Origin: Kordia algicida OT-1
GTDB taxonomy: Bacteria; Bacteroidota; Bacteroidia; Flavobacteriales; Flavobacteriaceae
Assembly: GCF_000154725.1 (NCBI RefSeq)
Contig: NZ_DS544873.1
Location: forward strand, 911,107 to 975,106
DNA length: 64,000 bases
Direction of reading: 5' to 3'
Shown: positions 1 through 64,000 of the stretch, piece after piece
Layout of the letters: each line of letters starts with the position of its first letter
How positions within the stretch are numbered: the stretch's first letter is position 1
The notes under the pieces: generated by a model
The model's input: only the letters and a program-made list of their open reading frames with translations
What the model was told of the DNA's origin: nothing
Database searches by the model: none
Translations under genes and position numbers: made by a program

Positions 1-1
1 A

Positions 2-1771
2 ACACTTGATAATGAAATAGCAGAAAAAATTATTTCGAAAAAAATTGAGAAGAAAGAAGCGATGCGGATCTTTGACGGTTTATCTGAAACAGACAAACTA
101 CAGCTAATTTCGCAAATAAAGTCATTGACAGGCATGACAGATGTAGTTAATGGAAGTGGAACTACTACCAAAAGGCTAAAACCATTAGATCAAAGAGATT
201 TAGAAGACAATCATCGTGAATTTATTCAAAAGTTAACGGAAAAATACGAAGCCTTTGTTCCAAAATCAAAAGCAAACGTACCAAAACATCACTATCACTT
301 TGTAGATCAGCGACGTAACTTTCACCTTATCAAGGAAATTAAGCAACTACACTTTCAAATAACCTACGAAAAAGCAGAAGGCGCATACGTGCACGATATT
401 GATGGTAATAAATACATTGACATTTCAGGTGATATGGGCGTAAACATTTTTGGTCACAAAGCACCATTTATCGTTGATGCTGTAAAAGCCGCCTTAGATC
501 GTGGAATTCCGTTGGCAGGTTATTCTGAAACCATTCACAATGCTACAAAACTTATCAGCGAGCTCACAGGTCATGATCGTGTACTATTTACGCAATCAGG
601 AACGGAAGCCGTAATGGTAGCCACTCGAATTGCAAGAGCCGCTACCAACAGAAAAAAGATTGCATTATTTGAAGGAGCTTATCACGGATTATCGGATGTT
701 GTCATGGCAATGCGCGATATGCAAGGAAACAGTTTGGCTGCAGGTCCAGGAATGTTGCAAGAATTTGCCGATCAAATCATAGTATTAAAATACGGAGATG
801 AAGAATCGTTAGACATTATAGAAGCCAATGCAAGCGAAATTGCAGGTGTATTGGTGGAACCTGTACAATCAAGACACATATACAACAAACCTGTAGAATT
901 CTTAAAAGAACTCCGCAACATTACCATAGAAAAAGACATTCCATTAATCTTTGACGAAATGATTACTGGTTTTCGTGTAAGTCCAAAAGGTGCACAAGGA
1001 ATTTTTAACATTACGCCAGACATTTCTACGTATGGAAAAATTCCAGGAGGAGGATTGCCAACAGGATTGGTTGCAGGATCACAAAAATACATGGACTTAA
1101 TTGATGGTGGAACTTGGGAATTTGGAGACGATTCCATGCCAAAATCAAAACGAGTTGGTATGGGCGGAACACACTCGCAAAATCCGCTAAAAGTAGCTTC
1201 TGCGTATGCAACCATGAAACAAATCAAAAAAGAATTAGAAAAAAGAGAAGACAAATGTAGCAAGAGTTGCAATTTCCATTCACATACCTGTCAAAACATG
1301 TACTGTAAACTAAACACACGTACCATGCGAATGGTGGAGGAGCTAAATCAATATTTTGTAGAGCACAATTTGCCTATAACTATTGATTTTTTTGGTTCAT
1401 TATTCCGCTTCAGATACATTGACAGCTATTGGGGAATTACCGAGGCATTAATGTTTTTACTTATGCGAATGAATGGTGTTGAAACCAACATTCAAGGAAA
1501 CTGTTTCATCACAACGGCACATACAGACGAAGACATCAGAAAAGTAATAGAAGCTGTTAAAAAGAGTTTACAAACACTTATAAAAGAAGGATTCTTTTAC
1601 GAAGCGCCAGTAGAAGCTCCAAAAGAAGAATTCTTTACAGAAACTCCAGCGCCAGCGCCAGTACAACAACCGACACAAACACATACTCAGGAGCAAATCA
1701 ATACCAACGATTCACAACTCCAAAAACTAAAAGATCTTTTAGTAAGAGACTTAAAAAGATTCAATCAATAA
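2..1771 (+). CDS. 3' end of a PKS protein: PLP aminotransferase domain (partial at left edge)
   Basis: The reading frame is open to the left edge of the window, so the ATG at 62 is probably internal and this is the C-terminus of a larger PKS protein. Counting from 62, residues about 75-500 resemble the glutamate-1-semialdehyde aminotransferase-like AMT domains of PKS/NRPS hybrids (mycosubtilin/iturin type). Visible landmarks are the TQSGTEAVMVATRIARA cofactor region, IFDEMITGFR with the PLP-pyridine Asp, and YGKIPGGG with the Schiff-base Lys at about residue 326. The domain would place an amine at a beta-keto position of an ACP-bound chain. A Cys/His-rich insertion (Cys399, Cys403, His406, His408, Cys410, Cys415) is unusual. 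A Pro/Gln linker and a short charged helix end the protein, suggesting a docking segment toward the next protein, which starts 18 nt later. The family call is firm; fusion to upstream PKS domains is inferred from the open frame and context. Confidence 0.85.
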   Translation, partial: TLDNEIAEKIISKKIEKKEAMRIFDGLSETDKLQLISQIKSLTGMTDVVNGSGTTTKRLKPLDQRDLEDNHREFIQKLTEKYEAFVPKSKANVPKHHYHFVDQRRNFHLIKEIKQLHFQITYEKAEGAYVHDIDGNKYIDISGDMGVNIFGHKAPFIVDAVKAALDRGIPLAGYSETIHNATKLISELTGHDRVLFTQSGTEAVMVATRIARAATNRKKIALFEGAYHGLSDVVMAMRDMQGNSLAAGPGMLQEFADQIIVLKYGDEESLDIIEANASEIAGVLVEPVQSRHIYNKPVEFLKELRNITIEKDIPLIFDEMITGFRVSPKGAQGIFNITPDISTYGKIPGGGLPTGLVAGSQKYMDLIDGGTWEFGDDSMPKSKRVGMGGTHSQNPLKVASAYATMKQIKKELEKREDKCSKSCNFHSHTCQNMYCKLNTRTMRMVEELNQYFVEHNLPITIDFFGSLFRFRYIDSYWGITEALMFLLMRMNGVETNIQGNCFITTAHTDEDIRKVIEAVKKSLQTLIKEGFFYEAPVEAPKEEFFTETPAPAPVQQPTQTHTQEQINTNDSQLQKLKDLLVRDLKRFNQ

Positions 1772-1789
1772 ACATAATACACCAACAAC

Positions 1790-4700
1790 GTGGCAGAATC
1801 AAACGTACTCACACAGGTAAAAAATATAGTTTCCAAAACGCTCAAAATTTCTTTAGAAAAACTTGATGCGGATGCAGACTTTGATAGCTTTGGAATTGAC
1901 TCCATCATTGCAATGGAATTAATGTCAAACCTTTCAAAAGGAATGAACATTTCCATCACGCCAGCACAATTCACGGAAGTAAATACGATCAAAGAATTGT
2001 CGGTTGCTATTGAAGAATTGACAAGTGAAAACGAAACAACTTCAGCAGAAACAGCAGAAACAGTTCAAGAAGTAGCGGCGCCAAGCGTTCCGAAACCAAA
2101 ACCAGTCAACAAGCCAATAAAACGCAACGTTAGGCAACGACAACAAACAGTTTCAAGAAGAAGTAATACGGTAAAAAGAGTTCAAAATCCGCATAAAAAC
2201 GTACTCGATAAAATTCAGCAAGAATTCGCAATCGATCTAAGCTATCGCAATTTCAATTCTATCGAAGATATTGCAGATACGCTCATTAACAATCACTTAG
2301 ATGAATTATTAGCGCATTACAACATTGTGGATGAACTTCTAGAAGAAACCTACTACGAAGATGAAGCATACAGAAACGAAGCAGAAAACTTTTCAGCAGG
2401 AATTGCTTACGATGACATTGCAATTGTAGGTGTAAGTTGTAACTTTCCAGATGCGCCAAACGCTGAAAAATATTGGGAAAACCTAATCGGACAAAAAAAC
2501 AGTATCAAAGAAATCCCACAATCACGTTGGGATTGGAAAAAATACTACTCGGAAACAAATGCAGAAGGAAAAACAAACTCAAAATGGGCAGCGTTAATAG
2601 AAAATCACGATTGTTTCGATGCAAAATTCTTCAACATTGACGATGAAGAAGCAAAACTCATGGATCCACAAGAACGTTTATTGCTTCAAGAAGTATACAA
2701 ATCGTTTCAAGATGCAGGAATCAATCCGAAAGAACTAAAAGATACCAAAACAGGGATATTTACAAGCTACGAATACTCAGAATACGAACATTACCTACGT
2801 AACAATGTTACCAAACTTGATGTGAAAAATAAACCGTTTTTCTCATCATCAAGCCCAACATATTACTTATCTAACAGACTTTCGTTTCTATTTGATTTCA
2901 ATGGGCCAAGCGAAACCTACAATGTAAACTGTGCAGGATCGGCAGTTGCGGTAAACAGAGCGTATCAATCCTTACAAAACGGAGAAAGTGATGTTGCGGT
3001 AGTTGGTGGTGTATCACTCAATCTCTTTGCAGATGATTACATCGCACTTTCAAAATATGACATGCTTTCGCCAGATGGAACTTGTGCGGTATTTGATAAC
3101 AATGCCAACGGTTTTACTCGTGGAGAAGGTGCAGCTTCTGTAGTCTTAAAAAGATTGTCGGATGCAGAAAAAGATCAAGATAAAATATACGGAGTCATCA
3201 AAAGTTGTCATCAAAACAACAGAGGAAACGCTCGATTTTTACAAGAAATTGATACTGAATCTATCACAGATGTCATTGCAGATTGCTATGAAAATGCAGC
3301 TATAGAACCAACTGGTGTACACTATATTGAAGTAGATGGTTATGCAACAAAATGGGCAGATTCTTTTGAATATGAAGGTGTCAAAAAAGCCTTTGAAAAA
3401 GCAAATAGCGGCGAAAAAAGTTGCGCATTAGGAAGTCTAAAAGGAAACATTGGAAATCTAGAATCTGTCAATGGTTTGGCAAGCTTCATAAAACTCGCAT
3501 TATCATTACATCACAAAAAATTTCCAGCATCTATCACCAAAAATGAAGTAAATTCGTTTATAGATATTGAAAATAAAAAACATCCATTATACATTGCAGA
3601 CAAGGAAATTCCGTTTGAAACGATCCGAAAAGAAGAAAGCGAAATCATCAGAGCAGGAATCAATTCTTTTGCAGATACAGGTGTAAATGTGCATATTCTC
3701 TTAGAAGAATACACAAAAACGACCAGAGACTTATCTCCAAAAACCACAGAACCACAACTATTTGTACTATCGGCAAAAGATCAAGATCGATTAATACAAA
3801 CGGTTCAAGATCACATTGCTCACTTAGCTAACGCAGACGAAGCAAACTTTGCAAACGCAATATACACTTTACAAACAGGACGTGAAGCGATGGAAGAACG
3901 TTTGGCAATCGTAGCAACATCGTTTCAAGATGTTGTAAGCAAACTAAATACGGTAAAAAATGGTTTTCCTAAAGACAAAAAATCGTTGGAGAAAAAAGGC
4001 ATCTTTTATGGCGCAGTAAAACAAACAGACGACAATCCGTTAATGGGAATTTTCACAGATGATATGACCAAAATGCTCATTCGTGATGGTGCACAAAACG
4101 ATCGTATGCACAAACTTGCAAACCTATGGACTGCAGGTTTTGACGTACCGTGGAAATCATTATGGGAAAACAAAAAAGTACAACCAATTTCATTGCCACT
4201 CTATCCGTTCTACAAAACGAGACATTGGGCAGAAGTTGTGGGCGAAGCTACAGTGACTTCCATACAAAATGCTTCCGAAGAAACGAAAGTACCATCGGCA
4301 GCAGCCAAAAAACAAACTACAGCAGTAGCACAAGAATGGTTTTTTTACATTTCTGAAAAAGAAAATGACGAAAACAACCTGAATGCTATTGAAAAAATGG
4401 AGTTGTACTTACAGCAGGAAATCGCAGCAATCTTAAAAGTTTCTGTACATGATGTAGACAAGTCTAAAAACTTCCTAGAAGTTGGACTAAACTCCATCGA
4501 CATCGGAACTTTTGTATCAAACACTATGAATCTATTAGGTGTAACAATGTCGCCAGCCATCATCTTCAACAATCCAGAAGTAAGCAGTTTGGCACGTTAT
4601 CTCTGCGAAACGTTTCCACAGAAAGTACAAAACGTACGCGTTACAAAAGATGCAAAAAAGGCACAAAAAGACAATGTTGCTGTTACAATAGAAGATGACG

Positions 4701-5536
4701 GTGGAAAAGCCTTAATTCCACTGCAAACCAAAGGAAGGAAAAAGCCAATCTTTGCTGTGTCGCCAGGCGGAAATGGTACAACACTATCATTTCAACACTT
4801 AGTACAAGCACTTGGAACCGATCAACCTTTCTATGGATTGGAATTAGTGATGGGGAAAAATACAAAACCAGAAGACATTTCCATCGAAAGTATTGCACAA
4901 GTAAACATTGAGGAAATGAAAGAAGTACAAGCAAAAGGTCCGTACCGACTTATGGGACTTTCCAACGGTGGAATGATTGCTTTTGAAATGGCAAGAATAC
5001 TCACAGAACAAGGCGAAAAAGTAGCTTTCTTAGGTTTCTTAGACTGTTTCTCACCTTCGCAAAAAGTCATTGACATGGTCGATGAAATTGTGGGTGTTTT
5101 TAATGGGAAATTTACCGATGCCTCGGAAAGTACACTCGATATCGATGTGGAAGCACTCAAAAAAATGACCGAAGACAAACGTTTCGATTACCTGTATGAA
5201 GTCATCACCAAGCAAGGATTTACCATTCCAAAACAACAATTTGAAACTACATACAACATTGCACGTGCGATGGATATGAGTTGTCGCGCTTACAATCCTG
5301 AAAAACTAACAGCAAAAGTAAATGCAGTATTATTTAGGGCAACAGAAGGTTATATGGAAGGTTATGAAAATCTTTCTAAAGACTATGGTTGGAATGCACT
5401 TTTAGCAGAAAAAATAAAAATAAATCATATAAGAGCAGATCATTTTTCAATTACCGATCAAGCTTCTAGCGAAATAGTTGCAAAGAAAATTCAAACACTA
5501 TTCAAAAGACCGCAACGTAAAAAAGTAACCTCATAA
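1790..5536 (+). CDS. Terminal trans-AT PKS protein: ACP-KS0-ACP-thioesterase
   Basis: The start is GTG at 1790; the first downstream ATG would remove the carrier Ser, so GTG is preferred. Domains: ACP (Ser38 in FGIDSI), KS-like (about 207-642), KS-flanking linker, ACP (Ser902 in GLNSID), type I thioesterase (about 965-1245). The KS keeps a Cys (Cys381, in NCAGSA rather than the usual TACSSS). Both catalytic His are gone: EAHGTGT became EVDGYAT (Asp516) and the NIGH His became Asn556 (GNIGNLES). It should therefore be unable to condense and may only relay the chain. The TE shows GLSNGG (Ser1058), Asp1085 in LDCFSP and His1218 in ADHFS, a complete triad, so it probably hydrolyses or cyclises the final product. 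Its position just after the aminotransferase protein suggests that this is the end of the assembly line, although it lies upstream of the loading gene on the chromosome. Confidence 0.92.
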   Translation: MAESNVLTQVKNIVSKTLKISLEKLDADADFDSFGIDSIIAMELMSNLSKGMNISITPAQFTEVNTIKELSVAIEELTSENETTSAETAETVQEVAAPSVPKPKPVNKPIKRNVRQRQQTVSRRSNTVKRVQNPHKNVLDKIQQEFAIDLSYRNFNSIEDIADTLINNHLDELLAHYNIVDELLEETYYEDEAYRNEAENFSAGIAYDDIAIVGVSCNFPDAPNAEKYWENLIGQKNSIKEIPQSRWDWKKYYSETNAEGKTNSKWAALIENHDCFDAKFFNIDDEEAKLMDPQERLLLQEVYKSFQDAGINPKELKDTKTGIFTSYEYSEYEHYLRNNVTKLDVKNKPFFSSSSPTYYLSNRLSFLFDFNGPSETYNVNCAGSAVAVNRAYQSLQNGESDVAVVGGVSLNLFADDYIALSKYDMLSPDGTCAVFDNNANGFTRGEGAASVVLKRLSDAEKDQDKIYGVIKSCHQNNRGNARFLQEIDTESITDVIADCYENAAIEPTGVHYIEVDGYATKWADSFEYEGVKKAFEKANSGEKSCALGSLKGNIGNLESVNGLASFIKLALSLHHKKFPASITKNEVNSFIDIENKKHPLYIADKEIPFETIRKEESEIIRAGINSFADTGVNVHILLEEYTKTTRDLSPKTTEPQLFVLSAKDQDRLIQTVQDHIAHLANADEANFANAIYTLQTGREAMEERLAIVATSFQDVVSKLNTVKNGFPKDKKSLEKKGIFYGAVKQTDDNPLMGIFTDDMTKMLIRDGAQNDRMHKLANLWTAGFDVPWKSLWENKKVQPISLPLYPFYKTRHWAEVVGEATVTSIQNASEETKVPSAAAKKQTTAVAQEWFFYISEKENDENNLNAIEKMELYLQQEIAAILKVSVHDVDKSKNFLEVGLNSIDIGTFVSNTMNLLGVTMSPAIIFNNPEVSSLARYLCETFPQKVQNVRVTKDAKKAQKDNVAVTIEDDGGKALIPLQTKGRKKPIFAVSPGGNGTTLSFQHLVQALGTDQPFYGLELVMGKNTKPEDISIESIAQVNIEEMKEVQAKGPYRLMGLSNGGMIAFEMARILTEQGEKVAFLGFLDCFSPSQKVIDMVDEIVGVFNGKFTDASESTLDIDVEALKKMTEDKRFDYLYEVITKQGFTIPKQQFETTYNIARAMDMSCRAYNPEKLTAKVNAVLFRATEGYMEGYENLSKDYGWNALLAEKIKINHIRADHFSITDQASSEIVAKKIQTLFKRPQRKKVTS

Positions 5537-5585
5537 ATGATAATAAGCGTACAAAATTCTCAGAAATAATCAATAAAAATCATTA

Positions 5586-6512
5586 ATGAAAGCAGTTATT
5601 ATCACAAAATACGGTCCGCCAGAAGTATTAGAGATCAGAGACATCGAAAAGCCACAACCTAAAGCAAATGAGGTTCTTATAAAAGTACATACAACTACGG
5701 CACATGCAGGCGATTCTCGTGTCCGCAGATCAAGCCCTTGGATTGTAGTTCGTTTACTATTTGGTTTTTTCAAACCCAAAAAAAATCTAATACCTGGCGT
5801 TGAACTTTCAGGAACCATAGAAAGTGTAGGACCGAATGCAACACTATTTAAAAAAGGAGATGAGGTATATGGTCTAACAGGCTTGCGTTTGGGCTCGTAT
5901 GCAGAATATTGTTGTATTCCTGAAAAAGTAAAAGATGGAAAACAAGAAACTAGAGGAATCATCAAAAAAACGCCGAGCAACCTTACGTTGGCAGAATGTG
6001 CGGTTGTACCTTCTGCAGCGTTGACAGCATTGAAAAATTTACAAAAAGGAAAAGTAACCAAAGGAACAAGTATTTTAATCAATGGTGCTTCAGGAAGTTT
6101 GGGAACCTATGCCATTCAATTGGCAAAATATTACGGCGCAGCAGTCACGGCGGTTTGTAGTGGAAAAAATGCAGAATTGGTAAAATCTATCGGAGCCGAT
6201 TATGTAATTGATTACACCAAAGAAGATTTTATCAAAGCAGGAAAAAAATATGATGTTGTGTATGATGCTGTCATGAAATCAACCCGATTCAAGTGTAAAA
6301 AAATCCTAAAACCAAAAGGAATCTATCTCAACAATTACTGGCTGCCGAATATCAAAGAAGCTGATATGGAAATCATCCATGAATTAATAGAGAAAAACGA
6401 ATTAAAACCAATTATAGACAGAACCTACGACATGGAAGACGTTGTCGAAGCGCACAAGTACTTAGATACCGAGCGAAAAAAAGGTAATGTCATCATACAA
6501 ATAGAAAAATAA
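5586..6512 (+). CDS. MDR-family NAD(P)-dependent oxidoreductase (quinone oxidoreductase-like)
   Basis: The 308-residue protein has the medium-chain dehydrogenase/reductase layout: an N-terminal GroES-like domain (VLIKVHTT, PGVELSGTIESVG) and a Rossmann domain with NGASGSLGTYAIQLAK around residues 163-178, followed by GADYVIDYT. The catalytic zinc ligands of alcohol dehydrogenases are not evident, which fits the zinc-free quinone-oxidoreductase/enoyl-reductase branch. It follows the thioesterase gene by 49 bp on the same strand and is probably co-transcribed. No ER domain occurs in any module here, so it could reduce a polyketide double bond in trans or tailor the product; that role is inference. 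Trans-acting ERs of trans-AT systems are usually FMN proteins of another family, so a general detoxifying or tailoring reductase is equally possible. Confidence 0.85.
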   Translation: MKAVIITKYGPPEVLEIRDIEKPQPKANEVLIKVHTTTAHAGDSRVRRSSPWIVVRLLFGFFKPKKNLIPGVELSGTIESVGPNATLFKKGDEVYGLTGLRLGSYAEYCCIPEKVKDGKQETRGIIKKTPSNLTLAECAVVPSAALTALKNLQKGKVTKGTSILINGASGSLGTYAIQLAKYYGAAVTAVCSGKNAELVKSIGADYVIDYTKEDFIKAGKKYDVVYDAVMKSTRFKCKKILKPKGIYLNNYWLPNIKEADMEIIHELIEKNELKPIIDRTYDMEDVVEAHKYLDTERKKGNVIIQIEK

Positions 6513-6603
6513 AAAGTCAGTAAAACACCTAAAAAAGTACGTATAGCTGACTCGCTTACCAAAATTAACTAACAAAAATCAATAAACTACTAAAATTAAT
6601 TTT

Positions 6604-9195
6604 ATGAAGAATATGCTCAATCCCGTATCGCGCTTCATTAGTAAAATTCCAGAAAAAGTCTTAAAAAGAAAATGGCTGTACTTGGGATTTTTCATAGCTG
6701 CGACCGTTTTCCTAATTATGAATCTAGGAAACTTAAAAATGGACATGACCATTGAAGGTTGGATTCAGGATGACGATCCTACTAAAATAGCGTTTGATGA
6801 ATATCACGCGCAATTTGGAAGTGAAGACGGTGTATATATCGTATACAAGCCAAAAGATGGTGATGTATTCTCTGAAAAATCATTGAAAATTGTCAAAGGC
6901 ATTCAAGAAGATTTACTCAATTACAGAGCCAAGTTAAAAGAAGGCGAAGAATCTGCGTTAGATCATATCGTAAAAGTAAATACTGTAGTAAATGCGCGTG
7001 TATTAACTGCGGAAAACGATTTTCTATATGCGCGTCCGTTAGTAGGTGAAAATGTACCAAAAAGCCAAGAAAAACGTGAAGAACTAAGAGAAATAGCAAA
7101 AGGTGAAAAACAATTTCCGTTGCAATATTTTTCTGATGACATGCAATATGGCGGAATTTACATAGAAACCAATTTTGGAGCAATTCCTATTGAAGACGAT
7201 GTAAAAGTTGACGATCTTATTATGGACGACAACAACATCGATCTTACACTAGAAGAAGCAGCAACCGACACAGCAACACCACGTTTTAAGCCAACAGATC
7301 AAGTTGATTATTTAAAACTAAACGATGCGATCAACGAAATTCTAAATAAACCAGAATATGCAGAGCATTTTGAATATTATGCAGTTGGAAACACGCCTGC
7401 GGCAGAATATGACGTAATGATGGTAGAAGAAATGGGAGACTTATACATGGCAGCATTATTAATTATGATTGTCTTGTTATGGTATTTCTTCAGAAGATTC
7501 TCTGCGGTAACTTGGTCATTAACCATCGTTATCTTAAGTACCATTTGGACACTCGGAATCTCAGCGTTACTCGGACTAACCATCACAGGATTCTTAATTC
7601 TTACCATATTATTAATTCTAACAGTAGGTATTGCCGATTCGGTGCATATCATGTCGGGATACTCATTCTTACGAAACACTGATGTAGATCACAAAACATC
7701 ACTCAAAACAATATATGGAACTGTAGGAACGGCGTTACTACTTACTGCAACGACCAACATGGTTGGTATCATTGCCTTAAACATTACACCTGTAGTACCA
7801 ATTCAAACCTTTGCTATCATGTCTACTTTAGGAATCTCGTTAGCATTCCTATTCACAATTTTCCTATTACCAATACTAATGGACATTTGGAAGCCTTGGA
7901 AAAAAGCAAAAGAAGGTAAAAAATCCTTGGGTAGTAAGATAGGACGTATCTTTCCAAACTTTGCGGTAATCATGCAAAAAATATTGGACAAAGTAGTTCC
8001 TGTGGTAGAAAAAAGACCAATTCCAATCCTAATCATATTTTTCGGAATCATAGCTTTCTGTATATATGGAGCAACAATGGTAACGGTAAACTCAAACATG
8101 TTAGATCAATATCCAGACGATTCTAAATTCAGAGAAAATGTAGAAATAGCCGACAACAAAATGATGGGAGCATACAGCATGGTTGTCTTCTTAGATTTAG
8201 GAAAAGAAAACGCTTTTAAAGATCCTAAAGTATTAAAATCACTAGATCAATTACAGCGTAAATTCGAAGAAAAATACGAGAAATACGTAGTAATGACTTC
8301 TTCGGTAGCAGATGTTGCCAAAGATGCTTATAAGAAACTAAACTCTGGAAAAGATGACAAATACATCATTCCTGAAGATCCACAAGTACTTTCGCAAACC
8401 TTGTTCATGTTCAACAACGCAAGTCCGGAAGACAGAAAAAGATTGGTAGGAGACAACTATCAAAAAGCAAACATAAAAATATCATTGCACAATTATGGTT
8501 CATACGAATACAGCAAAGTATTTGAAAATATGCAAAAAGATATTGAAGAAATGGTCGCTAACTTAAAGAAAGATTACAGTGAAGCAACCGTTTCCATCAC
8601 TGGAATATTTGCCTTAGCAATGCAAACCGCAGATTACCTTACCAAGAATGAAGTAAACAGTTTTGGAATCGCATTAGTTGCCATTTGTATCATTCTTTTA
8701 ATCGTTTTTGGATCTGCAAAAGTAGGTGCAGCAGCAATGTTTCCAAATTTATTGCCAGCAATTTTAACTTTCGGATTGCTTGGTATACTTGGGATTCCGC
8801 TAGATTTTTACACAATGATGCTCGCGCCGATCATAATTGGTATATCTGTTGATGATACAGTAACGTTTATTACTCAGTATCGTCATGAAGTAATAAAAGA
8901 TGGAAACATAAAAAGAGCATTGCGTTACACAATGAAAGAAGCTGGTCAAGCATTATTATTTACCTCATTAGTCTTAGGACTTGGTTTCGGAATCATGTCT
9001 GTTGCAGCTGCCGCAGGAACATCCAACATGGGGAAATTTGGATTCATTGCAATCATTGCAGGATTAATGTGTGACTTATTCTTTTTACCAGCTCTAATCA
9101 TTGTTTTCAATCTAAATTTTGGTGTAAAAAATAAAACATCAGACGATGGGGAAACAGGAACTAATTTAAAAGAACAAATTCATGAAGCCGTTTAA
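6604..9195 (+). CDS. MMPL-type RND superfamily transporter
   Basis: The 863-residue inner-membrane protein has two repeated halves. Each half has one N-terminal transmembrane helix, a large periplasmic domain and a five-helix bundle. A first helix lies at about residues 23-42 and bundles at about 275-430 and 685-845. The second bundle carries GISVDDTVTFITQYRHE and the first has GIADSVHIMSGY, motifs of the MMPL/hopanoid-exporter (HpnN-like) branch that exports lipids and lipid-like products. Its last 14 bases overlap the start of the LolA-like gene, so the two are probably translationally coupled. A role in exporting or placing the polyketide in the envelope is inferred from location. The 91-bp gap upstream contains an inverted repeat (AGTCAG 6515-6520, CTGACT 6547-6552). 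Confidence 0.9.
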   Translation: MKNMLNPVSRFISKIPEKVLKRKWLYLGFFIAATVFLIMNLGNLKMDMTIEGWIQDDDPTKIAFDEYHAQFGSEDGVYIVYKPKDGDVFSEKSLKIVKGIQEDLLNYRAKLKEGEESALDHIVKVNTVVNARVLTAENDFLYARPLVGENVPKSQEKREELREIAKGEKQFPLQYFSDDMQYGGIYIETNFGAIPIEDDVKVDDLIMDDNNIDLTLEEAATDTATPRFKPTDQVDYLKLNDAINEILNKPEYAEHFEYYAVGNTPAAEYDVMMVEEMGDLYMAALLIMIVLLWYFFRRFSAVTWSLTIVILSTIWTLGISALLGLTITGFLILTILLILTVGIADSVHIMSGYSFLRNTDVDHKTSLKTIYGTVGTALLLTATTNMVGIIALNITPVVPIQTFAIMSTLGISLAFLFTIFLLPILMDIWKPWKKAKEGKKSLGSKIGRIFPNFAVIMQKILDKVVPVVEKRPIPILIIFFGIIAFCIYGATMVTVNSNMLDQYPDDSKFRENVEIADNKMMGAYSMVVFLDLGKENAFKDPKVLKSLDQLQRKFEEKYEKYVVMTSSVADVAKDAYKKLNSGKDDKYIIPEDPQVLSQTLFMFNNASPEDRKRLVGDNYQKANIKISLHNYGSYEYSKVFENMQKDIEEMVANLKKDYSEATVSITGIFALAMQTADYLTKNEVNSFGIALVAICIILLIVFGSAKVGAAAMFPNLLPAILTFGLLGILGIPLDFYTMMLAPIIIGISVDDTVTFITQYRHEVIKDGNIKRALRYTMKEAGQALLFTSLVLGLGFGIMSVAAAAGTSNMGKFGFIAIIAGLMCDLFFLPALIIVFNLNFGVKNKTSDDGETGTNLKEQIHEAV

Positions 9196-10090
9196 AAAAA
9201 GTATTCAATTCATTCTAATTGTATCATCTATTTTCTTCTTTGGGAATGCACATGCGCAAAGTCCAAAAGAAATCATGGTAAAAGTAGACAGTGTTGAAAA
9301 TTTCACGTACAATTCGTCTATCCGTAAATTTCAATTTACCTCGTGTAGATATGACCTTTCTAGCGGAAGACTACGTTGTAAAAACAGACCGCGACAAGTC
9401 GTAGTAGAAAACATTCACAAAGACTACATTGTAGGTCCAAAAAAGAAAGATGCCAAATCGCTTGATATGATTATATCACCGATTGCAGACAAAGGAACCA
9501 ACATGTTGGTTTGGAAAAAAGCCGATCAGGACGACAATGATTTCTGGTTGTATTTGCCAGCATTAGGAAAAGTAAAACGTATCGCATCTAGCAATGAAGG
9601 AGGCGAAACAGGAAGCGTTTTTGGAACAGAGTTTTCTATAGAAGATGTGTCGCCAAGAAAAACAAAAGATTACACATACAAACTTTTGGGCGAAAACACG
9701 CTAAACGACAGACCTGTTTGGATTATAGAATCGACACCAACAGAAACTCGTTCTAAAAAAACATACTACAGCAAAGTAATTAGCTATGTTGATAAAGAAC
9801 GTTACGTAATTCTCAAAGATGAATTGTATGATAGAGTAGGAACACTATTCAAGCAACTTATCACTAAAAAAGTAGACAGAATTGATGGTGTTTGGATTGT
9901 AACAAAATCTGCAATGATAAATCTTCGCTCACGCAGAATCACTAATTACGATGTATTATCAATCGATTTCAATCTAGAAATTGACGATGAATTCTTTACA
10001 CAAAGAGCGATGAGTGACTTTGCATACAGAGAAAAGAAAATGAACGAATATCGCAATACACTCCAGGAAGTAGATTCCAACAAAAAATAA
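9182..10090 (+). CDS. Outer-membrane lipoprotein-sorting (LolA-like) periplasmic protein
   Basis: The 302-residue protein begins with a Sec signal peptide: a basic N-terminus, a hydrophobic core through FILIVSSIFFFG and likely cleavage after AHA at about residue 25. There is no lipobox Cys, so it should be a soluble periplasmic protein. The body resembles the lipoprotein-sorting/LolA-like family (DUF1329/PF17131 type), with the stretch VWKKADQDDNDFWLYLPALG and later repeated beta-strands with conserved aromatics. Proteins of this family commonly pair with MMPL transporters and are thought to carry a lipid from the transporter across the periplasm. The 14-nt overlap with the transporter gene supports a functional pair. 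The cargo here is unknown; the polyketide or a lipid are candidates. Confidence 0.82.
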   Translation: MKPFKKSIQFILIVSSIFFFGNAHAQSPKEIMVKVDSVENFTYNSSIRKFQFTSCRYDLSSGRLRCKNRPRQVVVENIHKDYIVGPKKKDAKSLDMIISPIADKGTNMLVWKKADQDDNDFWLYLPALGKVKRIASSNEGGETGSVFGTEFSIEDVSPRKTKDYTYKLLGENTLNDRPVWIIESTPTETRSKKTYYSKVISYVDKERYVILKDELYDRVGTLFKQLITKKVDRIDGVWIVTKSAMINLRSRRITNYDVLSIDFNLEIDDEFFTQRAMSDFAYREKKMNEYRNTLQEVDSNKK

Positions 10091-10112
10091 CGACAGCAAA
10101 AGCTTCAAAAAC

Positions 10113-10146
10113 TCTTAGCGACACGGCAAAATGTCGTGTCCTAAGA
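10113..10146 (+). terminator. Hairpin between the LolA-like and GMC genes
   Basis: The arms TCTTAG and CTAAGA, then GACACG and CGTGTC, pair around a nine-base loop with one bulged C. There is no strong T-run after it, so it may be a weak terminator or an mRNA-processing structure. It covers the ATG at 10131, which makes that codon an unlikely start for the next gene. Confidence 0.5.
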
Positions 10147-10175
10147 ACATTTGTAGCAGTCTTAACCAATCAACC

Positions 10176-11465
10176 ATGACGCAGTCAAACTTAAAAATGC
10201 ACTATGATGCCATAATTATTGGCTCAGGAACTTGCGGAGCTACTATAGCAAGAGAACTATGTAAGCAAAATAAAAAAGTATTAATTCTTGAACGAGGAGC
10301 TACACTTCCTTTAAAAGAATCATTATTAGGAATTGGCGCACTTGCTAACGAAGTTCCAGTCAGTGGAAAGCTAAAAGATATGAGAGCATTAGCTACAGGA
10401 GGAACTTCCTCACTTTACTTTGCTGTAGCAACGCCTCCACCTATTGATACGTTTAAATCACTAGGTATTGATCTTACGAAAGAATACAAAGAAGCACTAG
10501 AAGAATTGCCTATTGACTATTTGCCTGACGAGCTTCTTGGTCCACAATCTCTTAAATTAAGAGATAGTGCAAGAGAATTGGGTTATGATTGGTATAATCA
10601 GTTAATGTTCGTCGATCAGTCAAAATGCAAATCTGGTTACACCTACGAATCAAAGTGGAAAGCAAAAGATTATGTAGATGATGCCATTAAAGATGGAGCT
10701 ACTATAATCAATAAAGCTGAAGTTACTAAAGTAATAACAGACAATAAAAAGGCAATTGGTGTAGAATATAAACTTAAGAAGAAAACAAAATCTAAAAAAT
10801 TTGAACTTTGTAAAGTATTCGGAGACAAAATAATACTTACGGCAGGCGTACTTGCTTCCCCTATAATTTTAAGAAATAGCGGTGTAAAAAATGTAGGAGA
10901 TCGTGGCTTTTATGTAGATCCTAATTTGGTGTACTTTGGATTAATTCCAGGTCTTAAATCTGAAAAAACCTTTGTGGGAGCAATGAAAGCAGATTTAGAA
11001 GAAGATCTTGCATTAGGAGACGTTAATGTTATAAAATCATTTTATAGATTAATAATGTTGTCCTTATTAAAGCCGAGACACTTTTTTTCGTACTCAAATA
11101 GTATAGGTATAGGAGTAAAAGTAAGTGAACCTTTAGGAGGAAAATTTCTAGATAATGGACAATTTCAAAAAGAATTCTCTAAAGATGTTTATAAAAAATT
11201 AGATAAAGGTTCAGAAGATGCTTTAAAAATCTTGAAAAATGCAGGAGCAAAGCACATCATCAAAGGTCCTATGAATGTAACAGGTATTGGAGGATTGCTT
11301 AGAATTAACGAACATATCGATAATAATCTGCAAACAGAATTTGAAAACCTATATGTATGCGATCGATCGTTTATACCAGATACTTTTAGAGATCCACCTA
11401 CACTAACGTTAGTTTGCTTAGCCAAATATTTAGCCAACCATTTATTGTCATCTAACGAGTCCTAA
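10176..11465 (+). CDS. GMC-family FAD-dependent oxidoreductase
   Basis: The frame opens at ATG 10131, but that codon sits inside a hairpin and the first 15 residues (Cys- and Ser-rich) look unlike the family. ATG 10176 or 10197 is a better start; the latter lies just before the dinucleotide-binding motif YDAIIIGSGTCGATIARELC. Other landmarks are an ERG segment binding the ADP ribose, ATGGTSSLYFAVATPP as the family's glycine-rich flavin segment, and the C-terminal CDRSFIPDTFRDPPTLTLVC stretch typical of choline-dehydrogenase-like GMC enzymes. At about 430 residues it is short for the family. The usual HPxGTxRMG-like motif is altered to NVTGIGGLLRIN, so the catalytic His is uncertain. It may oxidise an alcohol of the polyketide or of a lipid; the substrate is unknown. 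Confidence 0.82.
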   Translation: MTQSNLKMHYDAIIIGSGTCGATIARELCKQNKKVLILERGATLPLKESLLGIGALANEVPVSGKLKDMRALATGGTSSLYFAVATPPPIDTFKSLGIDLTKEYKEALEELPIDYLPDELLGPQSLKLRDSARELGYDWYNQLMFVDQSKCKSGYTYESKWKAKDYVDDAIKDGATIINKAEVTKVITDNKKAIGVEYKLKKKTKSKKFELCKVFGDKIILTAGVLASPIILRNSGVKNVGDRGFYVDPNLVYFGLIPGLKSEKTFVGAMKADLEEDLALGDVNVIKSFYRLIMLSLLKPRHFFSYSNSIGIGVKVSEPLGGKFLDNGQFQKEFSKDVYKKLDKGSEDALKILKNAGAKHIIKGPMNVTGIGGLLRINEHIDNNLQTEFENLYVCDRSFIPDTFRDPPTLTLVCLAKYLANHLLSSNES

Positions 11466-11511
11466 TTAAGTAACTGACAAATAAAACTCAACTATTTAAT
11501 ATAAAATTACC

Positions 11512-11531
11512 TATCTGAAAACCATCAGATA
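11512..11531 (+). terminator. Hairpin downstream of the GMC gene
   Basis: A perfect 7-bp inverted repeat (TATCTGA / TCAGATA) surrounds a 6-nt loop, 47 bp after the GMC stop. It is a possible terminator or attenuator. No T-tract follows, so the assignment is tentative. Confidence 0.4.
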
Positions 11532-11554
11532 TTACCAAAAATTACACCAAAACA

Positions 11555-11572
11555 TAAGCTAACAATAGCTTA
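11555..11572 (+). other. Second hairpin in the GMC-START gap
   Basis: A perfect 7-bp inverted repeat (TAAGCTA / TAGCTTA) with a 4-nt loop lies 46 bp before the START-domain gene. It could be part of a terminator pair with the hairpin at 11512 or an operator. The function is not determinable from sequence. Confidence 0.35.
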
Positions 11573-11618
11573 CAATAAGTACAATCAAACTAATAACTAA
11601 TCAAAATTACTAACAAGC

Positions 11619-12347
11619 ATGGAAAACGAAAACAAACCTGCAAAGCCAAAAAGATGGAAAAAAATATTAAAATACATAGGAATTGGTCTTGGATCACTGA
11701 TTATCGTATTATATCTCTACAATCTATACTGGGTAAACTCAGGTTCTAACGAATGGGAACTTGAAATCGACAAAGATGGCGTACAAGTATACTCACTAAA
11801 AGTACCAGGAGATAACGTAGTAAAATTCAGAACCATCTTCAAAGGAAAATACACGCTTAGTCAATTGGCAGCTCCACACTTATTAGACCATAACTTAGAA
11901 ACCTGTAAAGAATGGTTTGAAAACTGTGTAGACTGCGAAATCATTGAACCTTTTGATACCATCAGACAATACGATGTTTCATTATGGACGTTAGATTTCC
12001 CATCGCCATTTCAACCAAGAGAGTTGCTCATCAACACATCTGTAAAGCAGGACGAAAACAAAGTGGTAACCATCGATGTTATAAGTGTGCCAAATGCAGT
12101 AGAGCATAACAAAGGAAAAATTAGAGTAGAACGTATGCACAATGTATGGCAATTTACGCCACTCGGAAACGGAATGGCACAATGTCAGCTTACGCAAGAT
12201 ATTTCTCTCGGAGGATTTTTCCCTTCATTCCTAATGAATATGGCAGGAAAAGACGCCAACTATGATTTCATGAAAAATGAATTGCCAAAATTCTTAGAAA
12301 AAGAAAAGTATAAAAATGCAAAGTTCCCTTTCATAGAAGAACTATAA
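11619..12347 (+). CDS. Membrane-anchored START-domain (lipid-binding) protein
   Basis: The 242-residue protein has a basic N-terminus (PKPKRWKKILKY), one transmembrane helix at about residues 22-40, then a START-like lipid-binding fold of about 200 residues. The pattern of WELEIDKDGVQVYSLKVPG near the start, CKEWFENCVDCE, and VWQFTPLGNGMAQCQLTQD near the end matches bacterial START proteins. The fold has a deep hydrophobic cavity for a lipid or polyketide. The N-in anchor would place the domain in the periplasm. With the MMPL transporter and LolA-like protein upstream it could form a transfer route for a hydrophobic product, which is inference. A strong hairpin follows at 12364, so this is probably the last gene of the accessory cassette. 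Confidence 0.85.
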   Translation: MENENKPAKPKRWKKILKYIGIGLGSLIIVLYLYNLYWVNSGSNEWELEIDKDGVQVYSLKVPGDNVVKFRTIFKGKYTLSQLAAPHLLDHNLETCKEWFENCVDCEIIEPFDTIRQYDVSLWTLDFPSPFQPRELLINTSVKQDENKVVTIDVISVPNAVEHNKGKIRVERMHNVWQFTPLGNGMAQCQLTQDISLGGFFPSFLMNMAGKDANYDFMKNELPKFLEKEKYKNAKFPFIEEL

Positions 12348-12363
12348 GCAACCAATTAATATC

Positions 12364-12393
12364 AGGATATCACTTTGCCATGAGTGATATCCT
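12364..12393 (+). terminator. Strong hairpin terminator after the START gene
   Basis: A perfect 11-bp inverted repeat (AGGATATCACT / AGTGATATCCT) with an 8-nt loop lies 16 bp after the START-gene stop. It is the most stable hairpin seen in the gaps and probably ends the accessory transcript, separating it from the main synthase genes. Confidence 0.7.
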
Positions 12394-12663
12394 ACTTCAA
12401 GCTTTACAATGTCCCGCAAACCCTCAAAAAGTATATTGATTCTTAGTATACAAAGCTTGAAATCAACAATCACATAATTTTTTACTTAGCAATAGCTAGC
12501 CAGCTTCAAGAAGCCTTGTCATGCATACAATGTATGTACAATGAAAACTTCTAGAAAGGCTATTCCTATTCATATTTCTAATAAAAGGTACCAAATATGT
12601 GCCTTCCATAAACAATGGTAAAACATATTAAAAAACAACAACCAAAAACCAATAACAGAAGTA
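12394..12663 (+). promoter_or_regulatory. Intergenic leader region before the main PKS operon
   Basis: No gene is visible here. The region holds a 10-bp inverted repeat with widely spaced arms (TTCAAGCTTT at 12396-12405, AAAGCTTGAA at 12452-12461), a short hairpin CATAC-aat-GTATG at 12524-12536, and enclosing arms AGCCTT (12512-12517) and AAGGCT (12556-12561). As the only long gap before 51 kb of synthase genes, it should contain the operon promoter. I could not find a convincing Bacteroidota -33 TTTG / -7 TANNTTTG pair, so no promoter position is given. Confidence 0.4.
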
Positions 12664-15600
12664 ATGATTAGTGAAAAATATTTAAATGATTTGCGCTCAG
12701 CAATAACAGAAATATTTAATCAATCTTTAAATCAACAGCCACAAATTATCGTGAATTTGGGATGTAAAGATGGTACAGTATTGCGTGAAATCTACCAAAC
12801 GATTTCAGGTAGCACTTTGCGTGGAAAATACCTAAAAGAACATCCTGTACAATGCTATGCGGTTGATGCTTCTCAAGAAAATCTAGACAATCTTGCGCTA
12901 GACAATAAAAACATACAAACGTTTTTGGGAGACATTCAAACCAGTAACGGACTAAAAAAGGCATTAAAAAACATTGGAATTTCTTCCGATAAAAAAATAC
13001 TATACCTACACACGGTAACTCCAACTGCCAATTGGCAAGCATATCTTCAAGTCTATGCCGATCATTTACAAAACAATCAACTTCTATTCACAAGCGAACA
13101 TGTCGTAGCAGAAACACAAGCTTCATTAGATAAAAACCAAATCACTACAGAAAAATTTATAACACTAGCTGCGAATATTGGACTCTTTACAGAAAAACTA
13201 TCCAAAAGATATCCTGATTCAAAAACCAACAAAGAAGTTGCACTACACAACATCACAAAAAGAGCTTACAGCATTCGCAACGCTTCTCTAAAAGACTTAC
13301 AAACATTAGATACGCTAGAAGAACTTTGCTGGCAATCGCACATACGTTCATCCAAAGAAGCAATTCAACAAAGAATAAAAACCTTTCCACAAGGACAATT
13401 CGTACTTGAAAAAAATGGAGAAGTTGTCGGCGTCATCTACAGTCAAGCCATTAACGACAAAGCACAGCTTGAAAAGGCAACAATGGACAATGTGCACAAA
13501 CTGCACAATGCTAATGGAAACGTAATGCAATTACTCGCGGTAAACATTCATCCGAGTGTACAGCTTTTCAATTACGGCGATCAATTGCTAGAATTCATGC
13601 TACAACGTTGCAGTCTTATAAATAAAGTAACAGAAATTGTAGCAGTTTCCATCTGTAAAAACTACGACAAAAATGGCGAATATTCCTTTGAAGAATACCT
13701 AAATCTACAAGGTGAAAAGCAAGATCCAATCATGGCATTTCACCACAATCACGGTGCAAACATTGTAAAAGGTTTGGCAAACTATCGTGAGCGAGACACT
13801 GCAAACGAAGGTTTTGGCGTATTAGTACACTATACTAATTTAGATGAAAGAATAAACACAAACAAAGCATTTGTCGCTTCTCCAGAAACGATAAGCAAAA
13901 ACACTTCGAGCGAGTTTACAAAAAAAGAAACTACCCAAAAATTCATCACGGAAACCATCGCAAATCTGCTCAATATTAATACAGAAACTGTCGATGAAGA
14001 GCAACCACTCATGGAAATGGGTTTAAACTCTGTTGATCTGCAAATGCTGCAACGTCAAATAGAGAAAAAAATAAATCAACAACTCGAAGCTGGTTTCTTC
14101 TTTGAGTACAACACAGTTCTAAAAGTAGCAGAAAAAATACAAGCAGATTTTACAATAAACAACACTGAAAAACCTACAGAAACAACCAATACAGCAAAAG
14201 CTAACGTAAAAAATAATGTTTCTGACACAGACATTGCCATCATAGGAATCTCTTGTAAACTTCCGGGTAATATCACTTCCGTAGATGCGTTATGGGAAGC
14301 ATTAACCGAAGAAAAAAGCCTCATCAGTTCGTATCCGAAAGAACGCGGAAACTGGGCAAATAGCGAAGAATTTAAAGGAATCGATCAAGGTGGATTCATG
14401 CAAAATGCTGCTGCCTTTGATGCTTCATTCTTTCGTATATCACCAAAAGAAGCACAAATAACCGATCCGCAACAACGCATTCTCCTAGAATTGGCGTGGG
14501 CATGTTTGGAAGACGCAGGAATTCCAGCAAAAAAACTCATTGGTTCCAACACAGGTGTTTTTGTTGGTGCAAGCAACGCAGACTACAGTCGTAAAGTACA
14601 AGATGCAAAACTAGCCATAGAAGCGCATCATGCAGTTGGAAGTTCGTTGGCAATCTTAGCAAATAGACTTTCCTATTACTTCGATCTTTCAGGACCAAGT
14701 TTATTAGTAGACACCGCGTGTTCATCGTCATTAGTGGCAATACACTCAGCAGTGCAATCACTACACTCAGGCGAATGTGACAGCGCAATAGTTGGTGGTG
14801 TAAACTTCATTTGTCATCCAGACTTATCCATTGCGTATCACAAAGCAGGCATGTTATCGCCAGAAGCAAAATGTAAAGTATTTGACAGCAAAGCAAACGG
14901 ATATGTACGTGGAGAAGGCACAGTAGTTATGCTACTAAAACCACTTAAAAAAGCCATTGAAGACAAAAATCAAATTCATGGTGTTATCAAAGGAAGCGCA
15001 ATCAATCACGGTGGACTTGCCGCAGGATTAACCGTGCCAAATCCAAAAAAGCAAAGTGAATTATTAGTCAACGCTTGGAAAAATGCAAACATTTCTACTT
15101 CCGATTTATCATACATCGAAGCACACGGAACAGGAACCTCATTAGGCGATCCAATAGAAGTACAAGGCATCAAAAATGCACTTACAACACATAGCGATTC
15201 CAAAACATTAGAAAAATGTACCATAGGTTCCATAAAAAGTAACGTAGGACACTTAGAATCAGCCGCAGGAATGACAGGAATGCTCAAAGTAATTTTGGCA
15301 ATGAAACACAAACAATTGCCAGCGAGTATTCACTTTTCCACGCTCAATCCTAAAATAAATCTCAACGATTCTCCAATACAAATACAAAACACCTTAACAT
15401 CATGGCAATCTGAAAAACCATTATTAGCTGGTGTAAGTAGTTTTGGTTCTGGCGGAACAAACGGACATGTCGTTTTGGAGGAATTTCAACAAAAAACCAA
15501 ACAAAATCATTCCACAAATAATGAAAGCCTATTCGTACTATCCGCGAAAAATGAAGATCGTTTAATCGCTTACGCGGAAAAAATCATTCGTTGGATTGAT

Positions 15601-18600
15601 ACTTCTTCGGAAACATTCAACTTCAACGACGCAATATACAGTTGGCAAGTTGGACGAACTGCCATGAAAAAACGCTTGGCAATTCAGGCGACAAACTTTC
15701 AAGACTTAAAAGAAAAACTATCACAATGGATTGCAGGAAAAACTGTAGAAACAACTTGGAGCAGTTCAAACGCAGCAACGAACTACACTGAAGAAATCAT
15801 TGCAAAAGCAATCTCAGAAAAAAACATTTCACTTCTAGGTCAAATCTGGACTACTGGAGCAACCATCAATTGGGAAGCATATTACGCAAACCAAAACGAT
15901 CTAGCATTTGTTAGTTTACCAACCTATCCGTTTGCAAAAGATCACTATTGGATTCAGGAAACTGAAACAATCACAGAAACAAAGCAACCAACAAAAACTA
16001 CGAATTCTAAGCTTTATGCTACGCCAACATGGAAAGCAATTCCGATTGAAAACATAGCGGAATCAAACTCAAAAGAAGTTACCGAAACACACATACTTCT
16101 TTGTGGATTTTCAACATTACTAAGTAAAAAACTATCGCAGGAATTGCCTGAAACAACGATTTCAACAATCAATTCCAAAAAGAAAAAAATAGCAAAAACA
16201 TATACTGAAATTGCTGTTGAATGTTTTGAGGAAATACAACAGATAGTTCGTGAAAAATCAAACAAAAAAATAGATCTCTGGATTGTGGTTCCAGCGCTCA
16301 CAACACACACAACTTGGCTCGGACTTTCAGGAATGTTACAAACGCTTCACGCGGAATATCCTTCCGTTAGCGGACAAGTACTTGCGGTAAATCCAAAAAT
16401 AAAAACTCCAGAATTAACGCAAAAACTTCTTGAAAACCAATCAGTAACAACAGAACTTACTGTAAAATACGATGCAAACGAACGCAAAGTAATACGTTGG
16501 GAAGCAATTCAAGAAAGTTCAAACGAGCAAACAACTGTCTTTAAAGACGAAGGTGTATACATTTTAACTGGCGGACTTGGCGGATTGGGAACAATCTTCA
16601 TCAAAGAAATCGGAAAGCAAACCAAAAATGCTACAATAATAATTACGGGAAGGTCTGAATTAACAGCAGATAAGCAAGAAAAAATCAAGCAACTTGCAAC
16701 AATCTCCAAAAACATACACTATCATAAAGTTACATTAACATCAAATGATGAAGTGAAAACCTTTATAAATTCCATCAAAGAAAAGCATGGAAATATAAAC
16801 GGAATCATTCACTGTGCAGGTATGGTGAAAGACAATTTCATCATCAAAAAAACAGCTTCAGAATTTGAAGAAGTATTGCAACCAAAAGTAGCAGGAACGA
16901 TACATTTAGACGAAGCAACGAAAAACGAAAACCTCGATTTCTTCGTATTATTTTCGTCTATATTTAGTGTCGTTGGCAATGTCGGTCAAGCTGATTACGC
17001 TACGGCGAATGGTTTCATGGATCAATTTGCAGCCTACCGAAACACATTACTTGCGCAAAAAGAACGAGCTGGACAAACACTATCAATCAATTGGCCATTT
17101 TGGAAAGATGGCGGCATGGACATTCACGAGTCAAGTTTAGCCATTATCAAAGAAGAAACAGGCATGATTCCAATGGAAACTGCTACAGGTTTACATGCTT
17201 TCTATCAGGGAATTGCCAATAAATACAATCAATTATTAGTGATGGAAGGCGTGGAAGAAAAACTTGTTAAAACACTTGAAAACTTAGCGCCGACAAACGA
17301 AACAATTGAGCAAGCACAAGACTATTCAGTTGAAAATCAAGATGTCATCTTTGAAAAAACACTTCAAAAAACAAAAGAACTCTTTGGGGAAGTCTTAGGA
17401 TTTGCGCCTTCAAAAGTAGACGAACATGAATCTTTCTCTGCATACGGAATTGACTCAATATTCATCAATCAACTCAATCAAAAACTATCAAAAACCTTTG
17501 ATTCCTTATCAAAAACTATCTTCTTTGAGCATCAAACGCTGCATGAAATCACAAACTATCTTGTAAACGAATACACGGAAACTTGTGCTTCTTGGACACA
17601 AACTGATATCAATCAAACACAAAAAGGTTCAAGTAAAATATTTAAAGATGCTTCAAAAACTGGTCAAACAATAAAAAATACTGACGAAGCTGAAAAACAA
17701 ATCAATCACAAAGAGCCAATTGCCATCATTGGAATCAGTGGAATCTATCCAGAAGCCAAAGATTTAGACGAATTCTGGGAAAACCTTCAAGAAGGAAAAA
17801 ATAGCATCTCTGAAATTCCGCCTTCTCGCTGGAGTTTAGACGATTTCTACGAACCAGACATGCAAAAAGCAGTCAAAGAAGGAAAAAGTTATGCAAAATG
17901 GGGCGGATTCATCAACGAATTTGCACAATTTGATCCGATGTTCTTCGGAATCTCTCCAAGAGAAGCCTTAAACATCGATCCGCACGAACGTTTATTCTTG
18001 CAAGAATCTTGGCGTGCGCTAGAATCATCAGGATATACAAAACACGATTTAAAACAAAAATATCATCAAAAAGTTGGTGTATTTGCAGGAGTGACCAAAA
18101 CAGGATTTGAGCTCAAAGCACCGTTTTACAGAAACGACAATCATAAATTTCATCCAAGATCATCCTTTAGTTCTGTTGCAAACAGATTGTCATACGTCTT
18201 AGACATCAAAGGTCCGAGCATGCCTATTGACACGATGTGTTCTTCATCGCTCACCGCAATTCATGAAGCTTGCGAACACATACACAGAGGCGAATGTGAA
18301 GTTGCATTTGCTGGTGGTGTAAACCTGTATTTGCATCCTTCAACATACAGTTACTTATCGTCACAACACATGTTGTCGGTTGACGGACAATGTAAAAGTT
18401 TTGGCTTAGGCGGAAATGGTTTTGTGCCAGGAGAAGGTGTTGGAGTCGTATTGCTAAAACCACTTTCGGAAGCGGTAAAAGACAATGACGTCATTCACGG
18501 AGTCATTTTATCAACGCATGTAAATCACGGTGGAAAAACCAATGGTTACACCGTGCCAAGTCCAGTTTCGCAATCGCAACTCATCAAAACTGCGATCAAA

Positions 18601-21600
18601 AAAGCAGGAATCAATGCACGCGACATCAGTTACATAGAAGCACACGGAACAGGAACCGAATTGGGCGATCCGATAGAAGTTGAAGGTCTAAAAAAGGCTT
18701 TTGATGCAGATACAACAGATAAAAATTACTGTGCCATTGGTTCGGTAAAATCAAATATTGGTCATCTAGAAGCTGCGGCTGGAATATCTGGTTTGACAAA
18801 AGTGTTACTACAGATGAAACACGGTAAAATCGTTCCAAGTTTGCATACGGAAGATTTAAACCCAAATATCGATTTTGAAAAAACGGCTTTTCAAGTAGCA
18901 ACCGATTTACAAAATTGGGAACGACCTTTTGTTCAAAATGAAGAAAAACCAAGAATTGCAGGAATATCTTCTTTCGGAGCTGGCGGCGCAAATGCACACG
19001 TAATTCTTCAAGAATACCAACCACAAGAAAAAGCATCTTTTGCTACAGAGTCGCTTCTGGCGGAAGCCGAAAAAGTATTAATTCCGTTATCGGCAAGAAA
19101 TAAAGCACAACTAAAACTTCGTGCGGTTGCATTGTTGGATGCATTACGAAAAAATAATAATGCATCACAATTTGACCTAATTTCATTAACATACACGCTT
19201 CAAGTTGGTAGAGAAGCAATGGACGAACGACTAGGTTTTATAGTAAGTTCGATAGAAGAATTAGAAGAAAAACTCATTCAATACATCAACGAAGCAAAAG
19301 AAATAGAAAATTTCGATCAAGGAAACAAAAATTATCCTGATAAAACCTTCAAACTGCTTACCAAAGAAGCAGAATTTCAACAAACAATTGCACGTTGGGT
19401 TAAAGATAAAAAATTAGCAAACTTACTCATGTTATGGGTAAACGGACTTACGATTGATTGGCACCAATTCTACGATACAGATGTTAATATTTCACGAGTA
19501 GCATTGCCAACCTATCCATTTGCCAACGACGAATACTGGATTCAGACAGAAAGTATTGAAAAAGGATTTACAAAAATCTCAGAAGGCGCAGAACATATAA
19601 ATGCATTATTGCATCACAACACTTCAAACATTTACGAACAGCGTTACACTTCTCGTTTCAATGGAGACGAATTCTTCCTAAAAACACAGTATAATGCTGA
19701 TGAAAAAATTACAGAAAAAATAGTTCCGACGTTCACGTGTATAGAAATGGCTCGTTTAGCAGCTTTACATGCAACAAGCGGAAACGAAAGTGAAACAACA
19801 CTCACACTGCAAAACCTAATTTGGTCTACGCCATTTACATTATCTGAAAAGAAAGAAATCAACATTGCTTTAACGGCAACGGCGCCTTTACGTGAAGAAA
19901 ATATAGCATTACACTTTGATATTTTCAGTGAATCGGATGGAGACGAAACAGTACATTGCCAAGGAAAAGCGGTATTAAGTGACCATTCACTGCCGCAAAA
20001 ACACAACATTCAAGAACTACTAACGCAACTTGAAGAACACACAATTAGCAATCATTACAAAGGTGTTCAGGAAATTCATAAAACAGATGGAAAATTAGTA
20101 GCTACCATCGATTTTTCTGAAGAAATTTTACAGCAGCAAGAAACACTCATTTTGCATCCAAAAACGCTCAGTTATATCCAAAATATCTTAGCGGAATTTG
20201 AGCACAAAATGTCAAACGCATACATCATTGGTTGCGATGCTGTTCAAATCATTCAACCGCTTCAAGAAGAAGCATGTATCATTATTTCTTTTGTAGAAGA
20301 AAGTCTATTTAGTGATGACATTTGTACGTTAAATATTGACATTTGTGATACGCTCGGAAACGTATGTGTACAATTTGTAGGTTGCTCATTTGGGAAGCAA
20401 TCGGAAACTTTAACCGCAACAACCGAAGCTACTGAAACAGAAAAACTATTCTTTACTCCGCAATGGCAAGAAACAAAGGTAGAAGGTACGCAAAAGCGTG
20501 ATGTAGCACAATATCATACCATTTTGCTGGATCTTCCACAGATTAAAACAACGCAATTAGAAACGGCGATTGGTAATAACGTATGCACGAACATTTCATT
20601 AAAAAAAGAAAATTTACACGCACAATATCATCAATACGCGACAGCTTGTTTTGAATACATCAAAAACTTACAGAAAGAAAAATTTATTGGAAATCAACAC
20701 ATTTGGTTTGTAATTCCAAATACGGAACAGTATGCACCATTACAAGGAGTATATGGTTTATTGCGTACTGCAATGTTGGAAAATCCTAAAATTTCTGGAC
20801 AAATATTGCTCACGGATGCTCACGTTTCTCAAAACAATTTAGCGCAACAACTCAACGCGCAAACTGTTCGCAATACAGATTTGATTGTCAAGCACGAAAA
20901 CAAAAAACAATACGTTTTTCAATGGCAACAACAATCGCTACAAACGTCAAATGAAATTGTATACAAAGATCAAGGAATTTACGTTATTACTGGAGGTTTA
21001 GGCGGATTGGGAACAATTTTCTGTAAAGAAATTTTACAAAAAACAACCAATGCAACTGTCATTCTCACAGGTCGTTCAGAACTGACGCAAACTAAAAAAG
21101 ATGCAATTGCAAAATTGAAGTCTTATGGCGGAACGGTTATCTACAAATCAGTAAATATAGCTGATGAAAAAGCGGTTCACAATTTCTTTGAAAATGTACT
21201 AAAATCACATCAGCAAATCAATGGAATTTTGCATTGTGCAGGAATGATTTCAGACAACTTCATTGCTGAAAAAACAACAGAAGAATTCCACCAAGTACTT
21301 ATGCCAAAAGTTGATGGAACTATCTATATTGATAACGCTACGGCGGAAATTGAACTAGACTTCTTAGTATATTTTTCTTCCATTGCAGGAGCCATTGGTT
21401 TCGTTGGTCAGGCAGATTACGCGTCTGCGAATAGCTTTATGGATCACTATGCGTATTACAGAAACGGCTTGGTTCAAAAAGGAAAACGACACGGAAAAAC
21501 ACTTTCAATCAATTGGCCACTTTGGAAAGATGGTGGCATGGGAATCGACAAAGCAACCGAGAAAATGGTAGCACAAACCATCGGAATGCAAAGTTTGGCA

Positions 21601-24390
21601 ACCAAAACAGGATTAAAAGCATTTTACACGAGTTTACAATCAGATTGCAGTCAAAGTTTGGTAGTTGAAGGAAACGGAAACAAAATCAAATCGCATGTTT
21701 TCAATCTAAAAAAATCAGCGCAAACAACGCAAGATGCAACGATTTCTGAAAATATTGTAGAAAGTAATTACACAGTAGAAAATACTCAGGAAACCCTCAA
21801 AGGAATTCTAACAGAAATTCTCGGAATTCAATCTTCGGCACTTTCCATGGAGCAAACTTTTGTAGATATGGGACTCAATTCGATCTTGGGAGTTGAATTA
21901 GCCATTGCCATCAATAACACTTTCGGAACTGCCATTTCTAACGTAATTGTATACGATTATCCAAACATCAAAGAGCTTTCTAGTTATGTAAACTCACACT
22001 TATTAAAAAACACGTCAATTGCTAAAAAATCAATTGCGACTATTTCGAAAGAAGTCAAAGCAGTTGCCAAAATAGACACGGAAAATCTTATCAATTTTGG
22101 TGAAAAATATCCAAAACTCACACGCAGAAAAGTAACGAATCTCACTAATTTATACGGAAACATTACGCCAGCTTACGGGTATAGTACACAAAAATCATCA
22201 GCAACAACAGATGACAAAATCGCCATTGTTGGAATGTCTGGAAAATACCCAAAAGCAAAAAATCTAAAAGAATACTGGAACAATCTTGAAAATGGAGTAG
22301 ATGCAGTCACTGAAATTCCAAACAGTCGTTGGAACATAGACAAATACTACGATCCAGATCCTGAAAAAGAAGGGAAAATATACGCCAAATGGATGGGAAT
22401 GTTGGATGAAGTAGATCTTTTTGATCCGTTATTCTTCAAAATATCGCCTCAAGAAGCAACCTATATGGATCCAGAGCATCGTCTATTTTTGCAAGAAGGT
22501 TACAAAGCTTTTGAAGATGCAGGATATGCAGGAGAAGCACTAAAAGACATCAAATGTGGTGTGTACCTCGGACTTGAACGAAGCGAATATTCATGGCATT
22601 TAAGACAAAACAATGCAATGTCGCCAAACGTAACAAGTAACAATTCCGCAATAGCGGCGGCAAGAATTGCGTATTTCCTAAACTTAAAAGGACCAGCAAT
22701 TACGATAGATACTGCTTGTTCATCGTCACTTGTGGCAATGCATTTGGCGTGCAAATCGTTGCTTAACAACGAAATAGACATGGCGTTGACTGGTGGTGTA
22801 CGTTTATGGTTAGGTCCAGAAACTTACCAAGGAATGTGTCAGGCACGAATGCTTTCGCCAGATGGAAAATGCAAAACATTTGACGACAGCGCCAACGGAT
22901 TTGTGCCAGGAGAAGGTGTTGGAGCCGTAGTGTTAAAACGTTTAAAAGACGCCGAAGCAGACAATGACAACATCTTAGGAGTCATTCTAGGTTCAGGAAT
23001 CAATCAAGATGGAAAAACCAACGGAATCACAGCGCCAAGCGTAAAAAGCCAAATTGCACTAGAACAAGAAGTATACGCACAAAACAATATCGATCCGAGC
23101 ACAATAACTTATGTAGAAGCACACGGAACAGGAACCAAATTGGGCGATCCGATAGAACTACAAGCCTTGTCAACAGTTTTTGGAGAAAGTACCGATAAGA
23201 AAAACTATTGTGCACTCGGTTCTGTAAAAAGTAACATTGGTCATACAACGGCGGCGGCAGGAATTGCAGGTGTTCACAAAGTATTATTATCATTACAAAA
23301 CCAAACACTAGCGCCAACATTACACGTTACCAAAGAAAACTCACATTTCGATTTCAACAATTCGCCTTTCTATGTAAACACGGAAAAAAGAGTATGGAAA
23401 ACCAATCCGCATAGTTTGCGTCGTGCCAGTGTAAGTTCGTTTGGTTTCAGTGGAACGAACTCACATTTGGTCATTGAAGAATATCCAAAAACAACAAATC
23501 AAGCTACATCTGAAACAAAATCTGTTATCATTCCGCTTTCGGCAAAAACAACAGCGCAACTAAAAGAAAAAGCAGCAGATTTATTAGCATTCATAAGCGA
23601 ACAAAATAAGGCAGAAGCATCAGAAGAAAATACCAACACGCTAGACTTAGGATCTATCGCGTATACATTGCAAATTGGACGTGATGACATGCGAGAACGT
23701 TTAGGATTTGTTGTAAACTCTATAGATCAACTTGAAAATAAATTGCAAGCATATCTTAACGGAAACGATTCCGATAATGAAATCTATACAGGAAAAGCAA
23801 CAACTCAAAATGATACGCTTTCACTCTTTAGTACAGATACAGACTTGCAAGAAGCTGTCAGCAATTGGATACAGAATGGAAAACTTGAAAAACTACTCAA
23901 ACTTTGGGTAAACGGATTGACTATTTCATGGAGTAAATTCTACGAAAATACTAAGCCAAAGCGTGTTAGTTTGCCAACTTATCCGTTTGCAAAAGAAAAA
24001 TATTGGGTAACATCACAAAACGGAGAAGCTGCAACAAATCATTCAGGAGTTACAGCAACAATACATCCGTTAGTTCATACAAACACATCAAATTTAAATC
24101 AGCAAAGTTTTACGTCTACGTTCAGTGGAAACGAATTTTTCCTAAAAGAACATTTAGTACACGGAAAAGCGATTCTTCCAGGAGTGGCATATTTAGAAAT
24201 GATTCGTGTCGCAATCGAAAAATCAGTTCCAAATCTTTCTGACGAATATGAAATCTCATTGCAAAATATCTTCTGGATTCGTCCGCTAACAGTTGAAACG
24301 ACTACGGAAATTGAAATCACCGTAACACCTAATGACGATGCAACAATCGCTTTTGAAATCGTCACAAAAATGAAGAAGAAAATAGTGTAA
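12664..24390 (+). CDS. Trans-AT PKS, loading plus modules 1-3 (5' part of a frameshifted gene)
   Basis: Domains by residue: MT-like segment (about 1-200, weak SAM motif VNLGCKDG); GNAT-like loading domain (about 198-390, with FHHNHGANIV and YRERDTANEGFGVLVHY); ACP (Ser456). Module 1: KS (522-942, Cys686), KR (1115-1536, GGLGGLG, Ser/Tyr triad), ACP (Ser1598). Module 2: KS (1683-2118, Cys1859 in DTMCSSS), DH0 (2310-2579), KR (2592-3012), ACP (Ser3073). Module 3: KS (3184-3609, Cys3352), then the first half of a DH (His3830, LPGVAYLEM). All three KS keep both His motifs (EAHGTGT, SNxGH). No AT domain occurs. The module 2 DH lacks the active-site His and reads LHPKTLSYIQ where an active DH has LHPSILDSALQ, so it looks dead. 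The frame stops inside the module 3 DH fold; the missing half continues in the -1 frame from 24369. The predicted starter is acetyl or a methylated variant. Confidence 0.93.
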   Translation: MISEKYLNDLRSAITEIFNQSLNQQPQIIVNLGCKDGTVLREIYQTISGSTLRGKYLKEHPVQCYAVDASQENLDNLALDNKNIQTFLGDIQTSNGLKKALKNIGISSDKKILYLHTVTPTANWQAYLQVYADHLQNNQLLFTSEHVVAETQASLDKNQITTEKFITLAANIGLFTEKLSKRYPDSKTNKEVALHNITKRAYSIRNASLKDLQTLDTLEELCWQSHIRSSKEAIQQRIKTFPQGQFVLEKNGEVVGVIYSQAINDKAQLEKATMDNVHKLHNANGNVMQLLAVNIHPSVQLFNYGDQLLEFMLQRCSLINKVTEIVAVSICKNYDKNGEYSFEEYLNLQGEKQDPIMAFHHNHGANIVKGLANYRERDTANEGFGVLVHYTNLDERINTNKAFVASPETISKNTSSEFTKKETTQKFITETIANLLNINTETVDEEQPLMEMGLNSVDLQMLQRQIEKKINQQLEAGFFFEYNTVLKVAEKIQADFTINNTEKPTETTNTAKANVKNNVSDTDIAIIGISCKLPGNITSVDALWEALTEEKSLISSYPKERGNWANSEEFKGIDQGGFMQNAAAFDASFFRISPKEAQITDPQQRILLELAWACLEDAGIPAKKLIGSNTGVFVGASNADYSRKVQDAKLAIEAHHAVGSSLAILANRLSYYFDLSGPSLLVDTACSSSLVAIHSAVQSLHSGECDSAIVGGVNFICHPDLSIAYHKAGMLSPEAKCKVFDSKANGYVRGEGTVVMLLKPLKKAIEDKNQIHGVIKGSAINHGGLAAGLTVPNPKKQSELLVNAWKNANISTSDLSYIEAHGTGTSLGDPIEVQGIKNALTTHSDSKTLEKCTIGSIKSNVGHLESAAGMTGMLKVILAMKHKQLPASIHFSTLNPKINLNDSPIQIQNTLTSWQSEKPLLAGVSSFGSGGTNGHVVLEEFQQKTKQNHSTNNESLFVLSAKNEDRLIAYAEKIIRWIDTSSETFNFNDAIYSWQVGRTAMKKRLAIQATNFQDLKEKLSQWIAGKTVETTWSSSNAATNYTEEIIAKAISEKNISLLGQIWTTGATINWEAYYANQNDLAFVSLPTYPFAKDHYWIQETETITETKQPTKTTNSKLYATPTWKAIPIENIAESNSKEVTETHILLCGFSTLLSKKLSQELPETTISTINSKKKKIAKTYTEIAVECFEEIQQIVREKSNKKIDLWIVVPALTTHTTWLGLSGMLQTLHAEYPSVSGQVLAVNPKIKTPELTQKLLENQSVTTELTVKYDANERKVIRWEAIQESSNEQTTVFKDEGVYILTGGLGGLGTIFIKEIGKQTKNATIIITGRSELTADKQEKIKQLATISKNIHYHKVTLTSNDEVKTFINSIKEKHGNINGIIHCAGMVKDNFIIKKTASEFEEVLQPKVAGTIHLDEATKNENLDFFVLFSSIFSVVGNVGQADYATANGFMDQFAAYRNTLLAQKERAGQTLSINWPFWKDGGMDIHESSLAIIKEETGMIPMETATGLHAFYQGIANKYNQLLVMEGVEEKLVKTLENLAPTNETIEQAQDYSVENQDVIFEKTLQKTKELFGEVLGFAPSKVDEHESFSAYGIDSIFINQLNQKLSKTFDSLSKTIFFEHQTLHEITNYLVNEYTETCASWTQTDINQTQKGSSKIFKDASKTGQTIKNTDEAEKQINHKEPIAIIGISGIYPEAKDLDEFWENLQEGKNSISEIPPSRWSLDDFYEPDMQKAVKEGKSYAKWGGFINEFAQFDPMFFGISPREALNIDPHERLFLQESWRALESSGYTKHDLKQKYHQKVGVFAGVTKTGFELKAPFYRNDNHKFHPRSSFSSVANRLSYVLDIKGPSMPIDTMCSSSLTAIHEACEHIHRGECEVAFAGGVNLYLHPSTYSYLSSQHMLSVDGQCKSFGLGGNGFVPGEGVGVVLLKPLSEAVKDNDVIHGVILSTHVNHGGKTNGYTVPSPVSQSQLIKTAIKKAGINARDISYIEAHGTGTELGDPIEVEGLKKAFDADTTDKNYCAIGSVKSNIGHLEAAAGISGLTKVLLQMKHGKIVPSLHTEDLNPNIDFEKTAFQVATDLQNWERPFVQNEEKPRIAGISSFGAGGANAHVILQEYQPQEKASFATESLLAEAEKVLIPLSARNKAQLKLRAVALLDALRKNNNASQFDLISLTYTLQVGREAMDERLGFIVSSIEELEEKLIQYINEAKEIENFDQGNKNYPDKTFKLLTKEAEFQQTIARWVKDKKLANLLMLWVNGLTIDWHQFYDTDVNISRVALPTYPFANDEYWIQTESIEKGFTKISEGAEHINALLHHNTSNIYEQRYTSRFNGDEFFLKTQYNADEKITEKIVPTFTCIEMARLAALHATSGNESETTLTLQNLIWSTPFTLSEKKEINIALTATAPLREENIALHFDIFSESDGDETVHCQGKAVLSDHSLPQKHNIQELLTQLEEHTISNHYKGVQEIHKTDGKLVATIDFSEEILQQQETLILHPKTLSYIQNILAEFEHKMSNAYIIGCDAVQIIQPLQEEACIIISFVEESLFSDDICTLNIDICDTLGNVCVQFVGCSFGKQSETLTATTEATETEKLFFTPQWQETKVEGTQKRDVAQYHTILLDLPQIKTTQLETAIGNNVCTNISLKKENLHAQYHQYATACFEYIKNLQKEKFIGNQHIWFVIPNTEQYAPLQGVYGLLRTAMLENPKISGQILLTDAHVSQNNLAQQLNAQTVRNTDLIVKHENKKQYVFQWQQQSLQTSNEIVYKDQGIYVITGGLGGLGTIFCKEILQKTTNATVILTGRSELTQTKKDAIAKLKSYGGTVIYKSVNIADEKAVHNFFENVLKSHQQINGILHCAGMISDNFIAEKTTEEFHQVLMPKVDGTIYIDNATAEIELDFLVYFSSIAGAIGFVGQADYASANSFMDHYAYYRNGLVQKGKRHGKTLSINWPLWKDGGMGIDKATEKMVAQTIGMQSLATKTGLKAFYTSLQSDCSQSLVVEGNGNKIKSHVFNLKKSAQTTQDATISENIVESNYTVENTQETLKGILTEILGIQSSALSMEQTFVDMGLNSILGVELAIAINNTFGTAISNVIVYDYPNIKELSSYVNSHLLKNTSIAKKSIATISKEVKAVAKIDTENLINFGEKYPKLTRRKVTNLTNLYGNITPAYGYSTQKSSATTDDKIAIVGMSGKYPKAKNLKEYWNNLENGVDAVTEIPNSRWNIDKYYDPDPEKEGKIYAKWMGMLDEVDLFDPLFFKISPQEATYMDPEHRLFLQEGYKAFEDAGYAGEALKDIKCGVYLGLERSEYSWHLRQNNAMSPNVTSNNSAIAAARIAYFLNLKGPAITIDTACSSSLVAMHLACKSLLNNEIDMALTGGVRLWLGPETYQGMCQARMLSPDGKCKTFDDSANGFVPGEGVGAVVLKRLKDAEADNDNILGVILGSGINQDGKTNGITAPSVKSQIALEQEVYAQNNIDPSTITYVEAHGTGTKLGDPIELQALSTVFGESTDKKNYCALGSVKSNIGHTTAAAGIAGVHKVLLSLQNQTLAPTLHVTKENSHFDFNNSPFYVNTEKRVWKTNPHSLRRASVSSFGFSGTNSHLVIEEYPKTTNQATSETKSVIIPLSAKTTAQLKEKAADLLAFISEQNKAEASEENTNTLDLGSIAYTLQIGRDDMRERLGFVVNSIDQLENKLQAYLNGNDSDNEIYTGKATTQNDTLSLFSTDTDLQEAVSNWIQNGKLEKLLKLWVNGLTISWSKFYENTKPKRVSLPTYPFAKEKYWVTSQNGEAATNHSGVTATIHPLVHTNTSNLNQQSFTSTFSGNEFFLKEHLVHGKAILPGVAYLEMIRVAIEKSVPNLSDEYEISLQNIFWIRPLTVETTTEIEITVTPNDDATIAFEIVTKMKKKIV
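24364..24390 (+). other. Apparent -1 frameshift in the module 3 DH domain
   Basis: The upstream frame reads aca aaa atg ... and stops at TAA 24388-24390. In the -1 frame from 24369 the sequence continues NEEENSVNCQGEAVL, which aligns with other DH domains of this cluster such as ETIHCKGEI and ETVHCQGKAVL. One extra A in the five-A run at 24366-24370 would restore a single frame from 12664 to 36755. A sequencing or assembly error, a real mutation or recoding are all possible; the sequence alone does not decide. Confidence 0.85.
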
Positions 24391-27300
24391 ACTGTCAAGG
24401 AGAAGCTGTATTACATTCAAAATCGGAAAGATACAGTATTGACATTCCGCAAGTAAAACAAGAACTATCCACACAAATAAGCGCAACTCAATTCTACAAC
24501 TACTTTGAAAAAACGGGTGTTGATTACGGAACTGCGTTTAGAGGAATTGAAACCGTTTACAAAGGAAATGACACGATTTTGGCAAAACTAGTATTGCCAA
24601 ATACAATTCACAATTCGGCAGAAACATTAGGCTTGCATCCAAGTATCTTAGACAGCGCATTGCAAAGTTGTGTGGCGTTAATGGTCGATTTAGAAGCGTC
24701 TGCAAACGAAGCATTATTACCGTATGCTGTGGAAAATGTTCAAATTCTTTCACGTACTGAAAAAGAAATGTACGCTTATGCGCGATTTGCCAACGGAGCT
24801 TCCACGAATGATGCTGTGAAAAAACTAGACATCACGCTTACAGACAACGAAGGAACAATTTGTGCAGAAATAGAAGGATTTACAGCAAGATTCTTACAAG
24901 AAGCAGATGGAACAAATGCTAAAAATAATGCAGATGATGGACTAAAATACTTATCGCCAATTTGGAATCTGGCAACACTTTCAGAAGCAACTGAAATCTC
25001 GGAGAATGCTAAAATTTTACTCATAGGAAGTGAAAAAACTCAACAAAACTGGTTGCAAACATCATTTCCTGATACGAAATATTTGCAAATAGAAAGTCAG
25101 GAAGCTGTTGAAACTATTGCTGACAAATTAAAAAATACCACATTCGATCAACTTGTTTGGATTGCACCAGAAACAACCAGCAAAACAAACATTCAAAAAT
25201 CAATTTCAGCGCAAGAAGTTGGTGTTTTAGAAATATATCGCATCACAAAAGCATTACTAGAAGCTGGTTTTGCGGATGAAAATCTAAAATGGTCATTCAT
25301 CACACAAAACACACAAAAAGTCATCAGCAATGATGTAGTGAACTTTACGCATGCAAGTGTTGTTGGTTTTGTAGGTTCTTTAGCAAAAGAATATCCAAAT
25401 TGGAACATTCAATTGGCGGATATTGACACGTTCCAAGCGGTTACGGCAAAAAGTTGTTTATCACTTCCGTGGAATGAACAAGGAAACGTACTTGCACATC
25501 GTCACGGCGAATGGTTTGCCCAAGAGTTTGCGTATGTTTCTAGCAATAATAGCAGTCACACGTTATACAAACAAAATGGTATATACGTAATCATTGGTGG
25601 CGCTGGTGGATTAGGAGAAATCTTAACGCGTTACATGATTGAAAAATACAACGCACAAATCATCTGGATTGGAAGAAAAGAAATCAACGAAGAAATTCAA
25701 CATAAAATTGATGCTTTAGGTAAGCTCGGAAAAGCACCAATGTACATTTCAGCAGATGCAACAGATGAAGCGTCACTCAAAAATGCACACGATCAAATCC
25801 TTGAAGAACATACAAACATAAACGGAATTATACATTCGGCAATTGTCTTAAAAGATCAAAGTCTCAAGGCAATGGAAGAAAGTCGTTTCAAGCAAAGTCT
25901 ATCTGCCAAAGTAGACATCAGCATACACATGGAACGTGTTTTTGGAACACACGATCTAGACTTTATGTTGTTCTTCTCATCGTTAACTTCATTTGTAAAA
26001 GCACCTGGGCAAGCAAACTATGCGGCAGGTTGTACATTCAAAGACAGTTTTGCACACTATCTCGATCAGCAGAAAAACTATCCAGTAAAAACCATGAACT
26101 GGAGTTATTGGGGCAATGTAGGAATTGTGGCAGATACTTTCTACAAAGAACGAATGGCGCAACAAGGAATTGGCTCTATAGAACCTAACGAAGGCATGCA
26201 AGCGTTGGAAGTATTAATGAGTACAGATGTACCGCAAATGGCGTTGCACAAAATCATTACTGAAGACGGAATTGAAAATGCCAACTTAACCATTACGGAA
26301 GAAGTACATTTCTATGAAAACAAAGAAACGTTCAATCTATCTGCTGTTTCAGCACAACTGCCAACACTAGATACTGACGAGCAAATAAAAGCATTGGCAG
26401 ACGTTCAAATTCCAGACGAAATGAACGCATTGGCAACTCAAATTGTGGTTTCAAGTTTAGTAGCAGTTGGATTGTTGAAAGATGGAAACACACACATAGC
26501 TGACTTAAACTTACAAACGCCGCCAGCACAATTCTTTGAAAGATGGTTAGCAGCAACCATTTCATACTTGCGAGAAGAAAACATTGTTAACGAAGAATCA
26601 CAGCTTGCAAAACCTGAAGTTATCAGTTTACCAAAAGTTTGGGAACAATGGGATGAAGCTAAAAAAGAATGGAATAAAAATCCAAACTGGGAAAAACAAG
26701 TAACCTTATTAGAAGTCTGTTTAAAATCGTTACCAGAAATATTAAAAGGAGAAGTATTATCTACAGATATCATATTTCCAAACTCCTCATTACATCTAGT
26801 TGAAGGCGTTTACAAAGGAAGTTTCCAAGTAGACTATTTCAACGATGTACTATGCAATACGCTAAGAACCTGCATCAATGAACATATCAAGAACAATGCT
26901 GACAAACAACTAAGAATTCTAGAAATTGGTGCAGGAACTGGAGGAACGACAGTTAAAGTGCTTCCTGTTTTAAAAGAGTTCGGGGAAACCGTTGTGGAAT
27001 ATCGTTACACAGACTTATCAAAAGCATTCTTAATTCATGCAGAAGAAAATTACCAACCAATATTTCCAAAATTAACAACATCCATACTAGATGTTTCCAA
27101 ACCAATTGCAACACAATCGGTAGAAACAAACTACTACGACATTATCATTGCAACCAATGTATTGCATGCAACGCCAAACATGAGGCAAACCATGCGAAAT
27201 ACGAAAGCAATTCTCAAAAATCAAGGAATTGTACTCATCAATGAAATGAGCACATGGACACTATTTACACACTTAATCTTCGGATTGCTAGAAGGTTGGT

Positions 27301-30300
27301 GGTTATACGAAGAAACAAGCTTACGTGTCGCTGGAAGTCCTGGAATTGATGCAGAAAACTGGGAAAAAGTGCTCAAAGAAGTTGGTTTCAATCAAACCTT
27401 ATTCCCAGTAGCAAAAGCGCATCCGTACGGGCAACAAGTAATTGCAGCAGTAAGTGATGGGAAAGTAGTACAAAAACATATCAAAAAAGAAGTTGCTGCT
27501 ACAAAACCATCCAAAAAAATAGCGAAAGCACCAATCAAAAAGAATATCGCAAAAACGGTAGTGGCTCCACAAGGAAACTTACGAGAAAAAAGTATCACAT
27601 TCTTAACGGAATTAGTAGCGAAGTCACTCAGAATGAAACCGCAACAAATAGAAGCTTCACAACCGTTAGAAAATTACGGATTAGATTCTATCATGGTGGT
27701 ACAACTTACCAATCAATTCCGCAAAGTATTCCCAGACATCACAAGTACGTTATTCTTTGAGGAAAACACGGTTGATGGTTTGGTGAATTACTTCCTAGAA
27801 AACAAAAAAGAAGCATTACAAGCATTATTTGTAGAAACTGCTTCGGAAGTAGAAGTAGAAACTGTTATTTCAGAAGAAAAAGAACAAGCGACCATCGCGA
27901 TCAAAGATGCTCGTAAACCGTTTGAAATCTTCCGAAAAACAAACAAACCGACCATCAAAACCACCGCGACAAACAACAACATACGTTCAAAATTTGATGT
28001 AGCCATCATTGGTGTAAGCGGTCGTTATCCAAAAGCTGAAAACATAGACACTTTCTGGAACAATCTGTCAAAAGGAGAAAACTGTATCACTGAAATACCA
28101 AAAGATCGTTGGAATTGGGAAGACTATTACGATGAAGAAAAAGGGAAAGCGGGCAAAATCTATACAAAATATGGCGGATTTATCAGTGATATCGACAAAT
28201 TTGATCCGTTATTCTTCAAAATAGCGCCAAAAGATGCCAAGAAAATGGATCCGCAAGAACGTTTATTCTTGCAAACATGTTACCATGCCATTGAAGATGC
28301 AGGTTACACACCAAAAAATATCGCAGAAAATGATAAAATCGGTGTCTTTGCAGGAATTATGAACTCTCGCTACACAGCGCAATCCTTACACTATTCGGTT
28401 GCCAACAGAGTTTCATACACGTTCAACTTTCAAGGACCAAGTATGGCAGTTGATACAGCGTGTTCCTCATCACTCACGGCGATTCATTTAGCGTTGGAAA
28501 GTATTTATAACGGTACCAGTGAATGTGCCATTGCTGGTGGAGTCAACATCATAATTGATCCAGAACATTACATTCAACTCTCTGCAATGACGATGTTATC
28601 TACAGGAAATCAAAACAAAGCCTTTGGAAACAAAGCAGACGGATTCGTAGACTCAGAAGGTGTCGGAGCCATCATTCTAAAACCATTGCACAAAGCAGAA
28701 GCAGATGGCGATCATATTTACGGAGTCATCAAAGGAAGTGCCATCAATGCTGGAGGAAAAACGAACGGTTATACGGTTCCAAATCCAAAAGCACAATCGG
28801 CAGTTATCAGCAAAGCTTTAGAAAGTGCGGAAATCAACAAAGAACAAATCAGCTACATAGAAGCACACGGAACGGGAACAGCGTTAGGAGATCCAATTGA
28901 AATCTCAGCGCTCACACGTGCTTTAAAAACTGAAAACAGCAATAACAAATGTGCAATTGGTTCTGTAAAATCAAACATCGGACATTGCGAATCTGCCGCA
29001 GGAATCGCAGGATTGACAAAAATTCTACTACAATTCAAGCACCAACAATTAGTACCTTCATTGCATGCAGAAGTATTAAATCCTGAAATTGATTTCGGGA
29101 AAACGCCTTTCAAATTGCAACAAGCTACAGAAACATGGCAAAAACCTGCTATCGAAATTAACGGAACGGAACAACACATTCCGCGTATTGCAGGAATTTC
29201 GTCTTTTGGAGCTGGTGGCGCAAACGCACACGTCATTCTTGCAGAATATGAAGCAGTACCACAAAACTTGGCAACACACACGCCAAACACAGAAGTTGCT
29301 ATAGTACTTTCAGCAAGAACGGAATCACAACTCACACAAAAAATTCAAGACTTACTAAGTTTCGTTGAAAGCAAAGAAAATGAACTTGATTTATTGGCAA
29401 TTGCATACACGCTTCAAACGGGTAGAGAAGCGATGGACGAACGTTTTGCAACAACAGTTTCTTCTGTAGCAGCACTTATAAAAACGCTCAATGCATATCT
29501 CAATAATTCGTTAGAAACTAGAAAATATCAGCGCTCACGTACCAAAAATCATAAAGATGAAGTCTTAAACTTCAAATCGGAAGCAAACTACAAACAAATG
29601 CTTTCAACTTGGATAAAAGACAAAAATTACACAGAACTCTTAGCTTGGTGGACAAAAGGTATCGACGTTCAATGGAATGAATTATACTCAAGCAAAAAGC
29701 CACAACGCATCAGTTTGCCAACCTATCCATTTGCCAAAGAACGCTATTGGATTACGCCAAACAAACACAACACTATCGTTGCTGGAGCAGCAAAACTGCA
29801 TCCAATGATTCACAGTAACATTTCCAATGTGCAACAAACGCAGTTTAGCACAACATTTACAGGCGAAGAAGCATTCGTAAAACACTACGCGTTACAAAAC
29901 GGAAATGAAACGGTAAAAGCGTTACCATTCTTAGCAAGTGTCGAAATGATTCAAGCGGCAATCGCAATAGGATTTGCAAATACAGACGAAGGAACGATTC
30001 TAGAACTAAACAATCATCACTTTGGTTCGCTCATAGAAATTACTTCACAACAAGCAATTCAAACCGCACTATTTGCCATCGACGAAAATTCTGTAGGTTA
30101 CGAAATATTCTCAGAAAACTCAGAAAAAACAAAAGTTCATACGCAAGGAATAGCGAGCTACGAATACAGAAATTATACAGAAACATTGCCGTTTGACGAG
30201 CTTTTTGAAGAAATGGAGCATACGGTTGATGGAAATACGTTTTACAATGAATTCTCTCAAAAAGAAATCAACTATGGCGCGTACTATCAAGCGATTCAGG

Positions 30301-33300
30301 AAATTCATCTTGGAAATCAGCAACTCGTAGCACAATTACAAATTCCATCAAAATATCAGCAAGATGCTACTGAATTCGAATTACATCCAAGCATTCTAGA
30401 AGGTGTTTTACAGGCAAGCACATTACTATTAGAAGCACAAGAAACTGCGCAGTTGCCAATTTCGATTGATACCATTCGAAAAATGCAACCATTTGGAAAC
30501 GAAGTATTTGCTTGGATTCGCTACAGCGAAAACGACACACAGGCAGAAAACGAAGTGAAAATTGACATTGATCTCTGCGGTACGGATGGAACGATCTGTG
30601 CGCAATTTGTGGGGATCTCTTTTATCACTTCCGTAGAAAGTACACAGTTCGAACCAACTTTGGAAACAAAAGAAACTTCGGTAAAAGCAGCAACAACAGC
30701 AACGCTTGCAGAAACGTTTGAAACGCCAAAGGAAATTTTCTTTACAGTGCAAACGAAACCAGTAATTTCTACAGCAACGGCAAATACTGAAAATATTACT
30801 GTTAGTTCACTAGAAAAACCTTCTAATATTAAATTATCAAAACCAACAGCAATTGTAGTTGACAATAAAAAGAGTGCAACCTTGAAAAAAGGACGTGTAC
30901 AACTATCGGCAGAAAGTTCGCAACAAATTATAGAAACCACTGCGCCAATGTTGAGACTATTCAACACAGGCAACGGCATCTATAAACTGCAATTAGAAAC
31001 GTCTGAATTGGACAAAACGTTCATCGCTCAATTCAAAAGTGCATTGCAAAGACTCACAAAAGAAGAACATCTAAAAGTACTTTTAATAGAAGGAACACAA
31101 ACAGATTTCTTACACGGAGAAACGGAAGTTTTCAATGAAGCTTTGCAACAAGAACTATTCAAAGAAATACTATCGTTCAACTATCCAATCATTGCAAATA
31201 CACAAGGAAACGCTTCAAACGTTGGATTCTTAATCGCTTCACTCTGTGACTTTATCATTTGCAACGAAAAAGCAACATATAAGTTTTCAAACACAAATGA
31301 CAAACTTACAAACCTATTCAATGAACGTTTTGGAGCAGTCTTAGCAAACAACTTGCTACAACCAAACAAAAGTTTTACAGGAATACAACTCAAACAAAAC
31401 GGATTTACCATGCCAATAGTTGCTTCAGAAAAAGTAACGGAAACGGCAGCAGACTTAGCAGATAACTTAGCTAAAAAATCTCAGCGAACATTACGTTTAC
31501 TCAAACAACATTTATCGCGTCATATTTCTGAAAAAGTTGAACAACTCACAGCAATTTCGACAATAACAGAAAACACAGCTTTTGAAAAAGTGGAGATTTC
31601 CGAAACAAAAAGTTTCAAAGTTCAATACCAAAAAGATGGAGTTTGTGTCGTAACCATCAAGAACACGAAGTTAAAAGGAATTCAAACGCTAAACAGTGAA
31701 ATAGGAGCATTCTTTTCAGAAATCAACAACACAAAAAATCATAGCACAATTGTGCTAAAAAGTGAGCAAGAAAGTTTCATACCACAAACGGCGAAAGATG
31801 CAGAAATCATCAAGCTTTCAGAAATCTTACTAAACTGCAACTATCCAATCGTTACGGAATTAGACAAATCACCCAACACAAAAGCATGGTTGGTAAGTCT
31901 ACACACAGATGAAGTAATCTATAGTGAAACAGGAAACTACACCGCAAAAGGATTACTAGTCAACAAAACCTTAGCACAAAAAGCTACGTTGTTATTCACA
32001 GCGCGTTATGGCGAATTGGCAAGTAAAGAACTCTTGTTGCTTGGAAAAACATACAATGGAAAAGAGCTAAAAGCCGTAATACCAACAATTCAGACAGCGA
32101 CAAACGCTACAGAACTTGCAAAAAGTTGGTCAACAGAAAACCATGCAAAAACTTGGAAGTCAGCCAAAATCAAAGCGATCAAAGAATCAAAAAAGGAACT
32201 TCCAACGTGGAAACTAGCCACAGCAAAAGACGAGAAAGCGCCAAAAACAGGAACTGTCAATTTAAAATCATCAGTTGTCAAAGCAACCGTTTTAGAAGCT
32301 GGAATTCTAGAAATTCGCTTAGAAGAACGCGGTTCTAAAAATATGTTTACGGACGACTTTATGGCTGGTGTGAACGAAGTTTTTGAACACATTGAAAACA
32401 CGCCAAACTACAAAGTGGTCATCCTAACAGGTTACGACAACTATTTCGCTTCTGGCGGAACAAAAGAAGGATTGGTGGCAATTCAAGAAGGGAAAAGTAA
32501 ATTTACTGATACAAAAATCTATCAACTCGCAATGGAATGTAAAATTCCTGTCATTGCCGCAATGCAAGGTCACGCCATTGGTGGCGGTTGGTCATTTGGA
32601 ATGTTTGCCGACTTCATTTTCTTTAGCAAAGAACGCAAATATCTAAGTCCGTACATGAACTACGGATTCACACCAGGAGCAGGAGCAACGTACATTTTCC
32701 TAGAAACATTGGGTTATGATCTAGCACGCGAAACGCTACTTACGGCAAATGAAATCTCAGGAAGTGAACTCCAAGAAAAAGGAATACAACAAGCTGTATA
32801 CAGTAAAAACGAAATTATACAAGAAGCATTCACATTAGCAAAACAACTTGCGAAAAATACGAGAGCAATTCTTGTGGCTTTCAAACAGCAATTAGTACAT
32901 AAAAAACTAAGCAAAATTGACGCTGTATACACACTAGAACTAGCAATGCACGAGCAAACCTTTGTAGGTGCAAACAACGCATTGCAACAAATAGAGAAAA
33001 ACTTTATTCACGAAAGTGGTAAAACTATTGACACGCAAAAATCTTCTAAAACAATAGCGAACGCCGAAAAGAAAACACACATGAAACGTACAATAGGTAT
33101 TGACGAAGTTTTACACAACATCAAAAAATTCCTTGCGGAAGAACTGCACATGGAAGCAAATCTAATTGATGAAGAAACACAATTTGTGGACTTAGGAATG
33201 GATTCGATCACAGGAGTAACGTGGGTTCGTAAAATAAACGATCAATTCAAAACGTCTATCGAAGCCACAAAAGTATACAGTTTTCCAACGCTAAACGAAT

Positions 33301-36300
33301 TTAGCAAATACATCAAAGAACAAGTTGATGAAAAACTTGCTGATGAAATTCCTGAAGCAACTGTAACAGCAACAACTTCAGAAGAAATCACAGAAGAAAT
33401 TGTGGAAGAAATCGTAGAAGAAGTTGTCAATGAAACCATCGATCAACGTGAAGTTTTACAAGCAATCAAAACATTCTTGGCAGAAGAATTACACATGGAA
33501 ACGAAAGATGTAGACGAGCAAACACAATTCGTAGACTTGGGAATGGATTCGATCACAGGCGTAACGTGGGTTCGTAAAATAAACACAAAATTTAAAACAT
33601 CTATTGAAGCCACAAAAGTATACAGTTATCCAACCTTAACGGAACTGAGTAAATACATCAAAGCAGAAATAGACAAACATACAACACCGACGAAAGTTGT
33701 AAAAAAGGTACAACGAAAAGTAGTGCAAAAGCCAGTTCAGGCAAAAAAATCTACAATTCAAAAACCAGCATCAAAACTTTCCATATTCAATCGCAACGGA
33801 TTAACATCTTGGAAAGCACAACAAACCAAAAAAACACAACCAACACAAAAGTCTGCGACGAAAAATATACGCAACAACAACGATCATCGCATTGCTGTCA
33901 TCGGAATTGCAGGACAATTTCCAAAAGCAAAAAATGTCACAGAATTCTGGAACAATCTCGCAACAGGTAAAAACTGCATTAGTGAAGTCTCAAAAGATCG
34001 TTGGGACAACAAAAAACATTTCAAAGCAGGCGATCCAACTCCTGGAAAAACCAACAGCAAGTGGATGGGCGCATTAGAAAATTACGACAAATTTGATCCG
34101 TTATTTTTCAACATTTCGCCTGTAGAAGCAGAAAGTATGGATCCGCAACAGCGTTTATTTTTACAATCATGCTGGCATACCATTGAAGATGCAGGATACA
34201 ACACAAATGCACTCTCAGGAACCAAATGTGGCGTATTTGTAGGTTGTGGCGCAAGCGATTACCATCAACTATCAAGTGAGCACAGACTCAGCGCACAAGG
34301 ATTTACGGGCGGTTCGTCATCAATATTGGCGGCACGTATCTCGTACTTACTCAACTTGCAAGGTCCATGTTTATCAATAGACACAGCATGTTCGTCATCA
34401 TTAGTAGCATTAGCAACGGCGTGCGACAACTTAGTTTCAGGAAACTGCAACGTAGCACTTGCTGGTGGCGTAGGAATCATGGCAACTCCTGCAATGCATA
34501 TCATGACCGCGCAAGCAGGAATGTTATCGCAAGATGGAAAATGTCACACATTCGATCAAAATGCCAACGGATTTGTTCCAGGTGAAGCCGTCGGAGTGGT
34601 TATGCTAAAACGACTAGAAGATGCAGAACGTGACAACGATCGAATTTACGGAGTCGTACAAGGTTGGGGCGTAAATCAAGATGGAAAAACCAACGGAATT
34701 ACCGCGCCAAATGCAGTATCGCAAGCAAGCTTAGAAGCAGAAGTATATGAAAAATTCAACATCGATCCTGCACAAATTCAACTCATAGAAGCACACGGAA
34801 CAGGAACAAAACTAGGCGATCCAATAGAAGTAGATGCGCTAAAACAATCGTTCAAAAAATACACAGAAAACGAAACATTCTGTGCGTTAGGTTCGGTAAA
34901 AAGTAACATCGGTCACACCATGTGGGCAGCGGGAATTTCAGGTTTCCTAAAAGTCATTCTAGCCTTGCAACATCAACAATTACCGCCAACCATCAACTAT
35001 AGCAAACTCAACGAACACATCAACCTAAAAAACAGTCCGTTCTATGTAAATAATAAATTGCAAGATTGGAAAATTAATTCGGAAGAAAAGCGTCAGGCAG
35101 CCATCAGTTCGTTCGGTTTCAGCGGAACAAATGCACACATTGTCTTGTCAGAATACGTTCCGAAAAATACTCATCAACATACAGTAGACTATACTTTGGA
35201 TGGATTTGCCATTCCGCTAGCGGCTAAAAACAAAGCGCAACTTTTACAAAAAGTAAATGATCTTATCACTTCCGTAGAAAGTTCTCAGGAAACGTTGAAG
35301 CTTCAAGAATTGGCGTACACCTTACAAGTTGGTCGAGAACCAATGGAAGCGCGCGTCGGATTCATCACAAATACTGTCGAAGAACTGCTAGGACAACTAA
35401 AAAGTTATGCAAATGGTGATGACTTCGTAAAAGGAATGTATGTTGGTGACAGCAACGAAAACAAAGACGAATTACGCCTTTTTGCACAAGATGAAGACCT
35501 AAAAGAAACCATAGTTCACAAATGGATACACGAAAACAAACTATCCAAACTGCTCGAATTATGGGTAAAAGGATTAAATTTTGATTGGAACCTAATGTAC
35601 GGCGAAAACAAACCGAAACGTATCGGACTTCCAGTATATCCATTTGCAGAAAAACGCTATTGGATTGAAAACAAAGCGATCAATTCAGAAAAGAATGGTG
35701 CAAATCTGACACAAAAATTACATCCGCTTGTACATAAAAACACTTCCGATTTCACACAGCAACAATTCACATCCACATTTATAGGAGAAGAATTCTTCTT
35801 GCGAGATCATAAAGTCAAACTCACGGATGAAGGAAACCAAAAAGTATTGCCAGGCGTTGCTTATTTAGAAATGGCGCGAACGGCAGTTGCAATGTCTATA
35901 AAAGCAGCAAACGAATCACAAATCATTGAACTAAATGATGTCATTTGGATGTATCCAATCGCAGTTGAAACTCCAAAAGAAGTCACAATTGTACTCTTTG
36001 AAAATGACGAAACGGAACAAATTGACTTCGAAATCAGAAGCTTCATCACTGTAGATGAAAACACAACACAAGAAATCATTCACTGCAAAGGACACGCAAG
36101 TTATCAGACAGTTTCAAACGTTTCAAAAATCAATCTCAACACGCTAGAAACCAAAATGAACAAAGGAACGCTAGCAAAAGCAGACTTATATCCAATATTT
36201 GCAGCTTCCGGATTGGAATATGGAGAAGCACATCAAGGAATTGAAAAAATACGCAAAGGAGAAAATGAAGTCTTAGCAAGCTTACGTTTGCCAGAAATTC

Positions 36301-36755
36301 TCGATAACGACGAAGATACAAGTGTTTTTGACTTACATCCAAGTTTAATGGACAGCGCGTTTCAATCTACTATCGGACTGTTGGCAGACATTGAAAACAG
36401 CTCAGACAAACCATCCTTACCATTCTTAGTAGAATCACTTAAAGTTCATGCAAAATGCACAGAAGAAATGGTCGCTTGGATTCGCAAATCATCAACAGCA
36501 GTTGGAAACAACGACACCACAAAAGTAGACATTGATCTCTGCGATACCGAAGGGAATATCTGTGTACAAACACAAGGATTCATTTCGCGTACGCTAAACA
36601 CACAAACAGAAAACACAAACTACGTAGTAGCAACAACAGCTTCGAAAACGAACCAACAAAACGGACTTTCGTTTGACGAAACCTATCATAAAAACTTAAT
36701 AAAGAGTTACCTAAATAACGAAGTTTCACTTGATGACATTTTAGAACTCGTATAG
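24369..36755 (+). CDS. Trans-AT PKS, rest of module 3, module 4 (beta-branching), KS-DH of module 5 (3' part of a frameshifted gene)
   Basis: There is no credible start of its own; the first long-frame ATG (24579) lies mid-DH. Nucleotide positions: DH second half to about 24910 (LHPSILDSALQ); KR 24940-26270 (IIGGAGGLG); C-methyltransferase 26290-27460 (EIGAGTGGTT, NVLHAT); ACP (Ser 27687). Module 4: KS 27987-29265 (Cys 28461), DH-like fold 29793-30650 with Tyr (29886) at the catalytic His position, two decayed crotonase folds, one intact ECH (32241-33000), and two ACPs (Ser 33204 and 33549) each with Trp at Ser+6. Module 5: KS 33885-35160 (Cys 34389) and a DH 35706-36600 with His and LPGVAYLEM. 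The protein ends in a short helix (SYLNNEVSLDDILELV) that looks like a docking segment for the next protein, whose KR and ACP complete module 5. Module 3 should give an alpha-methyl enoyl unit and module 4 a beta-methyl branch. Confidence 0.92.
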   Translation, partial: NEEENSVNCQGEAVLHSKSERYSIDIPQVKQELSTQISATQFYNYFEKTGVDYGTAFRGIETVYKGNDTILAKLVLPNTIHNSAETLGLHPSILDSALQSCVALMVDLEASANEALLPYAVENVQILSRTEKEMYAYARFANGASTNDAVKKLDITLTDNEGTICAEIEGFTARFLQEADGTNAKNNADDGLKYLSPIWNLATLSEATEISENAKILLIGSEKTQQNWLQTSFPDTKYLQIESQEAVETIADKLKNTTFDQLVWIAPETTSKTNIQKSISAQEVGVLEIYRITKALLEAGFADENLKWSFITQNTQKVISNDVVNFTHASVVGFVGSLAKEYPNWNIQLADIDTFQAVTAKSCLSLPWNEQGNVLAHRHGEWFAQEFAYVSSNNSSHTLYKQNGIYVIIGGAGGLGEILTRYMIEKYNAQIIWIGRKEINEEIQHKIDALGKLGKAPMYISADATDEASLKNAHDQILEEHTNINGIIHSAIVLKDQSLKAMEESRFKQSLSAKVDISIHMERVFGTHDLDFMLFFSSLTSFVKAPGQANYAAGCTFKDSFAHYLDQQKNYPVKTMNWSYWGNVGIVADTFYKERMAQQGIGSIEPNEGMQALEVLMSTDVPQMALHKIITEDGIENANLTITEEVHFYENKETFNLSAVSAQLPTLDTDEQIKALADVQIPDEMNALATQIVVSSLVAVGLLKDGNTHIADLNLQTPPAQFFERWLAATISYLREENIVNEESQLAKPEVISLPKVWEQWDEAKKEWNKNPNWEKQVTLLEVCLKSLPEILKGEVLSTDIIFPNSSLHLVEGVYKGSFQVDYFNDVLCNTLRTCINEHIKNNADKQLRILEIGAGTGGTTVKVLPVLKEFGETVVEYRYTDLSKAFLIHAEENYQPIFPKLTTSILDVSKPIATQSVETNYYDIIIATNVLHATPNMRQTMRNTKAILKNQGIVLINEMSTWTLFTHLIFGLLEGWWLYEETSLRVAGSPGIDAENWEKVLKEVGFNQTLFPVAKAHPYGQQVIAAVSDGKVVQKHIKKEVAATKPSKKIAKAPIKKNIAKTVVAPQGNLREKSITFLTELVAKSLRMKPQQIEASQPLENYGLDSIMVVQLTNQFRKVFPDITSTLFFEENTVDGLVNYFLENKKEALQALFVETASEVEVETVISEEKEQATIAIKDARKPFEIFRKTNKPTIKTTATNNNIRSKFDVAIIGVSGRYPKAENIDTFWNNLSKGENCITEIPKDRWNWEDYYDEEKGKAGKIYTKYGGFISDIDKFDPLFFKIAPKDAKKMDPQERLFLQTCYHAIEDAGYTPKNIAENDKIGVFAGIMNSRYTAQSLHYSVANRVSYTFNFQGPSMAVDTACSSSLTAIHLALESIYNGTSECAIAGGVNIIIDPEHYIQLSAMTMLSTGNQNKAFGNKADGFVDSEGVGAIILKPLHKAEADGDHIYGVIKGSAINAGGKTNGYTVPNPKAQSAVISKALESAEINKEQISYIEAHGTGTALGDPIEISALTRALKTENSNNKCAIGSVKSNIGHCESAAGIAGLTKILLQFKHQQLVPSLHAEVLNPEIDFGKTPFKLQQATETWQKPAIEINGTEQHIPRIAGISSFGAGGANAHVILAEYEAVPQNLATHTPNTEVAIVLSARTESQLTQKIQDLLSFVESKENELDLLAIAYTLQTGREAMDERFATTVSSVAALIKTLNAYLNNSLETRKYQRSRTKNHKDEVLNFKSEANYKQMLSTWIKDKNYTELLAWWTKGIDVQWNELYSSKKPQRISLPTYPFAKERYWITPNKHNTIVAGAAKLHPMIHSNISNVQQTQFSTTFTGEEAFVKHYALQNGNETVKALPFLASVEMIQAAIAIGFANTDEGTILELNNHHFGSLIEITSQQAIQTALFAIDENSVGYEIFSENSEKTKVHTQGIASYEYRNYTETLPFDELFEEMEHTVDGNTFYNEFSQKEINYGAYYQAIQEIHLGNQQLVAQLQIPSKYQQDATEFELHPSILEGVLQASTLLLEAQETAQLPISIDTIRKMQPFGNEVFAWIRYSENDTQAENEVKIDIDLCGTDGTICAQFVGISFITSVESTQFEPTLETKETSVKAATTATLAETFETPKEIFFTVQTKPVISTATANTENITVSSLEKPSNIKLSKPTAIVVDNKKSATLKKGRVQLSAESSQQIIETTAPMLRLFNTGNGIYKLQLETSELDKTFIAQFKSALQRLTKEEHLKVLLIEGTQTDFLHGETEVFNEALQQELFKEILSFNYPIIANTQGNASNVGFLIASLCDFIICNEKATYKFSNTNDKLTNLFNERFGAVLANNLLQPNKSFTGIQLKQNGFTMPIVASEKVTETAADLADNLAKKSQRTLRLLKQHLSRHISEKVEQLTAISTITENTAFEKVEISETKSFKVQYQKDGVCVVTIKNTKLKGIQTLNSEIGAFFSEINNTKNHSTIVLKSEQESFIPQTAKDAEIIKLSEILLNCNYPIVTELDKSPNTKAWLVSLHTDEVIYSETGNYTAKGLLVNKTLAQKATLLFTARYGELASKELLLLGKTYNGKELKAVIPTIQTATNATELAKSWSTENHAKTWKSAKIKAIKESKKELPTWKLATAKDEKAPKTGTVNLKSSVVKATVLEAGILEIRLEERGSKNMFTDDFMAGVNEVFEHIENTPNYKVVILTGYDNYFASGGTKEGLVAIQEGKSKFTDTKIYQLAMECKIPVIAAMQGHAIGGGWSFGMFADFIFFSKERKYLSPYMNYGFTPGAGATYIFLETLGYDLARETLLTANEISGSELQEKGIQQAVYSKNEIIQEAFTLAKQLAKNTRAILVAFKQQLVHKKLSKIDAVYTLELAMHEQTFVGANNALQQIEKNFIHESGKTIDTQKSSKTIANAEKKTHMKRTIGIDEVLHNIKKFLAEELHMEANLIDEETQFVDLGMDSITGVTWVRKINDQFKTSIEATKVYSFPTLNEFSKYIKEQVDEKLADEIPEATVTATTSEEITEEIVEEIVEEVVNETIDQREVLQAIKTFLAEELHMETKDVDEQTQFVDLGMDSITGVTWVRKINTKFKTSIEATKVYSYPTLTELSKYIKAEIDKHTTPTKVVKKVQRKVVQKPVQAKKSTIQKPASKLSIFNRNGLTSWKAQQTKKTQPTQKSATKNIRNNNDHRIAVIGIAGQFPKAKNVTEFWNNLATGKNCISEVSKDRWDNKKHFKAGDPTPGKTNSKWMGALENYDKFDPLFFNISPVEAESMDPQQRLFLQSCWHTIEDAGYNTNALSGTKCGVFVGCGASDYHQLSSEHRLSAQGFTGGSSSILAARISYLLNLQGPCLSIDTACSSSLVALATACDNLVSGNCNVALAGGVGIMATPAMHIMTAQAGMLSQDGKCHTFDQNANGFVPGEAVGVVMLKRLEDAERDNDRIYGVVQGWGVNQDGKTNGITAPNAVSQASLEAEVYEKFNIDPAQIQLIEAHGTGTKLGDPIEVDALKQSFKKYTENETFCALGSVKSNIGHTMWAAGISGFLKVILALQHQQLPPTINYSKLNEHINLKNSPFYVNNKLQDWKINSEEKRQAAISSFGFSGTNAHIVLSEYVPKNTHQHTVDYTLDGFAIPLAAKNKAQLLQKVNDLITSVESSQETLKLQELAYTLQVGREPMEARVGFITNTVEELLGQLKSYANGDDFVKGMYVGDSNENKDELRLFAQDEDLKETIVHKWIHENKLSKLLELWVKGLNFDWNLMYGENKPKRIGLPVYPFAEKRYWIENKAINSEKNGANLTQKLHPLVHKNTSDFTQQQFTSTFIGEEFFLRDHKVKLTDEGNQKVLPGVAYLEMARTAVAMSIKAANESQIIELNDVIWMYPIAVETPKEVTIVLFENDETEQIDFEIRSFITVDENTTQEIIHCKGHASYQTVSNVSKINLNTLETKMNKGTLAKADLYPIFAASGLEYGEAHQGIEKIRKGENEVLASLRLPEILDNDEDTSVFDLHPSLMDSAFQSTIGLLADIENSSDKPSLPFLVESLKVHAKCTEEMVAWIRKSSTAVGNNDTTKVDIDLCDTEGNICVQTQGFISRTLNTQTENTNYVVATTASKTNQQNGLSFDETYHKNLIKSYLNNEVSLDDILELV
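30507..32600 (+). repeat. Long direct repeat, copy 1 (tail of DH0 to ECH of module 4)
   Basis: About 2.1 kb nearly identical to 41123-43213. One stretch of about 229 bases (31442-31670) shows no difference by eye, and another lies around 32155-32315. The surrounding module sequence is clearly more diverged. This is consistent with recent duplication or gene conversion. Confidence 0.9.
30897..33000 (+). other. Triple crotonase array of module 4 (ECH-like, ECH-like, ECH)
   Basis: Three consecutive crotonase-fold segments. Segment 1 (30897-31550) keeps the outline VLLIEGTQTDFLHG ... NYPIIANTQGNASNVG but lacks the QGHA oxyanion motif. Segment 2 (about 31600-32140) is more decayed (STIVLKSEQESFIP, NCNYPIVTELDKSP). 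Segment 3 (32241-33000) has VVILTGYDNYFASGGTKEGL, MQGHAIGGGW and FTPGAGATYIF and looks catalytically intact. The last resembles the ECH enzymes of beta-branching, which dehydrate or decarboxylate HMG-type intermediates. Domain limits are approximate. Confidence 0.8.
33102..33670 (+). other. Tandem beta-branching ACP pair, module 4
   Basis: Two near-identical ACPs (FVDLGMDSITGVTW) separated by an acidic Glu-rich linker. Each has Trp six residues after the phosphopantetheine Ser (Trp at 33222 and 33567), the published flag for ACPs acted on by HMG-synthase cassettes. Confidence 0.88.
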
Positions 36756-36763
36756 CATTAATC

Positions 36764-39700
36764 ATGATGAAAGAACAACTCAAAAAAATATTTCTAGACT
36801 TATCGAGTAAAAAGCTTTCTGAAAAAGAAGCTTTAGAAAAAATAAGAGCAATCAAAGCAGCACAAAAACACAGTGATGTCAGTACGCTATATGCAAGTCC
36901 TACGTGGAAAATTGTCAAAAATCCGCATGACAATCAAGCAGTAAATGCACATCACGTGATTTGCCTACAAATAGCGGATAACGCACAAAAAGTACTTGCT
37001 AAAAAACTTCCGCAAAGTACGATTCACACTGTAAAAGCTTCAAACTTTAGCGAAATTGCATTGTCGTGTTTTAGCATCATCAAAAATATTCTTGAAAATA
37101 AAATTCAGGCAAACAGTTACGTGCAAATTGTTTTGGGCACTTCCGTAGAAGAAACCCTGCTGCAAAGTCTGTCAGCGTTATTCAAAACAGCAACCTTAGA
37201 AAATCATAATCTAATTGGTCAGCTCATCGTTTCAGATCAAAAAAATGCGGTAGAAAAACTAGCAGCACAACTGATTGAAGAAACGCAACAATCCACAGAT
37301 GCCATCATCAAATACGAAGGCGGAAAACGTGCTGTAAAACGTCTAGAAGAAATTCAAACCCAGCAATCAAACAACAGCGCATACAAAGAAAACGGTGTAT
37401 ATCTTATCACTGGCGGATTTGGAGGTGTCGGAATTGCTTTCGCCAAAGAAATATTACAGCAACTAGAAAAAACAACAATCATTCTCACAGGACGTTCAAA
37501 GCTAACTGCTGAAAAACGCCAATTGCTCCAACAACTCTCTGAAAAAAACAAAAAAGTTCAATACATCCAAATGGACGTTGCAAACGAGCAAAAAGTTGCA
37601 GAAAACGTTCAAAACATACTAAAAGAGTACAAAAAACTACACGGAATCATTCATGCGGCAGGAATCAACAAAGACAATTTCATCCTCAAAAAATCAGTAG
37701 CAGAATTCAAAGAAGTCTTACAAGCAAAAGTAGCAGGAACACAAAACATTGACGAAGCGACAAAGGATGTTGACTTAGATTTTATAACCTATTTCTCATC
37801 AATCGCAGCATGGTTTGGAAATCCAGGGCAAGCAGATTATGCAGTGGCAAATGCTTTTATGGACGAATTTGCAAAACAGCGAAATCAACTTGTACAAGCA
37901 GGAAAACGCAAAGGAAAAACACTATCAATCAATTGGCCACTTTGGGAAAATGGAGGCATGGAAATTGACAGTGAAATCAAAGCACGATTGCTCGAAGAAA
38001 CAGGATTCATTCCGCTTGACGATCAAACAGGAACAACCATATTCCAAAAAGCCATCAATACCAATCAAACACACATTTTGGGTGTAAAAGGTTCTTTAGA
38101 AAAAATAAAAGACACACTATTTAATCAAGTAGTAAAAGTTCAGCAACAAGAAGAAGAAATCATTTCTGAAACCTTAGATGAAAAAGAATTACTCCGTAAA
38201 ACAACAGCATTTGTTCGTGATGAATTCTCAACAATCATCAAACTTCCTGCACGTGAAATAGAAACACATGTTGCTTTAGAAAAATACGGAATCGATTCCA
38301 TCTTAGCGATGAACATTACAAGTCAGCTTGAAAAAACATTTGGGCGACTTTCCAAAACGCTATTCTTTGAATATCAAACTATTGATGAACTCAGTGAATA
38401 TCTAGCAAATGCTTTTACATCAGTATTAACTGCGAAATTTTCATCAAATGCGACTAAAAAGCAATCCGTTTCAAACACGAAAAAGACGATTGTACATAGC
38501 AAGTCGCATCAAACAAAAACAACAAAAAAGAAAATAAGAACGCAATCTGAACAATCTTTTAACGTACAATTTACTCCACAAAATACCAACCAAAACGAAC
38601 CAATTGCAATCGTTGGTTTAAGTGGTCGATATCCCGAATCGGAAAACATTCAAGAATTCTGGAACAACCTACAACAAGGAAAAGATTGCATCATTGAAGT
38701 ACCAAAAAGTCGTTGGGACTGGAAAAAACATTACAGCAAAGATCGTACAGAACAAAATCGTCATTACAGCAAATGGGGCGGATTTATAGCAGGAGTAGAC
38801 GAATTCGATCCGCGTTTCTTCAACATTTCGCCAAGAGAAGCCAAAAACATCGATCCGCAAGAACGCTTATTCTTGCAACACTCTTGGATGGCAATGGAAG
38901 ACGCAGGGTATACACGCGAAGCATTGCACAAAGCTTCTGAAAACAACTTACCAGGACAAGTTGGTGTGTATGTTGGTGTCATGTACGGAGAATACAATCT
39001 CTCAGGAAGTTTGGCAAGTATTGCCAACAGAGTTTCCTACGTGCTCAATCTTCACGGACCAAGTATCACATTAGACACGATGTGTTCTTCATCACTTACC
39101 TCAGTACATTTAGCATGTCAAGATTTAAAATCTGGACGTACAGACATGGCTTTGGCAGGTGGCGTAAACGTTAGTATTGATGCCAACAAATATCAAATGC
39201 TAAGTACAGGACAATTCATTTCAAGTGACGGACACTGTCAAAGTTTTGGCGAAGGTGGCGATGGTTACATTCCGGGAGAAGGTGTTGGAGTTGTCATGCT
39301 AAAACGATTATCAGACGCAGAAAAAGATGGCGATCACATCTACGGAATCATCAAAGGAAGCGCGCTCAATCATGGAGGAAAAACCAATGGTTACAGTGTG
39401 CCCAATCCAAAAGCACAAGCAAGTGTCATCAGTCGTGCATTGCGAGAAGCAAACGTTCATCCACGACATGTAAGCTACATTGAAGCACACGGAACAGGAA
39501 CAAAATTGGGCGATCCGATAGAAATAACGGCACTCAACAAAGCTTTCGGAATTGATAATGAAAATCATTTCTGTCAACTCGGTTCGGCAAAATCAAACAT
39601 CGGACACTGTGAATCTGCCGCAGGAATCGCAGGAATCACCAAAGTCATCTTACAATTACAACACAAACAAATAGTTCCTTCATTACATTCGGCAAAACTC

Positions 39701-42700
39701 AATCCGCATATCGATTTCGAACATACGCCGTTTGTAGTAAATCAATCATTAAAAACTTGGGAAAACCCAATCGTTGATGGAAACATCATTCCGCGTATTG
39801 CTGGAGTTTCTTCCTTTGGAGCTGGTGGCGCAAACGCACACATTCTCATTGAAGAATACAATTCAGTTAAAAATGTAGCAACACATACACCAAATACGGA
39901 AGTTGCTATTGTATTATCAGCAAGAACAAAACCACAACTAAAACAAAAAATACAAGAACTTGCCCGTTTCATAGAAAACCAAGAACATACGCCAGACTTA
40001 CTAGCAATCGCATACACATTGCAAACAGGTAGAGAAGCGATGGACGAACGTTTTGCTACAATAGTTTTTTCTATTGAAGAACTCACAAAAACACTCAACG
40101 CATATCTTGGAAACGCATTACAAACCTCAAAATATCACCAAGCACGTACAAAAGATCATAAAAATGATGTTCTAGATTTCAAATCGGAAGCCAACTTCGA
40201 TGAAACATGCGCAACTTGGTTACAAAACAAAAATTACGGAGAACTCTTAGCATGGTGGACAAAAGGAATTGACGTACAATGGAATGAACTTTACGCGACT
40301 CAAAAACCGCAACGCATCAGTTTACCAACCTATCCGTTTGCCAAAGAAAGTTACCTGCTTACGCCAGAAGAAAGAGGCAGAGCAACAAAAGAAACCACAA
40401 AAGCGATCATTCATCCGTTGGTACACGAAAACACGTCCAACATTTCAGAAACGCGTTTCAGCAGTACATTCAACGGAGAAGAAGCATACATAAAAGACTT
40501 TACGATTCACAAAGAAAACCAAACACTTCACGGATTACCATTCATGGCAAGTCTCGAAATGGCGCGCGAAGCAATAGCACAAGCCATTCCGCAACAAAAA
40601 GAAGACAACGTTCTTTCGATTACCAATGTGCAATTTGGTGCATTCATGCAAGCTTCGTCAGTAAATCAAATTCACATTGCGTTACTTCCAGAAAGTGAAT
40701 CGGTAGCGAGTTACGAAATATACAGTCAACATGACGATGAAGACATCATTTACACGCAAGGAAAAGCAAGATATACAGACAAAAAAGCGACCTTACAAGT
40801 AGACATCAACGCATTGCGTCAACAAATGTCAAAAGCGGTGATTTCAGGAACGACAATCTATGAAAATGCCGTACAATACGGAACTTCATATCGCGGCATA
40901 AAAACCGTACATTTTGGAAATCAGCAAATATTAGCACATTTACAATTGCCTTCGGAAGTGGTAAACGACGTAAAAAGTTACGTATTACATCCAACAATTT
41001 TGGAGAGTGCGGTAAAAGCAGTTTCAGGAATTGCAGGAAACCAAAACGAAATTTCGGCAACTACCATCATTCCAACAGAAATTACTTCTGTAAACATTCA
41101 CGCGTCTTGTACAAGCGAAATGTTTGCTTGGATTCGCTATAGCGAAAACGACTCGCAGGCAGAAAACGAAGTTAAAATTGACATTGATCTCTGTGATACA
41201 AACGGAACAATCTGTGCGCAATTTGTGGGGATCTCTTTTAGCACTTCCGTAGAAAGTACACAGTTCGAACCAACTTTGGAGACAAAAGAAACTTCGGTAA
41301 AAGCAGCAGCAACAGCAACGCTTGCAGAAACGTTTGAAACACCAAAGGAATTATTCTTTACAGTGCAAACGAAGCCAACAATTGCATTAACGGCGACAAA
41401 CGCTGAAAATACGGTAAGTTCTCTAGAAAAACCTTCTAGTATTAAGTTGACAAAACCAACAGCAATTGTAGTTGATAAGAAAAACAGTGCAACCTTGAAA
41501 AAAGGACGTGTACAACTATCAGTAGAAAGTTCGCAACAAATTATAGAAACGACTGTACCAATGTTGAGACTATTCAACACAGGCAACGGAATCTACAAAC
41601 TACAACTAGAAACTTCTGAATTGGACAAAACATTCATTGTCCAATTCAAAAGTGCATTGCAAAGACTCGCAAAAGAAGAAAACTTAAAAGTACTTTTAAT
41701 AGAAGGAACACAAACAGATTTCTTACACGGAGAAAGCGAAGTTTTCAATGAAGCCTTGCAACAAGAACTATTCAAAGAAATACTATCGTTCAACTATCCA
41801 ATCATTGCAAACGTTCAAGGAAACGCTTCAAATGTTGGATTTTTACTAGCTTCACTCTGTGATTTTATAATTTGCAACGAACAAGCAACATACGAGTTTT
41901 CAAACACAAACGACAAGCTTACAAACCTTTTCAATGAACGTTTTGGAGCAGTCTTAGCAAACAACTTGCTACAACCAAACAAAAGCTTCACAGGAACACA
42001 ACTCAAACAAAACGGATTTACCATGCCAATAGTTGCTTCAGAAAAAGTAACAAAAACGGCAGCAGACTTAGCAGATAACTTAGCTAAAAAATCTCAGCGA
42101 ACATTACGTTTACTCAAACAACATTTATCGCGTCATATTTCTGAAAAAGTTGAACAACTCACAGCAATTTCGACAATAACAGAAAACACAGCTTTTGAAA
42201 AAGTGGAGATTTCCGAAACAAAAAGTTTCAAAGTTCAATACCAAAAAGATGGAGTTTGTGTCGTAACCATCAAGAACACGAAGCTTAAAGGTATTCGAAC
42301 ACTAAACAGTGAAATAGGAGCATTCTTTTCAGAAGTCAACAACACAAAAAATCATAGCACAATTGTGCTAAAAAGTGAGCAAGAAAGTTTCATACCACAA
42401 ACGGCAAAAGATGTAGAAATCATCAAACTTTCAGAAATCTTACTAAACTGCAACTATCCAATCATCACAGAATTACAAAATTCACCTAATGCAAAAGCAT
42501 GGTTGGTAAGTCTACACACAGATGAAGTAATCTACAGTGAAACAGGAAACTACACTGCAAAAGAATTACTAGCCAACAAAACCTTAGCACAAAAAGCTAC
42601 GTTGTTATTCACAGCGTGTTATGGCGAATTGGCAAGTAAAGAACTCTTGTTGCTTGGAAAATCATACAATGGAAAAGAACTAAAAACCGTAATACCAACA

Positions 42701-45700
42701 ATTCAGACAGCGACAAACGCTACAGAACTTGCAAAAAGTTGGTCAACAGCAAAAAACACAAAAACTTGGAAGTCAGCCAAAATCAAAGCGATCAAAGAAT
42801 CAAAAAAGGAACTTCCAACGTGGAAACTAGCCACAGCAAAAGACGAGAAAGCGCCAAAAACAGGAACTGTCAATTTAAAATCATCAGTTGTCAAAGCAAC
42901 CGTTTTAGAAGCTGGAATTCTAGAAATTCGATTAGAAGAACGCGGTTCTAAAAATATGTTTACGGACGACTTTATGGCTGGTGTAAATGAAGTTTTTGAA
43001 CACATTGAAAACACGCCAAACTACAAAGTTGTCATCCTAACTGGTTACGACAACTATTTCGCTTCTGGCGGAACAAAAGAAGGATTGGTGGCAATTCAAG
43101 AAGGGAAAAGTAAATTTACTGATACGAAAATTTTCCAACTCGCAATGGAATGTAAAATTCCTGTCATCGCTGCAATGCAAGGTCACGCAATTGGCGCAGG
43201 TTGGGCAATGGGAATGTATGCTGATTTCACACTATTCAGCAAAGAACGCAAATACCTAAGTCCGTACATGAACTACGGATTTACGCCAGGCGCAGGAGCA
43301 ACCTACATTTTCCCAGAAATTATGGGATACGATCTGGCACGCGAAACACTATTCACAGCAAAAGAATACAGCGGACTAGATTTTGAAAATAGAGGTGTAG
43401 CATTACCAGTATTAACCAAAGATGAAGTAGTAACTTACGCAGTGGAATTGGCAAAAATGATTGCAAAAAATTCCAGAAACACACTCATCGCGTTCAAACA
43501 GCAACTCATACAAAATCGTGTTGCGGAAGCAGAAGCAACCAAAAAGCTAGAATTGGCAATGCACGACGAAACTTTTGTGGGAGACGCAGCAACATTGCAA
43601 CAAATTCAAGAAAACTTTGCGTACAAGCAAGCAACAACAAATATTGATGAGGTCATAACTACGGAAAAAGAAGTATCGAATGATATTGAAGAAAATACGA
43701 TTTCAGATGTCGTAGAAACGATCAAAAAGTTTCTAGCAAACGAATTGCAATTAGAAGAAAATGAAATCGAAGAAGATGCACAATTTGTTGATATTGGTTT
43801 AGACTCCATCACAGGAGTAACGTGGATTCGAAAAATAAACGATTACTACAAACTATCGCTGGAAGCAACACAAATTTACACATACACAACGCTCCAACAA
43901 TTGGGTGATTTCATTCAAAAAGAACTTGGAGGAACAATACGAACTACGAAAGAAACAAAAACCGTAGCAACGCCAGCTCCGAAAGAAGTTGAAACAATCG
44001 TTTACGAAGAAGAAGTAATAGAAACAGTTGATGGAACTGCTGAAATTGTAGAAACTATCAAAAAGTTCTTAGCAAACGAATTGCAATTAGAAGAAAATGA
44101 AATAGAAGAAGACGCACAATTTATTGACATTGGTTTAGACTCCATTACTGGTGTAACGTGGATTCGAAAAATAAACGATCATTACAAAACAAGCATTGAA
44201 GCAACGCAAATATATACCTATCCAAGTCTCAACAGTCTCAGCGAATTCATCAAAGAGGAATTGCAAAGACTCGGATTAACAGAAACTAAAAAAATAACCA
44301 AAAAAGTAGTTGCTACAACGCCAAAAACGGTTCAAACAATACCAAATAGCAACAATACGTTCCAATTTACAGAACGAAAACTAACATCCATTCGTTCCAA
44401 AAAAGCGATTAAAAAGAGTGTTGCCAAAACAAACAATTACACATCGCAAGCAATTGCAGTCGTTGGAATGGCAGGACAATTCCCAAAAGCGGAAAACGTA
44501 CAGCAGTTCTGGCAAAACATTGCGCAAGGCGAAAACTGTATCACGGAAGTTCCAAAAGAACGTTGGGACATTAACGAATACTACAGCGAAGGAACACCAA
44601 CGCCAGGAAAAACCAATAGCAAATGGTTGGGAAGCTTGGCAGGATACGATCAATTTGATCCGTTATTCTTCACTATTTCGCCAATAGAAGCCGAAAGTAT
44701 GGATCCGCAACAGCGATTATTTTTACAATCATGCTGGCATAGTATTGAAGATGCAGGTTACAATCCGCAAGCACTCTCAGGAACAAAATGTGGTGTCTTT
44801 GTAGGTTGTGCTACAGGCGATTACCAATTGCCTTCACGTGAGCAACAACTTAGCGCACAAGGATTTACAGGAGGAACATCGTCCATCTTAGCGGCGCGAA
44901 TCTCATATTTCTTAAACTTGCAAGGACCATGTATTGCTTTAGATACGGCGTGTTCATCATCGTTAGTAGCTATTGCAAACGCTTGTGATAGTTTAGCTTC
45001 AGGCGCAAGCGATTCTGCTTTGGCAGGAGGAGTTTATGTAATGACAGGACCAGAAATGCATGTCAAAACAGCACAATCGGGAATGTTATCAAAAGACGGA
45101 AAATGTCACACATTCGACCAAGAAGCCAACGGATTTGTACCTGGAGAAGCTGTTGGAGTCGTAATGCTAAAACGTTTAGAAGACGCAGAACGCGATAACG
45201 ACAATATTTATGGAGTTATCAAAGGTTGGGGATTAAACCAAGATGGAAGAACCAACGGAATTACAGCGCCAAACTCACAATCGCAAACCAACTTAGAACA
45301 AGAAGTGTATGACAGATACGACATCAATCCAGAAGAAATTCAACTCATAGAAGCACACGGAACGGGAACGAAATTGGGCGATCCGATAGAAGTTGCCGCG
45401 TTGAAAAATTCCTTCAAAAAATATACAGAAAAAGAGCAATATTGCGCGTTAGGTTCGGTAAAAAGTAACATCGGACATTGCTTAACAGCCGCAGGAGTTG
45501 CAGGATTTATCAAAGTAATGAAGGCAATGGAACACAAAAAATTGCCACCAACCATACATTACAATCAGCTAAATGAGCATATTTCATTAGAAAAAAGTCC
45601 GTTTTACGTAAACGATCGTTTGCAAGATTGGGAAGTTGGACAAGCTGAAATTCGTCATGCGGCAATCAGTGCCTTTGGTTTCAGCGGAACAAACGCACAT

Positions 45701-46588
45701 TTGGTAATGAGCGAATACATTCCAGAAACGGTAGACAAATCGCAGATAAATGTCATCACTCAAAACAAAAAATACCTCATTCCAATCTCTGCACGCAACG
45801 AAGAACAACTAGAAATTCAAGCAGAAAACTTGCTAGCGTATGCGAAACAAAACTTGACTACGATCGATCTTGTAGAAATGGCTTACACACTACAAGTTGG
45901 TCGTGATGCCATGGAAGCGCGCGTTGGTTTTATGGTCACTTCCGTGGAAGAACTCATTGACAAGGTTGAAGCGTATTTGCAAGGCGAGGAATTCATCAAA
46001 GATTTCTACCAAGGTCACATCAAAGAAAACAAAGAAGGACTCAAACTGGTAAGTGGCGATAAAGAAATGAAAGAACTCATCATTCAAAAATGGGTTTCTG
46101 ACAAAAAACTAAACAAGTTGCTTGATTTATGGACAAAAGGATTGGATTTTGATTGGAACATTCTCTATGGAAACCAAAAACCAAAACGTCAGCGTTTACC
46201 AATCTATCCATTTGCCAAAGAAAGCTATTGGTTAGAAGCAACAACAATCAATTACAATGCGGAAATTCCAGAAGAAAAATCAGCAAAACTACATCCGTTA
46301 GTACACGAAAAAACAGAAGATTTAAAAGCGCAAGGTTTAACAGATGCCACTCAAAAAGATGCAACGACAGAAACCAAACGCAAAAAAATAAAACGTATCA
46401 ACTTACCAACATATCCTTTTGACCAAGAAAAATGTTGGCCAGAAACAGCGCCAAAAGCAGTTGAAACACCAAAAGAATCTACCATAGTATTCAAAGATTT
46501 AGATGCTATTGAAGATGTCATAGAACGTATAGATGGAGAATTATTAGATACTGATGAAGCAGTATTAATATTAAAAGATTTACTCTAA
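36764..46588 (+). CDS. Trans-AT PKS: KR-ACP of module 5, module 6 (beta-branching), KS of module 7
   Basis: The start is ATG 36764, 8 nt after the previous stop; a second ATG follows directly. The N-terminal helix (LKKIFLDLSSKKLSEKEAL) looks like a docking domain matching the C-terminus of the preceding protein. Order by nucleotide: KR 36890-38100 (TGGFGGVG), ACP (Ser 38297), KS6 38590-39860 (Cys 39083, DTMCSSS), DH-like fold 40409-41260 with Phe (40499) replacing the catalytic His, two decayed crotonase folds and one intact ECH (41510-43620), two Trp-flagged ACPs (Ser 43805, 44141), KS7 44450-45720 (Cys 44951). After KS7 and LPIYPFAKESYW (46194) come a stub of a DH (KLHPLVHEKTED, 46289), a second linker motif LPTYPF (about 46400) and an acidic docking helix ending in LLDTDEAVLILKDLL. 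Module 7 is therefore split between its KS and its DH, which opens the next protein. No AT is present. Confidence 0.94.
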   Translation: MMKEQLKKIFLDLSSKKLSEKEALEKIRAIKAAQKHSDVSTLYASPTWKIVKNPHDNQAVNAHHVICLQIADNAQKVLAKKLPQSTIHTVKASNFSEIALSCFSIIKNILENKIQANSYVQIVLGTSVEETLLQSLSALFKTATLENHNLIGQLIVSDQKNAVEKLAAQLIEETQQSTDAIIKYEGGKRAVKRLEEIQTQQSNNSAYKENGVYLITGGFGGVGIAFAKEILQQLEKTTIILTGRSKLTAEKRQLLQQLSEKNKKVQYIQMDVANEQKVAENVQNILKEYKKLHGIIHAAGINKDNFILKKSVAEFKEVLQAKVAGTQNIDEATKDVDLDFITYFSSIAAWFGNPGQADYAVANAFMDEFAKQRNQLVQAGKRKGKTLSINWPLWENGGMEIDSEIKARLLEETGFIPLDDQTGTTIFQKAINTNQTHILGVKGSLEKIKDTLFNQVVKVQQQEEEIISETLDEKELLRKTTAFVRDEFSTIIKLPAREIETHVALEKYGIDSILAMNITSQLEKTFGRLSKTLFFEYQTIDELSEYLANAFTSVLTAKFSSNATKKQSVSNTKKTIVHSKSHQTKTTKKKIRTQSEQSFNVQFTPQNTNQNEPIAIVGLSGRYPESENIQEFWNNLQQGKDCIIEVPKSRWDWKKHYSKDRTEQNRHYSKWGGFIAGVDEFDPRFFNISPREAKNIDPQERLFLQHSWMAMEDAGYTREALHKASENNLPGQVGVYVGVMYGEYNLSGSLASIANRVSYVLNLHGPSITLDTMCSSSLTSVHLACQDLKSGRTDMALAGGVNVSIDANKYQMLSTGQFISSDGHCQSFGEGGDGYIPGEGVGVVMLKRLSDAEKDGDHIYGIIKGSALNHGGKTNGYSVPNPKAQASVISRALREANVHPRHVSYIEAHGTGTKLGDPIEITALNKAFGIDNENHFCQLGSAKSNIGHCESAAGIAGITKVILQLQHKQIVPSLHSAKLNPHIDFEHTPFVVNQSLKTWENPIVDGNIIPRIAGVSSFGAGGANAHILIEEYNSVKNVATHTPNTEVAIVLSARTKPQLKQKIQELARFIENQEHTPDLLAIAYTLQTGREAMDERFATIVFSIEELTKTLNAYLGNALQTSKYHQARTKDHKNDVLDFKSEANFDETCATWLQNKNYGELLAWWTKGIDVQWNELYATQKPQRISLPTYPFAKESYLLTPEERGRATKETTKAIIHPLVHENTSNISETRFSSTFNGEEAYIKDFTIHKENQTLHGLPFMASLEMAREAIAQAIPQQKEDNVLSITNVQFGAFMQASSVNQIHIALLPESESVASYEIYSQHDDEDIIYTQGKARYTDKKATLQVDINALRQQMSKAVISGTTIYENAVQYGTSYRGIKTVHFGNQQILAHLQLPSEVVNDVKSYVLHPTILESAVKAVSGIAGNQNEISATTIIPTEITSVNIHASCTSEMFAWIRYSENDSQAENEVKIDIDLCDTNGTICAQFVGISFSTSVESTQFEPTLETKETSVKAAATATLAETFETPKELFFTVQTKPTIALTATNAENTVSSLEKPSSIKLTKPTAIVVDKKNSATLKKGRVQLSVESSQQIIETTVPMLRLFNTGNGIYKLQLETSELDKTFIVQFKSALQRLAKEENLKVLLIEGTQTDFLHGESEVFNEALQQELFKEILSFNYPIIANVQGNASNVGFLLASLCDFIICNEQATYEFSNTNDKLTNLFNERFGAVLANNLLQPNKSFTGTQLKQNGFTMPIVASEKVTKTAADLADNLAKKSQRTLRLLKQHLSRHISEKVEQLTAISTITENTAFEKVEISETKSFKVQYQKDGVCVVTIKNTKLKGIRTLNSEIGAFFSEVNNTKNHSTIVLKSEQESFIPQTAKDVEIIKLSEILLNCNYPIITELQNSPNAKAWLVSLHTDEVIYSETGNYTAKELLANKTLAQKATLLFTACYGELASKELLLLGKSYNGKELKTVIPTIQTATNATELAKSWSTAKNTKTWKSAKIKAIKESKKELPTWKLATAKDEKAPKTGTVNLKSSVVKATVLEAGILEIRLEERGSKNMFTDDFMAGVNEVFEHIENTPNYKVVILTGYDNYFASGGTKEGLVAIQEGKSKFTDTKIFQLAMECKIPVIAAMQGHAIGAGWAMGMYADFTLFSKERKYLSPYMNYGFTPGAGATYIFPEIMGYDLARETLFTAKEYSGLDFENRGVALPVLTKDEVVTYAVELAKMIAKNSRNTLIAFKQQLIQNRVAEAEATKKLELAMHDETFVGDAATLQQIQENFAYKQATTNIDEVITTEKEVSNDIEENTISDVVETIKKFLANELQLEENEIEEDAQFVDIGLDSITGVTWIRKINDYYKLSLEATQIYTYTTLQQLGDFIQKELGGTIRTTKETKTVATPAPKEVETIVYEEEVIETVDGTAEIVETIKKFLANELQLEENEIEEDAQFIDIGLDSITGVTWIRKINDHYKTSIEATQIYTYPSLNSLSEFIKEELQRLGLTETKKITKKVVATTPKTVQTIPNSNNTFQFTERKLTSIRSKKAIKKSVAKTNNYTSQAIAVVGMAGQFPKAENVQQFWQNIAQGENCITEVPKERWDINEYYSEGTPTPGKTNSKWLGSLAGYDQFDPLFFTISPIEAESMDPQQRLFLQSCWHSIEDAGYNPQALSGTKCGVFVGCATGDYQLPSREQQLSAQGFTGGTSSILAARISYFLNLQGPCIALDTACSSSLVAIANACDSLASGASDSALAGGVYVMTGPEMHVKTAQSGMLSKDGKCHTFDQEANGFVPGEAVGVVMLKRLEDAERDNDNIYGVIKGWGLNQDGRTNGITAPNSQSQTNLEQEVYDRYDINPEEIQLIEAHGTGTKLGDPIEVAALKNSFKKYTEKEQYCALGSVKSNIGHCLTAAGVAGFIKVMKAMEHKKLPPTIHYNQLNEHISLEKSPFYVNDRLQDWEVGQAEIRHAAISAFGFSGTNAHLVMSEYIPETVDKSQINVITQNKKYLIPISARNEEQLEIQAENLLAYAKQNLTTIDLVEMAYTLQVGRDAMEARVGFMVTSVEELIDKVEAYLQGEEFIKDFYQGHIKENKEGLKLVSGDKEMKELIIQKWVSDKKLNKLLDLWTKGLDFDWNILYGNQKPKRQRLPIYPFAKESYWLEATTINYNAEIPEEKSAKLHPLVHEKTEDLKAQGLTDATQKDATTETKRKKIKRINLPTYPFDQEKCWPETAPKAVETPKESTIVFKDLDAIEDVIERIDGELLDTDEAVLILKDLL
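41123..43213 (+). repeat. Long direct repeat, copy 2 (tail of DH0 to ECH of module 6)
   Basis: Partner of 30507-32600 at an offset of about 10.6 kb, with one codon less. Changes are mostly single substitutions. After about 43190 the two ECH domains diverge (GGGWSFGMFADF versus GAGWAMGMYADF). Confidence 0.9.
41510..43620 (+). other. Triple crotonase array of module 6 (ECH-like, ECH-like, ECH)
   Basis: Same arrangement as in module 4: two crotonase folds without the catalytic motifs (about 41510-42170 and 42220-42760), then an apparently functional ECH (42860-43620) with TGYDNYFASGGTKEGL and MQGHAIGAGWAMGM. The decayed copies are kept as open reading frame in both modules. Confidence 0.8.
43697..44280 (+). 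other. Tandem beta-branching ACP pair, module 6
   Basis: Two ACPs sharing IGLDSITGVTW, with Trp at Ser+6 in each (43823, 44159). They are almost identical to each other but distinct from the module 4 pair (LEENEIEEDAQF versus MEANLIDEETQF), suggesting homogenisation within each pair. Confidence 0.88.
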
Positions 46589-46647
46589 AAACAGACAATT
46601 CACCAAAAAAGACTTTCAAATTTCCACCAGAAAAAAAGAAAAACCAA

Positions 46648-49600
46648 ATGATAGATTTTATTGAATATGTAGTTTCCGAACTGAAACACAAGAGACTATC
46701 CAAAGGAAATGCCTTATCACTCATAAAGCAATTTTCACAAAAATCGTCAACACAAGCAGTACATAAAGCAATTCATCCATTGCTGCATACCAACACGTCT
46801 GATTTCTATCAGCAGCGTTACAGCACCGTTTTGAATGGAAGCGAACCATTTTTAGCAGATCATCAAGTACGATTGGGCGAAGACAATCTTATGAAAATCT
46901 TGCCTGGCGTTGCGTATTTAGAAATGGCACATGCCGCGCTAGCAAATGCGTTGCCAAACATCACAGATACACATGTCATAGAACTTAAAAACGTGGTTTG
47001 GATGCAACCATTTTTTGTGTCGGAAGCGAAAGAAATTCATATTGAATTACTCACGGAAAACGAAGAAAACATTCAGTTTGAAATCTACAGTAGCGAAAGT
47101 AATGCACAGGAAACAATTCACTGTAAAGGAGAAATCAATTATGTTGAAAAAGAGGAAAACAAAACGCTAGAAGTTGAAAAACTTACAGATAACATGCATC
47201 GTGGCGAATTAAACACTGCAGAGATTTACGAAACGTATGCAAACTTAGGATTACAATATGGTGACACGCATCAAGTAATCTCAAAAATCTATCAAGGAAA
47301 CAACGAACTCATTGCCAAACTCGAATTGGCGAACGCTTCAAAAGCAACACAAGAAAAATACACATTGCATCACGGAATGTTAGATGGTGCATTGCAAGCG
47401 AGTTTAGGTTTGGTGGATGATTTAGCAACTTTATCTTCTGGAAGTCCGATGTTGCCATTTGCGTTAGAAAATATTCAAGTATTTACTTCGTGTACAGAAG
47501 AAATGTTCGTTTGGATTCGCTATGCGGAAGGTTCTAAAAGTGGCGATACCATTACCAAACTTGACATAGATGTTTGTGATGCAGATGGAATCATCTGTGC
47601 ACAACTCAAAGGATTTACGTCAAAAACATTTACAGTTCCAAGTCTAAAAACAATTGCAAATTCAGAAGAAGCGACAGTCGTATACGCAACACAAACTTGG
47701 AAAGAAACCAAAGGAGAAACTGCCAAAGTTGCATTCGATCACAACGAAATCATCTTCTATAATTTCGCTCAGGAAGACGTAAAAACGATTCAAAATAACC
47801 TGTCAAACGCATCATGTAGTGCATTTAAGGTTTCTTCTAAGAAAAATACAGCAGAAATCTACGAAGAAGTTTCATTGCAGATTTTCAAAAAAGTACAGGA
47901 ACTCATTCAAAAGAAATCGCAAGGAAAAGTACACTTGCAAATCGTATATAATAACACTGCTGAAAATGAAATCTTTACAGGAATCACAGGCTTACTAAAA
48001 ACAGCCGCTTTAGAAAATCCGAAATTCTCAGGACAAATCATTCTCACAGATCAAAATGACGCGAAAGAAATCACGAAGCAATTACAATTCAATCAAGAAA
48101 ACTACATTGATACGGTTGTAAAATATGAAAATACAGTACGTTATGTGTGGCAATTGGAGGAAATTAGCTTACCAAATACACAAGAAAACATCAGTTTCAA
48201 AGAAAATGGCGTGTATCTCATTACAGGTGGATTTGGCGGATTGGGAACGCTTTTCGTGGAAGAAATACTACAGCAAACCAACAATGCAACCATCATTCTT
48301 TCTGGTCGTTCTGAACTAACATCTGAAAAAGAAGCAAAACTCAAAAAACTCACTGAAAATGGCGGAAACGTTGCCTATCGTCAACTAAATCTTTCAGACG
48401 AAAAACAAACAAAATCAGCAATTGCAGCAATCTTAAAAGAATTCGATCAATTAAACGGAATTCTTCACACAGCAGGAATGACAGCAGATAATTTCATTCT
48501 CAAAAAAACTACGGAAGAATTCACAAACGTACTGCAACCAAAAGTAATTGGAACGTACAACTTAAACCTTGCTACACAAAATACTGATATAGATTTCATC
48601 GCATTATTTTCATCAGGAGTTGCGGCACTAGGAAATCCAGGGCAAGGAGATTATGCACTAGCAAACGGATTCTTAGATCACTATGCAAACTATCAAAACA
48701 AACAGCAAAACAATACAAAATACGTTGCGATAAATTGGCCGTTATGGAAAAATGGTGGCATGGGATTACAAGCAGAAATGCTTGAAAACATGAAACAACA
48801 AACTGGCGTACGTCCGTTGGAAACCGCAAATGGTACAACAGCATTTCAACATTCATTAAACTTAGAAACTTCTTCACTATTTTTATTAGAAGGAGAAGCA
48901 CAAAAAATTCGCAAACTACTCTTTGAAAAACCAGCGATAGAAACGATAAAAGAAATTACGGAAGAAACGCCAAAAGCAACAACGACTGAAACTACAGATA
49001 ATCTAGTTGAAAAAACGATAGCATATTTACGAAAAGAATTCTCATCAGTCTTAAAAATATCGTTGCACAAAATTGACACACGCGCTCCGCTAGAACGTTA
49101 CGGAATCGATTCTGTCGTAGCAATGAATCTGACAGGAAAACTAGAAAAAACATTTGGAACCTTATCCAAAACCTTATTCTTTGAATACCAAACGATTGAT
49201 GAATTGGGCGAATACATTGCAGCAAACTTTCAAGAAAAACTACAAACACTATTTTCCATTGAAAAAACTGCGGTAAAATCTCCAAAAAAGCAAGTTTCAA
49301 AACCTGTTCAAAAAGTAGAAACGCCAACAATAACAAGAAGACAGCGAAGAAAATTCAAGAAATTAGGAGCAAATCAAAATGCATATTCAAAATCTCTAGA
49401 ATCAGTTAACAACGAACCGATTGCGATTGTGGGACTTAGCGGACGTTATCCTGAATCAATCAATATAGAAGCCTATTGGAACAATCTAAAAAACGGAAAA
49501 GACTGTGTAACAGAAGTTCCAAAGCAACGTTGGGATTGGCGTGATTTCTACAACGAAGACAAAGCAAATCCAGGCGCACATACAAGCAAATGGGGCGGAT

Positions 49601-52600
49601 TTATCACAGGAGTAGACGAATTTGATCCACGATTTTTCAACATCTCGCCAAGAGAAGCAAGCTACATAGATCCGCAAGAACGTATCTTTTTACAACATGC
49701 TTGGACAGCGATTGAAGATGCAGGTTACACAAGACAATCGTTACAAATTCCAATGGAAAACGATCAATCAGCGCAAATTGGTGTTTATGTTGGTGTCATG
49801 TATGGCGAATACAATCTCTCAGGAAGTTTGGCAAGTATCGCCAACAGAGTTTCGTACTTCTTAAATCTTCACGGACCAAGTATGACGCTTGATACGATGT
49901 GTTCTTCATCACTCACAGCAATTCATTTGGCATGTCAAGACATCAAACTTGGACGTACCAACATGGCAATTGCGGGTGGCGTAAACGTAAGTATCGATGC
50001 CAACAAATACAGCATGCTAAGCGCAGGACAATTCATTTCGAGTGACGGACACTGTCAAAGTTTTGGAGAAGGTGGCGATGGTTACATTCCAGGCGAAGGT
50101 GTTGGAGCTGTGATCTTAAAACGTTTATCAGAAGCAGAAAAAGATGGCGATCACATCTACGGAATCATCAAAGGAACAGCGTTAAATCACGGTGGAAAAA
50201 CCAATGGGTATACAGTACCAAATCCAAATGCGCAAGCGGCAGCGATATCGAGAGCATTGCGCGAATCAAAAACAGATCCAAAACACATCAGTTATGTAGA
50301 AGCACACGGAACAGGAACAAAATTGGGCGATCCGATTGAAATTGCAGCGTTGACCAAAGCATATCAAATCTCAGCAGAAAAAAGTCACTGCTTAGTCGGT
50401 TCATCCAAATCAAACTTAGGACACTGTGAATCTGCCGCAGGAATTGCAGGATTTACCAAAGTATTATTGCAAATGAAGCACAAGCAAATTGTTCCTTCAT
50501 TGCATTCCAAACGCTTAAATCCAAACATAGACTTTACGAAAACACCTTTTGAAATCAATCAAACCTTACGCGATTGGGAAAAACCAGTTGTTGAAGGAAG
50601 TACAATTCCGCGTTTGGCAGGATTATCATCTTTCGGAGCTGGCGGTTCTAATGCACACATCATCATACAAGAATACGAAACTAAACAAAACGATTATTCG
50701 TTAGAAATTTCAGAATTTCTTGTGCCTTTATCGGCTAGAATTGAACGTCAATTAATTCAAAAAGCAACTGATCTTTTAGCATTCATTCAAAAAAATAAAG
50801 AAACAATCAATCTTACGGAACTCGCGTATACCTTACAAATTGGTAGAGAAGCGATGGATGAGCGTGTCGGTTTCTTGGTCACTTCCGTAGATGACCTAAT
50901 CGAAAAATTAACAGCATTTGTAAATGGTGACACCGAACACGGAGACATTTATCGCGGGCAAGTACAGCAAAACAAAGAAACCATTTCATTATTCAATTCG
51001 GATGTAGACTTTCAGGAAACCATCAACAAATGGATTGAACAGAAAAAATACGCAAAGGTTTTTGACTTATGGGCAAAAGGGCTTCAACTTGACTGGAGTA
51101 CATTCTATGGCAATGAAAAAATACAGCGCATCAGTTTGCCAACCTATCCGTTTGCAAAAGAAAAATACTGGAATGCTCCGGAAATGCGAGGAAAAGTATT
51201 GCCAGAAACTCAAAATATTTCTGCATTACATCCATTAGTGCATGCAAATACGTCCAACTTAGACCAACAACGTTTTACGACGACATTTACAGGAAAAGAA
51301 TTCTTTGTAAAAGACTATCAACTAAAACTCAACGGAACTGGCGCCAAAAAAGCGTTGCCTGCTTTGGCTAGTCTAGAAATGGCTCGCGCTGCCGCAGAAC
51401 ATATCAAACCTGCATCGAAAAAAGCAGAAGCAATTTCGTTGCAAGGAATTTCTTGGGGAAAACCATTTCTACTCAATGAAAACAAACAACTAGATATCAT
51501 CCTTGAAAAAGAAGGTGAAAATGGTGTTTATTTTGAAATTACAAGCAAGCAAGAAAATGAAGAAATCATTCATGCGCAAGGACTGGCAAACTATGAAACT
51601 GCGGAACAAAGTTTCCAATTTGATGTAGCCAAACTTCAAAATGAATTACAGTCAAACACACGCGAAGCAAACGAAATTTACACCGCTTTTAGTGTCATGG
51701 GATTGTATTATGGCGCATCCAATCAGGTAATTCAGAAAGTATACATGAGCAAAAATTATCTCTTATCAGAAATTTCATTGCCAAAAACTATTGAAAACAG
51801 TCTAACAGATTTTGTACTACATCCAAGTATTTTAGACAGTGTGATGCAAGCTTCAATATGTCTCATAACCGATTTAAAACTGTCTGAAAACTACATGTTT
51901 ATTCCTGTGGCAACGGATTCATTAACGATTTATAACGCTTTCACGAAGAAAATGTTCGTATTAGTTCAATATGACGAATCGCAAACTTCGGAAGATGCCG
52001 TATACATCAATGCAGATTTCTGTGACGAAAACGGAATTGTTTACGCTCAACTAAAAGGTTTAGAGTTACAACAAATCAAGTTAGACAGAACCGTCAAACA
52101 AGCAAAAAAGGTTACAATCGATCTAGAACCGTTTGTCATATTAGAATCAAAAATAGAAAAGCCAACAGACGTACAACTACGCGAGTTGTCTACCAAAATT
52201 GCGATTGAAGAAAAAATCATTTCGCCAAAACCAACAAATGTAGCATTAGCAAACACGCAAATCATACAAAAAGCAGCAATACAAAACGACGCGCCGACAA
52301 TCAAAAAAATAAGTTTAGACGATTTTGACGACGCACCAAAAGTGGAAAGCGCAATAACTCCAAAACAAAAAGAAATCAAATTAATTGATCTCGATGTACC
52401 AAAAGTGGAAGCTGTAAAAGAAAAATCAGTAACCATTGAAACATCAAACGTTTCAGAAAACACTTTCTCAAAAGAACAACTCAAACAAATGCTTATCAAT
52501 ACGTTGGCAGATGCATTGTATCTAGAACCGCATGAAATTGACGCCGACAAATCATTTATAGACATTGGTTTAGATTCAATTGTTGGTGTAGAATGGATAA

Positions 52601-52725
52601 AAACGATCAACAAAGAACTAAACATGGAATTATCGTCTACCAAAATTTACGACTACGCAACTGTAAACGCGCTTGCCAAATACATACGTAGCGAAATGGA
52701 AAGTATGGAAAATGCAATTTCATAG
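46648..52725 (+). CDS. Trans-AT PKS: DH-KR-ACP of module 7, KS-DH0-ACP of module 8
   Basis: The start ATG 46648 lies 59 nt after the previous stop with no Shine-Dalgarno sequence. The N-terminal helix (VVSELKHKRLSKGNALSLIK) is a likely docking domain. Domains by nucleotide: DH7 46768-47650 (ADHQV, LPGVAYLEM, LHHGMLDGALQ: His and Asp present), KR7 47670-48910 (TGGFGGLG, FSSGVAALGNPGQGDYALAN), ACP7 (Ser 49111), KS8 49415-50680 (Cys 49900), DH-like fold 51223-52090 with Tyr (51316) replacing the catalytic His and LPALASLEM instead of LPGVAYLEM, a long Lys/Pro/Asp linker, and a C-terminal ACP (Ser 52576) with Trp at Ser+6. No ECH domain is present although the ACP carries the beta-branching flag, so dehydration and decarboxylation there would need enzymes in trans. 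The protein ends right after this ACP; its tandem partner opens the next protein. Confidence 0.94.
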   Translation: MIDFIEYVVSELKHKRLSKGNALSLIKQFSQKSSTQAVHKAIHPLLHTNTSDFYQQRYSTVLNGSEPFLADHQVRLGEDNLMKILPGVAYLEMAHAALANALPNITDTHVIELKNVVWMQPFFVSEAKEIHIELLTENEENIQFEIYSSESNAQETIHCKGEINYVEKEENKTLEVEKLTDNMHRGELNTAEIYETYANLGLQYGDTHQVISKIYQGNNELIAKLELANASKATQEKYTLHHGMLDGALQASLGLVDDLATLSSGSPMLPFALENIQVFTSCTEEMFVWIRYAEGSKSGDTITKLDIDVCDADGIICAQLKGFTSKTFTVPSLKTIANSEEATVVYATQTWKETKGETAKVAFDHNEIIFYNFAQEDVKTIQNNLSNASCSAFKVSSKKNTAEIYEEVSLQIFKKVQELIQKKSQGKVHLQIVYNNTAENEIFTGITGLLKTAALENPKFSGQIILTDQNDAKEITKQLQFNQENYIDTVVKYENTVRYVWQLEEISLPNTQENISFKENGVYLITGGFGGLGTLFVEEILQQTNNATIILSGRSELTSEKEAKLKKLTENGGNVAYRQLNLSDEKQTKSAIAAILKEFDQLNGILHTAGMTADNFILKKTTEEFTNVLQPKVIGTYNLNLATQNTDIDFIALFSSGVAALGNPGQGDYALANGFLDHYANYQNKQQNNTKYVAINWPLWKNGGMGLQAEMLENMKQQTGVRPLETANGTTAFQHSLNLETSSLFLLEGEAQKIRKLLFEKPAIETIKEITEETPKATTTETTDNLVEKTIAYLRKEFSSVLKISLHKIDTRAPLERYGIDSVVAMNLTGKLEKTFGTLSKTLFFEYQTIDELGEYIAANFQEKLQTLFSIEKTAVKSPKKQVSKPVQKVETPTITRRQRRKFKKLGANQNAYSKSLESVNNEPIAIVGLSGRYPESINIEAYWNNLKNGKDCVTEVPKQRWDWRDFYNEDKANPGAHTSKWGGFITGVDEFDPRFFNISPREASYIDPQERIFLQHAWTAIEDAGYTRQSLQIPMENDQSAQIGVYVGVMYGEYNLSGSLASIANRVSYFLNLHGPSMTLDTMCSSSLTAIHLACQDIKLGRTNMAIAGGVNVSIDANKYSMLSAGQFISSDGHCQSFGEGGDGYIPGEGVGAVILKRLSEAEKDGDHIYGIIKGTALNHGGKTNGYTVPNPNAQAAAISRALRESKTDPKHISYVEAHGTGTKLGDPIEIAALTKAYQISAEKSHCLVGSSKSNLGHCESAAGIAGFTKVLLQMKHKQIVPSLHSKRLNPNIDFTKTPFEINQTLRDWEKPVVEGSTIPRLAGLSSFGAGGSNAHIIIQEYETKQNDYSLEISEFLVPLSARIERQLIQKATDLLAFIQKNKETINLTELAYTLQIGREAMDERVGFLVTSVDDLIEKLTAFVNGDTEHGDIYRGQVQQNKETISLFNSDVDFQETINKWIEQKKYAKVFDLWAKGLQLDWSTFYGNEKIQRISLPTYPFAKEKYWNAPEMRGKVLPETQNISALHPLVHANTSNLDQQRFTTTFTGKEFFVKDYQLKLNGTGAKKALPALASLEMARAAAEHIKPASKKAEAISLQGISWGKPFLLNENKQLDIILEKEGENGVYFEITSKQENEEIIHAQGLANYETAEQSFQFDVAKLQNELQSNTREANEIYTAFSVMGLYYGASNQVIQKVYMSKNYLLSEISLPKTIENSLTDFVLHPSILDSVMQASICLITDLKLSENYMFIPVATDSLTIYNAFTKKMFVLVQYDESQTSEDAVYINADFCDENGIVYAQLKGLELQQIKLDRTVKQAKKVTIDLEPFVILESKIEKPTDVQLRELSTKIAIEEKIISPKPTNVALANTQIIQKAAIQNDAPTIKKISLDDFDDAPKVESAITPKQKEIKLIDLDVPKVEAVKEKSVTIETSNVSENTFSKEQLKQMLINTLADALYLEPHEIDADKSFIDIGLDSIVGVEWIKTINKELNMELSSTKIYDYATVNALAKYIRSEMESMENAIS

Positions 52726-53040
52726 CAAGTAATTACAGTACCAAAGAAACATTTACAAACACTGAGAAAATACTCAATCAAAACATACCAAAATGCATAG
52801 TTTAACCAAGACACAAATACAAAAACGTCTTATAGTAAGTCTAGCCGACGCACTTTACTTAGAACCTTCTGAAATTGATGCGGACAAATCATTTACAGAT
52901 TTAGGTCTAGATTCCATCGTAGGCGTAGAGTGGATAAAAACTATCAACAAAGAATTTGATCTCGAACTCTCGTCGACCAAAGTATACGACTATTCAACCG
53001 TAAAACAATTGTCGGCGTATGTAGCGGAAGAATTAGCGAA
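52471..53040 (+). other. Tandem beta-branching ACP pair of module 8 split across two proteins
   Basis: ACP8a (52471-52706) ends one protein and ACP8b (52799-53040) begins the next. Both share LADALYLEP, EIDADKSF and LDSIVGVEWIKTINKE, with Trp at Ser+6 (52594, 52931). They match each other far better than other ACPs, as expected for a tandem pair later separated by a stop, a 67-nt gap and a new start. Confidence 0.88.
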
Positions 53041-56000
53041 AAATCCAAATGCAAACGTTGCAGCAGAAACGCAGAAAACTCCAGTAAGACCAGAAGTGAA
53101 AGTGGAACCTATGATGCAACCAAAACCGATTCAATCAACACCAGTTGTAAAGAAAATCGAATTGGAAACGCCAAAATCATCCACGAGTATTTCACTAAAC
53201 TCGCTAACTTCTTTTCCGACTCTGACAAAAAAGCCACGAAAAAAACAAATAGAAAAGTTAAGTAGCGGATTTGAAGATGAAAAAATAGCCATCGTTGGAA
53301 TCTCAGGAAGATATCCAGATGCGCCAAACTTGCAACAATACTGGGAAAACCTAAAAGCGGGTAAAAACTCCGTAAGAGAAATTCCAAAATCACGTTGGGA
53401 CACCAGTAAATATTACGATCCAGATCCTACAAAACCTGGCAAAATATATTGTAAATCGTTGGGAATGTTAGATGATGTAGATTGTTTTGATCCATTATTC
53501 TTCCAAATATCGCCCGCGGAAGCAGAATCCATGGATCCGCAACACAGAATATTCTTGGAAGAAAGTTACAAAGCCTTTGAAGATGCAGGATATTCCAGAA
53601 ACAATTTGAGCGACAAAAAATGTGGTGTGTACATGGGAATCATGAGCAATGAATACTCACATTTAATGGCAAAAGGAAACTCAAATTCCATCAATACAAC
53701 CGCAAACAGTTTTGCCATTGGTTCTGCGAGAATCTCGTATTTTATGAACCTAAAAGGTCCAGCAATTCCTTTTGATACGGCGTGTTCGTCTTCATTAGTT
53801 GCAACGCATGTCGCTTGTCAAGGATTACTAAACAAAGAAATTGACATGGCACTTGCGGGCGGAGTTAGTCTATATCTAATTCCAGAATCGTATGTAGGAA
53901 TGTGTCAGGCAGGAATGCTTTCGCCAGATGGACAATGCAAAACTTTCGACGATTCAGCAAACGGATTTGTGCCAGGAGAAGGCGCAGGAACCATTGTTTT
54001 AAAACGTCTAAAAGATGCAGAACGCGATAACGATCATATCTACGGAGTGATTATTGGTTCAGGAATCAATCAAGATGGAAAAACCAACGGAATTACAGCG
54101 CCAAGCGTAAACAGTCAAATAGAACTAGAACGTGAAATCTACAAACGTTACAACATCAATCCAGAGACCATCAGTTATGTGGAAGCTCACGGAACAGGAA
54201 CAAAACTAGGCGATCCAATAGAATTAGAAGCCTTATCAACGGTTTTCAAAGAAAAAACAGACAAGCAAAATTTCTGCGGAATTGGTTCGGTAAAAAGTAA
54301 TCTTGGTCACACGTCGGGTGCGGCTGGAGTAGCAAGCATTCACAAAGTATTGCTTTGCATGCAAAACAAAACCTTAGTGCCAAGTTTAAATGTAGAAAAG
54401 GAAAATACAATCTTCGATTTCAAAAAATCTCCTTTCTATATTTCTAGGGAAGAAAAACCTTGGGAAGCTACCATAAATGGCGAAGAACAACCACGCAGAG
54501 CTGCCATCAGTTCATTTGGTTTCAGCGGAACGAACGCACACTTAGTCATTGAAGAATATCCTCAAAACAAGGCAACTTCCAAAAAACGTCCTGAGATCAA
54601 TACAGATGGTGTTCTTGTGCCAATCTCAGCAAGAACAGACGAACAATTGGCGCAGAAAATCACAGACTTACACGCGGCACTAACAACGAACAAAGCAAAA
54701 TTGCATATCAATGATATTGCATTCACGCTACAAGTTGGTAGAGAAGAAATGCGCAAAAGAGTTGCTTTTGTAGCAACATCAACCAGTGATCTCTGTGAAA
54801 AACTAGAAGCGTACATTATTGGCGAAGAAAACATTCCAAATGTATATCTCAAGCAAAAAAATAACAACGATTCGTTAGACATTTTTGAAGACAATGCAAC
54901 ACTTAGTAAACTTGTGGACACTTGGATAAACGAAAAAACCTTTGACAAACTCGCTGAAATTTGGGCAAATGGAGTGGAATTGAACTGGGAACAATTCTAC
55001 GGAAGTGAAAAACCAAATCGCGTCAACTTGCCAACCTATCCGTTTGCAAAAGAACGTTATTGGGCGGAAATTCCGGAAGAAACAGTACAAGTAGAAACAC
55101 AAACTGTAGAAACAGTAGTTCCTGTAAAAGCTGTTCCTGAAAAAATAGGAAAACTACATTACACAACTGCGTGGAAAGCGACTGACATTGCTTCAAAAGA
55201 AACTCAAAATACTACAAAAAGCATCCTAATTCTTGATACAGACGAAACCTTATACAAATCGTATCAAAAGCAACATGCTTCAACAGAAAATCAGCAACTT
55301 ATCTTTGTAAAACTTGCAGATACATACAAAGAAGTTTCAAAAACGGAATATCACATCAATCCAAGTCAGGAAAAAGATATTTCACAACTCATCGCGCAAC
55401 TAGAAGCAAAAAATACATTGCCAACACACATCATTCATCACGGACTAAAAAGTGATGATGAAGTTGCAACAGCAATGCAAAACGGAATAGTTACACTTTT
55501 CAATCTCTGTAAAAACTTAGTAAGTCTAAAAACGAAGCTTGCCGTAAAAATCATTTCACTTGCTACAGATCGTTCTACCATAGCAACACCATTACAAGAA
55601 GCTTTTGGTGCATTCTTTAAAACGCTTTCGCTGGAAAATCCAAAATACCAAGCAAAAACCATTCTTCTTGAAGGAACAAAAATCACTTCGGAAACCATTA
55701 CAGAAGTACTCACCAATGAATTTTCAGAAGAAAACTGGCAACACAACGAAATCAAACACATTGTTCAAGGCAATCAAAAAACGGAACGATTTGCAAAAAA
55801 AATACAAGTATTTTCGCCTGTACAACGAAACTTGGCAATTCTACCAATCAAACAAAAAGGTGTCTATCTTATCTCTGGCGGAATTGGCGGATTAGGCTAC
55901 ATTATCAGTGAATACTTAGCAAAAAACTTTGCATGTACATTAGTGCTTTTTGGTCGTTCTGCCTTAGACAAAACGAAGCAAGCGCGACTTGACAAACTAA

Positions 56001-59000
56001 ATTCATATCAAGCAAAAGTAAGCTACAAACAAGTTGATGTGACAAACTTTGAAGCGGTTGAAAAACTCGTTCAATCCACGAAAACAACGTTTGCTACAAT
56101 CAACGGAATCATTCACAGCGCAGGCGTAAGCAAAGATAGTTTCTTAATCAAAAAATCGTTGGAAGAAGCGCAACAAGTCATCAATCCTAAAATCTTAGGC
56201 GCTGTCAATCTAGACAAAGCGACCAAAGCGGAAAAGCTAGACATATTTGTAGTATTCTCATCAATTGCAGGTGTTTTAGGGAATTACGGTCAAACAGATT
56301 ATGCGTATGCAAACAATTTCTTAGACGCTTTTGCAACACACAGAAACCATCAGACAACAACGAAAACACGTTTTGGAAACACACTTTCCATCAACTGGCC
56401 ATTTTGGGAAGAAGGCGGTTTCTCGCTCTCAGAAAGCGACATTGCACAAGGAAAAGAATACATCGGAATTCATCCAATTGCTACCAACATCGGACTCGAA
56501 TATTTTGAAGAATTCCTAAGCTCTGGAAAATCACAAACCATTGCATTATACGGAAATGAAGCAAAAATTAAGCAATACCTACAACAAGAAATTGTTACAG
56601 AAAAAGTTGAAAAAACACAAGTTACGACAACAATTGACGACTCAGAATTACTAGAAAAAACACAAATCTATCTTCAAGAACTCATCGGAAATGTCATCAA
56701 ACTTGAGGCTTCTCGAATTGACATTGAAGAACCATTTGATGTCTTTGGAATCGATTCTATCGTCATCGGGCAAATCAACATCAGCCTCGAAAATGACTTG
56801 GGCGCATTGCCAAAAACCTTGCTTTACGAATATCCGACGATCAAGGAATTGGCAGATCATTTACACATTGAAGCAAAAGACCAATTGTACAAAGTATTGG
56901 AAATTTCGAAGCCTGAGCCTGTTGCTATGGTCGCTTCCGCAGAAATAAAACGCGATGCGATAAAAGCTGCAGTTCCACAAAAAACCATACAAAATCCGAC
57001 ACCAACTAGCGATGAACCTATTGCAATCATCGGAATCAACGGAAAATATCCAAAATCAGATACGATAGAAACGTATTGGAAACATCTCAAAAAAGGAAAA
57101 AATCTAATTGAAGAAGTTCCGAACACACGCTGGAATGCAGATGACTATTACGACGAAAACCCTGAAAAAGCTTCCGAAGGAAAAATGTACAGCAAATGGG
57201 GCGGATTTGTAAACGATGTAGACAAATTTGATCCAAAATTCTTCAAAATCACAGAGCAAGAAGCCAAAATGATGGATCCGCAAGAACGCTTATTTCTAGC
57301 TTCTGTTTGGGCAACCATCGAAGATGCAGGATATACCAAAAGCAGTTTGCGTACAAAATATCAAAAAGGAAAAGGAGCAGATGTCGGCGTATTTGTCGGA
57401 GTCACCACAAACACATACAACATTCTCGCAACTGATGCATGGAACGATGGAAACTACCTAAATGCAAGTGCATTACCTTGGTCTATTGCAAACAGAGTTT
57501 CATACTTAATGGATTTTCAAGGACCAAGCATGCCAATTGACACTGCGTGTTCATCATCATTAGTGGCAATTCACTTAGCTTGCGAAAGTCTCAAACGACA
57601 AGAATGTAAAGTAGCAGTAGCAGGTGGCGTAAACTTATACTTGCATCCTTCCAAATATCATTCACTTTGTGGCAAAGGAATGGTCGCAAAAGGAAACAAA
57701 AACTACAGTTTTGGAGCAGGAGACGATGGTTTTGTGCCAAGTGAAGGAGTTGGTTCAGTCTTACTAAAACCACTCAGCAAAGCTATTGAAGACAACGATC
57801 ACATATACGCAGTGGTAAAAGGAAGCGCGTACGGACACAGCGGAAGTTCTAACGGATATTCAGCGCCAAATCCTAACTCACAAGCTGCTTTAATAGAAGA
57901 AACATTACAAAATGCGCAAGTTTCTCCAGAAACCATCAACTATGTAGAAGGTCACGGAACAGGAACACAATTAGGCGATAGTTTAGAAATCTTAGCCTTA
58001 ACCAATGCTTTCAAAAAAGCAACTACAGAAAAACAATTCTGTGCGATTGGTTCTGTAAAAGCAAACATAGGACATTCTGAATCTGCCGCAGGAATTGCAG
58101 GATTGACAAAAATCTTATGGCAATTAAAACACAAAGTATTAGTACCGACAATCAATTCAGAAGAAGTAAATCCGAACATCAACTTTGAGGCAACACCATT
58201 TTATTTACAACATAAGGTAACAAGTTGGGAAAAAGTGAACAATACACCAAGACGTGCACTCATCAACTCATTTGGAGCTGGCGGCGTAAATGCTTGTTTA
58301 GTTGTGGAAGAACATGAGCACGAAACAAAGGCGGAAAAAGAAACAACAAACAACGAACCTCAATTGATAGTACTATCAGCAAAAAATAAAGAAAGTTTGG
58401 AGCAATATGCAAATCAACTCTTGGCTTTTGTGGGAAGAAATATCAACGAAAAACTTTCCAATATTGCATTTACACTTCAAGTTGGTAGAGAAGCAATGTC
58501 GGAACGTTTGGCTTTCATTGCAAAAGATTCAAAAGAATTAATGCAACAACTAAAAAGCTGGAGAAACAAGCAAACAACAGCAAATACTTTTGAAAGTACG
58601 CAAGAGAAAGGAGCAATTAAAAAACGATTCTCAAAAGATGAAAAAGAATACATTGAATTCTTGCTTGGCAAAAAGAATCTCACTGAAATTGCACGTAAGT
58701 GGATAGAAGGTGCAGATATCAATTGGAATAAATTATATACAAACCATCAACCAAAAAGAATCTCATTGCCAACCTATCCATTTGCCAAAGAAAGCTATTG
58801 GATTACAGATATAAACGCAACAAAAAGTTCAGTACAAACGCAACCTGAAACCGTTGGCATACAATTACATCCATTAGTATCTCACAATATCTCAACCTTG
58901 CGAAGTATTGGTTTTGAATCACTATTACATCACAACGAATACTATGCACAGGATCATACCATAAATGATATGCCAATATTTCCAGGCGCAGGATTCATAG

Positions 59001-59740
59001 AAATGGCAAACGTATGTGGAAACATTGCAGGTGAACGTAAAACGAGAAAAATCAAGGAAATCGTTTGGATGCATCCATTAACGTTTGAAAACAGTTCAAA
59101 ATCTGTACAAACCTATTTAGAGCAAAAAGGAAATGCTACGCGTTATCAAATACGTTCATTAAACAATCAAAACGAATTGGTGACACATGCTGAAGGAAGA
59201 ATTGTCTTTGAAAACAGTCGCGATGCTTCTACCGAAAATGAACAGGTTTCTATTGAAGCATTACAAGAAAAATGTCATAAAACGATTGACAGTAAGCAAT
59301 ATTACGAATCGTTCAAAAAATCTGGAATTGTCTACGGTGAAGCATTTCAAACCATTCAGGAATTACATGTAAGTGATACGTATACATTATCAAAACTAAA
59401 AATTGCTCCAAAACTAAGAGCCGATTTTGATCGCTACATCTTACATCCAAGCATCTTTGATGGCGCTATGCAAACTGTTGCAGGGTTATTAGCAAATTCA
59501 AATGCCAAAGATCCGCACATGCCTTTCGCTATTGATGAACTTGAAATGATTCGACCATTAACAGCAACCTGTTACGTCATTGCAGAATTTGCAGACAGTA
59601 ACAACGGCATACAATCAGACATTAAAAAATTCAACATAAAAATTGTAAACAAAAAAGGCGCATTACTTGTAAAAGTAAGCAACTTCTATGCAAGAGCTGT
59701 TCGTCAGGAAACGACCAACGAAGAAGCACTTTCACTATAA
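52793..59740 (+). CDS. Trans-AT PKS: second ACP of module 8, module 9, KS-DH of module 10
   Basis: The start is ATG 52793, 67 nt after the previous stop; the ACP begins almost at once, leaving no separate docking domain. Domains by nucleotide: ACP8b (Ser 52913, Trp flag), KS9 53270-54560 (Cys 53783), KR9 55145-56590 (SGGIGGLG, FSSIAGVLGNYGQTDYAYAN), ACP9 (Ser 56756), KS10 57011-58320 (Cys 57548; His motifs EGHGTGT and ANIGHSE present), and a DH-fold domain 58857-59700 at the C-terminus. That DH has His in AQDHTIND, but the Gly of HxxxGxxxxP is Asp (HTINDMPIFP); the Asp/Gln helix is kept (LHPSIFDGAMQ). It may be a slow, specialised or inactive dehydratase. Module 9 should leave a beta-hydroxyl. 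Module 10 is completed by the next protein, which starts with a second DH. Confidence 0.93.
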   Translation: MHSLTKTQIQKRLIVSLADALYLEPSEIDADKSFTDLGLDSIVGVEWIKTINKEFDLELSSTKVYDYSTVKQLSAYVAEELAKNPNANVAAETQKTPVRPEVKVEPMMQPKPIQSTPVVKKIELETPKSSTSISLNSLTSFPTLTKKPRKKQIEKLSSGFEDEKIAIVGISGRYPDAPNLQQYWENLKAGKNSVREIPKSRWDTSKYYDPDPTKPGKIYCKSLGMLDDVDCFDPLFFQISPAEAESMDPQHRIFLEESYKAFEDAGYSRNNLSDKKCGVYMGIMSNEYSHLMAKGNSNSINTTANSFAIGSARISYFMNLKGPAIPFDTACSSSLVATHVACQGLLNKEIDMALAGGVSLYLIPESYVGMCQAGMLSPDGQCKTFDDSANGFVPGEGAGTIVLKRLKDAERDNDHIYGVIIGSGINQDGKTNGITAPSVNSQIELEREIYKRYNINPETISYVEAHGTGTKLGDPIELEALSTVFKEKTDKQNFCGIGSVKSNLGHTSGAAGVASIHKVLLCMQNKTLVPSLNVEKENTIFDFKKSPFYISREEKPWEATINGEEQPRRAAISSFGFSGTNAHLVIEEYPQNKATSKKRPEINTDGVLVPISARTDEQLAQKITDLHAALTTNKAKLHINDIAFTLQVGREEMRKRVAFVATSTSDLCEKLEAYIIGEENIPNVYLKQKNNNDSLDIFEDNATLSKLVDTWINEKTFDKLAEIWANGVELNWEQFYGSEKPNRVNLPTYPFAKERYWAEIPEETVQVETQTVETVVPVKAVPEKIGKLHYTTAWKATDIASKETQNTTKSILILDTDETLYKSYQKQHASTENQQLIFVKLADTYKEVSKTEYHINPSQEKDISQLIAQLEAKNTLPTHIIHHGLKSDDEVATAMQNGIVTLFNLCKNLVSLKTKLAVKIISLATDRSTIATPLQEAFGAFFKTLSLENPKYQAKTILLEGTKITSETITEVLTNEFSEENWQHNEIKHIVQGNQKTERFAKKIQVFSPVQRNLAILPIKQKGVYLISGGIGGLGYIISEYLAKNFACTLVLFGRSALDKTKQARLDKLNSYQAKVSYKQVDVTNFEAVEKLVQSTKTTFATINGIIHSAGVSKDSFLIKKSLEEAQQVINPKILGAVNLDKATKAEKLDIFVVFSSIAGVLGNYGQTDYAYANNFLDAFATHRNHQTTTKTRFGNTLSINWPFWEEGGFSLSESDIAQGKEYIGIHPIATNIGLEYFEEFLSSGKSQTIALYGNEAKIKQYLQQEIVTEKVEKTQVTTTIDDSELLEKTQIYLQELIGNVIKLEASRIDIEEPFDVFGIDSIVIGQINISLENDLGALPKTLLYEYPTIKELADHLHIEAKDQLYKVLEISKPEPVAMVASAEIKRDAIKAAVPQKTIQNPTPTSDEPIAIIGINGKYPKSDTIETYWKHLKKGKNLIEEVPNTRWNADDYYDENPEKASEGKMYSKWGGFVNDVDKFDPKFFKITEQEAKMMDPQERLFLASVWATIEDAGYTKSSLRTKYQKGKGADVGVFVGVTTNTYNILATDAWNDGNYLNASALPWSIANRVSYLMDFQGPSMPIDTACSSSLVAIHLACESLKRQECKVAVAGGVNLYLHPSKYHSLCGKGMVAKGNKNYSFGAGDDGFVPSEGVGSVLLKPLSKAIEDNDHIYAVVKGSAYGHSGSSNGYSAPNPNSQAALIEETLQNAQVSPETINYVEGHGTGTQLGDSLEILALTNAFKKATTEKQFCAIGSVKANIGHSESAAGIAGLTKILWQLKHKVLVPTINSEEVNPNINFEATPFYLQHKVTSWEKVNNTPRRALINSFGAGGVNACLVVEEHEHETKAEKETTNNEPQLIVLSAKNKESLEQYANQLLAFVGRNINEKLSNIAFTLQVGREAMSERLAFIAKDSKELMQQLKSWRNKQTTANTFESTQEKGAIKKRFSKDEKEYIEFLLGKKNLTEIARKWIEGADINWNKLYTNHQPKRISLPTYPFAKESYWITDINATKSSVQTQPETVGIQLHPLVSHNISTLRSIGFESLLHHNEYYAQDHTINDMPIFPGAGFIEMANVCGNIAGERKTRKIKEIVWMHPLTFENSSKSVQTYLEQKGNATRYQIRSLNNQNELVTHAEGRIVFENSRDASTENEQVSIEALQEKCHKTIDSKQYYESFKKSGIVYGEAFQTIQELHVSDTYTLSKLKIAPKLRADFDRYILHPSIFDGAMQTVAGLLANSNAKDPHMPFAIDELEMIRPLTATCYVIAEFADSNNGIQSDIKKFNIKIVNKKGALLVKVSNFYARAVRQETTNEEALSL

Positions 59741-59771
59741 ACTGTCTACAACTAAAATATTAAAAACAACC

Positions 59772-62700
59772 ATGTCAAAAAATCAATCACCTAACGAAAC
59801 GTATCCTATTGGTGTATTTACATCCACATTTACAGGAAACGAACTTTTCTTAGCAGATCATATCATACAAGGACAAAAAATCCTTCCGGGAATGGCATAT
59901 TTGGAAATATCCCGAGCTGCTGTGGCAAACTCTATAGAACTTGCAGACGATCAAATGATTGTGTTGGAAGACAGCGTCTTTGTGCAAGCAATCTTAGTCT
60001 CTCAAAAACGAGAAGTACAAGCCAAAGTATATCCTGGTGCTTTTGGTGAATTTGGCGTTGAAGTCATGACGAGTCAAGGTGTACACTTTCAAACAAAAGC
60101 GTTGATTCTCACAAAAGATGAAGTACGTAAAACGCATAAAATTGCTGAAACACTTCCCATTGCTGAATTGCAAGAAACATGTACGAAAGAAGGACCTTCC
60201 AAAGCAAAATTCTATGAAAACATGCGCAAGCGTGAAGTATTTCTTGGACCAAGTCACCAAGGAATCGAAACCATTCATATTGGCGATAACACTGCACTGG
60301 TAAACCTATCGCTACCAACATCAAGCCAGCGAAACATGGCAATGGATCCGGGAATGTTAGACAGTATCATTCAAGGTGGAATTGCCTTAGCGAGCAATCC
60401 AGAAGCAAATGTAGTTCCGTTTGCAGTACGAAATACCTTTGTTTTTGGCGAATTGACCGATACAATGTTTGCGTACATTGAAAAGCAAGAAGACGGAATG
60501 GACTATACAGTTTCCGACGAAAACGGAGAAATAAAAGTAGTCATCAAAGGATTTCAAGCACGTGAAATAGAAATTGCAGCACAAGAAGAACAATTGGTCT
60601 ATTACAACGCAACTTGGGAAACTTCTGAAAATGCAGACGAAGAAGCACACGAAAATAAAACAATTGTCAAAGGCGCAAAAACCTATAACGAATTAGTAAA
60701 ATCTACCTTTTCAACGGTAAAAAAACTAATCGAAGAAAAAGCGACAAATCACTTAGTAGAAGTACAACTTCCTAAAGACAAACCTTCATGGAAAGGAATT
60801 GTTGGTTTGCTAAAAACGGCTACAATTGAATATCCGAAAATTGAAACAAAAGTTACAGTTGAAAATAAGGAAATAGAAACCATATTCACCGAAGCTGATT
60901 TTTCAACAGACTCTAAACTTACGTGGCAGAACAACAAAACAATTCTCATCACAGGTGCGCTTGGTGGCGTTGGAAAACTCATCTGTCAAGACATTGCCGA
61001 AAAAAGCAACAACTGTACGTTACTACTTGTTGGAAGAAGTAAACTGACCAACGAACGCAAAAAGTTTATCAATCAACTTACTGCCAAAGGAGTCAAAGCA
61101 AACTATATTTCTTGCGATGTAAGCAATGAAGAAGAAGTACAAGAATTGATAAAAAACAATGCTGATATCAATGGTATCATTCACTGTTCGGGAAGCAACG
61201 CAGACAATTTCATCACCAAAAAAACACACAAAGAAATTGAGCAAGTCTTAGCACCAAAAGTACAAGGATTGCAATACTTAGACAATGCTACGGCACACTT
61301 AAAACTTGACTATTTTATCACATTTTCGTCCATTGCGGGCGCGCTTGGAAATGCAGGTCAAGCAGATTATGCTGCGGCAAATTCGTATATGGATGCGTAT
61401 ATGACAGATCGTGCTGAAAGAGTAGCAACACAAAAAAGCTACGGAAAAAGTGTCAGTATCAACTGGCCGTTGTGGGAAAGTGACGGAATGCAACTAGATG
61501 CAGAAACGAAAAAGAACTTGCAGGAAGTATTCAAAATAAAACCGTTGCCAGCAAAAGAAGGATTAACGGCGCTGCTGCAGATATTACAAAGTAAAGCAAC
61601 ACAAGTAGTAGTTTTATACGGAAGTAAGAAAAACATCAAAAACCTATTCAACAAACCAAAAAAGAAGAAAAAAACAGCAACACCAAAAACGTCAAATGTA
61701 GCTACTGAAACGGATGGTTTGCAAAAAGAAATCTCACAAAAAGTAAAAGAGCAAGTTGCAGCACACTTAAAACGTAAAATAGAACAACTAGACACTACGG
61801 AAGATTGGTCGGAATTTGGTTTTGATTCGATCTTACTATCAAGTTTCATCAACAAATTCAATGCGGAATTCAACTTAAATCTATTGCCAACGGTATTATT
61901 TGAAGCGACAAGTATTGATGCTTTTACAGAATATCTATACGAAAATCACGCAAGTACATTTTCAAATACAACTTCTTCTGAAAAACCACAAGACACGACA
62001 CAAGAAGAAACTCAAAACGAAACTGTAGAAGAAGATGATATCACTTCGTTTGCGCGTAGTTTCAAGCAAAAATACAAAAGCAGAAACGTATATCGCGACA
62101 AGGATTTAGCCATTGTTGGAATGAGTTGTAAAATTGCTGGTGCAAACAATCCAGAAGAATTTTGGGAAATGCTCATCGGCGAAAAAGACATGATTAGCGA
62201 AATACCAAAAGATCGTTGGAATTGGAAAGACTACGAAGGCATCAGTAAATGGGGATCATTTGTAGATGACATTGCAGCGTTTGATCCGCTATTTTTTGGA
62301 ATCTCGCCTGCGGAAGCCATTTACATGTCACCAGAACAACGCTTAATGATCCAATATGTTTGGGAATGTATGGAAGATGCAGGATACGCACCTGATGAAC
62401 TCCGAGGAACCAACACAGGATTATTTATGGGTTGCGGACCAAGTAGTTACGTACATTTACTAAGTTCTATGCCTGTAGAAGCGTACTCAGCTACAGGAAT
62501 GGTACCATCAGTTGGACCAAACCGAATCAGTTTCCTAATGGATTGGCACGGACCAAGTAATCCAATTGATACAGCGTGTAGTAGTAGTTTGGTTGCCTTA
62601 CATCGCGCTATGGAAGCAATTAATCTTGGACATTGCGATCAAGCATTTATTGGTGGCGTCAATGCATTACTAACGCCAGATGTATACATCAGTTTCTCAA

Positions 62701-63803
62701 AATCGGGAATGTTGTGTGAAGATGGACGTTGTAAAACATTTTCAGACAAAGCCAATGGATATGTTCGTGGCGAAGGAATTGGTGTCTTAATGGTTAAAAA
62801 ACTAAAAGATGCTATCAAAGATGGCGACAATATTTACGCGGTAGTCAAAGGAACTGCCGAAAATCATGGTGGACATGCCAATTCATTGACTGCTCCAAAT
62901 CCAAAATCGCAAGCAGCAGTTATCAAAAGAGCATTGCAAGATGCAGAAATGGATTTCAGTCGTGTAAGCTATGTAGAATGCCACGGAACAGGAACACCAT
63001 TAGGCGATCCGATAGAAATAGAAGGTCTAAAAATGGTTGCTTCATCAAGTGCTGCTTCCAAAGAAAAGCAAGAATGCAAACTCGGAAGTATCAAATCAAA
63101 TATAGGACACTTAGAATATGGCGCAGGTGTGGTAGGATTACTAAAAGTAATTCTTCAAATGAAACATGAAAAAATTGCCAAAACGTTGCATTGTGATGCG
63201 GTAAATCCATACATAAAACTAGAGGGAACACCTTTTAAAATTGCACATCAATCAAGCGATTGGAAACAAAACGTTACACAACCACGTGTTGCAGGCGTTA
63301 GTAGTTTCGGATTTGGTGGTGTAAACGCACACATTGTCTTAGAAGAATATCTAGAACCTAAAACAGTAACAGAAGAAAAAACGCAAGAAACAGCACAAAA
63401 AATGGTTTTTGTTGTTTCTGCAAATGATCCTGACGGACTCAAAAAATACCTTTCCAAATACAAAGAATACATTCAAAAAGCAGATCAAAATACCGAAACG
63501 CTTGAACGTATTGCATACACCTTACAGACAGGTCGTTCTGAAATGCCCGAACGTGTCGCTTTTGTAGCAGATTCTTTTCAAGATTGGGAACAACAAATAG
63601 ATGCATATCTCAACGAAAATGACGTAAAAACTTCTGGGAAAATCTTTAGAAACTCAGTCTACAAAAAGAAAAATAAAAACACAAAAAAGGACGAATCGCA
63701 ACGTGAATACATTCAAAAACTAATAGCAGAAAATAACCATGAAAAAATTGCGGAACTCTGGACAGAAGGTGCCGCAATCGATTGGGAATTACTCTATCAA
63801 TAA
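59772..63803 (+). CDS. Trans-AT PKS: DH-KR-ACP of module 10 and KS of module 11
   Basis: The frame extends back to an ATG at 59688 inside the preceding gene, but ATG 59772 (MSKNQSPNETYPIG), 31 nt after that gene's stop and behind an A-rich leader, fits better. Domains by nucleotide: DH 59790-60590 (ADHIIQGQKILPGMAYLEI, MDPGMLDSIIQ: all catalytic residues present), KR 60597-61640 (TGALGGVG, FSSIAGALGNAGQADYAAAN), ACP (Ser 61827 in FGFDSILLS), KS11 62097-63350 (Cys 62577 in DTACSSS, ECHGTGT, SNIGHLE). The protein stops at IDWELLYQ, just before where the KS-flanking linker normally continues to LPTYPF, so it ends in a KS without ACP. Because the Cys is present it is a condensing KS and not the decarboxylating KS of an HMGS cassette. 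The partner carrying the next ACP is not in view. Confidence 0.93.
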   Translation: MSKNQSPNETYPIGVFTSTFTGNELFLADHIIQGQKILPGMAYLEISRAAVANSIELADDQMIVLEDSVFVQAILVSQKREVQAKVYPGAFGEFGVEVMTSQGVHFQTKALILTKDEVRKTHKIAETLPIAELQETCTKEGPSKAKFYENMRKREVFLGPSHQGIETIHIGDNTALVNLSLPTSSQRNMAMDPGMLDSIIQGGIALASNPEANVVPFAVRNTFVFGELTDTMFAYIEKQEDGMDYTVSDENGEIKVVIKGFQAREIEIAAQEEQLVYYNATWETSENADEEAHENKTIVKGAKTYNELVKSTFSTVKKLIEEKATNHLVEVQLPKDKPSWKGIVGLLKTATIEYPKIETKVTVENKEIETIFTEADFSTDSKLTWQNNKTILITGALGGVGKLICQDIAEKSNNCTLLLVGRSKLTNERKKFINQLTAKGVKANYISCDVSNEEEVQELIKNNADINGIIHCSGSNADNFITKKTHKEIEQVLAPKVQGLQYLDNATAHLKLDYFITFSSIAGALGNAGQADYAAANSYMDAYMTDRAERVATQKSYGKSVSINWPLWESDGMQLDAETKKNLQEVFKIKPLPAKEGLTALLQILQSKATQVVVLYGSKKNIKNLFNKPKKKKKTATPKTSNVATETDGLQKEISQKVKEQVAAHLKRKIEQLDTTEDWSEFGFDSILLSSFINKFNAEFNLNLLPTVLFEATSIDAFTEYLYENHASTFSNTTSSEKPQDTTQEETQNETVEEDDITSFARSFKQKYKSRNVYRDKDLAIVGMSCKIAGANNPEEFWEMLIGEKDMISEIPKDRWNWKDYEGISKWGSFVDDIAAFDPLFFGISPAEAIYMSPEQRLMIQYVWECMEDAGYAPDELRGTNTGLFMGCGPSSYVHLLSSMPVEAYSATGMVPSVGPNRISFLMDWHGPSNPIDTACSSSLVALHRAMEAINLGHCDQAFIGGVNALLTPDVYISFSKSGMLCEDGRCKTFSDKANGYVRGEGIGVLMVKKLKDAIKDGDNIYAVVKGTAENHGGHANSLTAPNPKSQAAVIKRALQDAEMDFSRVSYVECHGTGTPLGDPIEIEGLKMVASSSAASKEKQECKLGSIKSNIGHLEYGAGVVGLLKVILQMKHEKIAKTLHCDAVNPYIKLEGTPFKIAHQSSDWKQNVTQPRVAGVSSFGFGGVNAHIVLEEYLEPKTVTEEKTQETAQKMVFVVSANDPDGLKKYLSKYKEYIQKADQNTETLERIAYTLQTGRSEMPERVAFVADSFQDWEQQIDAYLNENDVKTSGKIFRNSVYKKKNKNTKKDESQREYIQKLIAENNHEKIAELWTEGAAIDWELLYQ

Positions 63804-63883
63804 TAAACAAACATAAAAACTCATAATCAAAACAAAAAGAGAAACATACCAAAACTCTCTAAAACAAATTAAATACCAAACAC

Positions 63884-64000
63884 ATGAAATTAGTTGGAAT
63901 TGAAGCAATAAACGTACATGCAGGATCAGCATGTTTAGACGTAAAAAAATTGGCAGAACATCGAAATCTAGACATGACTAGATTTGAAAACTTATTAATG
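63884..64000 (+). CDS. HMG-CoA-synthase-like beta-branching enzyme (partial at right edge)
   Basis: The 39 codons available read GIEAINVHAGSACLDVKKLA, followed by a segment ending in RFENLLM, which matches the N-terminus of HMG-CoA-synthase homologues in trans-AT clusters (PksG/BaeG/CurD family, usually about 420 residues). These enzymes add an acetyl-ACP-derived unit to the beta-keto group of an ACP-bound chain. The gene begins 80 nt after the last PKS gene, with an A-rich leader. It fits the Trp-flagged ACPs and in-module ECH domains upstream. The catalytic Cys and the rest are outside the window. Confidence 0.88.
   Translation, partial: MKLVGIEAINVHAGSACLDVKKLAEHRNLDMTRFENLLM

Follow-up and report, generated by a model that had tools for sequence, protein, structure and literature searches.

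A 14-module trans-AT polyketide synthase of Kordia algicida OT-1 with alternating β-branching modules and in-line crotonase blocks

The β-branch of bacillaene is endo. In kalimantacin, the mECH, an in-line ECH2, is reported to give an exo-β-methylene, as opposed to the trans-acting BatE (PMC12560621), and the in-cis ECH2 of weishanmycin is likewise reported to lead to an exo product (PMC7618002). An in-line ECH is described as not necessarily correlated with an internal or a terminal olefin, and module 6 of palmerolide has an in-line ECH together with an assigned internal olefin (PMC8739492). The leinamycin family is described as eight-module NRPS-PKS lines that end in KS-ACP-ACP-DUF-SH-TE, and the DUF-SH modules of non-leinamycin PKSs as having one ACP and no TE (PMC7618002).

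The locus described here lies in a 64,000-nucleotide stretch of Kordia algicida OT-1 DNA (the window), and all of its features are on the plus strand. Modules 4–8 (M4–M8) are the middle of a 14-module trans-AT PKS, which contains 14 KSs in total; no acyltransferase match is listed inside the eight PKS proteins. As assigned with Pfam and local HMMs, the domains of these modules all fall within open frames and extend from the start of KS4 at 27996 to the end of ACP8b at 53023, which fits the extent given in the initial annotation. M4 is composed of KS4 (27996–29507; Pfam, with Cys-His-His motifs present), DH4 (29799–30626), three crotonase-like domains, ACP4a (33114–33314), and ACP4b (33459–33659). 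M5 comprises KS5 (33888–35417), which takes the M4 product, DH5 (35721–36593), and, beyond a protein boundary, KR5 (37394–37948) and ACP5 (38210–38404). The arrangement of M4 recurs in M6, with KS6 (38597–40108), DH6 (40412–41245), three crotonase-like domains, ACP6a (43718–43915), and ACP6b (44054–44251). In M7, KS7 (44450–45982), the sister of KS5 (66% identity), is separated by a protein boundary from DH7 (46774–47628), KR7 (48208–48750), and ACP7 (49024–49218). M8 consists of KS8 (49414–50928), the sister of KS6 (70% identity), DH8 (51229–52077), after which no in-line ECH match is seen, ACP8a (52492–52686) at the end of protein o31, and ACP8b (52826–53023) at the start of protein o32. The M8 product is taken by KS9 (53279–54820), and module 9 continues with KR9 (55859–56410) and has no DH match.

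The Trp flag (DSx5W) is present in six of the 18 assembly-line ACPs, exactly the pairs of M4, M6, and M8; ACP5 and ACP7 are unflagged. The same six of 18 are flagged in G353, another species of this genus, which has the whole cluster with its synteny kept. M4, M6, and M8 are also the modules in which Pfam and the local HMMs find no KR match. Domain and motif scans thereby confirm the combination of tandem Trp-flagged ACPs and missing KR that the initial annotation had taken as a β-branching signature, as well as its alternation with modules 5 and 7, both of which have an intact DH and KR. Proteins o28 and o29 are one fused protein in G353, so the order of modules 1–5 is fixed; proteins o33, o19, and o22 probably follow one another in that order. 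Between the two species, dN/dS for 11 domain pairs is 0.05–0.32, which speaks against a chance pattern, and these values are rough because synonymous sites are near saturation (dS 1.1–2.3).

The HMGS gene starts at the window edge (63884–64000, on to window-relative 65143), and from there onward the branching cassette is complete: HMGS (o34), ECH1 (o35), ECH2 (o36), a donor ACP (L003:5783-6028), a Cys-less KS (o39), ATs, and a PPTase. The donor ACP is present in G353 as well, the sequence of o39 reads Ser where the active-site Cys is expected, and the AT-like proteins, o37 and o40, are separate from the modules. ECH1 and ECH2 were told apart by gene order and by the PksI-like nature of o36. 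Absence of the remaining cassette enzymes had been named at the outset as one finding that would refute the proposal; with the cassette complete, this refutation fails, and HMGS-type β-branching at modules 4, 6, and 8 is supported.

The active-site His and Asp of DH5 and DH7 are kept in both species. In the DH-like domains of M4, M6, and M8, the His is replaced by Tyr, Phe, and Tyr, respectively, and the Asp position reads Glu, Glu, and Asp; the corresponding residues in G353 are Tyr, Val, and Tyr and Glu, Glu, and Asp. Neither these degenerate DHs nor the crotonase blocks of M4 and M6 figure in the initial annotation. A KS-ψDH-ACP order is also what would be seen if the degenerate DHs were B domains, which are reported to have a DH-like fold lacking the His-Asp dyad (PMC11425284), and the branches arose by vinylogous Michael addition rather than by HMGS chemistry. 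Such an origin is very improbable in view of the Trp-flagged tandem ACPs, the in-line ECH2s, and the complete HMGS cassette, and degenerate DHs occur in M2 and M13 too, where the ACPs are not flagged.

The crotonase block, present in M4 and M6 but not in M8, spans ~680 residues and contains two degenerate crotonase-like domains (ψECH1 and ψECH2) followed by one intact, PksI-like ECH2. In M4, ψECH1 (30948–31613; Pfam ECH_1, 4.4e-19) has lost the catalytic His and the oxyanion motifs, and the degenerate ψECH2 (31614–32207) is matched by Pfam ECH_1 at 4.2e-5, below the curated cut-off, and by NF005496 in three stretches. The in-line ECH2 of M4 (mECH4; 32268–32978), for which PksI is the top PDB match, retains the catalytic His. 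The equivalent domains of M6 are ψECH1 (41561–42226), ψECH2 (42227–42820), and mECH6 (42881–43588). In a tree of 20 rows, mECH4 and mECH6 share a clade (100/99) with in-line ECH2s from Nostoc, from Ensifer, and from a kalimantacin-type cluster whose trans ECH2 groups with the Kordia trans ECH2 (84/89). A single group of all nine in-line ECH2 rows, a grouping chosen in the light of an earlier tree, was rejected (p-AU 0.0005). The motifs GxGW and PGAG, both present in mECH4, occur in all seven members of the mECH clade and in none of the 13 other rows; the bacillaene ECH2, which has a frame break in its record, was left out of this count and of the tree. An ECH2 match was present in 22 plasmid records, and ECH2s were taken from 14 of them, leaving out H6, H9, H11, and H14, which have the same percent identity as included records and are likely near-copies, and H15, H16, H19, and H21. 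The two motifs were dropped as a general mark of in-line ECH2s: they are absent from those of Photobacterium and Kitasatospora (leinamycin-like) and so mark a lineage, not necessarily a regiochemistry. The leinamycin-like kind of in-line ECH2 found in Kitasatospora is also reported as exo, yet lacks GxGW/PGAG. Among 395 genomes of the family, an ECH2 match of comparable strength is found in the genus Kordia only, and a search of genome contigs returned one weak locus, on a Vagococcus contig, with 24% identity to the ECH2 part.

The ketosynthases that receive the branched intermediates differ in the same way. In a 27-row tree, KS5 and KS7 group with KSs that follow branching modules in the kalimantacin-type cluster and in Nostoc (100/99), and KS9 groups with the KS that follows the flagged ACPs of bacillaene (PksL/BaeL; 100/99). 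One group of KS5, KS7, and KS9 from both Kordia species (six rows) was rejected with a p-AU of 1.2e-8, a value weakened by the grouping having been named after a quick tree was seen. The rows were hand-picked from 82 KSs, with one of two identical kalimantacin-type KSs omitted, and the Ensifer KS after the mECH (frame break) and KS14 were omitted from the KS trees. KS clade as an exo/endo marker was dropped: the KS5/KS7 clade is not exo-specific, because it includes kalimantacin-type KSs that follow flagged ACPs of modules without an in-line ECH, as well as Agrobacterium/Rhizobium KSs without an in-line ECH. KS3, which is downstream of a KR-bearing module, falls in the KS9 clade, a placement that the best model leaves unexplained, and the module 2 ACP is the sister of the flagged ACPs; for these two reasons M2 is a possible cryptic branching module.

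The presence of an mECH in M4 and M6 and not in M8, together with the separate clades of the downstream KSs, makes exo products likely at M4 and M6 and an endo product likely only at M8. From the observed domain order, active-site residues, and clades we infer regiochemistry and product as follows, with a probability of roughly two in three for exo-methylenes at M4 and M6, an endo-methyl at M8, and broken conjugation. Modules 4, 6, and 8 would leave a β-ketone on their tandem Trp-flagged ACPs, which the trans cassette (donor ACP, Cys-less KS, HMGS, and ECH1) would turn into a 3-methylglutaconyl-type branch. In M4 and M6, the in-line ECH2, the third crotonase of the block, would decarboxylate this branch, leaving the exo-methylene C(=CH2)-CH2; the trans ECH2 would give the endo-methyl, C(CH3)=CH, in M8; and modules 5 and 7 would each add CH=CH. 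The predicted segment from modules 3–9 is CH=C(CH3)-C(=CH2)-CH2-CH=CH-C(=CH2)-CH2-CH=CH-C(CH3)=CH-CH(OH).

The initial annotation had instead placed endo C(CH3)=CH at all three branches of a retinoid-spaced conjugated polyene. The tandem Trp-flagged ACPs, the DHs and KRs of modules 5 and 7 with their active-site residues present, the complete cassette with its PksI-like trans ECH2, and the occasional occurrence of in-line ECHs alongside internal olefins (PMC8739492) are all compatible with this uniform pattern, which is nevertheless unlikely because the kalimantacin-type mECH is confined to M4 and M6 and the KSs after these two modules fall in a different clade from the KS after M8. The isoprenoid-like spacing holds, since module order sets the branch carbons four apart, as in the head-to-tail C5 units of terpenes, but the methyls proposed at M4 and M6 are likely exo-methylenes, and with CH2 groups interrupting the chain no retinoid-like chromophore would be expected. 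A branch that retains its carboxyl group at M4 and M6, or an inactive mECH with the trans ECH2 serving all three modules, is improbable: although competition between in-cis and in-trans ECH2s is discussed for kalimantacin (PMC12560621), mECH4 and mECH6 keep the catalytic His and have dN/dS values of 0.05 and 0.11, the lowest beside those of the KSs, and the downstream KSs form a separate clade.

A structural role can be proposed for the crotonase block. PKSs are dimers. The crotonases of branching cassettes are reported as trimers (PMC7501309, PMC10006238). The two dead crotonase copies would stand in for the missing trimer neighbors, and each PKS chain would thereby own a complete decarboxylase, a putative one-chain pseudo-trimer. 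Probably further along the line, protein o19 contains ACP-DUF-SH followed by KS-DH-KR-ACP; its DUF-SH has counterparts in four Streptomyces/Kitasatospora plasmid PKSs (36–38% identity over 90–93%), and an LnmK-family gene lies beside one of them. Taken together, and put forward tentatively, the line may make three head-to-tail pseudo-isoprene units (four if M2 is cryptic), two of them exo-methylene, be sulfurated mid-line by DUF-SH, and use the crotonase block as a pseudo-trimer. If this is true, a PKS copies terpene branch spacing through domain programming and shows how a dimeric assembly line could house a trimeric enzyme. With M4 and M6 carrying an in-line ECH2, M8 lacking one, and all three served by the same cassette, the line contains its own internal comparison and makes the determinant of exo versus endo branches directly testable.

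The mECH triplet, the alternation of branching, and the mid-line leinamycin-type DUF-SH are new here; among the titles and abstract openings screened, which cover few subscription papers, there is no report of the cluster or of a ψECH-ψECH-ECH2 block. The leinamycin family shares the DUF-SH didomain with o19 but differs in architecture, since in the Kordia line a single ACP precedes DUF-SH, no TE follows, there are 14 KSs, and no NRPS domains are listed for the PKS proteins. Among cis-AT lines, curacin is one with tandem ECHs. Cylindrocyclophane, another, resembles the Kordia line in having in-line crotonases together with a β-branching cassette (PMC9582728). The cis-AT tandem ECHs are accompanied by an ER, whereas the Kordia line is trans-AT, two of its three copies are degenerate, and no ER match is found in o29 or o30. 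The Kordia ACP8b-KS9 aligns with PDB 5eny of the bacillaene PKS (PksL, Trp-flagged ACP; 797 bits), and the B. velezensis KS downstream of the flagged ACP pair shares 61.5% identity with KS9; unlike here, the B. velezensis stretch read has one flagged pair and no in-line ECH2 match.

Nostoc sp. UHCC 0926 (NZ_CP117772.1) and Ensifer canadensis (NZ_CP083375.1) have KS-ψECH-ECH2 modules ending in two flagged ACPs. As in Kordia, a degenerate crotonase-like stretch precedes an ECH2 of the same clade and the flagged ACPs, and in Nostoc the next KS belongs to the KS5/KS7 clade. One ψECH is found in each (weakly in Ensifer), compared with two here; the E-values behind this comparison come from a search of six regions only. 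The kalimantacin reference is a cluster on the Eleftheria terrae plasmid NZ_CP106953.1, called kalimantacin-type from its gene content and scanned for domains up to 589000. Kalimantacin/batumin also has several HMGS branches per line, and the kalimantacin cassette is described as acting four times, in another register (PMC5089993), so the earlier statement that no described polyketide has three such branches was too strong. Over the scanned part of the Eleftheria terrae cluster, four modules are flagged; like the Kordia cluster, it combines an in-line mECH with a trans ECH2 and has post-branch KSs of the KS5/KS7 clade. In the scanned stretch its one in-line ECH2 follows the ACPs of one module, whereas in Kordia the triplet precedes the ACPs and occurs in two modules; and three of its branching modules are consecutive, whereas branching in Kordia alternates with KS-DH-KR modules.

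The assembly line comprises the proteins o28–o33, o19, and o22; domains were assigned with Pfam, run on slices, and with local HMMs derived from the same slices. Protein o28 begins with a loading region (window 12664–14130) composed of an AprA-MT2-like domain, a weak GNAT, and an ACP, and KS1 groups with a Nostoc KS preceded by a like start. The fourteen modules comprise M1 (KS-KR-ACP) and M2 (KS-degenerate DH-KR-ACP) in o28, M3 (KS-DH/KR-MT-ACP, the slash marking a protein boundary), M4 to M9 in proteins o29–o32, M10 (KS-DH/DH-KR-ACP), M11 (KS/ACP-DUF-SH), M12 (KS-DH-KR-ACP), M13 (KS-degenerate DH/ACP), and M14 (KS-ACP-TE). Proteins o28–o33 are placed by gene order; the succession o33-o19-o22 is deduced from modules divided between proteins, because o33 ends in a KS, o19 runs from an ACP to a KS-DH, and o22 starts with an ACP. 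In KS14 of o22 (window 1790–5533), both catalytic His residues are replaced, by Asp and Asn, and this domain is therefore probably a non-elongating KS ahead of the ACP-TE.

A Trp six residues past the Ser flags 6 of the 18 assembly-line ACPs, arranged as three pairs in M4, M6, and M8, and the same six are flagged in G353, a second same-genus genome with the whole cluster. No KR was matched in these three modules by Pfam or the local HMMs, and their DH-like domains lack the catalytic His in both genomes. In K. algicida, His and Asp are retained in DH3, DH5, DH7, both M10 DHs, and DH12; DH5 and DH7 retain them in G353 as well. KR5 and KR7 contain the active-site Ser and Tyr and an Asp at the LDD-like position. 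Domain calls, ACP flags, and DH/KR active-site residues thus bear out the alternation described in the initial annotation, of M4, M6, and M8 (tandem flagged ACPs, no KR) with M5 and M7 (DH and KR), and the module order would still place branch carbons four apart. The objection that the remaining HMGS-cassette enzymes might be missing falls, since the cassette contains HMGS (o34), ECH1 (o35), a trans ECH2 (o36), two ATs (o37 and o40), a metallo-β-lactamase-fold hydrolase (o38), an 81-residue donor ACP, a KS with Ser in place of Cys (o39), and a PPTase (o42).

M4 and M6 each carry a crotonase insert of about 680 residues, which in M4 is matched in three stretches by the NCBIfam PKS ECH2 model NF005496 (402.7 bits). 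The third domain, mECH, keeps the catalytic His and has PksI as its best PDB match. The first two lack the His and oxyanion motifs and retain a family sequence signal (Pfam ECH_1, 4.4e-19 and, below cut-off, 4.2e-5 in M4). Compared with G353, dN/dS is 0.18–0.30 for the four pseudo-domains and 0.05–0.11 for the two mECHs, with dS near saturation. A single such pseudo-domain precedes ECH2 in Nostoc (1e-17) and Ensifer (1e-5) plasmid PKSs, E-values that come from a search of six regions only, filters off. The pseudo-ECH pairs (window 30948–32207 and 41561–42820) share 94–95% DNA identity in K. algicida and 58–64% between modules in G353, probably reflecting recent gene conversion.

In a 20-row ECH2 tree, mECH4 and mECH6 of both genomes join the in-line ECH2s of Nostoc, Ensifer, and a cluster on the Eleftheria terrae plasmid NZ_CP106953.1 (100/99), and the trans ECH2s of both genomes join that cluster's trans ECH2 (84/89). 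GxGW and PGAG occur in all seven in-line rows of the mECH clade and together in none of the 13 other rows, two of which are also in-line. The plasmid cluster (L028, 540000–589000), with a carbamoyltransferase, FabV, and a β-branching cassette, looks like a kalimantacin-type cluster, as identified here from gene content; a literature search found no paper tying it to kalimantacin. Two KS domains extracted from it are identical in sequence. According to PMC12560621, the kalimantacin mECH directs formation of an exo-β-methylene, competing with trans BatE.

Among the ketosynthases, KS5 and KS7 share 66% identity, KS6 and KS8 70%, and KS9 and KS3 64%, whereas KS9 is only 48–50% identical to KS5/KS7. 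In comparisons with the PDB, PksL (5erf), whose KS is preceded by a flagged ACP in the alignment with 5eny, scores 737 bits with KS9, 676 bits with KS3, and 520/540 bits with KS5/KS7; other single-KS chains in the same lists score 415–487 bits, the two-KS chain 7zma being set aside. In a 27-row tree, KS9 and KS3 group with the bacillaene KS (100/99), and KS5/KS7 fall in a separate clade with KSs from kalimantacin-type clusters, Nostoc, and rhizobia (100/99); a constraint uniting KS5, KS7, and KS9, a group chosen once an earlier tree had been seen, is rejected (p-AU 1.2e-8). The products of M4 and M6 are therefore seen by one KS lineage and that of M8 by another. The KS5/KS7 clade does not mark exo branches specifically: kalimantacin-type KSs that follow flagged ACPs without an in-line ECH also belong to it. 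We favor an exo branch at M4 and M6 with an endo branch at M8, at odds of roughly two in three. The uniform endo-methyl, retinoid-like chain proposed initially is the less likely version and probably does not form: the kalimantacin-type affinity of mECH4/6 and the split between KS5/KS7 and KS9 speak against it. Counting against the exo reading, PMC8739492 cautions that in-line ECH and olefin position are not always coupled.

Although M2 (window 21793–23763) contains a KR and its ACP is unflagged, the next ketosynthase, KS3, shares a clade with KS9 and the post-branch KS of bacillaene. FastTree places the M2 ACP as sister to its flagged counterparts, with support of 0.92 for the fork uniting M2, the flagged ACPs, and M12 and of 0.81 for the grouping of the flagged ACPs with one another. 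M2 may have a cryptic branching role or may have lost one.

The window spans bases 911107–975106 of a 5.03 Mb one-contig genome, and the cluster extends on a single strand from a NusG-like gene (898227) to the PPTase (984075), with SusD-like, TonB-receptor-like, and alginate-lyase-like genes upstream, in keeping with a member of the Bacteroidota. The NusG-like protein (L002:2227–2790), 87% identical in G353, heads ~85 kb of co-directional genes and is a possible dedicated antiterminator. Within the cluster, genes for a DUF1302 protein, a zinc-type oxidoreductase, an MMPL transporter, a LolA-like/DUF1329 protein, a GMC-like oxidoreductase, and a START protein (window 5586–12347 and genome 909567–911126) perhaps help to export and tailor a hydrophobic product, which may carry an amino group, given a free-standing class III aminotransferase-like protein (window 62–1768).

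All 25 genes o18–o42 have counterparts in G353 in the same order (24 genes, o28 and o29 being fused as one 8038-residue protein), with best local identities of 64–96%, and the donor ACP is likewise present. Directly downstream there (C33:377232–398944, L014–L015) lies a second set of large genes that match carrier-protein and KS/KR domains; other genes occupy the matching place in K. algicida. The family sample lists two genomes of this genus, G353 and G179, and a search of G179 with the crotonase triplet gave no match. The triplet was found in 2 of 397 family genomes; an ECH2 match reaching E≤1e-45 was found in 2 of the 395 family genomes and in 1 of the 395 phylum genomes searched. Each of these counts includes the K. 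algicida genome.

Among known systems, the stretch of the E. terrae cluster that was read contains four flagged-ACP modules, of which one has an in-line ECH2; four is also the number of branchings reported for kalimantacin (PMC5089993). Protein o19, which lies upstream of the window (L002:2949–5948, from genome position 898949), starts with ACP-DUF(LPG_synthase_C)-SH, a leinamycin-type thiol/persulfide-installing didomain that here stands mid-line and without a TE. What is new is the triplet mECH, the fact that two alternating modules use it, and the placement of DUF-SH in mid-line, rather than how many branches there are.
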